Assembly: GCA_018064345.1 (NCBI GenBank)
Contig: JAGHVK010000005.1
Coordinates: forward strand, 1-49,722
DNA length: 49,722 nucleotides
Direction of reading: 5' to 3'
Origin: Candidatus Cacconaster merdequi
GTDB taxonomy: Bacteria; Bacteroidota; Bacteroidia; Bacteroidales; UBA932
Positions within the stretch are counted from its first letter, which is position 1, and every line of letters starts with the position of its first letter. Shown here piece after piece: positions 1-49,722 of this stretch. The notes beneath the pieces were generated by a model. The model saw nothing but the letters and a program-made list of their open reading frames with translations. It did no database searches and had not been told where the DNA came from. A program made the position numbers and the translations under genes.

Positions 1-1
1 A

Positions 2-91
2 GTGCAGCTGGTGATGTTCAGCAAGGCATCCGATGAGCAGATGGATTCGCCATTCATATTTTGTAGCAATGCTGAAAGGAATCTGTTTTGA
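2..91 (+). CDS. Possible 3' end of a gene cut by the window edge
   Basis: One frame is open from base 2 to a TGA at 89-91 and would give the last 29 residues of a protein ending Asn-Leu-Phe. I do not recognise the family. The only support is that the stop lies inside a copy of the dispersed GAACCTGTTTTGAAATG motif, as happens at the ends of several real genes in this window; uvrA also ends Asn-Leu-Phe there. The stretch is too short for a firm call. Confidence 0.25.
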   Translation: MQLVMFSKASDEQMDSPFIFCSNAERNLF

Positions 92-96
92 AATGG
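79..96 (+). repeat. Dispersed GAACCTGTTTTGAAATG motif, copy 1
   Basis: The sequence GAATCTGTTTTGAAATGG differs by one base from the motif found throughout the window. It overlaps the TGA of the possible truncated frame and is inverted relative to the copy at 239-263, so the two bracket a segment of about 185 bp. Confidence 0.6.
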
Positions 97-238
97 CCCC
101 AGCTCATCCGTGAAAAGACCTTCCAATCGGAAATGCGTTTGAAGGCTTCCAAGTTCTTCCTTCTGGGGTACATGATTTCCTTTTTTAGTTCAACGGTGCA
201 GTTCTCGGCACTATTTACGAAATGTTTTTGCGTAGATA

Positions 239-263
239 TGAACCATTTCAAAACAGGTTCTTA
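239..263 (-). repeat. Dispersed repeat, inverted copy 2
   Basis: Read on the minus strand this is the motif GAACCTGTTTTGAAATGG with TAA before it and TTCA after it. All but one of its 25 bases match the copy at 23906-23930, which makes it one of the two longest matches in the window. Confidence 0.7.
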
Positions 264-281
264 TAAAAAGTTAAAAATGTC

Positions 282-289
282 TATTTTTG
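282..289 (+). promoter_or_regulatory. Candidate -7 box for the pseudouridine synthase gene
   Basis: TATTTTTG matches the Bacteroidota -7 consensus TAnnTTTG. It would start transcription near 295, leaving a leader of about 100 bases before the start codon at 397. No good -33 TTTG is seen at the expected spacing. Confidence 0.4.
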
Positions 290-396
290 TATTTTACTGA
301 CGGTGGTATGCCGGAAGTTGCGTTGGATTATACAGCGATACTGTCGTATGATATTAACTGCCTCTGGCGGGCAATAAAGGCCAGGATGTTGTGACT

Positions 397-1095
397 ATGA
401 TTTACGAAGAACTGGAACAATCGGTTTATGAAGATATTGCAGGGAGGATTCTGTATGAGGACAATCACCTGCTGATATTCAACAAGAGGATAGGGGAGAT
501 CGTTCAGGGCGACAAGACTGGTGACGAGCCGTTGAGCGAGACTTTGAAGGCTTTCATCGCACAGCGTGACGGGAAGCCGGGACACGTCTTTATGGGTGTG
601 CCGCACAGGTTGGACAGGCCGGTGAGCGGAATAAGTGTCTTTGCTAAGACTTCTAAGGCTCTTGAAAGGCTTAACGAAGCTTTCCGGAGCGGGAACGTCC
701 ACAAGACTTACTGGGCTCTGACTTGTAGCCGTCCGGAACCGGAGGAAGGCGAACTTGTCCACTATCTTTACCGCAACGAGAAGCAGAACAAGACATACGC
801 CTATACCTTCGAGAAGAACGGGACGAAACGGGCGATATTGCGTTACAAGGTGCTGAAAGATACTGAAAGATATCATCTTGTGGAGATCGAGCTTCTCACG
901 GGCCGTCATCACCAGATACGCTGCCAGCTTTCGACAATAGGATGTCCTATCAAAGGGGATCTCAAGTATGGTGCTCCTCGTTCGAACAAGGACGGGGGAA
1001 TCTCTCTTCACGCTCGCAGCATAAGGCTCAATCATCCTACACGTGGAGAAGAGATTGCCGTTGAGGCTCCTGTTGATTGGAGCCCGATCATCTGA
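397..1095 (+). CDS. RluA-family pseudouridine synthase
   Basis: This 232-residue protein is a PseudoU_synth_2 (RluA/RluC/RluD/TruC) enzyme that isomerises uridine in rRNA or tRNA. The catalytic signature HRLDRPVSG is present near residue 70, with the conserved Asp, and the family motif around GRHHQIRCQL lies near residue 170. There is no N-terminal S4 RNA-binding domain, so it is a short family member and the target uridine cannot be told from sequence. The ATG at 397 is preferred; a GTG at 391 in the same frame would add two residues. The gene stands alone, 58 bases upstream of the aminopeptidase gene. Confidence 0.9.
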   Translation: MIYEELEQSVYEDIAGRILYEDNHLLIFNKRIGEIVQGDKTGDEPLSETLKAFIAQRDGKPGHVFMGVPHRLDRPVSGISVFAKTSKALERLNEAFRSGNVHKTYWALTCSRPEPEEGELVHYLYRNEKQNKTYAYTFEKNGTKRAILRYKVLKDTERYHLVEIELLTGRHHQIRCQLSTIGCPIKGDLKYGAPRSNKDGGISLHARSIRLNHPTRGEEIAVEAPVDWSPII

Positions 1096-1153
1096 TGCGG
1101 AAGGCCCAATGCAAAATGAACAGGATTCTTAATCGATAATAATTGACGATAAT

Positions 1154-2893
1154 ATGAACATCTTTAGTGAAAGAGTCAATCAGGTCCGCAGTCTCGGCTA
1201 CGATGCGGTGATAGTTACAGGAACTGACCCTCACGGGAGCGAATATCCGGCATCCCGTTGGAAACAGGTGGAGTGGCTTTCAGGTTTTACCGGGGAGGCC
1301 GGTGACATTGTAGTGACCAAGGATCACGCAGGGCTCTGGACTGACAGCCGTTATTTCATTCAGGCGAACGCTCAGTTGAAAGATACCGGCATCCAGTTGC
1401 ACAAGACTCGTTTGCCGGAGTCTGTCCCGATTCCTGAATATCTTCGGAAGAAGTTTCCTGAAGGTGCGACGATTGCGGTGGACGGCCTCTGTCAGAGCAT
1501 CGGTTCCATGAAGGAACTTGAGGGGTTCGATATTGTCGATGTCCCTGATATGCTGTCAAGGTTCTGGAGTGACCGCCCGCAGATACCGAATACTCCTGTC
1601 TCTCTCTTCGATGAATCCAAGGCAGGGGAGAGCAGGCGTAGCAAATTGAACCGTCTGATGGAGAGTGTCGGAAAAAATGGCTGCAGCTCCATCCTCATCA
1701 GTTCTCTGGACGAAATCGCCTGGCTTCTGAATGTCCGTGGCGGGGATATCGAATATAATCCATACGTAATATCCTATCTGCTTGTGTCGAAGGACAAGAC
1801 GGTATGGTTCGTGCGTGACATAGATTCTGTGCCGAAGATGGATGGTGTGGTGAATGCTCCATACGAGTCGCTAACTCTTTCGTTCGAAGATATTGACGGC
1901 AAGGTTATGGTGGATCCTTCTTCTTTGAATTACAGTGTGTTCTGTAAGCTTATATCGGCTGTCGGAGAGCAGAATGTAATCTTCTCCACCTCTCCGGTCA
2001 GACTCTTCAAGGCTGTGAAGAACGAGAAGGAGATTGATGCTTTGAGGAAGATATATCTTGAAGATGGTGCTGCTGTGGAAAGATTCCTCTACTGGCTTGA
2101 GTGTCAGGTTCAGTCCGGTGACGATGTCACTGAGTGGGAAGCTTCGCTGAAACTGACTGAACTGCGCTCATCTATCGCCCACTACCACGGTAACAGTTTC
2201 GAGAATATCTCCGCATACGGCAGGAATGCGGCTCTTCCTCACTATTCTACTCCGAAGGAGGGCTCCACTCCGATAAAGGAGAAAGGTCTGTATCTTGTCG
2301 ATTCGGGCGGGCAATATGACGGTGGTACGACAGACATCACGCGTACAGTGCGGATGGGACGGTGCTCCCGCTCTGCAAGGGAAGACTATACTCTCGTTCT
2401 GAAGGGAATGATTGACCTTTCAATGGCAGTCTTCCCAAGCGGCACTCCCGGTTGCCGTATCGATGCTCTTGCCCGCAATCCTTTGTGGCAGAGCCGCAAG
2501 AACTTCGGCCACGGTACCGGACACGGGATAGGTTTCTATCTCGGCGTTCACGAGGGCCCGCAGGACATAAGGCAGAACTTGAATCCTGCGCCTCTGATCC
2601 CGGGAATGGTGACTTCGAACGAACCGGGCCTCTACCGTGAAGGCAAGTACGGAATCCGTCACGAGAATGTGCTTCTCTGCGTTGAAGATGAAAGCAACGA
2701 CTACGGCAAGTGGCTCTCTTTTGAAACTTTGACCTGCTGCCATATCGATACCAGGCCTGTCATCAGGAAACTTCTTACTAAGGAAGAGCGCAAGTGGCTC
2801 AACAACTACAACAAATCGGTGTACAGGAGGCTCAGGGACCGCCTTCCGGATGATGTGGAGCGCTGGCTGAAAAAGAAGACCCGCAAGATATAG
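1154..2893 (+). CDS. pepP: Xaa-Pro aminopeptidase, M24B family (aminopeptidase P type)
   Basis: This 579-residue cytosolic metallopeptidase releases N-terminal residues that precede proline. The long form is built like eukaryotic APP1: two creatinase-type N-terminal domains (about 1-290), then the pita-bread M24 catalytic domain (about 300-520) and a C-terminal M24 tail. The dinuclear metal site is visible: Asp in LVDSGGQYDGG and again in TTDITRT, His in GHGTGHGIGF, Glu in TSNEPGLY and Glu in IRHENVLL. The length suits the Bacteroidota homologues. It converges on the aldolase gene across a bidirectional terminator. No signal peptide is seen. Confidence 0.95.
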   Translation: MNIFSERVNQVRSLGYDAVIVTGTDPHGSEYPASRWKQVEWLSGFTGEAGDIVVTKDHAGLWTDSRYFIQANAQLKDTGIQLHKTRLPESVPIPEYLRKKFPEGATIAVDGLCQSIGSMKELEGFDIVDVPDMLSRFWSDRPQIPNTPVSLFDESKAGESRRSKLNRLMESVGKNGCSSILISSLDEIAWLLNVRGGDIEYNPYVISYLLVSKDKTVWFVRDIDSVPKMDGVVNAPYESLTLSFEDIDGKVMVDPSSLNYSVFCKLISAVGEQNVIFSTSPVRLFKAVKNEKEIDALRKIYLEDGAAVERFLYWLECQVQSGDDVTEWEASLKLTELRSSIAHYHGNSFENISAYGRNAALPHYSTPKEGSTPIKEKGLYLVDSGGQYDGGTTDITRTVRMGRCSRSAREDYTLVLKGMIDLSMAVFPSGTPGCRIDALARNPLWQSRKNFGHGTGHGIGFYLGVHEGPQDIRQNLNPAPLIPGMVTSNEPGLYREGKYGIRHENVLLCVEDESNDYGKWLSFETLTCCHIDTRPVIRKLLTKEERKWLNNYNKSVYRRLRDRLPDDVERWLKKKTRKI

Positions 2894-2922
2894 CGGAAGG
2901 AACTACCTGATTGTTAAAAAAC

Positions 2923-2954
2923 AGGCCGGCTGGATATATTTCCAACCGGCCTTT
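2923..2954. terminator. Bidirectional terminator between converging genes
   Basis: AGGCCGG pairs with CCGGCCT, followed inward by one mismatch and a 3-bp TGG/CCA stem around an 8-base loop. An A-run (2916-2921) lies on the left and TTT on the right, so the hairpin can act for both the aminopeptidase and the aldolase gene. Confidence 0.75.
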
Positions 2955-2972
2955 GATATGTGCTGATAAGAA

Positions 2973-3974
2973 CTATTCAGCTTTTCCGTCTGAACCGAGA
3001 ACGTTCTTGATCTTCTCTTCGTAGAGCTTCTTCATCTCGTCACGTGCAGGACCGAGGTATTTGCGAGGGTCAAATTCACCTGGCTTGTCGTTGAATACCT
3101 TGCGGACTGCTGCGGTCATTGCGAGACGTGAGTCTGAGTCGATGTTGATCTTGCAGACTGCGCTCTTTGCTGCCTTGCGGAGCTGCTCTTCAGGAATACC
3201 CACTGCATCAGGAAGCTTGCCGCCGTTGGCGTTGATGATGTCAACATATTCCTGTGGAACTGATGATGAACCGTGGAGCACGATAGGGAATCCCGGAAGC
3301 TGTTCCTCGACACCCTTGAGAACGTCGAATGCCAATGGAGGCGGAACGAGCTTGCCTGTCTTAGGGTCGCGGGTGCACTGTTCCGGTTTGAACTTGTATG
3401 CACCGTGTGAAGTTCCGATTGAGATGGCGAGAGAGTCGCATCCTGTCTTGGTTACGAAATCAACGACCTCTTCAGGCTTTGTGTAGTGTGATTCCTCAGC
3501 TGCAACCTCATCCTCAACGCCTGCGAGTACACCGAGTTCGGCCTCTACAGTGACATCGTACTGGTGAGCGTACTCAACAACCTTCTTGGTGAGGGCGATG
3601 TTCTCTTCGTATGGAAGTGCACTTCCGTCGATCATCACTGAAGAGAATCCCATATCCACGCAGCTCTTGCAGAGTTCGAAGCTGTCGCCGTGGTCGAGGT
3701 GAAGCACAATCTGAGGCTTCTCCCAGCCGAGTTCCTTTGCATACTCCACTGCACCTTCAGCCATATATCTGAGAAGAGTCTGATTGGCATAGTTGCGTGC
3801 TCCCTTTGACACCTGGAGGATGACAGGGGACTTTGTCTGAGCTGAAGCCATGATGATGGCCTGAAGCTGCTCCATGTTGTTGAAATTGAAAGCAGGGATG
3901 GCATATCCGCCCTTCACTGCCTTGGCGAACATATCACGGGTGTTCACCAATCCTAATTCTTTGTATGAAACCAT
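2973..3974 (-). CDS. fba: Class II fructose-1,6-bisphosphate aldolase
   Basis: This 333-residue zinc-dependent aldolase cleaves fructose 1,6-bisphosphate to glyceraldehyde 3-phosphate and dihydroxyacetone phosphate in glycolysis and gluconeogenesis. Class II motifs are clear: HLDHGD (zinc-binding His and catalytic Asp), the Glu-rich stretch after VEAELG, SIGTSHGAYK, and the phosphate-binding VLHGSSSVP. The ATG at 3974 (MVSYKELGLV) is chosen over the longer frame starting at 4016. The extra residues are not conserved in the family, and a -7 box sits at 4014-4021 inside that extension. Confidence 0.96.
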   Translation of the reverse strand: MVSYKELGLVNTRDMFAKAVKGGYAIPAFNFNNMEQLQAIIMASAQTKSPVILQVSKGARNYANQTLLRYMAEGAVEYAKELGWEKPQIVLHLDHGDSFELCKSCVDMGFSSVMIDGSALPYEENIALTKKVVEYAHQYDVTVEAELGVLAGVEDEVAAEESHYTKPEEVVDFVTKTGCDSLAISIGTSHGAYKFKPEQCTRDPKTGKLVPPPLAFDVLKGVEEQLPGFPIVLHGSSSVPQEYVDIINANGGKLPDAVGIPEEQLRKAAKSAVCKINIDSDSRLAMTAAVRKVFNDKPGEFDPRKYLGPARDEMKKLYEEKIKNVLGSDGKAE

Positions 3975-4013
3975 AATGTGTATTGAATTGTAATAATGTT
4001 TTCCTGAATCGTG

Positions 4014-4021
4014 CAAAGATA
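4014..4021 (-). promoter_or_regulatory. -7 box for the aldolase gene
   Basis: On the minus strand this reads TATCTTTG, an exact TAnnTTTG match. Transcription would start near 4008, giving a leader of about 35 bases before the start at 3974. It diverges from the guanylate kinase -7 box only 13 bases away. Confidence 0.6.
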
Positions 4022-4034
4022 GTCAGTTTTTTAG

Positions 4035-4042
4035 TAAATTTG
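4035..4042 (+). promoter_or_regulatory. -7 box for the gmk-glp operon, leaving almost no leader
   Basis: TAAATTTG is an exact match to TAnnTTTG and ends six bases before the gmk ATG at 4049. Since transcription in Bacteroidota starts a few bases after this box, the mRNA should be leaderless or nearly so. No -33 TTTG is seen at the right distance. Confidence 0.6.
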
Positions 4043-4048
4043 CAGATT

Positions 4049-4615
4049 ATGGATGGAAAAGTGATTATTTTTTGCGCTCCTTCCGGCTCCGGGAAGAGCA
4101 CGGTTGTTCATCATCTGCTTGATAATTTCGATTGCTTCGATTTTTCAGTCTCTGCGGCATCACGTGCCCCGAGAGGTGAGGAAAGGGATGGGGTGGACTA
4201 CCATTTCATCTCCAATGAAGAATTCGACCGGCTCGTCGAGGCAGGAGAGTTTGTGGAACACGAGGAGGTATATCCCGGGTGCAAGTACGGCACGCTGAAG
4301 AGTGAAGTCCGCAGGATATGGTCCGAAGGTCACGTGATCCTTTTCGACGTGGATGTGAAAGGCGGCCTGAACCTCAAGAAGTATTTCAATGAGGCGGCAC
4401 TTTCCATCTTCCTGAAGGCCCCTTCAATCGAAGAACTTAGAAGAAGGCTTGTCAATCGCGGAACCGATACCCCTGAGGCAATAGAGAAACGCCTGTCCAA
4501 GGCATCGGAGGAATTGACTTATGCGCCTCAGTTCGACCGTATCCTGATAAATGACGACCTTGAAACCTGTCTGGCCGAGGCTGTCTCGATAGTAAACGGA
4601 TTCCTTGAGAAATGA
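4049..4615 (+). CDS. gmk: Guanylate kinase
   Basis: This 188-residue cytosolic enzyme transfers phosphate from ATP to GMP, giving GDP for nucleic acid and (p)ppGpp synthesis. The P-loop APSGSGKST lies at residues 10-18. The GMP-binding segment with SRAPRGEERDGVDYHF follows, and the lid and Arg-rich helix ELRRRLVNRGTDT come near residue 130. The length is typical. The ATG at 4049 is chosen because the longer frame (from 3983) would read through the promoter. Its stop overlaps the next start as ATGA, matching the common Bacteroidota gmk-nadD order. Confidence 0.96.
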   Translation: MDGKVIIFCAPSGSGKSTVVHHLLDNFDCFDFSVSAASRAPRGEERDGVDYHFISNEEFDRLVEAGEFVEHEEVYPGCKYGTLKSEVRRIWSEGHVILFDVDVKGGLNLKKYFNEAALSIFLKAPSIEELRRRLVNRGTDTPEAIEKRLSKASEELTYAPQFDRILINDDLETCLAEAVSIVNGFLEK

Positions 4616-6621
4616 GCAGAAACATCGTTATCCAACGCCCGAAGGTGGCTCTTCTGTTCGGCTCTTTCAATCCGATCCACGAAGGCCATCTGGCAATCCT
4701 GAGACATCTCCTTGAGAAATGCAGCGACATTTCCGAGGTGAGGCTCGTCGTCTCTCCTGAAAGCCCTTTCAAGGAAGGGCTCGGAGCCAGCGCTCAGGAA
4801 AGGCTGGAAGATGCCCGCAAAGCCATATCCCGGAGCGGCCTTCCAGTCACTGTCTCGGATGTGGAGTTCGGTCTGGAAAAGCCTCTCTATACTATAAATA
4901 CATTGAGGTATCTCCGTGAAACAGAGCCTGAAAAAGAATTCGTGCTGGTGATTGGAGCTGACAATATCGCTTCATTCGACAAATGGTATATGAGCCGTGC
5001 AATCCTAGCGGATTTTGAAATAAGGGTGTACCCGCGTATCGGATATGATGCAGCGGCCTTCTGTGAAAGATACAATTCGCTGCCGCAGGTCAAGGGGGTG
5101 ACGCTGCTCGATGGTGCTCTTCACAATATATCTTCGACTCAAATCCGGCAGAACCGCGAGCATTATGACGTGATAGTCATAGGCGGTGGAGTCACCGGTG
5201 CGGGAGTGGCACGTGACTGCGCCTTGCGCGGATTGAAAGTGCTGCTGCTTGAGAAGGGGGATTTCGCGAACGGGGCCAGCGGACGCAACCACGGTCTGCT
5301 CCACAGTGGGGCAAGATATGCCGTGAATGATGCCGAATCGGCTGCTGAATGTATCAGGGAAAATATGATTCTCAAGAAGATAGCGCCTCATTGCACTGAA
5401 AGTCGCGACGGACTTTTCATAACTCTTCCTGAGGATGACCTTTCATATCAGAAAACATTCATCGAATCCTGCCTGAAATCAGGAATAAAAGCGGAAGCTA
5501 TTGACCCTAATGAGGCAAGGCTCATCGAGCCAGCCGTCAATCCGGCGCTCACCGGCGCTGTCAGGGTCCCTGACGGCTCGGTGGACCCGTTCCGTCTTAC
5601 AATGGCGAATGTGGTGGATGCCCGGGCTCACGGTGCGAAGGTTCTGGTTCATAAAGAGGTGACTGGGTTCATCAAGGACAGCGGAAGGATCATTGGCGTG
5701 AATGTGAGGGATGTGGATGACGGTGGCACCAAGGCCTATTATGCTGAACTTGTGGTCAATGCGTCCGGAATCTGGGGTGCGGGGATAGCCGCGTTGGCAG
5801 GAGCGAAGATAACGATGTTCCCGGCAAAGGGCACTCTTCTGGTGTTCGGCCACCGCGTGAACAATATGGTGATAAACAGATGCCGCAAGGCGGCCGATGG
5901 AGATATCCTCGTTCCGGGAGAGTCGGTGACGATTCTCGGTACCACATCCACCAGAGTCCCTTTCGAGGAAATCGATGATGTGAGGCCTACCCGTGATGAG
6001 GTGGAACTTCTTCTGAGTGAAGGCACGAAGATAGTGCCGAGCCTTGCCGGTACGAGGATATTGAGAGCATATTCTGGAGTGCGTCCGCTTGTGGCTTCCC
6101 TTGACGATGCTTCAGGAAGAAGCATCAGCCGCGGTATTGTGCTGATTGACCACGAAGAGAGAGGGGAGGCTCGCGGCCTGATAACTATAACGGGAGGCAA
6201 GCTGATGACATACAGGCTTATGGCTGAAATGGCAACTGATCTTGTCTGCAAGAAGCTTTCCAATTCCAAGGCGTGCCGTACTGCAGAGGAAATACTTCCA
6301 AATCCTCTTGTACGTAACGCCCGTTTCGGAGGCAACCTTGTCTGCGAGTGCGAGAACGTGACCGAGGAGGAGATACGGTACGCTGTCGATAATCTCGAAG
6401 CGAAGGATTTATCGATGCTCCGCCGTCGGACAAGAGTCGGTATGGGAACCTGCCAGGGACAGTTGTGCGCCCGCAAGGCGGCATCGATGCTCCCTTCGGG
6501 GGACGGTATGAAGCACTTCCTTCAGGAAAGATGGAAAGGAATCGTGCCTGTGGCCTGGGGCGATGCACTGCGTGAGGCCCAACTGACACAGTGGCTGTAT
6601 TCTGACAGAGAACAGTTATGA
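4612..6621 (+). CDS. nadD-glpA: NadD-GlpA fusion: nicotinate-nucleotide adenylyltransferase plus glycerol-3-phosphate dehydrogenase subunit A
   Basis: One open frame of 669 codons joins two enzymes. Residues 1-183 are NadD, which adenylates nicotinate mononucleotide in NAD synthesis: GSFNPIHEGHL (His23, His26) and ISSTQIR (173-179) are intact. The usual final helix after ISSTxIR, about 20 residues, is missing. From residue 185 the frame is GlpA, the FAD subunit of anaerobic glycerol-3-phosphate dehydrogenase: the Rossmann motif VIVIGGGVTGAG, then ASGRNHGLLHSG. A C-terminal BFD-like [2Fe-2S] domain carries Cys578/Cys580 and Cys614/Cys619. No ATG restarts GlpA in frame at the junction. gmk overlaps upstream (ATGA) and glpB downstream (ATGA). 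The join suggests a deletion between neighbouring nadD and glpA; an assembly error is possible but would have had to keep the frame. Confidence 0.9.
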   Translation: MSRNIVIQRPKVALLFGSFNPIHEGHLAILRHLLEKCSDISEVRLVVSPESPFKEGLGASAQERLEDARKAISRSGLPVTVSDVEFGLEKPLYTINTLRYLRETEPEKEFVLVIGADNIASFDKWYMSRAILADFEIRVYPRIGYDAAAFCERYNSLPQVKGVTLLDGALHNISSTQIRQNREHYDVIVIGGGVTGAGVARDCALRGLKVLLLEKGDFANGASGRNHGLLHSGARYAVNDAESAAECIRENMILKKIAPHCTESRDGLFITLPEDDLSYQKTFIESCLKSGIKAEAIDPNEARLIEPAVNPALTGAVRVPDGSVDPFRLTMANVVDARAHGAKVLVHKEVTGFIKDSGRIIGVNVRDVDDGGTKAYYAELVVNASGIWGAGIAALAGAKITMFPAKGTLLVFGHRVNNMVINRCRKAADGDILVPGESVTILGTTSTRVPFEEIDDVRPTRDEVELLLSEGTKIVPSLAGTRILRAYSGVRPLVASLDDASGRSISRGIVLIDHEERGEARGLITITGGKLMTYRLMAEMATDLVCKKLSNSKACRTAEEILPNPLVRNARFGGNLVCECENVTEEEIRYAVDNLEAKDLSMLRRRTRVGMGTCQGQLCARKAASMLPSGDGMKHFLQERWKGIVPVAWGDALREAQLTQWLYSDREQL

Positions 6622-7160
6622 TATACGATGCAATAATAATCGGAGGTGGAAGGAGCGGCCTTGCAAAAGGGATTGAATTGCAAGGCGGAGGTGTCAGGTG
6701 CCTGATTTTCTCCACTGGGGAAGGTGCCGGACGTTTCCGTGACCCTTCATACGACCACAAGTCACTTGTCCGTCGTTTCGAGGCTCTCGGCGGCACTTAC
6801 GTGATGGGCGACACCGTGACGGGAGGCGTTTTCTCGGAGGACGGGTCTCTTCTTTCGATACATACAGCCAATCAGGGAGATACATCTTTCTCTGCTGCAA
6901 GGTATTATATCGCAACAGGCAGCTTCTTCAGCAAAGGGCTCGTGGCGGACAAGGATCGGATATATGAGCCTCTTTTCAATCTCGATGTGGACGCTCCGGC
7001 CGCACGTGAAGAGTGGGTGAATCCCGATTTCTTCGCTGACCAGCCTTTCATGCACTTCGGCGTGACTGTCGATGACGACGGATGCCCTTGCCGTGGCGGA
7101 AAGAGCGTAAAGAATTTGTTTGCAATAGGTTCAATCTTGGGAGATGGCAGCAGGAAATAG
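6618..7160 (+). CDS. glpB: Short GlpB-like subunit of anaerobic glycerol-3-phosphate dehydrogenase
   Basis: The 180-residue protein has the GlpB N-terminal nucleotide-binding motif (AIIIGGGRSGLAKG, residues 4-17). Its second half resembles the end of E. coli GlpB closely: ATGSFFSKGLVAD, then FFADQPFMHFGVT and NLFAIGSILG. E. coli GlpB has about 419 residues, so roughly 200 central residues and the final FAD-domain helix are absent. It stops just after the SILG motif, 17 bases inside glpC. It sits between glpA and glpC, so the role as the GlpABC electron-transfer subunit follows from context. Whether this compact form still binds FMN/FAD is unclear. Confidence 0.8.
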   Translation: MIYDAIIIGGGRSGLAKGIELQGGGVRCLIFSTGEGAGRFRDPSYDHKSLVRRFEALGGTYVMGDTVTGGVFSEDGSLLSIHTANQGDTSFSAARYYIATGSFFSKGLVADKDRIYEPLFNLDVDAPAAREEWVNPDFFADQPFMHFGVTVDDDGCPCRGGKSVKNLFAIGSILGDGSRK

Positions 7161-8304
7161 TTTTGAACATTGTATGAAGTGTACTCTTTGCAACGACTAT
7201 TGTCCTGTTGCAAAGGTCAATCCTTCATTTCCAGGGCCGAAGGCCCTCGGTCCCGACGGAGAGAGATACCGTCTGAAAGATGCGGCTTTCTATGACGCGA
7301 TGGCCAGGTACTGTCTGAACTGCAAGAGGTGTGAAGTGGCCTGTCCTTCTGACGTGAAGATTGCAGACCTTATCCTCAACGCCAAATTGAAGTATGGCGG
7401 CAGGCATCACGTGTTGCGCAATGCGGCACTGTCATACACGGATTTTGTCGGTACTCTCGGCACTGCCTTCTCGCCCGTTGCCAATGCTGCGGCATCGATG
7501 ATGTTCCATCGTGGCCCGAGGTATGCTACCCGTACTTTCGAAAAAATCTATGCTTCTCAGGTCAAGTGGGAGGAGCAGAGCAAGTTTGCCGGAACTGTGG
7601 CTTTTTTCCACGGCTGTTACGTGAATTACAACAACCCTCAGCTGGGCCTGGATATGGTCAAGGTCCTGAACAGCCTCGGCATTGGAGTGAAGCTGCTCGC
7701 AAAAGAACAGTGCTGCGGTATAGCTCTGATATCCAATGGCTTTGTGAAGCAGGCGGAGAGGCAGGCCAGAGTCAATCTTGATTCGATAAGGGAATGCGTG
7801 AAGGCCGGGCTGCCTGTCCTGACAACAAGCACTACCTGCGTGTTCACCATTAGGGATGAGTATGAGCACGTTCTCGGGCTTGACGTAAGCGATGTCCGCA
7901 ACTCCGTTATGACGGCCACCAAGTATATCTGCTCCCTTCTCGACGGAGGAGCCCGGTTGAATTTCAGAAGGAATCTTCCTTCACTCAAGATAGCCTACCA
8001 CGTACCTTGTCATCTTGAGAAACTTGGCTGGGCAATGTACACTGTGGCTCTTCTCAAGATGATTCCGGGTGTGGAGCTGACCGTTCTCGATTCTGCCTGC
8101 TGCGGTGTGGCGGGGGCATACGGATTCAAAGGCGAGAACAGGAAGATTTCAAGGGACGTTGGAGAAAATCTCTTCAAACAGATAAGGGAACTATCCCCTG
8201 ATATAGTCGTGACAGACTGCGAGACCTGCCGTTGGCAGATAGAGATGAACACCGAAGCCAACGTGATGCACCCGCTCACGCTTCTGGCCTCTTCAATAGA
8301 ATAG
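7144..8304 (+). CDS. glpC: Anaerobic glycerol-3-phosphate dehydrogenase subunit C
   Basis: This 386-residue iron-sulfur protein carries electrons from GlpAB toward membrane quinone. Two [4Fe-4S] motifs are seen near the N-terminus: Cys10/13/16/20 then Pro, and Cys57/60/63/67 then Pro. Two CCG repeats of the heterodisulfide-reductase type follow: HGCYVN with EQCCGIAL, and VPCHLEKLG with SACCGVAGAYG. The length is close to E. coli GlpC (396). The start overlaps the last 17 bases of glpB, and 12 bases separate it from the transporter gene, so it is mid-operon. Confidence 0.93.
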   Translation: MAAGNSFEHCMKCTLCNDYCPVAKVNPSFPGPKALGPDGERYRLKDAAFYDAMARYCLNCKRCEVACPSDVKIADLILNAKLKYGGRHHVLRNAALSYTDFVGTLGTAFSPVANAAASMMFHRGPRYATRTFEKIYASQVKWEEQSKFAGTVAFFHGCYVNYNNPQLGLDMVKVLNSLGIGVKLLAKEQCCGIALISNGFVKQAERQARVNLDSIRECVKAGLPVLTTSTTCVFTIRDEYEHVLGLDVSDVRNSVMTATKYICSLLDGGARLNFRRNLPSLKIAYHVPCHLEKLGWAMYTVALLKMIPGVELTVLDSACCGVAGAYGFKGENRKISRDVGENLFKQIRELSPDIVVTDCETCRWQIEMNTEANVMHPLTLLASSIE

Positions 8305-8316
8305 TATTATCAAGAT

Positions 8317-9807
8317 ATGGCAACTGAAACCAAACATTCATTCAAGTACTGGCAGAACCGCACGATAATAGTATCGATGATCGGCTATGCCATCTATTAT
8401 TTCGTGAGGAAGAACTTCTCCATCGCAATGCCCGGACTGACAGCGGAATATGGGATCTCCAACACCAGCTTCGGAATTGTTATTGCGATAGGCTCGATTC
8501 TTTACGGAGTGTCGAGATTCGTGAACGGGTTCATTGTGGACCGTGTCAGCACCAAGACTTTCATGGCCATCGGACTGCTTCTCTGTGCAGTGGCCAACTT
8601 CGCTTTCGGCTTCGGAGCAGACCTGAGCTACCTCATCACAGGTGTCCACGACGGCCCGCAGTTCGTCAATATGCTGATACTTGTGATGGGTGTGACTATC
8701 ATACTCAACCAATATTTCCAGGGGATGGGCTATCCTCCTTGCGCGAGGCTGCTGCCTACCTGGATTGCTCCCGGTCAGCTTGCCACGAAGATGTCCATCT
8801 GGAACACATCCCACTCGATAGGTGCATCTCTCGCAGTGATTGTCTGCGGAGCGATAATGACGAACTTCGGTTCCGATATGAGCGGCGACAGCAATGTGGT
8901 GAGCCAGATTACTGCAAATCTTGCTGCAAGCATAAAGGGCTGGGACTCTCTTCCCGAGGCTGACCAGTTTGCGAGAATCGCAAGTTACGCAGGCCATTAC
9001 GGAGCGTGGAAATGGTGCTTCTGGCTTCCGGGATGTCTCGCTCTTCTGGGAGCCCTGCTGATTTTCTTCGGCCTGAAAGATACCCCGCAGCACGTCGGAC
9101 TCCCTGAAGTGGAAGGTACTCACACAGGCAAGGAAGAGACAAAGGGCAAGAAAGGCGCTCACAAGGAGTTCTTGAAGCATATGGTGTTCCGCAACCGTTG
9201 GGTGTGGACTCTCGCAATAGCCAACATCTTCGTATATGTCCTGCGTATGGGTGTGCTTGACTGGGGACCGAAGTTCCTTACTGAAGACAGAGGAATGGAT
9301 ATAAAGTCAGCATCGTGGTCGGTTGCCGCCTTCGAACTTCTCGCGATAGTGGGTACAATCTTCGCCGGATGGGCCACCGACAAGTGGTTCAAGGGAAAGG
9401 CTCACAGGATGTGTCTCGTGTCGATGGCCGGTGCCTGCGTATTCCTCGGTGTGTTCGCTCTGTTCCCTGACCTTCCTAACGTGGTATCAATCATATTCCT
9501 TGCTCTCGGAGGCTTCTGCATCTACGGCCCGCAGGCTTTAATCGGAATCGGCGCAGCAAACCAGGCTACCAAGGAGGCATCCGCTACAGCCAACGGCGTG
9601 ACAGGCCTTCTCGGATACCTCGGCCCTGCCATAGCAGCTATGGGTGTTGGACTCCTTGCTGACAATTTCGGTTGGAGCGTGGTGTTCCTCGCATTCGTCG
9701 CTGTCGGCGTTGTCGGAGTGATTCTCTTCGCTTCGATGTGGAATGCTCCACGTGACGGTTACGAAAGAGCCAACAAGTTCACTGCCAAGTTCAACGAAAA
9801 GGATTAG
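8317..9807 (+). CDS. glpT: Glycerol-3-phosphate transporter (OPA family, MFS)
   Basis: This 496-residue integral membrane protein belongs to the organophosphate:phosphate antiporters (GlpT, UhpT). It starts with the family's KYWQNRTIIV...YFVRKNFSIAMP segment, and about twelve hydrophobic helices follow, with a charged central loop near residues 265-285 (HTGKEETKGKKGAHKEF). Its place directly after glpABC favours glycerol 3-phosphate over hexose phosphates as substrate, exchanged for phosphate at the inner membrane. The phosphatase gene begins three bases after its stop. Confidence 0.9.
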   Translation: MATETKHSFKYWQNRTIIVSMIGYAIYYFVRKNFSIAMPGLTAEYGISNTSFGIVIAIGSILYGVSRFVNGFIVDRVSTKTFMAIGLLLCAVANFAFGFGADLSYLITGVHDGPQFVNMLILVMGVTIILNQYFQGMGYPPCARLLPTWIAPGQLATKMSIWNTSHSIGASLAVIVCGAIMTNFGSDMSGDSNVVSQITANLAASIKGWDSLPEADQFARIASYAGHYGAWKWCFWLPGCLALLGALLIFFGLKDTPQHVGLPEVEGTHTGKEETKGKKGAHKEFLKHMVFRNRWVWTLAIANIFVYVLRMGVLDWGPKFLTEDRGMDIKSASWSVAAFELLAIVGTIFAGWATDKWFKGKAHRMCLVSMAGACVFLGVFALFPDLPNVVSIIFLALGGFCIYGPQALIGIGAANQATKEASATANGVTGLLGYLGPAIAAMGVGLLADNFGWSVVFLAFVAVGVVGVILFASMWNAPRDGYERANKFTAKFNEKD

Positions 9808-9810
9808 CCT

Positions 9811-10641
9811 ATGACACCGGAACTCAGGGAGAGACTCTCCCACATCAAACACGTGGCGCTCGATATGGATGGAACAATCTATTTGAGCAATACACTGTTT
9901 CCTTTCACTATTCCTTTCCTTGAAAAGCTGGGACGGCTGGGCATATCCCACTCTTTCCTTACAAACAACCCGACCAAGTCGATAGAAGATTATCTGGCAA
10001 AGCTGCACAGGATGGGGATTTCAGCCACGAAAGATGAGATGTACACCACCATCGTGGCTACGATTGACTACATCAAGGAACATAAGCCACTGGCGAAGAG
10101 GCTCTTCATGCTCGGTACCGAGAGTATGGTATCACAGTTCGAAGAAGCCGGCTTCGTTCAGACTACAGATGACCCTGACGATATCCCGGATGCTGTTGTG
10201 GTTTCGTTCGATATGACTCTCAAGTATGAGCGTCTCTGCCGTGCGGCCTGGTGGGCTTCACAGGGGATTCCTTATTTCGCTACCAATCCTGACAGGGTCT
10301 GCCCGACTGACCAGCGCACCGTGCTTGTGGATTGCGGTTCCATCTGCAAATGCATTGAGCATGCTACCGGCAGGAAACCGGATGCCACGCTCGGGAAACC
10401 TGACCCGAATATGCTTATCAATATCCTCCATCAGAGGAATCTGGAACCTTCCGAGATTGCGATGGTAGGGGACCGTATCTATACGGATATCGCAATGGCT
10501 CAGAATGCGGGGGCTTTCGGAGTCCTTGTGCTCAGCGGTGAGACTACTCTTCAAACAGCTGAGTCGGCACCGAATCCTCCTGATCTGATTGTAAAAAATA
10601 TTGAAGAATTGGGGAAACTTTTGGAAATTTCAAGAAGTTGA
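9811..10641 (+). CDS. HAD-IIA family phosphatase, possibly acting on glycerol 3-phosphate
   Basis: The 276-residue protein is a class IIA haloacid-dehalogenase-type hydrolase (NagD/AraL/PGP group). Motif I is DMDGT with nucleophile Asp18 and acid Asp20. Motif II is in SFLTNNPTKS. The conserved Lys is in GKPDPNM and motif III in MVGDRIYTDIAMAQNAG. Family members dephosphorylate small sugar or glycerol phosphates. Position as last gene of the glp operon, three bases after the transporter, suggests glycerol 3-phosphate or a related compound; that is inference. Its 3' end contains the -33 element of the tRNA-Glu promoter. Confidence 0.88.
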   Translation: MTPELRERLSHIKHVALDMDGTIYLSNTLFPFTIPFLEKLGRLGISHSFLTNNPTKSIEDYLAKLHRMGISATKDEMYTTIVATIDYIKEHKPLAKRLFMLGTESMVSQFEEAGFVQTTDDPDDIPDAVVVSFDMTLKYERLCRAAWWASQGIPYFATNPDRVCPTDQRTVLVDCGSICKCIEHATGRKPDATLGKPDPNMLINILHQRNLEPSEIAMVGDRIYTDIAMAQNAGAFGVLVLSGETTLQTAESAPNPPDLIVKNIEELGKLLEISRS

Positions 10642-10651
10642 TTTACATTTG
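10620..10651 (+). promoter_or_regulatory. Complete -33/-7 promoter for tRNA-Glu
   Basis: TTTG at 10620-10623 and TACATTTG at 10644-10651 are 20 bases apart, matching the Bacteroidota housekeeping promoter TTTG-N19-21-TAnnTTTG. The expected start is near 10657, just before the tRNA 5' end. The -33 part lies within the upstream coding sequence. Confidence 0.8.
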
Positions 10652-10668
10652 CAATCCCAAACAGGAAC

Positions 10669-10741
10669 GGCGCCATCGAATAAGGGTTTAGTTCGCGGCC
10701 CTCTCAAGGCTGAAATACGAGTTCGAATCTCGTTGGCGCTA
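10669..10741 (+). tRNA. tRNA-Glu, anticodon CTC
   Basis: The 73 bases fold as a full cloverleaf. The acceptor GGCGCCA pairs with TGGCGCT (first pair G-U), D stem GAAT/GTTC, anticodon stem CGGCC/GGCTG with loop CTCTCAA, T stem ACGAG/CTCGT with loop TTCGAAT, discriminator A. The anticodon CTC reads GAG. CCA is not encoded. A promoter and a terminator flank it tightly. Confidence 0.93.
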
Positions 10742-10750
10742 CAATTTGAA

Positions 10751-10777
10751 CCGAAAGAACCTTCTTTCGGTTTTTTT
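10751..10777 (+). terminator. Rho-independent terminator after tRNA-Glu
   Basis: CCGAAAGAA pairs with TTCTTTCGG over nine base pairs around a CC turn, followed directly by seven T residues. It lies ten bases after the tRNA and eight before the next start codon. Confidence 0.88.
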
Positions 10778-10784
10778 GTTTCTG

Positions 10785-11546
10785 ATGGATTCACTGACAG
10801 CATGTTTCGAGGATTTCCTCCTGAAGGAGGACATTGGATGGGAGAAGTCTTCAGGAGGACTGTATATCTTCCCCGGTAAGGGATTGTCCGTTGAACTTGT
10901 TCCGTTGGGCGGGAGTGCTGCGTATGTTGCCGATGGCAGGAAGTATCTTTATGAAGATGTTTGGTGGAGGAGGGAAGAACTGGTGAGAAAGCGCCTTCTT
11001 GCACATCTCGGACGCTTCAGGAGTGTGTTCGCCCGCAAATGTGAGGTCTGCAGGCTTGACACGCCGGCTGCCGGTGCTTTCCTTTCGCAATACCATACAT
11101 ACGGCTCTGCCCGGAGCAAGTACAGGTATGGTCTTTCGTATCGTGGTGAACTTGTTGCAGTGGCCTCATTCTCAGGCGCAAGGCCAATGATGCGTGAGAA
11201 GAGCGTACAGTCGTTCGAATGGGTGCGCTACGCTTCGCTGCCTGATACCAGGGTGGTCGGCGGTATGGGAAAGCTTATGATGGCTTTCGTTGAGGATATC
11301 TGCCCGGAAGAGATAATGTCATATTCTGACCTTGAATGGTCTGACGGAGAGGTCTATCGCAAACTTGGATTTGAGGAGGCGGGGAGGCGCGCAAGCGTTG
11401 ATTTCTACATCGACAGCTCTTCCTGGGAGCGTATTCCTCTCAACAAGCTCTCTTCAGACAAGGCTTTCCGTGACCGTGCTCTCGATCCCGGGACGCTTGT
11501 CAGGATATCGAATATGGGAAGTGTCAAATATCTGAGAAGATTCTGA
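10785..11546 (+). CDS. Uncharacterised protein with a GNAT-like C-terminal half
   Basis: This 253-residue protein is of uncertain function. The second half (about 95-225) contains FLSQYHTYG, then YGLSYRGELVAVASFSGAR, WVRYASLPDTRVVGGMGKL and MSYSDLEWSDGEVYRKLGF. That order recalls GNAT-fold proteins of phages and bacterial islands, some related to Mom-type DNA modifiers. The acetyl-CoA loop is not canonical, so an acyltransferase activity is not shown. The first 90 residues match nothing I know. The ATG at 10785 is chosen because the longer frame (from 10746) would run through the terminator. It sits alone behind a tRNA gene, a common site for acquired genes. Confidence 0.7.
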   Translation: MDSLTACFEDFLLKEDIGWEKSSGGLYIFPGKGLSVELVPLGGSAAYVADGRKYLYEDVWWRREELVRKRLLAHLGRFRSVFARKCEVCRLDTPAAGAFLSQYHTYGSARSKYRYGLSYRGELVAVASFSGARPMMREKSVQSFEWVRYASLPDTRVVGGMGKLMMAFVEDICPEEIMSYSDLEWSDGEVYRKLGFEEAGRRASVDFYIDSSSWERIPLNKLSSDKAFRDRALDPGTLVRISNMGSVKYLRRF

Positions 11547-11571
11547 CGTCAGGAGAAAGCGGCAGACTCTC

Positions 11572-12654
11572 TTAGAAACAGAATGTTGCTCCTCCTCCCA
11601 GCATTATCGCCGAGTAGTTGTTGATGCAGTATCTGTAGTCGCCTGTCAGCTTGACTGTGTAATTGTCGGTAATACGGAATCCGTAGGATACTCCGCTCTC
11701 GAAGAGCATCTTTCCACCGTCAATTCCGAAGTTCAAGTGAATGTCGGCATTGCTTCTCCTTATAAGAGGCAATACTCCGAAAACTCCTGCCATCGCTTCG
11801 TAGGATGATTTGTTTTCTATTACAGATTCAAGATATTGAGTGCCTCTTGCACCGACTTTGAGCGAGGCGCCGAAATGTCTTGCAAAAGGAATCGATGCAA
11901 GGATTCCGTTAGTTGTCGATGCCGCGGAACTGCACTGGATACTCCTGCTGCGGAAACTCACCGCCGTGGCCATATAGACGCCGATTTCATAGTAAGGATG
12001 CCATCCGTCCGCCTCTTCACTCAATTGAAAGCAATTCATACCGTAGCGCAGATTGTTCCGATAATCCTCGGTATGGCCTTTTTCTTTGAATATCAAGTCT
12101 CCAATCAGGTATCCTACCTCTCCTGAAACTATGCCGACAAGAGCTCCGGCCAGTACATCGGTTCCCCAGTGCTTGTTGTTGAGGATTCTTGAAAACCCTA
12201 CGGCTGAGGCTGTCGCATAGCCGCAGAATCCTATCCACGGATATTTCCATCCATACTCTTTCTGGAGCACTGTCGCAGCGGTGAAAGCTTTTACCGTGTG
12301 TCCCGACGGGAAAGATGTGTTTTCACTTTTGTCGGGCCTTTCCCTACCAAGAGCATACTTCAGGGAGAAGGCGGTGATCTCACTGATTCCAGCGGAAAAT
12401 GCGGATGAAAGAATCATATTCCCCCAGGTCGAGCGGTTTGTGACTCCGAATGCCTTCAGCGTAACCATCGCTGCTGCGGGGGCGTACTGAAGGTATTCGT
12501 CTGCCTTGAATCCATATTGTGGAAAAGCATCCTGCCTGAATGCGAAAAGTCCGGCATCCAGGAGCCTTCCACCGTCAGGAACCGCATTTATCGTCTGGGC
12601 TGACATTGAAAGAGTCAGGACGAGCGCTGAAAACAGGCAGACGAGATGCTTCAT
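11572..12654 (-). CDS. PAP2-family phosphatase with a C-terminal beta-rich extension
   Basis: The 360-residue protein starts with a Sec signal peptide (about 1-19, ending MSAQ). The PAP2 signature is complete: KYALGRERP, FPSGHT and SRILNNKHWGTDV, giving Lys/Arg, Ser-Gly-His and the catalytic His of the SRx5HxxxD motif. Family members remove phosphate from phosphatidic acid, undecaprenyl pyrophosphate or lipid A. From about residue 205 to the end the sequence alternates polar and hydrophobic residues and ends in Phe (GGGATFCF), like a small outer-membrane barrel. That suggests an envelope location, but the substrate is unknown. It is the last gene of the minus-strand run, 14 bases after the ATPase gene. 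Confidence 0.85.
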   Translation of the reverse strand: MKHLVCLFSALVLTLSMSAQTINAVPDGGRLLDAGLFAFRQDAFPQYGFKADEYLQYAPAAAMVTLKAFGVTNRSTWGNMILSSAFSAGISEITAFSLKYALGRERPDKSENTSFPSGHTVKAFTAATVLQKEYGWKYPWIGFCGYATASAVGFSRILNNKHWGTDVLAGALVGIVSGEVGYLIGDLIFKEKGHTEDYRNNLRYGMNCFQLSEEADGWHPYYEIGVYMATAVSFRSRSIQCSSAASTTNGILASIPFARHFGASLKVGARGTQYLESVIENKSSYEAMAGVFGVLPLIRRSNADIHLNFGIDGGKMLFESGVSYGFRITDNYTVKLTGDYRYCINNYSAIMLGGGATFCF

Positions 12655-12668
12655 TCCAATATAGTCTG

Positions 12669-14318
12669 TTATTTGAGGATACTCTTGAGAATCTCTTCCG
12701 TTACTTTTCTTGTGGCAGTGCTGGCAGCGCTCTTGGCCGCTTTCTCAAGTATGGAGCCGCTTGTGCTCTTCGTGCTCTTTGAACTGCTCTTTGTGCTCTT
12801 CGAACTGCTCTTTGAAGTGGATTTTCCGGTAATCTGCTTTGCGGCCTGAGTTCCGACGCTGCGGGCGAAGCTGGTGGCGGCGGCTCCGAGTATGGTGCCG
12901 AGGATGGTGCGCTTGATGGCCTTGCCACTCTTCTGCTTCTCTTTCCTGGCGGCAGCCTTCTCCTTTTCTTTACGGGCTTTCTCTTTCTCCCTCTCCTTCG
13001 CCTCTTCTTCCTCCTGTCTGGCAGCTTCGACTTCAGCGTTCACTTCACTCAGAATCTCGTATGCGCTTTCGCGGTCAATGGCATCACGGTAAGCCTTGAT
13101 GTATCTTGGCGCACCATCCATCACATCCTGCCTCTGAGTGTCGGTGATTGCTCCTATCTGGCTCAAAGGGAAGAGTATCTTCGCCCTTTCAACGATGGTA
13201 GGGGAGCCTTTCTCATCAAGCACGCTGACAAGTGCCTCGCCTGTTCCGAGGTCCGTTATTGCCTCTTCTGTCTTGAATGCAGGATTGGCGCGGAATGTCT
13301 GGGCAGCCGCCCTTACGGCTTTCTGGTCCTGCGGTGTGAAGGCGCGGAGCGCGTGCTGAACACGGTTGCCGAGCTGGCCGAGGATATCCACAGGGATGTC
13401 GGTAGGGGACTGTGTGATGAAGTAGATTCCGACTCCCTTTGAACGGATAAGTCGGATGACCTGCTCAATCTTGTCCACAAGAGCCTTTGAGGTTCCGTCG
13501 AAGAGCATATGCGCTTCATCGAAAAAGAAGACAAGTTTCGGGAGGTCTCCGTCACCGACTTCCGGCAGGCGGCTGTAGAGTTCCGTCATCAGCCACAGGA
13601 GGAAGGTGGAGTAGAGTTTAGGATTGAGCATCAGTTTGTCCGCAACCAGAACATTCATCACTCCCAGGCCCTTTTCTGTGTCAAGAAGGTCCTCCACGTC
13701 AAATTCGGGCTCTCCGAAGAATTTGTCCCCGCCCTCGCTTTCGATGGCAAGCACTCCTCTCTGGATGGCTCCGATGCTTGCGGCTGATATGTTTCCGTAT
13801 TCGGTTGTGAACTTGGCGGAATTCTTGCCCACAAAATCAAGCATCAGCTTGAGGTCCTTTATGTCGATGAGCAGAAGGTTGTTCTCGTCAGCAATCTTGA
13901 AGACTATGTTGAGAACTCCGCTCTGCACTTCGTTCAATCCCATAAGCCGGCTGAGCAGCTGAGGTCCCATCGCGGAAATTGTGGTACGCATCGGATAGCC
14001 CTGCTCTCCGAATACGTCGAAGAAACGGGTCGGGCATCCGGCGAACCTTGGGTTCTCGATTCCGAATTCCGGACAGCGCTTCTCGATGAAGCTGCTCATC
14101 TTTCCCTCCTGGCTTATTCCGGAAAGATCGCCTTTCATATCGGCCATGAAGCAAGGAACGCCGGCTTGTGAGAAGGTTTCGGCCAGAACTTGGAGAGTTA
14201 CAGTCTTTCCTGTTCCCGTAGCTCCGGCAATAAGGCCGTGACGGTTGGCCATTTTGCCAGTAAGATTTATCGCTCCGTTATCAGAATGTGCGATGTAGAG
14301 ATTTCCGTCGATGTACAT
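12669..14318 (-). CDS. HerA-like/DUF853 ATPase (YjgR family)
   Basis: This 549-residue P-loop NTPase has the FtsK/HerA fold of the DUF853 family. Walker A is GATGTGKTV near residue 32, Walker B is VFFFDEAHML near residue 270, and an Arg-rich C-terminal core follows to about residue 420. After the core come a Lys/Glu-rich predicted coiled coil (about 425-465) and a Ser/Lys/Thr low-complexity segment with KSSSKST repeats (about 500-525), which is unlike the core and probably disordered. The cellular role of YjgR is not established. It lies between the acetyltransferase-like gene and the PAP2 gene on the same strand. Confidence 0.9.
   Translation of the reverse strand: MYIDGNLYIAHSDNGAINLTGKMANRHGLIAGATGTGKTVTLQVLAETFSQAGVPCFMADMKGDLSGISQEGKMSSFIEKRCPEFGIENPRFAGCPTRFFDVFGEQGYPMRTTISAMGPQLLSRLMGLNEVQSGVLNIVFKIADENNLLLIDIKDLKLMLDFVGKNSAKFTTEYGNISAASIGAIQRGVLAIESEGGDKFFGEPEFDVEDLLDTEKGLGVMNVLVADKLMLNPKLYSTFLLWLMTELYSRLPEVGDGDLPKLVFFFDEAHMLFDGTSKALVDKIEQVIRLIRSKGVGIYFITQSPTDIPVDILGQLGNRVQHALRAFTPQDQKAVRAAAQTFRANPAFKTEEAITDLGTGEALVSVLDEKGSPTIVERAKILFPLSQIGAITDTQRQDVMDGAPRYIKAYRDAIDRESAYEILSEVNAEVEAARQEEEEAKEREKEKARKEKEKAAARKEKQKSGKAIKRTILGTILGAAATSFARSVGTQAAKQITGKSTSKSSSKSTKSSSKSTKSTSGSILEKAAKSAASTATRKVTEEILKSILK
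12772..12813 (-). repeat. Two tandem 21-bp coding repeats
   Basis: GTGCTCTTyGAACTGCTCTTT occurs twice back to back, differing at one base. The copies encode the Ser/Lys/Thr repeats near the end of the DUF853 protein. In-frame copy number change would be tolerated. Confidence 0.7.
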
Positions 14319-14336
14319 ATCCTTTGGATTTATCAG

Positions 14337-14355
14337 TTTTAAAAACAGGTTCTTC
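14337..14355 (-). repeat. Dispersed repeat, copy just after a stop codon
   Basis: On the minus strand GAAGAACCTGTTTTTAAAA begins immediately after the TAA of the acetyltransferase-like gene. It is a variant of the window's GAACCTGTTTTGAAATG motif. Confidence 0.55.
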
Positions 14356-15483
14356 TTACTTCAGGTTTTTGATATAGCACCTTGCTCTCTTGTGGAGGCG
14401 GTATTCGAATTTGTTCCACAGGTTCTGAACGCTGTCGTTGGTTTCAAGTTCGCGTGTGGACTCGATATATTTGATTCCGGAACTGAAGATTCCAGGCATT
14501 ATCTTGTTGAATATCATTGCTGAAACGCCTTTGTTGCGATATTCGTCGTCAATGCCTATCAGCAGGGCGTCGAGTGTGTCGTTGTGCTTGAGTGCGTGGA
14601 GGACGTGGAGGAAGCCCAGTGGGAAGAGTTTTCCACCGGCTTTCTGCATAGCCTTTGCCATTGACGGGGCACATATACCGAAGCCGACCACATTGTCATT
14701 CCCGTCCAGCACAACCGATACGAACTTTTCAGAGAGCATCGGTACGAACTGGTCCTTCAAATCCTCAATCTGTCCCTTGCTCAGCTCCGAGAACCCGTGT
14801 ATATTGGCGTAGGCTTTGTTGAGCAGGGCGCCGATGCGGTCGAAATAGCTGAGCATCTTCTTCTTTGTGCTTATGTCAGCCTGGTGCAGATTGTATCTTT
14901 GAGCGACAACTTCAGCTCCGTGAGTTATTGTGTCGGGAACGGTCTCCGGCATTTTAATCAGATATTCCACCCAGTCTGTGTCCTTGGTGAAGCCGAGCCT
15001 GAGAAGTTGCGGCTCATAGTATGGATAATTGTATTTGCCGTAAGCTGTGGGCAGTTCATCATAACCTTCCACGCATACTCCGGAAGCGTCGAACTCAAGG
15101 AATCCGAGCGGGCCGTTCAGGATTTCCATACCTTTCCCGCGAGCCCATTGCGTGAAAGTATCAAACAGTGCATCAACAACTTCATTGTCATCAATGAAAT
15201 CCATGAATCCGAAACGGGCAATCTTCTCACCAACCTTTTCGTTGTATTTATGATTGATGATTCCTGCTATTCTTCCGACTATCTTTCCGTTATTGTCGTA
15301 TGCCAGCCAGTATTTCCCTTCGCAGAATTCGAATGCGTGGTTCTTCCTGGGGTTGAGCAGGTCGCGGTCCCCTTTTTCAAGCGTAGGGACATAGTAGGGA
15401 TTTCCTTTGTACAAAGCGTTGGGGTAGTGAACGAATCTTCTTACATCCCGGGAGGATTGTACCTCTTTAATTGTAACAGTCAT
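14356..15483 (-). CDS. GNAT-superfamily N-acetyltransferase-like protein
   Basis: The 375-residue protein belongs to a long GNAT-related family common in Bacteroidota. Recognisable parts are ALYKGNPYYVPTLEKGDRDLLNP near residue 25, YDNNGKIVGRIAGIINHKYNE near 65, and LNGPLGFLEFDASGVCVEG near 120. A second GNAT-like half carries VVLDGNDNVVGFGI and IDDEYRNKGVSAMIFNKIM (about 245-325). The last resembles the acetyl-CoA-binding Q/RxxGxG/A loop in weakened form. The substrate is unknown. It begins 15 bases after the uvrA stop, so it is cotranscribed with the uvrB-relA-uvrA cluster. Confidence 0.8.
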   Translation of the reverse strand: MTVTIKEVQSSRDVRRFVHYPNALYKGNPYYVPTLEKGDRDLLNPRKNHAFEFCEGKYWLAYDNNGKIVGRIAGIINHKYNEKVGEKIARFGFMDFIDDNEVVDALFDTFTQWARGKGMEILNGPLGFLEFDASGVCVEGYDELPTAYGKYNYPYYEPQLLRLGFTKDTDWVEYLIKMPETVPDTITHGAEVVAQRYNLHQADISTKKKMLSYFDRIGALLNKAYANIHGFSELSKGQIEDLKDQFVPMLSEKFVSVVLDGNDNVVGFGICAPSMAKAMQKAGGKLFPLGFLHVLHALKHNDTLDALLIGIDDEYRNKGVSAMIFNKIMPGIFSSGIKYIESTRELETNDSVQNLWNKFEYRLHKRARCYIKNLK

Positions 15484-15493
15484 TATTGGTTTT

Positions 15494-15514
15494 GGTTCTT
15501 AGAACAGGTTCTTA
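15494..15514 (-). repeat. Dispersed repeat spanning the uvrA stop
   Basis: On the minus strand the sequence reads TAAGAACCTGTTCTAAGAACC. Its middle supplies the last codons of uvrA (Lys-Asn-Leu-Phe-stop). It carries the core of the dispersed motif plus a second GAACC. Confidence 0.5.
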
Positions 15515-18288
15515 TTCATAGTAGCTCTCATAGCCTCGGCAGTGGCTGTCGTACTTCTCAACAGTTCGTCCGGAGTCCCTTCGAACACCACTTCTCCGCC
15601 CTTGTCCCCGGCATCGGGACCAAGGTCAATCACCCAGTCCGAAGCGCGGATTACGTCAGGGTTGTGCTCCACCACTATTATCGAGTGCCCTTTATCAAGA
15701 AGAGCATTGAAGGAACTGAGAAGTTTTTCAGTGTCATAGAAGTGAAGCCCCGTGGTCGGCTCGTCAAAGATAAACAAAATGGAGCCTTTTGCCGAATAAT
15801 CTTTGCTCAAAAAAGAAGCGAGCTTGATTCTCTGGCTCTCGCCGCCGCTCAAAGAACTGCTTCCCTGACCGAGGCTCAGGTATGAAAGTCCCACATCCAT
15901 AAGTGGTTGCAGCTTTTCTGCAATTCTCTTGGCAAGCGCCTCTTTCTGAGAAGAGAAAAATTTCACTGCATCTTCAACACTCATATTGAGTACGTCGTTG
16001 ATGTCCTTTCCCTGATACTTCACTTCGAGTATGTCGCTGCGGAACCTCTTTCCTCCGCAGGACTCGCATACCATCTCAACATCAGCCATGAACTGCATCG
16101 GTATGTGTATCACTCCCTCACCGAGACATTCCGGACATCTTCCCCCATCGATATTGAAACTGAAATGTGAGTGTCCGTATCCGTTCATCTTTGCGTATGG
16201 CTGTTCTGAGAAGAGCTTACGTATATCGTCGTATATCTTCAGGTAGGTGACAGGATTTGACCTGGTGCTCCTACCGATAGGATTCTGGTCCACGAACTCC
16301 ACCTGCGATATTTTATCAAGATTGCCTCCGAGGGCCTTGAACACGCCGGGCTTGCCTCCAACCTGATTGATATGGCGGTACAGTGCCGGGTAGAGGATAT
16401 CCCCGACAAGCGATGACTTGCCGCTTCCGCTGACTCCTGTCACCACGGTCAGGCAGCGCAGAGGAAACTTCACAGAGACATTCTTGAGGTTGTTCTCGTG
16501 AGCTCCCTGTACTTCGATGAAATACTTCCAGCCTCTGCGTCTCTGTGGCAGAGGTATGGCTCTTCTTCCTGAAAGATAGTCCAGAGTGAGGGAAGCTGCA
16601 CCATCCTTGATTCCGTCCTTCATACTGCCCTGGAACACTACCTTCCCTCCGTTCACCCCGGCATAAGGGCCTATGTCTATGAGCTGGTCCGCAGCCTCGA
16701 TTATATTCCTGTCGTGTTCCACCACGATGACGGTGTTGCCCAGGTCGCGAAGCTTGAGCAGCACGCCGATGAGCCGTTGTGTGTCACGTTCGTGAAGTCC
16801 TATGCTCGGTTCGTCGAGGATGTACATCGAGCCTACCAGATTGTTGCCGAGACAGCTTACAAGGCTGATTCTCTGGCTCTCCCCGCCGCTGATCGTGCTG
16901 GACTGGCGCGATAGGGTGAGGTAGGAGAGACCGACCTCGGTAATGTACTGCAGGCGTGAGCGTATCTCCCTGAGAGGACGCTCGGCTATCCGGCTGTCGT
17001 ATTCGTCAAGTGTGAGGTTGTCGAAGAATGTCTTGAGTTCCCCCACAGGCATATCCATCAGTTCGGCGATGTCTTTGCCGCCCACTTTCACGTAAAGGGA
17101 CTCCTTGCGCAGGCGCGAGCCGCCGCATTCGCGGCATACAGTCTTCCCGCTGTAGCGGCTGAGCATATACCGGTACTGAATCTTGTATTTCTGGGTCTCC
17201 ACCCATTCGAAGAATGGAGTGATGCCGGTGAAGTACCTGTTCCCTTTCCAGAGTATCTCCTTCTGCTCTTTTGTAAGGTCTATGTATGGCTTGTGGATCG
17301 GGAATCCGAACTTTTCCGCGTTCATCACGAGGTCCATACGCATCTTGTCCATCATATCGCCTCTCCAGCAGGCTACGGCTCCTTCGTACACGCTCAGGGT
17401 CTTGTCGGGGATTACAAGCTCTTCGTCGATGCCCACTATCTTTCCGTAACCTTCGCACACAGGACAGGCTCCGAGCGGGTTGTTGTAACTGAAAAGATAC
17501 TCCGACGGCCTTTCGAACTTTATACCATCCGCTTCGAAAAGGTTGGAGAAACTCCTCATTCCTGCTTCGCTCCATAAGTGGATATATCCGCCTCCCTGCT
17601 CGAATGCAGTCTGGACAGAGTCAAGTATGCGGCTGACGGTGTCGCTGTCGTCATTCACAGTGAGCCTGTCCACTAGAAGGAACTGCTCCCCGGAGTAGTC
17701 GCCTATGCTTTCGAGCACGCGGTCGATGCGCACTGCCTCACCCTTTGCCGAACAGAGTCTGGTGAAGCCTGATTCCTTCAGGCTCAGCAGCTTCTCCACT
17801 TTATTGTCCTCCTCCCACTTTATGGAAGCGAGGATCATTGCAATTGTCCCTTTTTCGAGCGAAACGATGTACTGCAATACGTCCTTTGCCGTGTCGCAGG
17901 TCACTTCACGCCCGGAAACAGGGGAGTATGTCTTGCCTATCTTTGCAAAGAGAAGCCTCAGATGATCGTATATTTCTGTGGTAGAGCCCACAGTGGAGCG
18001 CGGGTTGCGTGTGTTCACTTTCTGCTGCACGGCTATCGCCGGCGGTATTCCGCTTACCAGGTCCACATCGGGTTTCGACATCCTGCCGAGGAACTGCCTT
18101 GCGAATGCCGACAGGCTCTCAGCAAATCTCCGCTGGCCTTCAGCGAAGAGAGTGTCGAAGGCGAGGGACGACTTTCCGCTTCCGGAGATACCCGTGATGA
18201 CCACGAGCTTCCCGAGAGGAATGTCAAGGTCTATGTTCTGCAGGTTATTTACCCTTGCGCCCTTTATGTGTATCTCCTTTTTCTGCAT
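15499..18288 (-). CDS. uvrA: Excinuclease ABC subunit A
   Basis: This 929-residue DNA-damage sensor of nucleotide excision repair loads UvrB on lesions. Two ABC ATPase modules are present: Walker [11 protein letters not shown] at about 33-42 and [10 protein letters not shown] near 620. Signature motifs are [15 protein letters not shown] and [15 protein letters not shown]. Zinc modules include [28 protein letters not shown] and CESCGGKRF. The length is normal. The start overlaps the last 44 bases of relA; a later start would remove the conserved [13 protein letters not shown] segment, so the overlap is real. The stop lies within a copy of the dispersed repeat. Confidence 0.97.
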
Positions 18289-20206
18289 CTTTTTTATTTA
18301 CCTCCTTATCCGGTTTCTTCCACTCTATTTCGAGAATCCTGTAAGGGTAGTTCTCCCTCAGTCTGGAAGCGTTCGGACAATTGACAGAGTGAATCTTTAT
18401 TCCGTCCCTGATGGTGAGGAAGCCGAACACCTCGTCACCATAGTTCGGGTTGCAGCACTTGGCCACCTTGTAGTCGAAGTTCTTCAGTCTGGCGGCTAAC
18501 TGCGGCTTGCTGTGCTGTGTTGCCGTATGTTCCCGGCTCTCGGCCTGAGGCTGGGAACTGCGGTCAGCGAGCAGGAAATCCTTTATCTGAACAGGGTCTA
18601 TGACCCCTTCTCCCACTGCTCCGAAAAATTCGTTTATCGTCTTGTATTTAAGGTTCTTTACCAGTTCAGCCAATTGGTCGTCGCCCATCGTGAGCTTCCA
18701 GTTCTTCAGCCTGCGGTCCAGAAGTTCCTTGCCTATGGCAGCCCTCTTGTTTTCCTCTTCCTTCAGCTTCTGCTTTATCTTGCTCCTGGCCTTGGAACTG
18801 ACCACAAAGTTCAGCCAGTCGGCATTCGGCTTCTGATTCTTGTTGGCAATTATATCAACCACGTCGCCAGAATGGAGCTGATCGCGGATTGATGCGATTT
18901 TACCGTTCACGCGGGCTCCGCTGCATTTCAGGCCGAGGTTGGTATGGATTTCGAAAGCGAAGTCAAGAACGGTAGCCCCTTTGCGGAGCTGTCTCAGGTC
19001 ACCGGTAGGAGTGAACACGAGTATCTCGTCGAACATCAGTTCGGACTGTTCGTACTTTTCGTTTTCGTTCTCCGTGCTCTGCATCAGGTTCCTCAAGCTG
19101 TTCAGCCAGTTGGTGAAGCCTTCGTTCCCGCTCTTTATTCCCTTGTATGACCAGTGCGCTGCGTGGCCCTGCTCAGCCACAAAGTCCATCCTTTCGGTAC
19201 GTATCTGCACTTCCACCCATCCTTCCTTGGTCAGTACGGTGGTATGGAGCGATTCGTATCCGTTGTCCCTTGGCTTGGAAATCCAGTCGCGCAGGCGGGA
19301 TGTGTCAGGGGTGTATTCCTCTGTTACCAGGCTGTAGACTTTCCAGCACAGCTCCTCCTCTTCGGTGTGGTCGCTGCCGCACTCCACTATGAAACGCATC
19401 GCGTAGATGTCGTATATCTCTTCAAACGGAAGCCCTTTGGTCTGCATCTTCTTCCAGATGGAATACGGGCTCTTCATACGTACTTTCACGGTGTAACGTA
19501 TGCCGCTGTTTGTCAGTTTCTCCTTGAGAGGGTTTACGAAACTCTCCATAAGGGAGTTCATATTCTTCTCACGCACACGCAGCTTGGCAGTTATCGCCTT
19601 GTAGCTGGCAGGTTCCGATAGTTTGAGGTAAAGGTCTTCGAACTCGCTCTTTATCCTGTACAGGCCGAGCTGGTGGGCAAGAGGCGTATAGAGCATCATT
19701 GTTTCAGTGATCTTCGCCCTCTGCCTTGCTGCCGGAAATATCCTGATGTTGCGCATAACCTCCAGTCTGTCTGCAATCTTTATCAGCACAACCCTCGGGT
19801 CGGTGGAGTACGATACTATCAGTTTGCGGTATTTCTCGGGGTCGAGGTTTGTCTGCTGTACGGTGATGGCGGCTATGTTGTTGAGCCCTGTCACCATATC
19901 GATGATATCCTTCGGATAACGGCTCCTGAAGGATTCGAACAGGGCAGTCCTGTTGAGTTCCTGTATGTTCTCCGTTTCAAAACGGTTGGCTTCATGAAGG
20001 AGTATGGCGGTGACAGCATCGGCTCTCAAGCCGAGTTCCTTCACCACTATCGACACCACTCCGAGAGGATGCTCAATGAAGGGGTGGTTGTCGCCACGCG
20101 TCCTCGTGGCAAGATGGATGGCGGCACATTCGAATGCTGAGACAACCATCTGCTGCTCCGCAGGTTCGAAACCTGCTATCTGTTCGTTCAGTATTTTAGG
20201 TATCAT
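18245..20206 (-). CDS. relA: RelA-type (p)ppGpp synthetase
   Basis: This 653-residue stringent-response enzyme transfers pyrophosphate from ATP to GDP/GTP. The N-terminal HD hydrolase domain (about 25-180) is degenerate: the usual LLHDVVEDT reads LLHEANRFE and ADRLHNMR reads ADRLEVMR, so hydrolysis is unlikely. The synthetase domain (about 225-350) keeps [22 protein letters not shown] and [14 protein letters not shown] domain follows near 395-455 and a zinc-finger-like segment with Cys-Cys (VAKCCNP) and NCPNA near 600. No C-terminal ACT domain is seen. The start overlaps uvrB (ATGA) and the end overlaps uvrA by 44 bases, so translation of repair and alarmone genes is probably coupled. Confidence 0.93.
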
Positions 20207-22224
20207 CTCTTACTGGCTCCATCTTTAGTTCTTGCTATCTCTTTCAGGGCGTTCATCTCGTCGCGGTAACGGGCTGCCGCAACGAAGTCAAGCTGCGCGG
20301 CGGCCTCTTCCATCTTCCTGCGGGAAGAGAGTACGGCCATATCCAGTTCCCTTGCATCCATACGGTTTACCACAGGGTCGTCCCTCAGAACCTTCACCTT
20401 CTCCTCGAATGAGACAGGATACTCGGCTCTTCCGGCCACCAGCTCGCTTTTTGCGCTCACTCCCACCTGCGTAGGAGTTATGCCGTGCGCTTTGTTGTAT
20501 GCCATCTGTATCGCGCGCCGGCGCTCAGTCTCGTCGATTGTGGAGCGCATCGAACGGGTGATGGTGTCGGCATACATTATAACCTTTCCGTTCACATTCC
20601 GTGCCGCACGTCCCGCAGTCTGAGTGAGGCTTCTGTCGGAACGGAGGAATCCCTCCTTGTCGGCATCGATTATCGCCACAAGCGAGACGGTAGGCATATC
20701 GAGCCCTTCACGAAGCAGATTGACTCCCACAAGGACATCAAACCGTCCAGCCTTGAAATCCTCGATAATCTCCACTCTCTCAAGAGTGTCCACGTCTGAA
20801 TGGATGTATCTTGCCCTCACCTCCATCTTCGTGAGGTATTTTTCAAGTTCTTCAGCCATCCTCTTGGTAAGAGTCGTGACAAGTACCCGCTCATCCTTTT
20901 CGGCGCGTATCTGTATCTCTTCCAGCAGGTCGTCCACCTGATTCTTCGACGGACGCACCTCAATCGGAGGGTCAAGCAGGCCGGTAGGTCTTACCAGCTG
21001 CTCAATCACTTCACCGCCCGTCTCTTCAAGTTCGTAGTCCCCGGGCGTTGCGCTGACGAAAAGCCTCTGCCCCACGAGAGCGTCGAATTCGTCGAATTTC
21101 AGAGGCCTGTTGTCGGCTGCCGCAGGAAGCCTGAACCCATATTCTATAAGAGTCTGCTTGCGGGAGCGGTCCCCTCCGGACATTGCCCTTATCTGCGGGA
21201 TTGTGACGTGGCTCTCATCAATGAACAGAAGGAAATCCTTCGGGAAATAATCTATCAGGCAGAATGGCCTCATACCGGGCTCACGCCCGTCAAAATATCT
21301 TGAATAGTTCTCTATGCCGGGACAATAGCCGACCTCCTTCATCATTTCAAGGTCGTATTCCACACGTGTCTGAAGCCTTTTGGCTTCAAGATGCTTTCCT
21401 ATCTCGTGGAAGTATCCGCATTGGCGGAGCATATCGTCCTGGATTGCGGCGACGGCCTGCTTGGTACGCTCCTTGGATGTTACGAAGTTGTTGGCAGGGT
21501 AGATGGAAATTCTGTCGAGCAGCTCAATGGTGGCCCCGCTCAGAGGGTCCGTCATCTCGATGGACTCCACTTCGTCGCCGAAGAATATCACGCGGCAGGC
21601 AAGGTCTCCGTATGCCGGGAATACATCCACGCTGTCGCCCTTGACGCGGAAAGTCCCGCGCTTGAACTCCGCCTCGTTGCGTGAGTAGAGCGCATCCACG
21701 AGGCTGTAAAGGAATTTCTGCCGTCCGAGAGTCTGCCCTGTCTCGATGGTGACGGTAGTCTCGTGGAAGTCGTCAGGATTGCCTATGCCGTAGAGGCACG
21801 AGACGGAAGAGACGACAACCACGTCGCGCCGTCCGCTCAGAAGGGCGGACGTGGCGCTCAGACGCAGTTTCTCTATTTCATCGTTGATATTGAGGTCCTT
21901 CTCGATGTATGTGTCGGTCGTGGGTATGTAGGCCTCCGGCTGGTAGTAGTCGTAATACGATACGAAATACTCCACCAGATTGTTCGGGAAGAACGACTTG
22001 AATTCAGCGTACAACTGGGCCGCCAATGTCTTGTTGTGGCTCAGAATCAGCACCGGACGTTGCAGGCGTTCAATCACGTTGGCCATAGTGAAGGTCTTGC
22101 CGCTCCCTGTGACGCCCATAAGTGTCGTTGCGCGGTTACCTTCCCGGATGGATGCACAGATCTTGTCGATTGCTTGTGGCTGGTCTCCGGTAGGCCGGTA
22201 TTGTGACTGAATCCTGAACTCCAT
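20203..22224 (-). CDS. uvrB: Excinuclease ABC subunit B
   Basis: This 673-residue helicase-like subunit verifies damage and recruits UvrC. Walker A GVTGSGKTF lies near residue 38. The DNA-clamping beta-hairpin YFVSYYDYYQPEAYIP is near 90, the DESHVT box near 335, and the superfamily 2 motifs GVNLLREGLDMP and QTAGRAARN follow. A C-terminal UVR domain (about 630-665) contains the Glu/Ala-rich RRKMEEAAAQLDF segment. It starts nine bases after the amidase stop and ends in an ATGA overlap with relA. Confidence 0.97.
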   Translation of the reverse strand: MEFRIQSQYRPTGDQPQAIDKICASIREGNRATTLMGVTGSGKTFTMANVIERLQRPVLILSHNKTLAAQLYAEFKSFFPNNLVEYFVSYYDYYQPEAYIPTTDTYIEKDLNINDEIEKLRLSATSALLSGRRDVVVVSSVSCLYGIGNPDDFHETTVTIETGQTLGRQKFLYSLVDALYSRNEAEFKRGTFRVKGDSVDVFPAYGDLACRVIFFGDEVESIEMTDPLSGATIELLDRISIYPANNFVTSKERTKQAVAAIQDDMLRQCGYFHEIGKHLEAKRLQTRVEYDLEMMKEVGYCPGIENYSRYFDGREPGMRPFCLIDYFPKDFLLFIDESHVTIPQIRAMSGGDRSRKQTLIEYGFRLPAAADNRPLKFDEFDALVGQRLFVSATPGDYELEETGGEVIEQLVRPTGLLDPPIEVRPSKNQVDDLLEEIQIRAEKDERVLVTTLTKRMAEELEKYLTKMEVRARYIHSDVDTLERVEIIEDFKAGRFDVLVGVNLLREGLDMPTVSLVAIIDADKEGFLRSDRSLTQTAGRAARNVNGKVIMYADTITRSMRSTIDETERRRAIQMAYNKAHGITPTQVGVSAKSELVAGRAEYPVSFEEKVKVLRDDPVVNRMDARELDMAVLSSRRKMEEAAAQLDFVAAARYRDEMNALKEIARTKDGASKR

Positions 22225-22233
22225 CAGATGCTT

Positions 22234-23715
22234 TTATTTTCCCTGTCGGGCCTTCTTGACTTTCTTGAGGTAGTCTTCGAGGCCGAGCACGACTTTCTGT
22301 GCAATCTTTTTCAGATATGCGCTGTCAGCAAGTTTTTCCTCGTCAGGCAGGCTGCTCATGAAAAGACACTCAACCAATGCGTTAGGGTACTCGGTAGGAG
22401 TGCCGAGCGCGAAGTTGAAGTTGCCGGTCAGCCCGTAGTTCGGAACATCGAGTTCAATCATCCTGTCAAGGAGGCAGGCGGCCAGTTCCCTGTTCTGTAT
22501 GTACTTGTAATAGGTGCTGGTCCCCATCGGTACGAGAGGAGAGCCTCCTGCGTTGTTGTGGATTGATACGAGAAGGTCTATGTCGTTGTCAAGGAAGATT
22601 TTCCTGCGGCTTGACATATCGATGCTGTATTCGTCGGTGCGGCTGAGGACTACCTTTGCTCCCTTGGCTTCAAGCATCTCCTTGATGTTCTTGACGATGC
22701 TCAGGTTCACGTCGGCTTCACGGATACCTGTCGGGCTGATAGCTCCCGGATTTCCGCCGTGGCCTGCGTCAAGACCTATGACCATTCCTTTGAGGCTGAT
22801 CTCTTCAGGAGAGTGCTTGATGTCGATATTGAGTGTGTTGCCCTGGTAGTTGATGGCATATCCCCACGCATATTTCTCTTTCAGCTTGATGACGATGCGG
22901 AACACGTCGCTTTCAGGCTGCTGTACGTCCACGTAGTCTATCATTCCGAGGTCGCGCCTGTGGATGAGCCAGTTGCTGTTGTTCATAGCGCCATAGACAT
23001 CCACGTTGATGATGGTAGGGTCGAGCTGTGTCCACGATACGTAAGGAAGCCTTTCCGGGAAAGAGATGCTGATGCGGTCGGACTTTCCATTGTTGAATAC
23101 GCTCATATTGTTGGAATTCACGGTTCTGGTAACCTTTGGAGTAGGCTTCACGTATTCCTTTGCAATATAAGCGAATCTGTTCTCGGAAAGCTGAACCTTG
23201 AAGAGGTCCTGGATCTCTCCTGTGACTTTCAATGTAATGCCCGGGTTGAGCCATCCCATTTTCGAACCACCGAGGCGGTCTGAACCTGTACCATACTGGA
23301 GGCATGCATTCGGAAGCGTCTCAACGTAGAAGGAACGTTCCTTGAATTCTTCGAAATCGATTTTACGCTTCGCCTCTTCAATCGAGTACTTGCGTTCAGG
23401 CATCCTGCCGTCAGCCTTGAAGAATACATTCACCTCTTTCTCGACGGTCTGGCTTCCGTCGCTGATATTGACCTTGATGACATTGTTGCCCGGAACTAGT
23501 TTGTATTCCTTTCCGAAAGCACCTGTCTTATAGACCTTTGCAGCTTCACCATCGATAGTGACGGTGTTGCCCGGCTCTGTAGCTCCGAGAAAATAGTATT
23601 TCGGAGATCTGACGGTGTCGCGGTGTTCGAGGGCCCTGAAAGTAATCTCGGCGTTTGCCGGGAAGAGCACACCTGCAAGGACGAGGAGTGCGATTGATGA
23701 GATGATACGTTTCAT
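22234..23715 (-). CDS. Periplasmic N-acetylmuramoyl-L-alanine amidase
   Basis: The 493-residue protein has a Sec signal peptide (about 1-22, ending PANA) and beta-rich N-terminal domains (about 25-280, including a SH3-like wall-binding part). It ends in an Amidase_3 catalytic domain (about 290-485). Zinc ligands and catalytic residues are visible: GLDAGHGG, the Glu in IREADVN, SIHNNA, and the Glu in ALVECLF. It cuts the amide bond between MurNAc and the stem peptide during cell separation or wall recycling. It is first in the run leading to uvrB, with a -7 box close upstream. Confidence 0.93.
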   Translation of the reverse strand: MKRIISSIALLVLAGVLFPANAEITFRALEHRDTVRSPKYYFLGATEPGNTVTIDGEAAKVYKTGAFGKEYKLVPGNNVIKVNISDGSQTVEKEVNVFFKADGRMPERKYSIEEAKRKIDFEEFKERSFYVETLPNACLQYGTGSDRLGGSKMGWLNPGITLKVTGEIQDLFKVQLSENRFAYIAKEYVKPTPKVTRTVNSNNMSVFNNGKSDRISISFPERLPYVSWTQLDPTIINVDVYGAMNNSNWLIHRRDLGMIDYVDVQQPESDVFRIVIKLKEKYAWGYAINYQGNTLNIDIKHSPEEISLKGMVIGLDAGHGGNPGAISPTGIREADVNLSIVKNIKEMLEAKGAKVVLSRTDEYSIDMSSRRKIFLDNDIDLLVSIHNNAGGSPLVPMGTSTYYKYIQNRELAACLLDRMIELDVPNYGLTGNFNFALGTPTEYPNALVECLFMSSLPDEEKLADSAYLKKIAQKVVLGLEDYLKKVKKARQGK

Positions 23716-23737
23716 ATTCGTTAAAAATTTCAGTCTA

Positions 23738-23745
23738 CAAATCTA
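23738..23745 (-). promoter_or_regulatory. -7 box for the amidase-uvrB-relA-uvrA run
   Basis: The minus-strand sequence TAGATTTG matches TAnnTTTG and lies 22 bases before the amidase start codon. It is the only good match in the intergenic region, so it may serve all seven genes down to 11572. No -33 TTTG is found at the consensus distance. Confidence 0.55.
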
Positions 23746-23762
23746 CAAAAAAAACTTCCCAT

Positions 23763-23782
23763 TTAGAACCTGTTTTGAAATG
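23763..23782 (+). repeat. Dispersed repeat, left member of an inverted pair
   Basis: TTAGAACCTGTTTTGAAATG is the fullest plus-strand copy of the motif. With the inverted copy at 23906-23930 it brackets about 168 bp that contain no gene. The outer flank on both sides is TTA. Confidence 0.75.
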
Positions 23783-23905
23783 ATTAACTTCAATTCTTAT
23801 GCTTCTTATTCGCATATTTTTCGCTGCTTATCAGTTACAATGGAACCACATTGCTCCTTCAAATCATCGAAAAATCTGCTGAACAATAACCTATAATAAT
23901 TTTCG

Positions 23906-23946
23906 TGAACCATTCCAAAACAGGTTCTTAGAACCTGTTTTGAAAT
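23906..23946. repeat. Head-to-head pair of dispersed repeats forming a 25-base palindrome
   Basis: A minus-strand copy (23906-23930) and a plus-strand copy (23928-23946) overlap. AAAACAGGTTCT at 23917-23928 and its exact complement at 23930-23941 flank a single T. It lies just after the GH127-like gene on the minus strand. It lacks the GC-rich stem and U-tract of a standard terminator. Confidence 0.8.
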
Positions 23947-23959
23947 TAACAAACAGGTA

Positions 23960-25606
23960 TCAGAACAGCACCTGCAGGTTTTCCTTGTCCATTATCCGCA
24001 TAAGATGAGGTACCGGGACCAGGGAATCTTCAGGAAATGCTCCGTCAGCGGCAGGAACGTCGCAGCGCAGACCGAGCTGGACAGGACCCCGGAAATATCT
24101 TGCCGAACCGTTCCAGCTGTCTTTTCTTACAGTAAGATTGAAAGATACATCCACCTTGTCACCTTCTGCAAATCGGTGACGTATATTGAGGAATCCATCG
24201 GAAGAAGATGTATGGACTCTCTTTCCGTTCAGCGTGACTTGCACGGAATCAGCCCAGGGAAGGTCTGGAATGCACAGAGAGCGCACTCCTCGTGAGTTGT
24301 CGTTGAATACGAACGACACTTTCCCCTCCTGCGGGTAGGCGGAATCCTGCCTTACGGAAAGACCTTCGCTTTTAACGGATGAGTTGCGATAGAAAGGAAC
24401 GTACAGGCAATCCTTCCGTGTTGCCCAGCTTGACTCTGCAACGCGTGCGAGCCCTTCTGCTCCGCGCATTGTGCAGCACCAGTAAGCCTCAGGAATGGAA
24501 ACCTTGAGGAACGGGTCTTCCGGAGATGGACAGCTGTCACAACCGAAGCCGCCGTTTGTCCGCTGCGCGTGACACAGTGCATTTGTGTAGATAAGTTCTG
24601 CGATATTGCGGTAATGAACCTCCCCGGTAGCCTTCCAAAGCTCGAAAGCCACTATGTATGAATCCACTATGGCGCAGGGCTCTGTCCACGAATCGGGCCT
24701 TCCGAACCAGTTGAGATTGCCGTAGCAGCAGGTCATGCCTTGATTCTCATAGATGTCCCACCTGCGGATGATTTCAGGTAAAAGATTCTTGTCGCCCGTC
24801 AGCGAAGCATATTTCAACAGCCCGCGCAGGGCGGAAAGGGTTGCGTGTGTCTGAGCTTTCACAGCGATAAGGTCCACCTCGAGGAAACGCGCGGCAAGGG
24901 AATCTATCGCAGCCTTCAAGGGCTCTTCCGGGATTAGTTCGTATGCATCTATGAGCCCTGCCATTCCGATGAATATGCAGCCTATGTCCGTGGACAGCAT
25001 CCAGTCAGGAGCTTCGCTTGAAATTGTTCCGCTGGCCTCGCCACCTGTGGTGCTTCTCAATTCCGGAGATATGGGATATTGCGGGTACTTTTCCGTGCCG
25101 GCAACGAAGAGGTTCTCTGCGACAGAGCGCACAACCGGCATTATGCTTCGGTCGCCGCTCCACTTCACATACTCGCACAGACCCCGCAACAGCCAGCCGT
25201 GCCCGGAAAGCTGCTGTTCGTTGATGCAGGGGGCGTAGTCAGGTCCGAGATATCCCTTGCCGTTCAACTTGCCTGGAAGGGAGTCAATCAGAAGATGAAG
25301 CAGTGCCGGATCCGAATGCAGCGCCTCTGCTTCCATTGCCAGGCCGAGGACAGTCCTGCCTATGAAGTCCCCTGGCCAGTTGAGGTCCTCGAATACGTGC
25401 GGGGGCTGATAAATATCTTCCTGAAGCCTTTCCATATTGCGCTTGATCCTTTGGGAAAGAGGCTCTCCGACAGTTATTTCAGAAAGAGGGAAAGTTGCCG
25501 TTCCGGCTGCCGTCTCCGAAGTACAGCAGCCCACTGAAAGCACTGCCAGAACAGCGATACCGGCAACACCGGTAATCAGAAGAGATAATCTGCTTTTCAT
25601 ATCCAT
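23960..25606 (-). CDS. GH127-like (DUF1680) glycoside hydrolase lipoprotein
   Basis: The 548-residue protein has a lipoprotein signal (LSVGC, Cys27) and an all-alpha (alpha/alpha)6-barrel sequence pattern typical of beta-L-arabinofuranosidases of GH127/DUF1680. The zinc-thiolate centre of the family can be traced: Glu-x-Cys in SWTEPCAIVDSY (near 305) and the Cys-Cys pair in EAYWCCTMRGAEG (near 373), where the second half normally supplies the nucleophilic Cys. A C-terminal beta-sandwich follows. It probably trims arabinose-like sugars from plant or host glycans at the cell surface or in the periplasm. No SusC/SusD pair is adjacent, so the substrate cannot be inferred from neighbours. Confidence 0.82.
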   Translation of the reverse strand: MDMKSRLSLLITGVAGIAVLAVLSVGCCTSETAAGTATFPLSEITVGEPLSQRIKRNMERLQEDIYQPPHVFEDLNWPGDFIGRTVLGLAMEAEALHSDPALLHLLIDSLPGKLNGKGYLGPDYAPCINEQQLSGHGWLLRGLCEYVKWSGDRSIMPVVRSVAENLFVAGTEKYPQYPISPELRSTTGGEASGTISSEAPDWMLSTDIGCIFIGMAGLIDAYELIPEEPLKAAIDSLAARFLEVDLIAVKAQTHATLSALRGLLKYASLTGDKNLLPEIIRRWDIYENQGMTCCYGNLNWFGRPDSWTEPCAIVDSYIVAFELWKATGEVHYRNIAELIYTNALCHAQRTNGGFGCDSCPSPEDPFLKVSIPEAYWCCTMRGAEGLARVAESSWATRKDCLYVPFYRNSSVKSEGLSVRQDSAYPQEGKVSFVFNDNSRGVRSLCIPDLPWADSVQVTLNGKRVHTSSSDGFLNIRHRFAEGDKVDVSFNLTVRKDSWNGSARYFRGPVQLGLRCDVPAADGAFPEDSLVPVPHLMRIMDKENLQVLF

Positions 25607-25622
25607 TTGTTCTCTGTATCAG

Positions 25623-25630
25623 CAAAGATA
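25623..25630 (-). promoter_or_regulatory. -7 box for the GH127-like gene
   Basis: The minus strand reads TATCTTTG, an exact TAnnTTTG match, ending 16 bases before the start codon. The nearest TTTG upstream is 14 bases away, shorter than the usual 19-21. Confidence 0.55.
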
Positions 25631-25901
25631 ACACTTGAACAGGACAAATGATGATTGTTGGTGTAATTTTTCCTATATGTGCAAACCTGGACGTTATGTT
25701 CAGGCGCGGACCCTGAAACTGCATTTTGTGTCTCTGTTGTTGTGTTTATCAAAAAATATGGCGAAATTCGCTGTTTGTCCGTATAATTTTGATGAATAGC
25801 CACGAAAGGAAGGCGCGCCAACTGTGAAACTGGCCCGGAACGTATCTGTTGCCGCCGTCCTGATAATGAACGAAGCTTTGAGACAGAGAAGGTAAGATGC
25901 T
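25631..25901. other. Divergent intergenic region before the glycan island
   Basis: About 270 bases separate the lipoprotein gene from the first glycosyltransferase. The stretch holds one candidate -7 box for each side and a GGCGCGCC palindrome near 25813. No JUMPstart-like sequence, small RNA or further gene is visible to me. Confidence 0.5.
25784..25791 (+). promoter_or_regulatory. Candidate -7 box for the glycosyltransferase operon
   Basis: TAATTTTG fits TAnnTTTG. Transcription would start near 25797 with a leader of about 105 bases before the GT4 start. No spaced -33 element is seen. Confidence 0.4.
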
Positions 25902-27029
25902 ATGAAAACGTTCTGCACATTGTTTTTGACTGATGATCCGTTTCATCTGACCAAGGATCCGGGCCTTCTGCCGAAATATATGGGCAGATGTGGTTTTCAG
26001 GCACATTTCATTTCTTTCATAAAACCGGATGAGGGCCGCAAGGTGATACCTGAAGGAGTTGCCTTTGATTTCCTTGGGGAGAGACCCCTCCCAGAGAATC
26101 CGGTCCATATGCTTTTCTGTAAAGAGGTCTTCAGATTTTTATGGAAATCGAGAAAAGAGATTGATATATTGAATCTCTATTTCTTGAAATATTCCATCTT
26201 TTATGGTATCTTCTTCAAACTGGTAAACAGAAAATCAAAAGTTTACGTTAAGATGGACGCCGACGTGCTGCATCTTGAACAACAAGGCAGCAAGCCGCTT
26301 GCAAAAGTCAGGGATCTTGTTTATAGAATCTATATCCGTCTGGCAGTCGATTATATATCCATAGAATCGACAAAAGGTTACAGATATGTCAGCAAATCCT
26401 TGAAGTTATCTTCCGACAAACTCCTCTGCCTTCCTGACGGAATCGATGATGATTGTGTAAAGAATGTCAGGGTCCTTCCTTTTTATGAAAAAAAGAACAC
26501 GATAACTTGTGTGGGAAGACTTGGCACTTATCAAAAGAATACTGAATTCCTTCTGGAAGCTTGTAAAAAGGTCCAATGGCGCGATGATTGGAGGCTCTTT
26601 CTGATAGGGCCCTGCATACCGGAATTTGAAGAATTATTTGACAGATTCTGTATTGAAACAGGATTGGAAAATCGTATTTTCAAAGTAGGAGCAGTATATG
26701 ACAAGGCGTTGTTGATGGATTATTACAACAGTTCAAAAATCCATTGTCTTTCGTCCAGACATGAGAGTTTTGGTATTGTATGTGCTGAGGCTCAATATTT
26801 TGGGAACTATATCGTCACGACACCTGTATCTTCCGATGAGGATTTTGTGCCTTCATCTGACAAAGGTATGATAGTGGAAACCCCGGATGAAATGGCGGCG
26901 GCAATACAGAATGTGATGGATGATTCCAAGATGGACCGTTATCGCTATGATTCCATTGCGTCATATGGCAACAGATTGCTTTGGTCACGCATTTGCCGGA
27001 CATTGACAGAGTTCATAACCAGAGAATAA
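25902..27029 (+). CDS. Glycosyltransferase family 4-type protein
   Basis: The 375-residue protein has a GT-B fold C-terminal half of family GT4: TCVGRLGTYQKNTEFLLEAC near residue 200 and the EX7E-type motif SRHESFGIVCAEA near 285, which binds the nucleotide-sugar donor. The N-terminal half is divergent and carries the acceptor site. It probably adds one sugar to a lipid-linked glycan at the inner face of the membrane. Its stop TAA shares its last base with the next ATG. The gene is more AT-rich than the flanking blocks, as is the rest of this island. Confidence 0.88.
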   Translation: MKTFCTLFLTDDPFHLTKDPGLLPKYMGRCGFQAHFISFIKPDEGRKVIPEGVAFDFLGERPLPENPVHMLFCKEVFRFLWKSRKEIDILNLYFLKYSIFYGIFFKLVNRKSKVYVKMDADVLHLEQQGSKPLAKVRDLVYRIYIRLAVDYISIESTKGYRYVSKSLKLSSDKLLCLPDGIDDDCVKNVRVLPFYEKKNTITCVGRLGTYQKNTEFLLEACKKVQWRDDWRLFLIGPCIPEFEELFDRFCIETGLENRIFKVGAVYDKALLMDYYNSSKIHCLSSRHESFGIVCAEAQYFGNYIVTTPVSSDEDFVPSSDKGMIVETPDEMAAAIQNVMDDSKMDRYRYDSIASYGNRLLWSRICRTLTEFITRE

Positions 27030-28573
27030 TGGGAGGCAATTACCAGAGAACGAAGAAAGGGATGCGTAACAGCATTGTCGCTGTTATGGTTCAGATTGTA
27101 TCCCTGCTCCTGGGCTTCTTCTCCCGTAAAATCTTCCTGGATTATCTTGGTACTGAAGTACTTGGCTTGAATACAACGGCTGCCAGCCTTTTGAATTTCC
27201 TGAATCTGGCGGAAATGGGTATCGAAGTGGCTGTTGCCTATACCCTTTACAAGCCTTTATTTGAAAAAGATGAGACGAGCATCCGTGAAATCATAGCGAT
27301 TCAGGGGTGGTTCTATAAGAGGGTAGCCTTGTTCATCATCGTGGGCAGTATACTTCTATTGCCTTTCTTTCCTCTGATTTTCACCAAGATGCAACTGCCT
27401 TTGTGGTATGCATACGCATCTTATCTCGTTTTGCTTTTCAGCTCATTGCTTGGCTATTTCGTCAATTACAAGCAGGTTATCCTTACCGCAGACCAACAGG
27501 ATTGGAAGTTCCAGATGAGCTATCGTATCACTATGATAGTTAAAGTATGCTTCCAGATGTTTGCCGTGCGCTGTCTTGAACATCCTTACGAATGGTGGCT
27601 TGCGATAGAGGCGTTATTTGCCATACTTGCCGCAATCCTCCTGAATTACTCTGTTTATAGGAATTATCCTTTCCTGAAAGCCTCTTGCAAGGTCAGCAGG
27701 GAAATGCTTGGCAAGTATCCGCAAATACTGCCGAAAGTGAAGCAGATTTTTATTCACCGTATTGGCTTCTTTGTGACGACTCAGGCTGCTCCGATTCTTA
27801 TTTATACTTTCACATCTTTGACTACTGTTGCCATTTATGGTAATTACAAAGTTGTTATGGACAGTATGGGCGCATTGATTGTAGCAGCATTTGCAAATCT
27901 CAATGCCGGTATTGGCAATACCGTGGCAGAAGGCGATCAGAAACTGGTTTACAAGATATTCAAGGAACTGTTTACCGCACGGTTCGCTCTGATTCTCTTC
28001 GGATGTGTGGGAGTGTGGCTTCTTATGGAACCATTCATCAAGCTGTGGATTGGCCCGGAATTTTTACTTGGCAATGGGACATTGATTCTGATTGTTGCAG
28101 TATTCTTTCTTTCAATGATGAATCACTCCTCAGAATCTTTCCTCAATGCATACGGTCTTTTCAATGATATCTGGGTGCCTTTTGTGCGAAGCGCCATCTA
28201 TCTCGTACTCGGCATACTGCTCGGCCGTTCTTATGGTTTGAACGGTATTCTGACAGCATCAGTCATTGATAATTTCTGGGTTTCTTTTATATGGAAGCCT
28301 TATTTCCTGTTCCGTAACGGCCTCAGGCAGGTTTTTTCAGATTATTTACGTTTTTATTTCAAACTTTTGTTTGCGGGAGCAGTTGCGGTGTCTTTATTAT
28401 ACTTCACGGTGAGGATTTTCTCTTTGAACCCTGGAGAAGGAGTCTTGCCATTAATCAGATTCGCCTTGATTGTCATGGCCGTGTTCGGCGTTTCACTTTT
28501 GCTGACGCTCGGTCTTTTCGAGAAGAGTACCATATCATTCCTGACAAGAATAAAGAATTCTATATCCAAATGA
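27029..28573 (+). CDS. Wzx-type polysaccharide flippase
   Basis: This 514-residue polytopic membrane protein has about twelve to fourteen hydrophobic helices and the polysaccharide-transporter (MOP superfamily) pattern. It begins with GMRNSIVAVMVQIVSLLLGF and FLDYLGTEVLGLNT, close to O-antigen translocases. It should flip an undecaprenyl-linked oligosaccharide to the periplasmic face. The ATG at 27029, overlapping the upstream stop, is preferred over the longer frame from 26981, whose extra 16 residues lie within the GT4 gene. It overlaps the next gene by four bases (ATGA). Confidence 0.9.
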   Translation: MGGNYQRTKKGMRNSIVAVMVQIVSLLLGFFSRKIFLDYLGTEVLGLNTTAASLLNFLNLAEMGIEVAVAYTLYKPLFEKDETSIREIIAIQGWFYKRVALFIIVGSILLLPFFPLIFTKMQLPLWYAYASYLVLLFSSLLGYFVNYKQVILTADQQDWKFQMSYRITMIVKVCFQMFAVRCLEHPYEWWLAIEALFAILAAILLNYSVYRNYPFLKASCKVSREMLGKYPQILPKVKQIFIHRIGFFVTTQAAPILIYTFTSLTTVAIYGNYKVVMDSMGALIVAAFANLNAGIGNTVAEGDQKLVYKIFKELFTARFALILFGCVGVWLLMEPFIKLWIGPEFLLGNGTLILIVAVFFLSMMNHSSESFLNAYGLFNDIWVPFVRSAIYLVLGILLGRSYGLNGILTASVIDNFWVSFIWKPYFLFRNGLRQVFSDYLRFYFKLLFAGAVAVSLLYFTVRIFSLNPGEGVLPLIRFALIVMAVFGVSLLLTLGLFEKSTISFLTRIKNSISK

Positions 28574-29586
28574 AAACAGCACTCGTTATCGGTCCCAACT
28601 TCTTCTATTTTCCGGATGCTGTTTGTGCAGCGTTCAGGAACTTGGGCTATGAACCTGTGTTATTCGGCTTTGATACACCAATAACTCCATATCGTGGTTT
28701 CCAGAAAGTGAAATGGAAATTTGCGAAGGATAAAGAGGCGTTGGTTTACAAATCAAAGTTGCATTTCAACGTGTCCGTCCTGGAAAAATACGAAACACTC
28801 AGGCCTGACGTGGTGTTTGTAATGAATGGGGATATCTTCCTGTCCGAAACTATTGATACTTTCCGCCGTAATTCAAAAGTGGCTCTTTGGCTGTTTGATA
28901 CGTTGTCCAGATTGTCATCATCGGTGGTGGAGCTGGCTGCTCACGTGGATGCTCTTTTCTGCTTTGACATGAATGACGTACGTCGTTTCAACGACATAGG
29001 TATTGAGGCGCACTTTCTCCCTCAGGCGTGTGATGTTACCGTATATCATCCTATTGGCAATTCTGTCAAGGACATAGACATATTGTTTGTCGGGAATATG
29101 TACAATTCTCCTAAACGCAAGGCGGCCGTATTGGACGTGATACGTCATTTCCCTGACAGGAAGATACTTGTTTACGGGCTTTTCCAGCCCTGGTACAAAG
29201 GCCTTTTGAAATGGGCTGTGAGACCGTACAAGTCCGTGATACGGAATGTGAACCTTGCCCCGGAAGATGTGAATATGCTTTACAACAGGAGCCGGGTGGT
29301 GCTCAATATCCATGAAGAGCACCAGAAAGACGGGGCTAACCCGCGTCTGTTCGAAATATGTGGTTCCGGTGCGCTTCAGGTGTGTGATGCGAATCCGTAC
29401 GTGAAATCTCTTTTCGGGGATAGTGTGATGCTGTATTCAGACCGTGACGGAATGTTCACCGCAATAGAGCGGTCCCTTGCGGGAGACTGCGCGGATCGCG
29501 CCGCCAAGGCCTGTGAAAAGGTTCGTATGGAACATACCTTCGACAATAGAATAAGGGAAGTCCTGAACATTTTACAACTACTCTAA
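28570..29586 (+). CDS. CgeB-like glycosyltransferase
   Basis: The 338-residue protein has a GT-B-like layout. Residues 1-170 resemble the CgeB/DUF3880-type N-terminal domain (ALVIGPNFFYFPD). The C-terminal half has the Glyco_trans_1_2 pattern VVLNIHEEHQKDGANPRLFEICGSGA near 250, where NxRxFE and the Gly-rich end form the donor site. The donor and linkage are unknown. It overlaps the flippase gene (ATGA), and its stop starts a palindromic copy of the dispersed repeat. Confidence 0.85.
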   Translation: MKTALVIGPNFFYFPDAVCAAFRNLGYEPVLFGFDTPITPYRGFQKVKWKFAKDKEALVYKSKLHFNVSVLEKYETLRPDVVFVMNGDIFLSETIDTFRRNSKVALWLFDTLSRLSSSVVELAAHVDALFCFDMNDVRRFNDIGIEAHFLPQACDVTVYHPIGNSVKDIDILFVGNMYNSPKRKAAVLDVIRHFPDRKILVYGLFQPWYKGLLKWAVRPYKSVIRNVNLAPEDVNMLYNRSRVVLNIHEEHQKDGANPRLFEICGSGALQVCDANPYVKSLFGDSVMLYSDRDGMFTAIERSLAGDCADRAAKACEKVRMEHTFDNRIREVLNILQLL

Positions 29587-29599
29587 GAACAGGTTCTAA
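29584..29599. repeat. Palindromic copy of the dispersed repeat between two GT genes
   Basis: TAAGAACAGGTTCTAA contains AGAAC and GTTCT around AG. It includes the stop codon of the CgeB-like gene and lies five bases before the GT2 start. Confidence 0.5.
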
Positions 29600-29603
29600 G
29601 CCT

Positions 29604-30434
29604 ATGGAGAAAAGGAATGAATTGAAAGTGAGTCTTGTGGTCCCGGTTTACAATGGGGCTGACTATATCGTCCATTTCCTTCAGATTGCTTTGGGACAGA
29701 CGCTTTCTGATATTGAAATAATCCTTGTGGATGACTGCTCTACTGATGATTGGCTTTCCCGTGCGAATGCGTTCCTCAAAGGGAGGGAAGATGCCGATGC
29801 CGTCAGAGTCCGTTTCCTCTCCACTCCGGTCAATGGAGGGCCTGGTGCGGCCCGGAACATAGGACTGGCAGGGGCTGTCGGCAAATATGTCTGCTTCGTG
29901 GACTGTGACGATGAAATTGCACCGGATTATTGTGAGTCATTATACTGCGAAGCAGAAAAATACAGTGCCGATATGGTCTGCTGTGATGCCTTGACTGATG
30001 GAAAACTCCTCAAGTCACCGGATTTCACCCCGGGCGTTCTTACAGAAAAAGGGCGTGCAGCAATCCTGCTTTCATTCGTAACCCGCCTGTGGACATATAT
30101 GTTCTGTCGCAAATTTTTGATTGACAATAATATACATTTTCCTCAGACCAGGAGTTCGGAAGATACTGCATTCGTCACCCTTGCCTGGTTGAAGGCGGGA
30201 AGAGCTTCTCATTTGCCGAAGGCCCTGTACAATTACATTCCGCAACCGGGCTCCCTTAGCCGCAGAAAGATGCACGACAGAGCGCATCAACGGCTGGAAT
30301 CGATGCGCTTCATCAAAGTTAATTCCGGAAAACCTGGATTTGCCGTATCTATGGCGTTGAAGCTGATGATAATGAAAAAGGGCTGGCTGATGGTGCTCAA
30401 AGATTTTCTGACAACTCAGCCGGATCTTGTCTGA
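29604..30434 (+). CDS. Glycosyltransferase family 2
   Basis: The 276-residue protein has the GT-A fold of family GT2: VSLVVPVYNGADY at the N-terminus, IILVDDCSTDDW near residue 40, and the DxD motif within CFVDCDDEIAPDY near 95. It uses a nucleotide sugar to extend a cell-surface glycan on the cytosolic side. It is slightly shorter than many GT2 enzymes and has no C-terminal membrane anchor. It is the last gene of the glycan island; a strong imperfect hairpin follows about 90 bases after its stop. Confidence 0.9.
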   Translation: MEKRNELKVSLVVPVYNGADYIVHFLQIALGQTLSDIEIILVDDCSTDDWLSRANAFLKGREDADAVRVRFLSTPVNGGPGAARNIGLAGAVGKYVCFVDCDDEIAPDYCESLYCEAEKYSADMVCCDALTDGKLLKSPDFTPGVLTEKGRAAILLSFVTRLWTYMFCRKFLIDNNIHFPQTRSSEDTAFVTLAWLKAGRASHLPKALYNYIPQPGSLSRRKMHDRAHQRLESMRFIKVNSGKPGFAVSMALKLMIMKKGWLMVLKDFLTTQPDLV

Positions 30435-30522
30435 CGGGATTGTGCCATCGTCAAGTCCAAACAATGACATCACGGATGCGGATCTTTTCCATCTCTTCAT
30501 CTCTTCAGCATCCTGCAACTGC

Positions 30523-30574
30523 CTTCCAGGCGCATCTGTGTTGCAGGTGCTTCCGGAGGCACCTGCCTTGGAAG
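30523..30574 (+). terminator. Long imperfect hairpin after the glycan island
   Basis: An inner stem of about ten pairs (GCAGGTGC with GCACCTGC, extended by two pairs) closes a CCGG loop at 30543-30566. An outer six-pair CTTCCA/TGGAAG stem surrounds it with an internal loop. CCTCTTTTC follows. It may terminate the glycosyltransferase operon, though the U-tract is short. Confidence 0.5.
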
Positions 30575-30649
30575 CCTCTTTTCACCTCCTAAGTACGATA
30601 CCCTGTCGAACTGAGTCGGAAGAGTAGCGTGGAGCGCGGACGATGAGCC

Positions 30650-30691
30650 CGGAAATAAAAAATAAGTCGCTGAAAAATCAGCGACTTATTT
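30650..30691 (-). terminator. Rho-independent terminator after tRNA-Lys
   Basis: AAATAAGTCGCTGA and its exact complement form a 14-pair stem with a four-base loop (30660-30691). On the minus strand TTTTTATTT follows the stem. The stem starts at the last base of the encoded CCA. Confidence 0.88.
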
Positions 30692-30766
30692 GGTGCTCCC
30701 TCAGGGGCTCGAACCCTGGACCCCAACATTAAGAGTGTCGTGCTCTACCAACTGAGCTAAGGAAGC
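30691..30766 (-). tRNA. tRNA-Lys, anticodon CTT
   Basis: On the minus strand 73 bases plus an encoded CCA fold into a cloverleaf. The acceptor GCTTCCT pairs with AGGGAGC (one G-U), D stem GCTC/GAGC, anticodon stem CGACA/TGTTG with loop CTCTTAA, T stem CAGGG/CCCTG with loop TTCGAGC. The anticodon CTT reads AAG. A strong terminator follows immediately. Confidence 0.96.
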
Positions 30767-30810
30767 ATTTCCCTTTGTTTTGGGACTGCAAAAGTAGTCA
30801 ATAATTTTAT

Positions 30811-31617
30811 CTATCCAAAATTTATTTCAGTTTTCTTCACCACTTCCGCTTTTCCTCCTACAAACACCCTGTCGGGGGTGTTGAGGCAGAACAATGTGCC
30901 GCCTTCTTGTGAGAGCTGGCAGGCTGTGAGTTCATCTTTCCCGAGTCTGCGGCTCCAATATGGAACCAGAGAGCAGTGGGCAGAGCCTGTGACAGGGTCC
31001 TCAAGGATGGTCGCCTGAGGAGTGAAGAATCGTGAAACGAAATCGCAACCGTGACCGGGGGCTGTTACCGCGATTCCGCCCGGGTCTATATTCACCGAAT
31101 CGAAGAGGCGGCGGTCTATCGTTATTCCGGAAATGTCCCTTTCATCTTCATAAACAAGAAGATAATCCCTTGCCTTGAACACTTCCAAAGGTTTTATGCT
31201 CAGTGAGTCAAGTATTTGCTGTGGGAGTTCCGAAGGTGAGGCAGGGCGTGGGGGAAGATCGAGTGTGCATACATCCCCGCTTATTGAAGCTTTCAGTATT
31301 CCGCTGTTTGAGGAGAAGGAAATCCCGCTCTTTCCGAAATCAGTGCAGGTGAAGATAGTGAAAGCCGTTGCCAGTGTGGCGTGGCCGCAGAGGTCCATCT
31401 CTATGTCGGGTGTGAACCATCTCAGGGAGTAGTCTGCCTCGCTGCCTGAAGGGTTCCTGACGGCGAATGCTGTCTCTGCGACACCGTTGCGGCGTGCTAT
31501 GCGGAGCATCTCATCTGCGGGTAGCCATCTTTCCAGGAGCAGGACGTATGCTGAGTTTCCGGTGAAACCGCGGCTGTGGTCCACAAATGCGTTTATCAGA
31601 AAAGATATGTCTTTCAT
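30811..31617 (-). CDS. PhzF-family isomerase/epimerase-like protein
   Basis: The 268-residue protein belongs to the PhzF/YddE family, which has a diaminopimelate-epimerase-like double fold. Characteristic motifs are FTGNSAYVLLLERWL, the catalytic-Glu segment VAETAFAV (near 47), DLCGHATLATAF (near 75) and EDPVTGSAHCSLVPYW (near 220). No phenazine genes are nearby, so this is a generic family member of unknown substrate. A TAAGTTTG box lies 38 bases upstream and diverges from that of the CPBP gene. Confidence 0.9.
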   Translation of the reverse strand: MKDISFLINAFVDHSRGFTGNSAYVLLLERWLPADEMLRIARRNGVAETAFAVRNPSGSEADYSLRWFTPDIEMDLCGHATLATAFTIFTCTDFGKSGISFSSNSGILKASISGDVCTLDLPPRPASPSELPQQILDSLSIKPLEVFKARDYLLVYEDERDISGITIDRRLFDSVNIDPGGIAVTAPGHGCDFVSRFFTPQATILEDPVTGSAHCSLVPYWSRRLGKDELTACQLSQEGGTLFCLNTPDRVFVGGKAEVVKKTEINFG

Positions 31618-31654
31618 TCTATGGTTCTTGTACAGCTTCTAACCTGGTTTTCTG

Positions 31655-31662
31655 CAAACTTA
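31655..31662 (-). promoter_or_regulatory. -7 box for the PhzF-family gene
   Basis: TAAGTTTG on the minus strand is an exact TAnnTTTG match. The identical octamer occurs on the plus strand at 31685-31692, so the two promoters form an inverted repeat 22 bases apart. Confidence 0.6.
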
Positions 31663-31684
31663 CGCATTTTATGAATATTTTGTG

Positions 31685-31692
31685 TAAGTTTG
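31685..31692 (+). promoter_or_regulatory. -7 box for the CPBP protease gene
   Basis: TAAGTTTG on the plus strand matches TAnnTTTG and gives a leader of about 35 bases before the ATG at 31734. It is divergent from the PhzF promoter. Confidence 0.55.
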
Positions 31693-31733
31693 TGTGATGA
31701 ACGGATGGCCCCGGCCGTCAGAATTCTGAAAGT

Positions 31734-32627
31734 ATGAAAAAAGCTTTGATATTCGCAGCATCGGTATGTGCCTTCTCCTGGGCGATGTCCGGTGTGTTTT
31801 ATGCCGTACTCGGTGGAGATATCGAGTCCTACCGGATTGCATTCCGGATCTTCTGTACCGTATATATGTTCTTCCCGATGATTACGGCCCTGCTGTTGCA
31901 GTGGCGGTCGAAGGAACGTCTGACATCAACAGGGCTGCTTGCATTCAAGCCCCGCTGGTCGTGGCTTGTTGCAATGGTGCTCCCGCTGGTTCTTGTGGCG
32001 CTGACTGTTCTGTTTTCCGCCCTTGTTCCCGGGGCTGTACTTGAATACAGCCCGGATCAGTTGATAAATATGTCCGGTCTGGATGAAAAGAGTGCATCAA
32101 TAGTCCGCTTACAATTTGAAAAGACACCTTTATCCGTAATGATTGTCAGCGGAATAGTGAACGGAATAATGGCGGGCTGCACAATAAACGCAGTGGCTGC
32201 GTTCGGAGAGGAGTACGGCTGGCGGAACTATATGGTCAGCGCACTTCGCGGTACGAAGTTCTGCAAGGCAGCGCTCGTCATTGGCGCTGTATGGGGAATA
32301 TGGCACGCACCTATCATACTGATGGGCCACAACTACCCTCAGCATCCGGTTGCCGGAATATTCCTGATGGCAGCCTTCTGCATTCTGATCGGCTTCATCG
32401 AACTCTATCTTGTGAAGAAGGCCGGTTCGGTATATCCTGCCGCCATCTTCCACGGAACAATCAATGCAGTGGGAGGTTTCGTGTTTTATCTCGTGCAGGG
32501 CGGCAGTGACCTGACAACTGGGGTGACGGGAGCGGCCGGCTTTGTTGCCGAAGCTGTTGTCTGCCTTGCCATCTTCCTGTATGACAAGCATATCAGCCGC
32601 GACAACATCATCACTTCCGAACTGTAA
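31734..32627 (+). CDS. CPBP-family intramembrane metalloprotease
   Basis: The 297-residue protein has about eight hydrophobic helices and the CPBP (CAAX protease and bacteriocin-processing, Abi) motifs: FGEEYGWRNYM near residue 158 (EExxxR), VWGIWHAPIILMGHNYP near 185, and IFHGTINAVGGF near 242. These residues form the intramembrane active site. Family members cleave membrane proteins or protect against bacteriocins; the target here is not evident. It stands alone, with a palindromic copy of the dispersed repeat about 50 bases after its stop. Confidence 0.9.
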   Translation: MKKALIFAASVCAFSWAMSGVFYAVLGGDIESYRIAFRIFCTVYMFFPMITALLLQWRSKERLTSTGLLAFKPRWSWLVAMVLPLVLVALTVLFSALVPGAVLEYSPDQLINMSGLDEKSASIVRLQFEKTPLSVMIVSGIVNGIMAGCTINAVAAFGEEYGWRNYMVSALRGTKFCKAALVIGAVWGIWHAPIILMGHNYPQHPVAGIFLMAAFCILIGFIELYLVKKAGSVYPAAIFHGTINAVGGFVFYLVQGGSDLTTGVTGAAGFVAEAVVCLAIFLYDKHISRDNIITSEL

Positions 32628-32677
32628 TACACCTGGTCATAGCCAGAAGGCCTGACCGAAAAAACCCCGCCGCAGCT

Positions 32678-32693
32678 CAGAACAGGTTCTCAG
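32678..32693. repeat. Palindromic copy of the dispersed repeat
   Basis: CAGAACAGGTTCTCAG carries the AGAACaGGTTCT core seen also near 29590 and 15505. It lies between the converging CPBP and Dabb genes. Confidence 0.45.
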
Positions 32694-32738
32694 ATCCGGT
32701 GTCAGACAGAGTCCTTCAGATATGTGCCGGGCTGGTTC

Positions 32739-33041
32739 TTATTCCTCGAAGTCCAGGCAGCAGCGCTGTGCGGTGACGGGACGGATAATGCCGTTGGCCA
32801 CTGCAAGATGGTCAGGGTGTGAGGCGTACACCTTGAGCGCATCGTAATCGACGAAAGAGGAGTCGAGCATTACGTCCACGTTGCTTGTAGGAAGACCGTT
32901 GATGTTCACTTTTATGTCGATTGTGCCTTCAATCTTTCCATTGAGGCCTTCAAGACCGGCCTTGATCGATTTCTTGATTTCGCTTTTCTGCTCTTCGCTC
33001 AAATCCTCGCGAAGTTTCCAAAGAATGATATGTTTTACCAT
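32739..33041 (-). CDS. Dabb (stress-responsive A/B barrel) domain protein
   Basis: The 100-residue protein is a single Dabb domain, a dimeric ferredoxin-like barrel. It starts MVKHIILWKLREDLSEEQK, and the central FVDYDALKVYASHPDH segment is typical. Its biochemical role is not known; related domains occur in plant stress proteins and bacterial enzymes. A -7 box at 33085-33092 suggests its own promoter although it follows the metallophosphoesterase gene on the same strand. Confidence 0.88.
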   Translation of the reverse strand: MVKHIILWKLREDLSEEQKSEIKKSIKAGLEGLNGKIEGTIDIKVNINGLPTSNVDVMLDSSFVDYDALKVYASHPDHLAVANGIIRPVTAQRCCLDFEE

Positions 33042-33084
33042 AGTATGTAATAATGTCCGGAACCCGACAGAGGATTCCGGACAT

Positions 33085-33092
33085 CAAATATA
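33085..33092 (-). promoter_or_regulatory. -7 box for the Dabb gene
   Basis: The minus strand reads TATATTTG, a TAnnTTTG match, 43 bases before the start codon and after the stop of the metallophosphoesterase gene. Confidence 0.5.
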
Positions 33093-33104
33093 CGACAAAA
33101 ATCG

Positions 33105-34310
33105 TTATCTGCGTCTTTTAGCCTTTACCTTGAACTGGTCCACGAGTTCTCCGTCGCGGTTATATACCTTGATGTCGAGGCATTTGCGACTGACAGAGAC
33201 CACTGCTCCCACGCACTGGTCCAATTCCCTGAGATTTATTATCTTGTCGTGAAGGCCGTCGGTGTACTGCCCTTCGTCAGGGACTCTTGTCTTCCTTCCT
33301 GAAGAACCCATATCAAGATACCACACTCCATCGATTTCGTGAGTGCGGGAATACATATGGTCGTGACCGCTCAGTACAAGGTCCACTCCCGCTTCCACGT
33401 ATGCAGGCACCCACAGTGGAGTGAGGTACTTGTGTACTCCTGAATCATTTGTGTAGGATGACATGAGTGACTTGTGCTGGAGCACTATCAGGTAGTCGTA
33501 TCTTCCTTCAAGTTCCTTTGCGGTCCTGATTATCCAGTCCCTCTCCATTTTCGAGTTTTCGCTCACCGGTGTGTTTGAGTCACCGCAGTCGAGACTCAGG
33601 AAGAGCACACGGTTGTAGATGAACCAGTAGTTGGATCCTTTGCAGCAATCCGTTCCATTCTGAGGGAAGTTGAAGATGGCATTGTAGGTCAGCGGGCTCT
33701 TCAACTGTTCGATATGACCGTTCGGATATGGCAGGCCCCAGTATTCGTGGTCACCCGGTGATGAGGCGTAGATGAATCTGCTGAAGATGTCGTCCTGCCC
33801 GAACAGCCATTCCCACTCATCCTGATGGGCTGCATAGTCAATCATGTCTCCGCTGCAGACCGAAAGGACTGAATGTCCGGCAATGGAGTCTATGAGTCTG
33901 ATGAGGTTGTGCGTGTATGGGTTGAAGCGTGTCTGGAAATCGGTGAATGCGTTGAATGTCCATTTCCGGGAACCGTTTGCCGTGGTGAAGTGATACGTGC
34001 CGCTCGCAGTGTCAGCGGCGCAGATTCTGTAGATGTAGCTGTGGCCCTTTTTCAGGTTGTCCATATTCACTTTGCAGACATAACGCTCGATTGCGAATAG
34101 TGAATCGCAACAATCCGTGCTCCAGAGAGTCTCTTTCGGATATATTTTATCCGCAGAAAGGAATGCCGTATCGCGTGAGTCGGTCAGTTCCATATAACTT
34201 CCCTTGACATCAGTGTGCCAGTTCACGTTGATGCTGTGTGATGCGTCCTCACCGGGGCAGGTGACGATGAAATTGATCAGTGACGCAAGAATTACCGTTA
34301 ATAAGCTCAT
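33105..34310 (-). CDS. Secreted metallophosphoesterase, purple-acid-phosphatase-like
   Basis: The 401-residue protein has a hydrophobic N-terminal signal (about 1-17), a fibronectin-like beta domain (about 25-110) and a calcineurin-like phosphoesterase domain. Metal motifs are in order: FTDFQTRF (near 121), SGDMID (near 151), SSPGDHEYWG (near 186), the His in LQHKSLMSS, and SGHDHMYSRTHE (near 313). The first motif has DxQ for DxH, and GDHE replaces GNHE, so the metal site is not standard. It overlaps the MATE fusion gene by four bases (ATGA), placing it in the NRPS operon. Removal of a phosphate mask from the product outside the cell is conceivable but unproven. Confidence 0.85.
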   Translation of the reverse strand: MSLLTVILASLINFIVTCPGEDASHSINVNWHTDVKGSYMELTDSRDTAFLSADKIYPKETLWSTDCCDSLFAIERYVCKVNMDNLKKGHSYIYRICAADTASGTYHFTTANGSRKWTFNAFTDFQTRFNPYTHNLIRLIDSIAGHSVLSVCSGDMIDYAAHQDEWEWLFGQDDIFSRFIYASSPGDHEYWGLPYPNGHIEQLKSPLTYNAIFNFPQNGTDCCKGSNYWFIYNRVLFLSLDCGDSNTPVSENSKMERDWIIRTAKELEGRYDYLIVLQHKSLMSSYTNDSGVHKYLTPLWVPAYVEAGVDLVLSGHDHMYSRTHEIDGVWYLDMGSSGRKTRVPDEGQYTDGLHDKIINLRELDQCVGAVVSVSRKCLDIKVYNRDGELVDQFKVKAKRRR

Positions 34311-36007
34311 AAGGATATACTGTTAATTGTTAATATGTTCTGAGAAAAGAGGCGGTCGTATCGTGCCCCGGAAGGCAGCGAAGCGGAAAGTTCTTCATCT
34401 TCAAGCGGATTGAAGAGTTCACCGTCTGAATGAACGGAGAAGTCGATTGAACTGTCCCGCAGGACGAGTTTGTAGTCGATGTGGCGTGCATGTCCCTTTT
34501 CTGAAAGAGCCGTTGCAAGATGTGTGCTGCACTCAGCCACCATCCGTGATTTGGCGGAGTTGCACTTTTTCTCTTCAAGGAAGGACACAATGGTGCGGGA
34601 CAGCTCTTCAATCTCCTCGGGGATGGCTGCAACAGACAAGTCGAGTGATGTATATGGCATTTCTTCCGGTATGAGGAGAAGAGGGGACAGATGCCTGTCT
34701 TTCAGACGTATGGCGAATGTTACTATGACGAGCAGCAGTGCTGCGGCAAGCTCTCCCGCAGCGAAGCCGCTCCAAGGATTGATTGCCGGATGTGCCGTGG
34801 CGAGCGAGGCGGCAGCGCTGAATCCTATGAGAGGCAGCAGAGCCTGTGCAACGGAAAGAAGCGTGGCTATGTACTTGTGACCGGATATCTGGTAGATCGG
34901 GACAAGGTCGCCCAATAACGCCATAAGAACTATATATATTGAAAATGAAGGCAATGCGTAGGTCACTGCTGCCATATCACTCTCTGAAGTCACACCGAAA
35001 AGTGCGGAAAGAGCGCGCGGGAAGATGAGTATCACTGCGAAGTACAGCAACAGGCATATTCCAAGGAAACGGTAGGCTCTTGCTGTAAGCATCCGGATGC
35101 CCCGGTAATCACCCATTCCCTTGAGCAGTGAGCCGACAGGCTGTATCGTCCGGTATGTGCCGTTGATGAATACCGTCGAGAATACAAGCAACTGCATACA
35201 GACGGCGTATGCCACAAGTCCGCTGTCACCGAAAGCGGCTGCGGCTATGTTGTTGGAGCAGGCGAACTGCACTGCCACGAGGATACTGCTCAGAAAGAGA
35301 GGCAGCCCGAGTGTAAGCAGCGGTGCGGCCTGGCCTCTTTCCACTTTGGAAGTGAGCTTCAGCTTGCCGCTCTTCCTGAAGTGAGGAAGCACCATCACCA
35401 CGCACACTATGTACATTATGCAGGTGGCCAGTCCTGCACCGGTGATGCCCATTCCGAAGAATCTGATGAATACGACATCAAGGCAGAGGTTCACGGCATT
35501 GCTGACCACAATCGCTCTTGTTGCAAGATGAGGGTCGCCGTCCACCGTGACAAAAGAGTCCAGCACGGTCATCAGCATCATCGGAAGAATCGACAATACC
35601 ATTATCCGAAGGTACAGGCCGGCCATCGGTGCTATACTTTCCGAACTGCACAGTGTGTTGAGCAGAGGCTTGAACAGCAGGTTGCCGGTAATGGTCAGAA
35701 CCACTGCGGCGGAAACGGTCAGGAACAGGGTGAGGGAGAAGGCACTGTCGGCCTTCGTGCGTTCTCCTTTCCCGATGGCCATCCCGGTGAGCATCGTGCC
35801 TCCGGCCGCAAGCAGCACGGAAATCGAGAACACGGCCTGAAGTACAGGCTTGCATATATTGACTGCAGCAAGGGCTCCGCTTCCAAGAAGATTGCCCACT
35901 ATCGAAGCATCCACGATGCTGGCTATCTGCGCGGCGGCGACAGTCATTATGGATGCTCCAAGGTAGCTCCTGAATGCTTTTCCTACAAGATGTGAAGTCC
36001 TTTTCAA
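34307..36007 (-). CDS. MATE-family exporter fused to an RsbW-like ATPase domain
   Basis: The first 430 or so residues form a twelve-helix MATE exporter (MOP superfamily; SYLGASIMTVAAAQIASIV begins helix 1), which normally extrudes small molecules using an ion gradient. The last 120 residues resemble histidine-kinase-like ATPases of the RsbW/anti-sigma type: AECSTHLA at the N-box, HSDGELFNP at the G1 box, and a closing SQNILTINSIS strand. The Mg-binding Asn of the N-box is His here, so ATP binding may be lost. The frame opens at 36262, but codons before 36013 overlap the PaaK-like gene. I take TTG 36007 as start; TTG 36013 is equally possible and no ATG fits. It lies 14 bases after the second PaaK-like gene, in the NRPS operon. 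Confidence 0.82.
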   Translation of the reverse strand: MKRTSHLVGKAFRSYLGASIMTVAAAQIASIVDASIVGNLLGSGALAAVNICKPVLQAVFSISVLLAAGGTMLTGMAIGKGERTKADSAFSLTLFLTVSAAVVLTITGNLLFKPLLNTLCSSESIAPMAGLYLRIMVLSILPMMLMTVLDSFVTVDGDPHLATRAIVVSNAVNLCLDVVFIRFFGMGITGAGLATCIMYIVCVVMVLPHFRKSGKLKLTSKVERGQAAPLLTLGLPLFLSSILVAVQFACSNNIAAAAFGDSGLVAYAVCMQLLVFSTVFINGTYRTIQPVGSLLKGMGDYRGIRMLTARAYRFLGICLLLYFAVILIFPRALSALFGVTSESDMAAVTYALPSFSIYIVLMALLGDLVPIYQISGHKYIATLLSVAQALLPLIGFSAAASLATAHPAINPWSGFAAGELAAALLLVIVTFAIRLKDRHLSPLLLIPEEMPYTSLDLSVAAIPEEIEELSRTIVSFLEEKKCNSAKSRMVAECSTHLATALSEKGHARHIDYKLVLRDSSIDFSVHSDGELFNPLEDEELSASLPSGARYDRLFSQNILTINSISL

Positions 36008-36025
36008 TTTCAAGACAGGTTCTAA
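36008..36025 (-). repeat. Dispersed repeat joining a stop and a TTG start
   Basis: On the minus strand TTAGAACCTGTCTTGAAA includes the TAG of the PaaK-like gene and one of the two TTG codons that can start the MATE fusion gene. Confidence 0.6.
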
Positions 36026-37278
36026 TCCACTCTGTGGTCTATGACTTTCTTTATCTTCCCGGTGATAGGGTTGCGCGGCAGGCTTCCCAGCTCCACAGGA
36101 ACCACCTCGTACCTGCGGAAGAAGCCTATCTTCAAGCCGCCCCCGATATCCTTTATCCTGCTGGAGAGTATCTTTTCGAGTCTGCGGGCATCTTCGGCAC
36201 ATCCGGCAGGATTGTCGCACTCGACGCTTACGACAAGGTCCATCCGGTTGCCTGCATCGCACATCTCTATCTGGAAATTAAGGCTGAAAGCATCCACTTC
36301 GCTGACAGCGCGCTCGAACTCTCCGACGGTCACATAAGCACCGCCCAACTTGAAGTCCTCACCCGCACGGCCGGCAAGACGATACTTTCCATCACCGCTC
36401 CAAAGCGCAACGTCACCGATGCGGTATCGCAGGACAGGATGAAACTTGCGGACAAGGCTGGTGACGAGTATCTCTCCTGTCTCGCCCGGTCCGACAGGCC
36501 GCATAGTTTCAGGATCGACTATTTCTATCAGCTGGAAATCATCGAGGGTGTGGTACTCCCCGAAGCCGCAGTCTTCGCTCTGATATCCCATTATCCCGCA
36601 GTCTCCGCTGCTGTAGGCAAGAGGCTTTATCTCCTCCACTCCCAGCCATTTGCGAACATAGCTTTCCGATTCGCGGCTCATCTGCTCTCCCGCGAAGCAT
36701 ATCAGTCTCAGTCCTTCGAAAGGTTTTCCCTCCTTCTTCGCAAGGTCGGCCATAAGCACGAAGAAGGTTGGAAGCGACATCATTACAGTCGGCTTGTATT
36801 CGCGGCACAGCTTGTAGGCCTCCTCCACACCTATGTTGGCTGAAATAGGAAGATCGACGCAGTGGCTGCGCATTATAGTTTCGTGAGCACCTATGAAAGA
36901 CGGCCACAGATGACCGGCCACGAAGAGGTTTGCCACACGGTCTTCTTCATTCACGCCCAGGCGGCGGAACGCTTCGGCCTGTCTGTCGCAGAATATGTCC
37001 CATTCCTCTCTTTTGAGCACGATTGTGCGTGCTACACCGGAACTTCCTCCCGTGCTGCTGATTATTGCATCCGAAAGAGGTCCGGTGAACATCGATTCAG
37101 AACGCGGGTAGGTGTTGTCGTACAGTTCGCTTCTTTCGAGGACAGGGATTCGGTACCAGTCGTCCCAGGTCTGAGGCTGGGGAGTATTACGGTATTTTTC
37201 AGCGTAATAAGGTGCTTTTTTCGCTGCCTGCAGTATCTCTGATGCAAGTTCCAGCTGGCTTTGACTGAAGTTTTTCAT
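36022..37278 (-). CDS. PaaK-like adenylate-forming enzyme (second of two)
   Basis: The 418-residue protein is in the phenylacetate-CoA ligase/AMP-binding group. It has the phosphate-binding loop SSTGGSSGVAR (about 72-82), LAYSSGDCGIMGYQ near 215, and RYRIGDVALWSGDGKYRLAGRAGEDFK near 285, where Asp binds the AMP ribose and GRAGE is the hinge. A C-terminal lid follows, ending NPITGKIKKVIDHR with the likely catalytic Lys. Such enzymes activate aryl or acyl acids as adenylates and then CoA thioesters. Next to the NRPS it could supply the acyl starter. It starts 13 bases after the first PaaK-like gene, with a repeat copy across the gap. Confidence 0.88.
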   Translation of the reverse strand: MKNFSQSQLELASEILQAAKKAPYYAEKYRNTPQPQTWDDWYRIPVLERSELYDNTYPRSESMFTGPLSDAIISSTGGSSGVARTIVLKREEWDIFCDRQAEAFRRLGVNEEDRVANLFVAGHLWPSFIGAHETIMRSHCVDLPISANIGVEEAYKLCREYKPTVMMSLPTFFVLMADLAKKEGKPFEGLRLICFAGEQMSRESESYVRKWLGVEEIKPLAYSSGDCGIMGYQSEDCGFGEYHTLDDFQLIEIVDPETMRPVGPGETGEILVTSLVRKFHPVLRYRIGDVALWSGDGKYRLAGRAGEDFKLGGAYVTVGEFERAVSEVDAFSLNFQIEMCDAGNRMDLVVSVECDNPAGCAEDARRLEKILSSRIKDIGGGLKIGFFRRYEVVPVELGSLPRNPITGKIKKVIDHRVD

Positions 37279-37294
37279 TCCAAAACAGTTACTA
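37276..37294 (-). repeat. Dispersed repeat bridging the two PaaK-like genes
   Basis: On the minus strand TAGTAACTGTTTTGGAATG begins with the stop of the first PaaK-like gene and ends with the ATG of the second. It differs from the consensus at two or three bases. Confidence 0.5.
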
Positions 37295-38638
37295 TATTAC
37301 GAAACGGTGTTTGAGGTTGGCTTGAAGTGAGGATATGTCCTTGGTGGTGACGGTGATGAGCGGCTTGCCGAAAGATTTGACGAGGTTGCCGTACTTGATG
37401 CTGAACTCTGCATTGTTGGAACAGAGGAAATCAATCAGGAGCGTTTTGAATCTTTCAGAGGAGGCGTGGCTTTCACCGCGAGTGTAGATTATGAACTCGA
37501 ATATGCTGATCTCCTCCTCCTTTGCTTCGTGGACGGTATAGAGTCCGCCGTAGCCCTCCGAGTCGGGAAGTGAGAGGAGGTGGTTCTGTATGTCGCTTAT
37601 CATCAGGTTGGTACCGTAGAATATCACGGCGTTGTCGGCTCTTCCGCAGACAAACATAATCTCCGTTGGCAGCCCTTCAAGGATGCTGTCGGGGACAATT
37701 CCTTGCAGATCGGAGCGCTTGAGCATGCCTCCGCAGTCGTTGGTGTCGTATCTTACAAGAGGTATGAACTGGTCCTTCGTGACCACTATGTGTGAATCGA
37801 TTATCTCCACGAGGCAGTCCGGCGTCATCTCAAGTATCATCGGGGTATCTTCCGTGCCGAAGAACCGTCTGCTTTCGGCAGGGTGTCCGGCAAACCATTT
37901 GCGAAGACGGATAGATGGTACGGTCTCGACAGAGACAGCCCCGGTGTCGGCGCTTCCGTAGCCGGTCCACAGGACGCTCGTTGCATCAGCGGGATGCCCG
38001 TATTCGGCACAGATGTGCTCGCGCAGGTTCTCGGTGAAATATTCTCCGACGACAGGGAAATAGGTTGAGGCCGGTTTCAGCTTCACATCTTCCTTCCTTA
38101 GCAGGGCGGAGATTATCGGAATGTTCGAAGGATTGGTGATGATGAGCAGCTGGTCATACCTGTCGTGATAACTCTTTATAACTTCCACTGCGGCACGAAG
38201 GTCAAGCCCCGGCGTCGCTATGGTGAAGTTGTATTTTCCGGAAAGCCCGACCAGACGGATGGCGGTCGCAATCTGCATCCCGCCTATCCACATCCCGAAA
38301 GCGAGACATTCTATGCAGAGCGTGCTCCGGGAGTCGATGTGATAGTGGTCGATGAACATCTGTTCTATGCCGAGGACGTAAGCTTTTTCGTCGCACGGGC
38401 GTTTCGGCCAGAATACGGCTCCTGACTTTGAGAATCCGCTGCTTGCTCCGATAAGGTGAATCCCGTCGAGACTGCCTCCACGGCACAACTCCTCAAGCGG
38501 GTTGGAAAGCAGGTAGCTGTGCTTTGTGATAACAGGCAGACTGTCAAATCTTTCTGGAAAGATTTCACCGGCCGTTCTCCTGTATGCCGGGACGCTGTCC
38601 CAGACTTCGTGAGCGAATTTCAAGTAATCGTTTGCCAT
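37292..38638 (-). CDS. Divergent PaaK-like adenylate-forming enzyme (first of two)
   Basis: The 448-residue protein also has the PaaK fold, but its phosphate loop reads GASSGFSKSGAVFWP (near 64) instead of the common SSGTTGxP. Later motifs are recognisable: TGYGSADTGAVSVET near 225, VRYDTNDCGGMLKRSD near 295, and FVCGRADNAVIFYGTNLMIS near 330. It is too unlike its neighbour to be a recent duplicate. It may activate an acid, or load a carrier protein directly as some family members do. It begins five bases after the NRPS stop, so it is tightly coupled to it. Confidence 0.85.
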   Translation of the reverse strand: MANDYLKFAHEVWDSVPAYRRTAGEIFPERFDSLPVITKHSYLLSNPLEELCRGGSLDGIHLIGASSGFSKSGAVFWPKRPCDEKAYVLGIEQMFIDHYHIDSRSTLCIECLAFGMWIGGMQIATAIRLVGLSGKYNFTIATPGLDLRAAVEVIKSYHDRYDQLLIITNPSNIPIISALLRKEDVKLKPASTYFPVVGEYFTENLREHICAEYGHPADATSVLWTGYGSADTGAVSVETVPSIRLRKWFAGHPAESRRFFGTEDTPMILEMTPDCLVEIIDSHIVVTKDQFIPLVRYDTNDCGGMLKRSDLQGIVPDSILEGLPTEIMFVCGRADNAVIFYGTNLMISDIQNHLLSLPDSEGYGGLYTVHEAKEEEISIFEFIIYTRGESHASSERFKTLLIDFLCSNNAEFSIKYGNLVKSFGKPLITVTTKDISSLQANLKHRFVI

Positions 38639-38643
38639 ATATC

Positions 38644-41600
38644 TTATCTCTTTATTTCATTTCCGAAGAAGCCGAGGCTCTGTATCTTGAGCAGGAACTG
38701 TTCCATATAGTCCCAGGTGGTGGTGTTCCACTGGAACCCGAGATGCATAAGCACTACTGTGGTGTAGATTGAAGTGTATGTGTTGAAGATGGCGCTCCTG
38801 CCGTCGCTCCTGCCAGAGTAGGCCAGCAGGGATTGGAGGATGTCGGCCTTTTCGGGGTCTTCAAGAGCTTTCTTGAGCTCACGCTCGAATCTGCCGTTGT
38901 CCACTGGCTTTATGGTCAGGCCAGCCTTGTTCATACAGTTGATTACGTCCGCCACGAGAGACCTGTGGGAATTTGACACGTGGAAGACAACGCATCTGTC
39001 GTTTGTCCCTGCAAGCAGGCAGATGGCTCTTGCCGTGTCATCTATCGGAGAAAGTTCGGTCTGAGAGACAAGTGCATCGTACGGAGCCACGCCCAAGGTG
39101 CGGAATGCCTTCAGACGCCCCATATATGAGTTGCTGTAAGAGTTTATCTGAAATTCTCCGTCACGGCTTCTCGGAGCAAGGTTTCCGAGACGCATAATCT
39201 TGGCTTTCAATCCTTTGAGCGCAATAGCTTCAAGTATGGAACGCTCGGCGATGAACTTCGAGCGGGAGTACTTGTTCTCGAGCTGCTGTCCGAAATAGAA
39301 TTCATCCTCCCTGAGTATGTGCGGTGCAGTGACTCCATCCTCCTTGAAGCTTATGCCTCCGATGCTGCCTGTTGATGTCTGGACAAACAGGGCTCCGCTC
39401 CGCAGACAGAGGTCGATGCAGTTGGCCACCCCACCTATGTTGATATCCTCGATGTCCGTTCCTGCTGAGAAATGCTTGACGTTGGCAGCGCAGTTTATCA
39501 GGGTGTCGATCTTTTCGTTGAAATAGTCGAAAGGTTTTGTTACGTCGCCGTCCACCACGAACAGTCTCTTGCCGAACTCTTGAGCGTAGGAGTCGTCAAA
39601 ATAGTAGAACAGGAGGGTCTGCAGCCTGATTTCAGGGGACTTGCCTTTGCCTCCCCTTACCAGACAGTATATCGCAGGTACATCCTTGTCCTTGAGAAGT
39701 TCGTACAGGATGTGGATTCCGAGATAGCCTGTCGCTCCCGTCAGGAATACTCTTCCGAGAGGCCGTTTGGAAGTGTCGTTGAGGTAGGTTGTGACGTTGT
39801 TCGCACGGATTGTCTTTTCTATGAGGCTGTAGTCGTATCCGGTGATTTCCCTGTCTTCCTCTTCTTCAGACTGTTTCCCGATGCTTTCGCCACCACTGGC
39901 GAATGAAGCCATCTCCCCTGGGGTAGGGAAGTTGAAGATATCCTTGTATGCAATCTGATACCCTCCGTGGGATATGGCTACGGAAAGCCTCATAGCCATA
40001 AGCGACGTGCCGCCGATCTCAAAGAAGTTGTCCGTTATGCCGACTCTTTCCAGGTTGAGCGTTCTTGCAACAGCGTCGCAGAAGAATCTTTCCACATCGT
40101 TGCGTGGCTCAATGTACTCCGATGCGGCAGCCTTTGGCTCAGGAAGATGCCTTGTGTCAATCTTTCCCGCCGGGGTCACCGGCATAGTGTCGAGTTTTAT
40201 GAAGATGGAAGGTACCATATATGGCGTGAGCTTTTCCTGCATCCCGGCCTTGATTGATGCAATGTCGGTCGGGGTGCTTTCGGTGTAATATGCTACGAGC
40301 TTGTCCTGCCCGCTGACCTTCCGGATTACGACAACACATTGCCTGACTCCGTTCTGACGGCTCATAACTGATTCTATTTCACCGAGCTCAATACGCAGTC
40401 CGTTAAGTTTCACCTGGCTGTCGGTGCGACCGAGAATCAATACCGCGCCATTTTCGTCCCATCTTGCAAGGTCACCCGATTTGTAAGCCCTCAGTCCGTT
40501 CCATTCTATGAATGATGCAGCCGTCTTTTCCGGTAGGTTGTGATAACCCGGGCTGAGAGACGGGCCGCTTATCAGCAATTCTCCGGTCACTCCCGCAGGA
40601 AGTTCGTTGCCGTCGCAGTCGATTATGAATTCCGAGAATCCCGGAAGAGGACGTCCCACCGTAATCTCTTCAGAGTCATTTACTCTTGAGGCGTTGCAGC
40701 AGATTGTGATTTCGGTCGGGCCGTACATATTGAAGATGTCGGCATCGGTTATCTCTTTCAGCCTCCTGACAAGAGAAGATGGGAGTTTCTCTCCTCCCAT
40801 CTGCACTATGCGGCAGGAGGCGACAATCTCGCGATATTCCGGTATCTCCATATAGGTTTCTATGCGGGATGGCGTTCCGCTGAGGACATCAGCACCGGTT
40901 TCCCTGTAGAGCGCGGCAAGCCGCAGACTGTCAGTAGTGGCTTGTTCATCTGCCAGTACGAGGGTCTTGCCGTTGAAGAGGGCCGTGCCATATTCCAGTA
41001 TTGAGAGGTCGAAAGAGACTGTGGCGCTGCAGACGACTCCCTTCGAAGCCGTGGCCACAGCGTATGTATGAGGATTGTCAGGGTGAGGGGAGAGGTAGTT
41101 GCTTATTCCGCGATGCTGGATCATCACACCTTTTGGCGTACCCGTCGAGCCGCTTGTGTAGATCAGGTATGCAAGGTCATCTTCTGACACTTCAACCCCT
41201 GTGACTGACTCGCTGCATTCCGCCGACTTCCTGACAAGGTCTTCTATGTCGATGGCCCTTCCCGGGTAGTCGGAGGTCTTGTCCGCGGTGGTTATCACGA
41301 ATCTTCCCTCTGAATCTCCGAGTATGTAGGAGATTCTCTCCACCGGGTATTCAGGGTCCATAGGAATGTATGCCGCACCGCATTTCATCACGGCAAGCGC
41401 CGCCACGAGGAAGTCACTGCGGCGAGGGAGCAGCAGCACAACCTTGTCCGAACGGTGCAGACCCTCTTTTATCAGAGCGTTCGCCATCCTGCCGGCTGCA
41501 TCGTTGAATTCCTTGTAGGTGAGCGTGCGGTCGCAGGCTGTCACGGCAGTGGCCTCAGGTGTGAGGCGGGCCCACCGCTCTATTCCTTCGTGGAAAGTAT

Positions 41601-44600
41601 GTACTTGAAAATCAGCATCCGATGTGCGATGGAACTTCTCAAGTACCGCCTTCCTCTCTTCGCTCAACATACTTGTCTTGTTGATTGGTGAGTCAGGTGA
41701 TGCCTTCATTGTACGGGCAACAGTGACAATGCTTTCGCCGAGCGACTGCATCAGAAAGCGGCTGTAGAGCGAATCATCGTACTGGAGAACTACTGAAGGC
41801 ACTCCGTCGTGAAGTTCCACGAGCACGCCTATCTTGAATTTTGGAGCATCAAGTCCGAACGAGCCTGCCGCAACGCTTTCACCGTTTACCTTGTATTCGG
41901 AGAGAACGTCCATCTGGTATGCGTAGGTTATTGCCGCAGAGTAGCCGTAATCTGCCGCAATGAGGGAGAACGGATAGTTTTCGCGGGCGATGGTACTTCG
42001 GAAAGTGGCGGACACCTCTTTCAGATATTCGCTCACGCTCTGGTTTCTGATATGCATCGATACCGGCAGAGTATTGACGAACATCCCGACAGTCGAAGCT
42101 ATGTCGAGATTTCCTCTTCCGCTGCTGACCGTAGAGATGTATATGTCTTTCGTACTTGCATAACGCCCAATCGCATAGCCTGATGCGGCAAGCCAGAGGT
42201 CTGCGGCGGTAATACCCTCGATATCCGTCACAAGGCACTCCTCCGGGATTCTGACTGCCACTTCCGCCTGTTTGCCCGGTGCTGCTCCTGATATGTCGGA
42301 AGATATTTCAGTGACTGTCTCGAACTCTTTCAATTCATCGGCGAAGAATGCCTTGTACTCTTTGAAGGCCACGCTTGAAGCGAATAATTCCTGGTCGCGG
42401 CAGTAGTCGAGATAGGTGTAACCCTCTTCCTTGATTGAGACGCCTTCAATCTCCTGAATCATCTCCTGCAGCATAATGTCGTAAGAGCTTCCGTCGCATA
42501 CGAGGTGGTGGATGTCCATAAGGAGCACCGGCCCTTGTGAAGCGTCCCGGGACTTTATTATCACTGCTCTCCAGAGCGTATCGGAAGCAAGGTTGAAAGG
42601 ACGCACGAAGGTCTTCTTCTCTTCTTCCACATCAGCGTTCCTTATGTCGATGGATGCCGCAGGCACATTCTCGGGGATTGTCTGGATTATGTCGTCCTTG
42701 CCATCGTCCACAAAACGGGCGGAGAGCTCCGGATGCGCCAGGATTACCTTCTCCACTGCATCCCGCAGTTTTTCACAGCTGACGGATGAAGGGAAACGGA
42801 TTTCCATAGGAATGTTGTAGAGGGTGCTGTCAGGGTTTGCAATGCAGTCCACATAGACACCCTGCTGCGGGAAAGAGAGCTTCGCGGAGCCATATCTGAG
42901 TGACTCCTTCCTCTCTTCCTCTGACTTCGGAGAATCTTTCCGGCTTGTGGCCGCGTCGCCTCCGAATGTCTCTTCAAGAATGATGTTCTCGATGTCTGCA
43001 ACCGAAGCTCCATCGAGTATGCTGCTTCCGCTTATCCTGACTCCGAACTGTTTGAAAAGCTGGACGGAGAGCCTCATAGAAAGGATTGATGAGAGACCTT
43101 GTGCCGAAAGAGGCCGGGTGATTCCCTCTACGGGATTCCCCGTGAGTTTTGCCGTGAGGTCAAGTATTCTCTTTTCAAGGTAGTTTGGCTCGCGGTCAGG
43201 CCCGGCATCCGCAGACGATGTCTCTTCCGCTTTCGGTACAGGCAGCTTCCTGCGGTCCACTTTCTGATTGACGTTCAGAGGAATGGCATCAATCTGCATA
43301 GTTACGGCAGGCACCATATATGACGGCTTCCGCTCCAGGATGAATCTGTTGAGGGCTGATATGTCCACTGCGGCCTCGCTTACCACATAAGCCGCTATGA
43401 ACTTTCCTCCGCTTTCAAGGTCAAAGGCCTGCACAGTGGCATCTTTTATCCCTTCGAACTCCCTTATGACAGCCTCCACTTCCTTGAGCTCGATTCTGAA
43501 TCCGCGAATCTTGACCTGTCCGTCACGACGCCCTACGAATTCTATGTTTCCGTCTGTGCGGTAGCGTACTATGTCGCCTGAACAGTAGGAATCCCTTCCG
43601 AATCTTCCGAATACCTCCGCTGTCTTTTCGGGAAGGTTCAGATAGCCTTTCGAAATCTGGTCCCCCAATACCACCAGTTCGCCACAGGCTCCCACAGGCA
43701 CTCTTCTTCCGTTCTTGTCCACTATGATGCAGGATATTGTGTCAAGAGGTCTTCCGATAGGGATATCTTTCTCGTAGTGTGTGACCGGGAAGGTTGTGGT
43801 GAATACGGTACATTCGGTAGGGCCGTAGGCGTTGTACAACCTGTAGCTCTCCGGAACGGCGGATATGGAAGGCATCTTCTCACCTCCTATTGTGAGATGC
43901 TTCAGGGTCGGGTGACTTGCAAAGGATACTGCGAACTGATAGCCCACCTGGGTGGTCATAAAGCTGTGAGTGACCTTGTTAGCGGCCATATAGTCCGAAA
44001 GTGCTTCGAGGTCGAGACGTGTTTCTTCCGGAACGATGCATACTCCGGCCCCGGTAGTGAGAGCCGCATAGAGGTCCATCATATCGGCATCGAAGCCGAA
44101 GGATGCGTATGCGAGGACGACTCCGTTGCTGTCAAGCGAGTAATAACGCCTGTACCAGTCGCAGAATGTGACTATGTTGTGCTGGCTGATGCGCACCCCC
44201 TTCGGTTTTCCGGTTGAACCTGAGGTGTACAGGAGTATGAATATGTCGTCACCGGTGCAGCCTCGCAACTCTTTGACGGATTGAGGAAGATTGCCGGTTT
44301 CATCCGTGAAGAGGACATTCCCTTCGTACCCGCTGACAAGAGGACGCAGGTCCCGGTCTGCTATGAGCAGTCCCGCACCGCTGTCCCGGAGCATATATTC
44401 CAGCCTTTCGGCCGGATAGCTCGGGTCAAGAGGCTGGTATGTGGCTCCTGCCTTCATTGCGGCAAGAGTGTATGCCGGAAACATCTCCGACCGGTTCACC
44501 ATTATCGCCACAACTTCGCTTTCGATTGCAGCGGCAATCCTGTCGCTCAACCTGTCGAGTTCGCGGTAGGTGAGCGAGTGTTCCCTGAAGGTTACTGCGA

Positions 44601-45972
44601 GGTTGTCAGGGTGCTCTGCCGCCGCCTGTCGGAACAGGCTCAGAATCGTGGCATCAGGGTCGGCCCTGTGTATCTCTGGGTTGAAGCTGTCGAGAAGAGA
44701 AGTCTGCTCACCGTCAAGAAGGTCTGTCTGAGAGAGGTCATCCTTGAAGAGCATTCCACTCAGGACATTGCGGTATGTTGTGGTCAGCTGTCTTATGAAC
44801 TCTTTTGAGTACCTGTCGGCGGCATACTGTGTCGTACATTTGTAACCTCCTTCAGGTGAAAGATATACGTTTGCCAATATTTCATAGCCGGGCCTGAAGG
44901 TACGCAGGTCGGTGGCCTTGATGCGGTTTCCTCCGAGGAAAATGTCGTAGTCGTACAACGGCCCCTGGAACGCGAAGCATACCTGTGGGTTGAGGGAAAG
45001 GTCGCTGCAGCATTCTCCAAAGGAGTAGATGGTCCTTGTGCGTGCCTCTTTCAACTGTTTGAACGTACTCTTGAGCTGCCAGCCGGTATCTGATGTTCTG
45101 CTGAAGTCCTGAAAGACAGGGAAAGTCTTGACCATCATTCCGAAGGAACGCCGGGTGCGCGAGTCATTGCGGCCGTGGTGGATGGTTGCGAAGAGCGCCT
45201 GAGATTCACCGCTGTAGCACGCCAGTGTATATCCGAATGCAAGGGTGAACGGAGCGCTTGTCCCGACTTCGTGCTTCTTGCAGAAGTCCGATATTTCAGC
45301 ATGACGCAGTCCCAGGTCGAAAGTATCTTTCGCCCAGAGTCTTCCGCCGGTTTCGGAGTCGTCGTCCTTCAGGTCGGGGATGGGGAGTGAATCGGTTTCG
45401 GCAGCAGGAGCGAACTCATTTGCGTACCATTCCCTGGCTTCTTCGTATTCGGCCCCGCCGCGCCTTGTCTCTTCATCAGTGGCGATTTCAAATCCGTCCA
45501 TCTCCTCCGGAGACAGACTCTTTCCGTCGTATGCTTCGCTCAACTCCTTCCTGAAGTTGGAGAAAGAGATTCCGTCGAACACTATGTGGTGGAAGCATAC
45601 ACCGAACCAGGTATCACCATTATCCGTACAGATGCCGAATCTTACGAGATTCTCGTCGAGAAGATTGAACCTGCTCTGCATCCGGACTTTGAGCTCTTCA
45701 AGGGAAAGGTATCTTCTTACAACCCCTCCGTCCAGTACATCCTCCACTCTTCCCGGCTTGAGGCGAAGCTGCCCGTCGTCTGTCTGGACAAGCCTTGAAC
45801 AGATGTATCTGTGGTTATCGAGCACGCTGTAAAGCGCCTTCTCAAGCCTCTGACAGTCGGCATTCCTGCCAAGATTGTACACGAGGTCAATGTTGTAGTC
45901 GGAATTACCACTCGCAGAAGTTTCGGAAAGATAGATGCCCAATTGGGTTAGCGAAACAGGGAAGTCATTCAT
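38644..45972 (-). CDS. Two-module non-ribosomal peptide synthetase with terminal thioester reductase (C-A-T-C-A-T-R)
   Basis: At 2,442 residues this is the largest gene of the window. Order: C1 about 1-430 (HHIVFDG near 128), A1 about 445-915 (YTSGSTGKPKG near 580), T1 about 925-1000 (GLSSILSMRL, a weak match to GGxSL), C2 about 1030-1450 (HHLVCDG near 1152), A2 about 1475-1945 (YTSGSTGTPKG near 1604), T2 about 1955-2030 (GGTSLMAMRL), R about 2060-2442 (FLTGATGYLG near 2074, YSRSK near 2234). Manual alignment to GrsA gives pocket codes DAMFTGAVF(K) and DLLSQGMIC(K); neither is one I can assign. The leading C domain suggests an acyl starter, and the R domain suggests NAD(P)H-dependent release as an aldehyde or alcohol. 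No epimerisation or thioesterase domain, and no phosphopantetheinyl transferase gene in the window. Confidence 0.97.
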   Translation of the reverse strand: MNDFPVSLTQLGIYLSETSASGNSDYNIDLVYNLGRNADCQRLEKALYSVLDNHRYICSRLVQTDDGQLRLKPGRVEDVLDGGVVRRYLSLEELKVRMQSRFNLLDENLVRFGICTDNGDTWFGVCFHHIVFDGISFSNFRKELSEAYDGKSLSPEEMDGFEIATDEETRRGGAEYEEAREWYANEFAPAAETDSLPIPDLKDDDSETGGRLWAKDTFDLGLRHAEISDFCKKHEVGTSAPFTLAFGYTLACYSGESQALFATIHHGRNDSRTRRSFGMMVKTFPVFQDFSRTSDTGWQLKSTFKQLKEARTRTIYSFGECCSDLSLNPQVCFAFQGPLYDYDIFLGGNRIKATDLRTFRPGYEILANVYLSPEGGYKCTTQYAADRYSKEFIRQLTTTYRNVLSGMLFKDDLSQTDLLDGEQTSLLDSFNPEIHRADPDATILSLFRQAAAEHPDNLAVTFREHSLTYRELDRLSDRIAAAIESEVVAIMVNRSEMFPAYTLAAMKAGATYQPLDPSYPAERLEYMLRDSGAGLLIADRDLRPLVSGYEGNVLFTDETGNLPQSVKELRGCTGDDIFILLYTSGSTGKPKGVRISQHNIVTFCDWYRRYYSLDSNGVVLAYASFGFDADMMDLYAALTTGAGVCIVPEETRLDLEALSDYMAANKVTHSFMTTQVGYQFAVSFASHPTLKHLTIGGEKMPSISAVPESYRLYNAYGPTECTVFTTTFPVTHYEKDIPIGRPLDTISCIIVDKNGRRVPVGACGELVVLGDQISKGYLNLPEKTAEVFGRFGRDSYCSGDIVRYRTDGNIEFVGRRDGQVKIRGFRIELKEVEAVIREFEGIKDATVQAFDLESGGKFIAAYVVSEAAVDISALNRFILERKPSYMVPAVTMQIDAIPLNVNQKVDRRKLPVPKAEETSSADAGPDREPNYLEKRILDLTAKLTGNPVEGITRPLSAQGLSSILSMRLSVQLFKQFGVRISGSSILDGASVADIENIILEETFGGDAATSRKDSPKSEEERKESLRYGSAKLSFPQQGVYVDCIANPDSTLYNIPMEIRFPSSVSCEKLRDAVEKVILAHPELSARFVDDGKDDIIQTIPENVPAASIDIRNADVEEEKKTFVRPFNLASDTLWRAVIIKSRDASQGPVLLMDIHHLVCDGSSYDIMLQEMIQEIEGVSIKEEGYTYLDYCRDQELFASSVAFKEYKAFFADELKEFETVTEISSDISGAAPGKQAEVAVRIPEECLVTDIEGITAADLWLAASGYAIGRYASTKDIYISTVSSGRGNLDIASTVGMFVNTLPVSMHIRNQSVSEYLKEVSATFRSTIARENYPFSLIAADYGYSAAITYAYQMDVLSEYKVNGESVAAGSFGLDAPKFKIGVLVELHDGVPSVVLQYDDSLYSRFLMQSLGESIVTVARTMKASPDSPINKTSMLSEERKAVLEKFHRTSDADFQVHTFHEGIERWARLTPEATAVTACDRTLTYKEFNDAAGRMANALIKEGLHRSDKVVLLLPRRSDFLVAALAVMKCGAAYIPMDPEYPVERISYILGDSEGRFVITTADKTSDYPGRAIDIEDLVRKSAECSESVTGVEVSEDDLAYLIYTSGSTGTPKGVMIQHRGISNYLSPHPDNPHTYAVATASKGVVCSATVSFDLSILEYGTALFNGKTLVLADEQATTDSLRLAALYRETGADVLSGTPSRIETYMEIPEYREIVASCRIVQMGGEKLPSSLVRRLKEITDADIFNMYGPTEITICCNASRVNDSEEITVGRPLPGFSEFIIDCDGNELPAGVTGELLISGPSLSPGYHNLPEKTAASFIEWNGLRAYKSGDLARWDENGAVLILGRTDSQVKLNGLRIELGEIESVMSRQNGVRQCVVVIRKVSGQDKLVAYYTESTPTDIASIKAGMQEKLTPYMVPSIFIKLDTMPVTPAGKIDTRHLPEPKAAASEYIEPRNDVERFFCDAVARTLNLERVGITDNFFEIGGTSLMAMRLSVAISHGGYQIAYKDIFNFPTPGEMASFASGGESIGKQSEEEEDREITGYDYSLIEKTIRANNVTTYLNDTSKRPLGRVFLTGATGYLGIHILYELLKDKDVPAIYCLVRGGKGKSPEIRLQTLLFYYFDDSYAQEFGKRLFVVDGDVTKPFDYFNEKIDTLINCAANVKHFSAGTDIEDINIGGVANCIDLCLRSGALFVQTSTGSIGGISFKEDGVTAPHILREDEFYFGQQLENKYSRSKFIAERSILEAIALKGLKAKIMRLGNLAPRSRDGEFQINSYSNSYMGRLKAFRTLGVAPYDALVSQTELSPIDDTARAICLLAGTNDRCVVFHVSNSHRSLVADVINCMNKAGLTIKPVDNGRFERELKKALEDPEKADILQSLLAYSGRSDGRSAIFNTYTSIYTTVVLMHLGFQWNTTTWDYMEQFLLKIQSLGFFGNEIKR

Positions 45973-46042
45973 ATTCTTCTGTATATTACGCGAATTTAAC
46001 TATTTTTTGCTTCTTTATCGGTAAAGTGATGCTTAAAAAGTG

Positions 46043-46050
46043 TAAATTTG
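46043..46050 (+). promoter_or_regulatory. -7 box for the SpoIIE-STAS genes, nearly leaderless
   Basis: TAAATTTG ends five bases before the ATG at 46056, the same layout and octamer as at gmk. It lies in the 83-base region between the divergent NRPS and phosphatase genes. On the NRPS side I find no TAnnTTTG match, so that operon may need another sigma factor or an activator. Confidence 0.6.
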
Positions 46051-46055
46051 CATAT

Positions 46056-47825
46056 ATGAGCAGGTTGTCTTTCAAGAATGTCATCGTGTGGATTGCGGCT
46101 GTCGGCGCTTTCGTCTCCGTATTCGGATTCTGGGCCGTCATCCGTTATCTGAAGGGTGAAGTGACGGTATGGGTGCAGCAGGAGGCCCAGCACTCTTCGG
46201 CATACGTACACAACTATGTGGACGGAAGCCTTGAAAGCACGGAAAGGCTCGCTTTTGCCTTGGCTGCCGAGATGTTCGATGACTTCTCATATCTTCCCGA
46301 TGGAACCGCAAATGTGAGATACAGCCCTGGTCGTGGACGAATCGTTTCGGAAGAGGAGATATTCCATACACTTGACCTTTTCCTTGCTTCAAACCCTCAC
46401 ATCTATGGAGTGGGCATCGGTTTCAGGGAGGCGCCGGGGCATCTTCCAAAGTACGAGTACGGTTTCGGATGCTACAGTTCCAACACCTCCGAAGGTGTGA
46501 AGCGGTATCAGATGGGCGGACTTTGGGACTACCACTATGATGAATGGTATTGTGAGGTGCTTGACGGAAAGCCACGCTGGTGCCATCCTTTCGAAGAGAT
46601 GAGCGGCAAGGTTGTAGCCGGTTTCAGCGTGCCGGTATTGGACAGCGATTCGAATGTGGTGGCAGTCCTGGCCCTGGGCATCGATACCGAAATCTTCCAG
46701 AAGAAGTGTACGGAAGTGACTCCGATCCCCGGTTCCGACATATCCCTTATTGACGGAAGCGGACGTTTCATAGCCAACAGCGAACCATATCTTCTTCTGA
46801 GTGATGCCCGCAAATCACCGAGACACGCGTCCCTCTTTGAAGACAAGGAATCTGACACCATCGATTTTACGGAAGTATCTTCCATTACAAGGAACGGAAC
46901 GATATTCTACTTCACCCCGATAGAGCGCAGCGGATGGACAATCTGTGCCGAGTTCCCCGACAAGGCTGTGCTTGAAAGTTTGAAGGATGTCATCTTCAAG
47001 GTCTCGATGATTTCAATGGTGAGCCAGGCGTTCATCATCCTTTTCATCGCTCTGCTCTTCTTCAGGGCTTTGAAAATCGCTTCCGGCAAGGCAAGCATCG
47101 AAAGGGAACTTTCGATAGCTTCCCATCTGCAGATGGAGATGCTTCACCCGCGCTGTCCTGACAGAAGCAAGACAGGCGGATGCGACTTCTTCGCATATCT
47201 CAATTCCGCGGCTGATATCGGAGGTGACCTGTATGACTACCGTCTGCACGATGGGAAACTCTATTTCTGCATAGGTGACGTGGCTGGCAAGGGTGTACCG
47301 GCATCTCTCTTCATGGCCGGTGTGCTCGAACTCTTCCGCAACGAAATATTCCATACTGACTCTCCTGCCAGGATAGCGACTCACATCAACCTCACACTTG
47401 CCTCTTCGAGCGATTCGGATATGTTCTGCACGATGTTCATCGGTGTGCTTTATCCTGAAAGCGGGAGGCTCGTCTATTGCAATGCCGGTCATAACCCTCC
47501 ATTGCTCGGAGGCCGGTTCCTCGATTCGTGGAAGGTCCTCCCGGTAGGGGCAATGAACGGTACCGTCTATCGGGATATGGAAGTAGTGATGAAGAAAGAT
47601 GATTATCTTGTGATGTACACCGACGGAGTGACCGAGGCTGAAAATTCCCGTGGGGAATTTTTCGGCAATGAAAGACTTGCAAAGGCTCTCGGAGAGGTCG
47701 GCCCGTCAAGTGAATGGAATGCGGAAAGAATTGTGAATCACTTGCTTGGCGGTGTTAAGAAGTTCGCGGGAAAGGCAAGCCAAAGCGACGATATCACGAT
47801 TGTGGCCATAGGTGGAGGCTTGTGA
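46056..47825 (+). CDS. Membrane dCache-SpoIIE (PP2C) serine phosphatase
   Basis: The 589-residue protein has a transmembrane helix (about 7-31), a periplasmic dCache-type sensor (about 35-285), a second helix (about 316-337) and a cytosolic PPM/SpoIIE phosphatase domain. Metal-binding motifs are ADIGGDLYDY (near 387), GDVAGKGVPASLFM, YTDGVTEAEN and SQSDDITIVAI (near 575). Such enzymes dephosphorylate STAS anti-sigma-antagonists when the sensor binds its ligand. The ATG at 46056 is chosen over the open frame from 45795, which overlaps the NRPS gene and crosses the -7 box. The STAS gene lies 69 bases downstream, a classic pairing. Confidence 0.93.
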   Translation: MSRLSFKNVIVWIAAVGAFVSVFGFWAVIRYLKGEVTVWVQQEAQHSSAYVHNYVDGSLESTERLAFALAAEMFDDFSYLPDGTANVRYSPGRGRIVSEEEIFHTLDLFLASNPHIYGVGIGFREAPGHLPKYEYGFGCYSSNTSEGVKRYQMGGLWDYHYDEWYCEVLDGKPRWCHPFEEMSGKVVAGFSVPVLDSDSNVVAVLALGIDTEIFQKKCTEVTPIPGSDISLIDGSGRFIANSEPYLLLSDARKSPRHASLFEDKESDTIDFTEVSSITRNGTIFYFTPIERSGWTICAEFPDKAVLESLKDVIFKVSMISMVSQAFIILFIALLFFRALKIASGKASIERELSIASHLQMEMLHPRCPDRSKTGGCDFFAYLNSAADIGGDLYDYRLHDGKLYFCIGDVAGKGVPASLFMAGVLELFRNEIFHTDSPARIATHINLTLASSSDSDMFCTMFIGVLYPESGRLVYCNAGHNPPLLGGRFLDSWKVLPVGAMNGTVYRDMEVVMKKDDYLVMYTDGVTEAENSRGEFFGNERLAKALGEVGPSSEWNAERIVNHLLGGVKKFAGKASQSDDITIVAIGGGL

Positions 47826-47839
47826 CCTGTTTTGAAATG
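47824..47839 (+). repeat. Dispersed repeat at the phosphatase stop
   Basis: GACCTGTTTTGAAATG shares its first bases with the TGA of the phosphatase gene, in the gap before the STAS gene. Confidence 0.6.
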
Positions 47840-47894
47840 AAAGAGTGCGAGCGACTGCCGCACTTCCACAATAATATTGTATCTGTTTGATAAT

Positions 47895-48200
47895 ATGAAA
47901 TGTAAGATAAAGACCAAAGATGATTCCACAGTCTGTACCCTGCAAGGGAAGATAGGTACGAAGGAGGCTGACGAGTTCGCAGCCAAGTATCTCCCTCAGT
48001 TGATTGATAATGCCGGAGGAACCATTCTCTTCAAATGCGAGGATCTGGAGTTCATCTCTTCTTCCTGGCTCCGCAAGCTTCTGACACTTGCCAAGAACGT
48101 TGCTGACAAAGGTGGCAAGGTCACCCTTTCGGGAATCCGTCCCGAACTTCGCGAAGTGCTTGATGTCACCGGTTTCACCACTATCGTGGAAATAGTGTAA
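47895..48200 (+). CDS. STAS-domain anti-sigma factor antagonist
   Basis: The 101-residue protein is a single STAS domain like SpoIIAA/RsbV. FKCEDLEFISSSWLRKLL (about 46-63) holds the phosphorylation loop; Ser56 aligns with the phosphorylated serine of the ISSAGLR pattern, although Trp replaces the usual small residue after the Ser run. Dephosphorylated, it should bind and titrate a kinase-type anti-sigma factor. No separate RsbW or sigma factor gene is in the window; the ATPase-like tail of the MATE fusion is the only local candidate partner. The ATG at 47895 is preferred to the one at 47877. Confidence 0.9.
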   Translation: MKCKIKTKDDSTVCTLQGKIGTKEADEFAAKYLPQLIDNAGGTILFKCEDLEFISSSWLRKLLTLAKNVADKGGKVTLSGIRPELREVLDVTGFTTIVEIV

Positions 48201-48244
48201 GACTGCCTCAAAACGGGCATATTCTTTGATAGGAAACAATCTGT

Positions 48245-48273
48245 CTTTCCGTGCCTCTTCAATGGCAGGAAAG
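48245..48273 (+). other. Hairpin in the leader of the TolC-family gene
   Basis: CTTTCC and TGCC pair with GGCA and GGAAAG, ten pairs with one bulged G around an eight-base loop. It lies 33 bases before the TolC start and has no U-tract, so it looks like a leader structure rather than a terminator. Confidence 0.45.
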
Positions 48274-48306
48274 GTGGATGCTGACCAATCATAAATAGTC
48301 CATTAT

Positions 48307-49680
48307 ATGAGGAAGTTTCTTTTATATCTTTTACTGACATCGCTGCCGCTGTGTGCGGTGGCTCAGACAGACGGCCTGAGCGGCCCTATGTCACTTAAAC
48401 AGTGTCTGGAGTACACTGTTGAAAACAATGTCTCACTACAGAAGGACAGGCTCGCGATGGAGGCTGCCGCCCAGTCCAGGCGTGAGATAGTCGGAGCACT
48501 CCTGCCTCAGGTCAGTGCATCCGGCTCATATTCCTACAATATTCAGAAGACCACGATTGCAATGCCGAACTTCGTCAATTCGATGATGCCGGAGGCGATG
48601 CGTGATCCGAATGCACCTAAGTATATGACGGTTACGATGGGTATGGACCAGAGTGCCAACTGGGGGGTCGCCCTGACGCAACAGCTTCTCAATTTCTCTC
48701 TTTTCAATGCTGCAGGCATTGCCAAAGCAGCGGAAGAGATGTCGAAGATGGGTGCGGAGGCTGACACCGACGATGTCATAGCGAAGACTGCCACGCTCTT
48801 CTACAATGCACAGGTGCTTGAGTACTCTATGTCGCTCTTCGACGAAAGTCTCGCTGTTATGGAGAGAATGACAGGCATAATGGAGGCCAATCGTGAGGCT
48901 GGAATCGTCAGGAATGTGGATGCTGACAGAATAGCAGTGACGAAGATGAATCTTCTTACGGAAAAGTCGTCCCTTGCCCAGGCTCTTGAGATTCAGAAGA
49001 ACCTCCTCAAGCTTCAGATGGGATTCCCTATGGATTCACCTTTGGAACTGGAGCCCGCGGATATGGAACAGATTGAGGAGATGCTTTTTGCAGAGCCCGC
49101 CGCAACTTTCGATGTCGAGACGCAACTGCCTTACAAGATGCTCAAGAAGCAGCAGACGATGCTCGACTTCCAGAAAAAGTCGGCGATATCGGAGGCTCTT
49201 CCCGCACTGGTATTCAATGCCAACTATTCGCAGAACTATATGGGTGACCATTTCTACGGCGAGACTTTCCATCATTTCCCCGTATCGATGCTTACCCTCA
49301 GTCTGAAGGTTCCTATCTTCTCGGGAATGTCGAAGAGCGCCAAGGTGAAGAAGGCGGCCATAGAGATTGAAAAGTCTCAAAGAGACGAAAAGATGCTTGT
49401 GCAGTCACTTACGATGGGATATAAGAATGCAAGGATGCAGATGGAAACCAACCGGAGCACAATCGGTTCCCAGAAGCGGAACAAGACTCTTGCTCAGGAT
49501 GTCCTCAAAGTTACGGAAAACAATTACAAGGAGGGCCTTGCCTCCCTCTCGGACCTGCTCAATGCGTCATCTTCACTCATACAGGCGCAGATGAACTACG
49601 TGAACGCGCTCAACACCTGCGTCAAAGCCTATATCGACCTCAGGAAGGCCGATGGAACGATAAGCTCCCTGACCAGATAG
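48307..49680 (+). CDS. TolC-family outer-membrane efflux protein
   Basis: The 457-residue protein has a signal peptide (about 1-19, ending CAVA-Q) and the two-repeat OEP/TolC pattern. MSLKQCLEYTVENNVSLQ begins repeat one, a Tyr/Ser-rich strand region contains SYSYNIQK, and long helices end in SLSDLLNASSSLIQAQMNYVNALNT. It forms a trimeric channel with an inner-membrane pump for type I or RND/ABC efflux. An ATG at 49718 just downstream probably starts its membrane-fusion partner, outside the window. Proximity to the NRPS cluster suggests product export, but that is inference. Confidence 0.93.
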   Translation: MRKFLLYLLLTSLPLCAVAQTDGLSGPMSLKQCLEYTVENNVSLQKDRLAMEAAAQSRREIVGALLPQVSASGSYSYNIQKTTIAMPNFVNSMMPEAMRDPNAPKYMTVTMGMDQSANWGVALTQQLLNFSLFNAAGIAKAAEEMSKMGAEADTDDVIAKTATLFYNAQVLEYSMSLFDESLAVMERMTGIMEANREAGIVRNVDADRIAVTKMNLLTEKSSLAQALEIQKNLLKLQMGFPMDSPLELEPADMEQIEEMLFAEPAATFDVETQLPYKMLKKQQTMLDFQKKSAISEALPALVFNANYSQNYMGDHFYGETFHHFPVSMLTLSLKVPIFSGMSKSAKVKKAAIEIEKSQRDEKMLVQSLTMGYKNARMQMETNRSTIGSQKRNKTLAQDVLKVTENNYKEGLASLSDLLNASSSLIQAQMNYVNALNTCVKAYIDLRKADGTISSLTR

Positions 49681-49722
49681 ATAATAGTGGATAATAATGT
49701 AATAAAAATAACAGTATATGAA
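49681..49722 (+). other. Window edge with start of a further gene
   Basis: After the TolC stop an AT-rich spacer leads to ATG at 49718-49720, where the window ends. A periplasmic adaptor (HlyD/AcrA type) is common in this place, but only the start codon is visible. Confidence 0.3.

What the first reader, a model, noticed from the sequence alone, without database searches (positions are those of the whole stretch)
33105..49722. Candidate signal-controlled pathway for a reductively released dipeptide
A C-A-T-C-A-T-R synthetase, two unlike PaaK-type acid-activating enzymes, a MATE exporter with a regulatory-type ATPase tail and a secreted phosphoesterase form one operon. It diverges from a sensor-SpoIIE phosphatase, a STAS protein and a TolC channel. 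Reductase-terminated two-module NRPSs of gut bacteria are known to make N-acyl dipeptide aldehydes and pyrazinones that act as protease inhibitors. This combination with partner-switch regulation and two PaaK enzymes is not one I recognise.
Basis: partly seen in the sequence, partly recalled or inferred. Interest (0 to 1): 0.85.

Follow-up and report, generated by a model that had tools for sequence, protein, structure and literature searches.

The report
Signal-controlled gut bacterial peptide-aldehyde cluster
A gut bacterium carries genes that probably make and export a small reactive peptide, next to a membrane sensor and protein switch; the same pairing of peptide factory and switch recurs in many gut bacteria of plant-eating animals, and in some the switch part is built into the export pump.

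The parts
38644..45972 (-). NRPS, 2442 aa, C-A-T-C-A-T-R; A-domain ten-letter codes DAMMTGAVFK and DLLSQGMICK
   Evidence: Pfam/NCBIfam; motifs; codes (positions recalled from GrsA, placed by motif)
37292..38638 (-). PaaK1: very divergent PaaK-fold protein, 448 aa, no Pfam family
   Evidence: relatives L045 (70%) and L149 (43%)
36022..37278 (-). PaaK2: PaaK-like AMP-dependent acid-activating enzyme, 418 aa
   Evidence: Pfam AMP-binding and AMP-binding_C_2; best PDB match phenylacetate-CoA ligase 4r1l E 1.1e-23
34307..36013 (-). MATE exporter with a C-terminal SpoIIAB/RsbW-fold tail
   Evidence: Pfam MatE; TTG start; aligns along almost its whole length to the L041 MATE-HATPase, 27.7%
34307..34675 (-). 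degenerate (pseudo-kinase) SpoIIAB-like tail of the MATE: N-box E/E/N replaced by T/H/A, D83 by S, G2 box missing
   Evidence: model pLDDT 93.2; Foldseek and VIA best to SpoIIAB, RsbW, UsfX
33105..34310 (-). purple-acid-phosphatase-like metallophosphoesterase with N-terminal hydrophobic segment; overlaps MATE by 4 bp
   Evidence: Pfam; hydrophobic segment 1-19; one weak match (L088, 22.5%) among loci held
46056..47825 (+). membrane sensor phosphatase: two hydrophobic segments (9-27, 318-336) around a dCache_1 domain, then SpoIIE/PP2C; no HATPase domain
   Evidence: the invariant Asp columns of the alignment are present
47877..48200 (+). STAS-only protein (anti-sigma-factor-antagonist type), candidate phospho-Ser kept in ISSSWLR
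   Evidence: Pfam STAS E 3.1e-12, TIGR00377 over cut-off; alignment with STAS proteins of 56 loci
48307..49680 (+). TolC-family outer-membrane channel, 457 aa; no counterpart found in the related loci
   Evidence: Pfam OEP; no tblastn match at 1e-5 in the 123 loci held
32739..33041 (-). Dabb-domain protein 63 bp downstream of the operon, same strand; membership uncertain
   Evidence: Pfam; gap

Best explanation
This is a biosynthetic cluster for a secreted N-acylated dipeptide released by reduction (aldehyde, possibly going on to a pyrazinone or alcohol), put under a partner-switching phosphorylation switch. Proposed order of events: PaaK1/PaaK2 activate a carboxylic acid that the N-terminal C domain joins to the first amino acid; the NRPS adds a second and its R domain releases the product; the MATE protein exports it. 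A periplasmic dCache domain senses an unknown ligand and controls the SpoIIE phosphatase, which dephosphorylates the STAS protein; free STAS then engages a SpoIIAB-like partner. Shown by sequence: the domains, the conserved phosphatase and reductase residues, the recurrent linkage of NRPS with SpoIIE-STAS, and (by prediction) the SpoIIAB-like fold of the MATE tail. Inferred: substrates, product, ligand, direction of control, and that STAS binds the MATE tail. In this genome the tail is unlikely to be the kinase; a separate intact HATPase on contig C113 is the only candidate found.
For: C-A-T-C-A-T-R layout and motifs. SpoIIE and STAS both next to the NRPS in 32 of 39 well-flanked relatives against about 0.9 with SpoIIE expected from 57 matches in 50.5 Mb. 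In all 80 loci: SpoIIE 50, STAS 55, any switch gene 57; 49 of 50 SpoIIE genes share the NRPS strand. Of 32 cluster SpoIIE proteins that I picked (window and 31 relatives), 30 match dCache_1 and 26 HATPase_c_2 at E <= 0.001. Own-genus relatives L137, L139, L140, L144 show the same divergent NRPS/SpoIIE layout as the window. L045 repeats NRPS-PaaK1-PaaK2-MATE-SpoIIE-STAS with an identical second A-domain code. In G618 the PaaK pair sits with LuxC reductase, LuxE, MFS exporter, STAS and HATPase, without an NRPS on that contig, so PaaK pair, reduction, export and switch recur together.
Against: 7 of 39 well-flanked relatives have no switch gene in reach. In the own family SpoIIE was seen in 11 of 18 stretches fetched (8 of 15 after dropping three that repeat other loci). 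MATE is present in only 9 of the 39. The nearest R-domain relative, L044, shows no PaaK1 after its NRPS and no switch gene within view. The window SpoIIE and STAS are only distantly like those of L045 (37% over the catalytic part; 20% over 55 residues, E 0.009), so the switch is not inherited as one piece with the core. No intact kinase lies in the window. No product, substrate or phosphorylation was measured, and the A-domain codes match no specificity I can assign.
Confidence: 0.68

Rival explanations
1. Classical use: STAS titrates an unlinked SpoIIAB-like anti-sigma factor, and the switch sets transcription of the cluster; the MATE tail is incidental.
For: The canonical partner switches act this way (PMC8256260, passages). 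An intact HATPase lies unlinked on G000:C113 next to another STAS that is 36% identical to the window STAS.
Against: The same passages also describe STAS proteins with other or unknown targets. Among 440 unassigned neighbouring ORFs within 6.5 kb, none of the 14 groups of three or more members looked like a sigma factor or DNA-binding regulator, judged by eye from one sequence each, with five groups typed by Pfam. An ECF-sigma-like gene (my reading) occurs in two loci, L074 and L110, beside a very large outer-membrane-receptor-like gene. The kinase domain is repeatedly fused to the exporter instead.
Confidence: 0.35
2. The switch in the window is decayed: with the MATE tail dead and no local kinase, STAS stays unphosphorylated and the cluster is constitutive.
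For: Tail residues lost; SpoIIE lacks a HATPase domain. Own-genus loci L137 and L139 also have SpoIIE-STAS without a HATPase in view; in L140 and L144 the view is cut.
Against: SpoIIE catalytic residues and STAS serine are kept; the predicted tail fold is kept with high confidence, which decay alone would hardly preserve; C113 holds an intact candidate kinase.
Confidence: 0.2
3. Neighbourhood only: gene-dense mobile loci bring NRPS and switch genes together with no control of one by the other.
For: PaaK1 and PaaK2 (70%, 75%) are more alike between window and L045 than the UvrB proteins of the two genomes (65%), which suggests transfer; NRPS (60%) and MATE (52%) are not.
Against: 32 of 39 against about 1 expected, 49 of 50 co-oriented, kinase domain fused to the MATE in 13 of 80 loci.
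Confidence: 0.08
4. The R domain carries out a four-electron reduction or the product is a cyclised imine rather than a free aldehyde, and its role is signalling or metal or redox chemistry rather than protease inhibition.
For: AusA, the nearest NCBIfam model, gives an amino aldehyde that cyclises to pyrazinones.
Against: The starter C domain here suggests N-acylation, which would block that cyclisation (inference); otherwise no evidence either way in sequence.
Confidence: 0.3

Closest known systems
Methanobrevibacter ruminantium M1 NRPS cluster mru0066-mru0071 (PMC2812497)
   Same: Two-module NRPS with an N-terminal C domain, flanked by two serine phosphatases, an anti-sigma factor antagonist and a MatE exporter; the authors already proposed sensing, regulation and export. 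A further cluster (mru0513-0516) there holds a serine phosphatase, an antagonist, a kinase and a phosphopantetheinyl transferase. A supplementary legend names a thioester reductase domain.
   Different: Archaeon; main text calls the last domain a thioesterase; no PaaK pair, kinase-exporter fusion or survey described in the passages read. Sequence not compared here.
AusA (aureusimine synthetase) and gut dipeptide-aldehyde NRPSs such as the rup cluster of Ruminococcus bromii
   Same: Two-module NRPS ending in a reductase; AusA is the best NCBIfam model. The rup products are reported as dipeptide aldehydes (PMC12327764, passages).
   Different: AusA is A-T-C-A-T-R without starter C domain (PMC12153313, passages); score 983 against a cut-off of 2500, so not an AusA equivalog. 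The rup sequence was not compared.
RsbU-RsbV-RsbW / SpoIIE-SpoIIAA-SpoIIAB partner switches
   Same: PP2C phosphatase, STAS protein and SpoIIAB-fold domain.
   Different: No linked sigma factor in the window; the SpoIIAB-like domain sits on an exporter and has lost its ATP-binding residues here.
SiaABCD of Pseudomonas and Rv1364c (RsbU-RsbW fusion)
   Same: SiaA is the top NCBIfam model for the window SpoIIE, far below cut-off; SiaB and Rv1364c structures are among the fold matches of the tail.
   Different: SiaABCD output is not an exporter (recalled); Rv1364c is a soluble fusion (recalled).
PaaK phenylacetate-CoA ligases
   Same: PaaK2 matches solved PaaK enzymes over almost its whole length.
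   Different: PaaK1 is too divergent for Pfam and forms a pair with PaaK2 in three loci.

Membership tests
Aureusimine synthetase AusA | NCBIfam NF047350 score over its cut-off of 2500 | tested here: not met
   983.4 bits
Aureusimine synthetase AusA | A-T-C-A-T-R without an N-terminal C domain | tested here: not met
   C domain with HHIVFDG at residue 128; AusA layout from PMC12153313 passages
Reductively released two-module NRPSs | two A and T domains and a terminal NAD-binding reductase with conserved motifs | tested here: met
Reductively released two-module NRPSs | product is a dipeptide aldehyde, pyrazinone or alcohol | not testable with these tools
   needs chemistry
Partner-switching system | SpoIIE/PP2C phosphatase with conserved Asp residues | tested here: met
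   the Asp columns invariant among 32 rows (window included) are present; that they bind metal is recalled
Partner-switching system | STAS protein with phosphorylatable serine in the conserved loop | tested here: met
   ISSSWLR aligned to I(A/S)SSGLR-like loops of relatives; phosphorylation itself not tested
Partner-switching system | active SpoIIAB/RsbW-type kinase encoded in the same locus | tested here: not met
   only SpoIIAB-fold domain found is the MATE tail, N-box and G2 box lost; intact HATPase_c_2 found only on C113. A HATPase is present in 51 of 80 relatives.
Partner-switching system | sigma factor as output | tested here: inconclusive
   no sigma-factor group of three or more among neighbours, one ECF-like pair in L074 and L110; an unlinked one is not excluded
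M. ruminantium mru0068-type cluster | two-module C-A-T-C-A-T NRPS with serine phosphatase, anti-sigma antagonist and MatE neighbours | tested here: met
   gene content against the text of PMC2812497
M. ruminantium mru0068-type cluster | common descent of the NRPSs | not tested
   the mru0068 sequence was not at hand; no tool here fetches a genome gene by name
PaaK phenylacetate-CoA ligase (TIGR02155) | score over the cut-off of 646 | tested here: not met
   PaaK2 87.8 bits; PaaK1 13.0 bits: PaaK-like, not PaaK

The most novel reading that the evidence does not exclude
A partner switch whose output is a transporter: dephosphorylated STAS docks on a SpoIIAB-type domain fused to the MATE exporter and gates release of a reactive peptide, so a periplasmic signal controls secretion directly instead of through a sigma factor. 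In most other MATE fusions the domain keeps its ATP-binding motifs (by eye) and may be an active kinase; in the window it has become a pseudo-kinase receptor for STAS phosphorylated elsewhere.
Probability: 0.3. Interest if true: 0.82.

Novelty: new variant of a known kind. Interest (0 to 1): 0.62.

Why it matters
Gut dipeptide-aldehyde pathways are known for their chemistry, much less for when they are switched on (my judgement). A recurrent sensor phosphatase beside the synthetase in gut Bacteroidales makes that question testable: the dCache ligand would tell what the producers respond to. A SpoIIAB domain moved onto an exporter would also be a sigma-free output for one of the best-studied bacterial switches.

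Tried and rejected
PaaK1 structure: AlphaFold with two sequences gave mean pLDDT 35, discarded; no fold search was run on it. Assigning amino acids from the A-domain codes: the codes use GrsA positions recalled from memory and placed by motif; they match no specificity I could assign, so I compare them only with each other. TolC and phosphoesterase as conserved parts: rejected. The two PaaK-like genes in L088 and on G000:C47 resemble each other in length and order; I took them for primary metabolism, not for the PaaK1-PaaK2 pair. An E<=1e-90 R-domain search of 395 phylum genomes found only the window; that cut-off and sample miss rarer or more distant members, and the 40 of 299 found in the own family used a looser 1e-40. 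In one search at most two candidates per genome were scored. Promoter and terminator scans were about at chance.

The 39 are those with at least 3 kb on both sides of the NRPS frame; the other 41 have less on one or both sides. The seven of 39 without switch genes are L055, L056, L058, L059, L088, L105, L113; six of them have under 4 kb upstream. Of the three 'standalone' HATPases one (L116) begins at a locus end and may be a cut protein. The 57 SpoIIE matches include two under the family cut-off and one gene split in two. The Fisher value 0.0007 and the binomial treat loci as independent, which they are not: five of the seven MATE-only cases are one clade. Of the 40 own-family genomes I fetched stretches from 18: SpoIIE in 11, STAS alone in L141, neither in L136, L138, L142, L143, L145, L146.

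Literature: no paper found on this pairing in Bacteroidales (listings); the library lacks most subscription journals. Seen as passages only: PMC2812497, PMC12327764, PMC8241843, PMC12153313, PMC8256260.
Full report
WHAT IS THERE. The window is contig C119 of a 1.9 Mb, 84% complete, 6% contaminated MAG. It shares its order with G561, whose contig has the length of a record titled 'uncultured Bacteroidales bacterium'. Its UvrB is 75-82% identical to that of three same-genus genomes, so the contig fits its bin. The minus-strand operon is NRPS, PaaK1, PaaK2, MATE, metallophosphoesterase with gaps of 5, 13, 8 and -4 bp; the plus-strand genes dCache-SpoIIE, STAS and TolC start 83 bp away. The contig ends 42 bp after TolC.

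THE SYNTHETASE. Pfam and motif checks give C-A-T-C-A-T-R with both condensation motifs, two A domains and the reductase cofactor and YxxxK motifs. AusA is the best NCBIfam model but far below cut-off. In 393 genomes drawn from the order, with at most two candidates scored per genome, only two others gave near full-length matches at over 40% identity, G561 and G651, both from other families. An R-domain profile found the family in 40 of 299 own-family genomes at E <= 1e-40, the window's included.

THE SWITCH IS REALLY LINKED. Neighbours played no part in the choice. SpoIIE is present in 50 of 80, STAS in 55, a HATPase in 51, MATE in 25. Of the 39 with at least 3 kb on both sides, 32 hold both SpoIIE and STAS and 29 all three switch parts; about 0.9 with SpoIIE would be expected from the density in 20 genomes (57 matches in 50.5 Mb). 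49 of 50 SpoIIE genes share the NRPS strand; in L079 SpoIIE lies downstream on the other strand. The window's divergent layout is shared by the own-genus loci L137, L139, L140 and L144. Of 32 SpoIIE proteins that I picked for scanning, 30 match dCache_1 and 26 HATPase_c_2 at E <= 0.001. Against: seven of 39 show no switch gene; 11 of 18 own-family stretches show SpoIIE, three of them repeats of other loci; L044, the nearest R-domain relative, shows none in view.

THE KINASE DOMAIN MOVES ONTO THE EXPORTER. In the 80 loci the HATPase is on SpoIIE in 35, on MATE in 10, on both in 3, separate in 3 (one perhaps a cut protein), absent from view in 29. Where SpoIIE and MATE C-termini are both visible (16 loci): SpoIIE only 4, MATE only 7, both 3, neither 2; where there is no MATE, SpoIIE carries it in 31 of 34. 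On the R-domain tree the state (on SpoIIE, on MATE, both, separate, none) changes at least 15 times among hand-labelled rows. This is domain-swap evidence that exporter and switch work together.

THE PaaK PAIR. PaaK2 is PaaK-like. PaaK1 is only reached by profile comparison and weak NCBIfam hits. PaaK1 was found in 1 of 299 own-family genomes (the window), 2 of 393 order genomes (window and G618), 1 of 11 of G618's family (G618 itself) and 1 of 101 of the family of the L045 genome (itself). In L045, a horse-faeces MAG, the order is NRPS-PaaK1-PaaK2-MATE-SpoIIE-STAS; identities to the window are 60, 70, 75, 52%, then 37% over the phosphatase part and 20% over 55 residues for STAS. The second A-domain code is identical and the first differs at three of ten positions. 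UvrB of that genome is 65% identical; with the patchy distribution this suggests lateral transfer, though NRPS and MATE are less alike than UvrB. L044, which groups with window and L045 on the tree (100*), has no PaaK1 in the 742 bp after its NRPS. In G618 the pair lies in a co-oriented run with STAS, a LuxC-PaaK fusion, LuxE, an MFS exporter and a HATPase protein (GNAT match below cut-off), with no NRPS on its 25 kb contig; STAS is the last gene before the contig end. Acid activation, reduction, export and a STAS/HATPase switch thus recur together with a different reductive engine.

HOW IT PROBABLY WORKS. Acid activated by the PaaK pair, N-acylation by the first C domain, second residue added, reductive release, MATE export; a dCache ligand sets SpoIIE activity and so the phosphorylation of STAS. 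The first part follows from domain knowledge; the second from the partner-switch literature (PMC8256260, passages). What STAS acts on is the open point: an unlinked anti-sigma factor or the exporter tail.

PRIOR WORK. PMC2812497 (passages) reported in M. ruminantium a two-module NRPS with N-terminal C domain between serine phosphatases, an anti-sigma factor antagonist and MatE, a further cluster with phosphatase, antagonist and kinase, and a homologue in Syntrophomonas wolfei. Text and a supplementary legend disagree on thioesterase or reductase. PMC8241843 (passages) counted 5,346 rumen NRPS clusters and saw some Prevotella clusters, NRPS among them, more expressed in less efficient steers; its main text has no 'anti-sigma'. 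So kit and abundance are known separately; I found no paper joining them for Bacteroidales or describing the exporter fusion (searches listed under Tried and rejected).

VERDICT. A real, likely functional cluster of a known kind with a recurrent, little-noticed control module. New variant; interest 0.62.

Noticed in passing
G000:C113 (L125:9681-16731): Second switch-like run of genes in the same genome: STAS, antiporter-like protein, intact HATPase, HD/RelA-like proteins (labels by eye) and a phosphoesterase 25% identical to the window's.
   Followed up: partly
G000:C3 (L127:5962-17676): A second NRPS of about 3,904 aa between housekeeping-looking genes; no SpoIIE match anywhere on C3.
   Followed up: partly
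G000:C47 (L128:3757-6822): Two PaaK-like genes with a short gene between them, next to oxidoreductase-like genes; look like primary metabolism.
   Followed up: no
20 of 80 related loci, e.g. L092:3395-3964: Sfp-type phosphopantetheinyl transferase group near the NRPS (one representative typed by Pfam); none seen in the window cluster.
   Followed up: partly
11 of 80 related loci, e.g. L091:447-1778: Sodium:neurotransmitter symporter family gene near the NRPS (one representative typed); might supply an amino-acid precursor or re-import.
   Followed up: no
14 of 80 related loci, e.g. L101:2602-3945: About 447-aa likely outer-membrane barrel (one representative, weak Alginate_exp); in the example between STAS and NRPS, perhaps taking the place of TolC.
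   Followed up: no
L048, L049, L052 (e.g. L052:13786-14874): Three-module relatives carry a beta-lactamase-family gene (typed in L052) and a 420-aa gene with a very weak C-domain match before the MATE-HATPase.
   Followed up: no
L074:6020-6523 and L110:15227-15796: ECF-sigma-like gene (by eye) in a run with a second short gene and a very large outer-membrane-receptor-like gene, opposite strand to the NRPS.
   Followed up: no
window 32739-33041: Dabb-domain gene 63 bp after the phosphoesterase on the same strand; may extend the operon.
   Followed up: no
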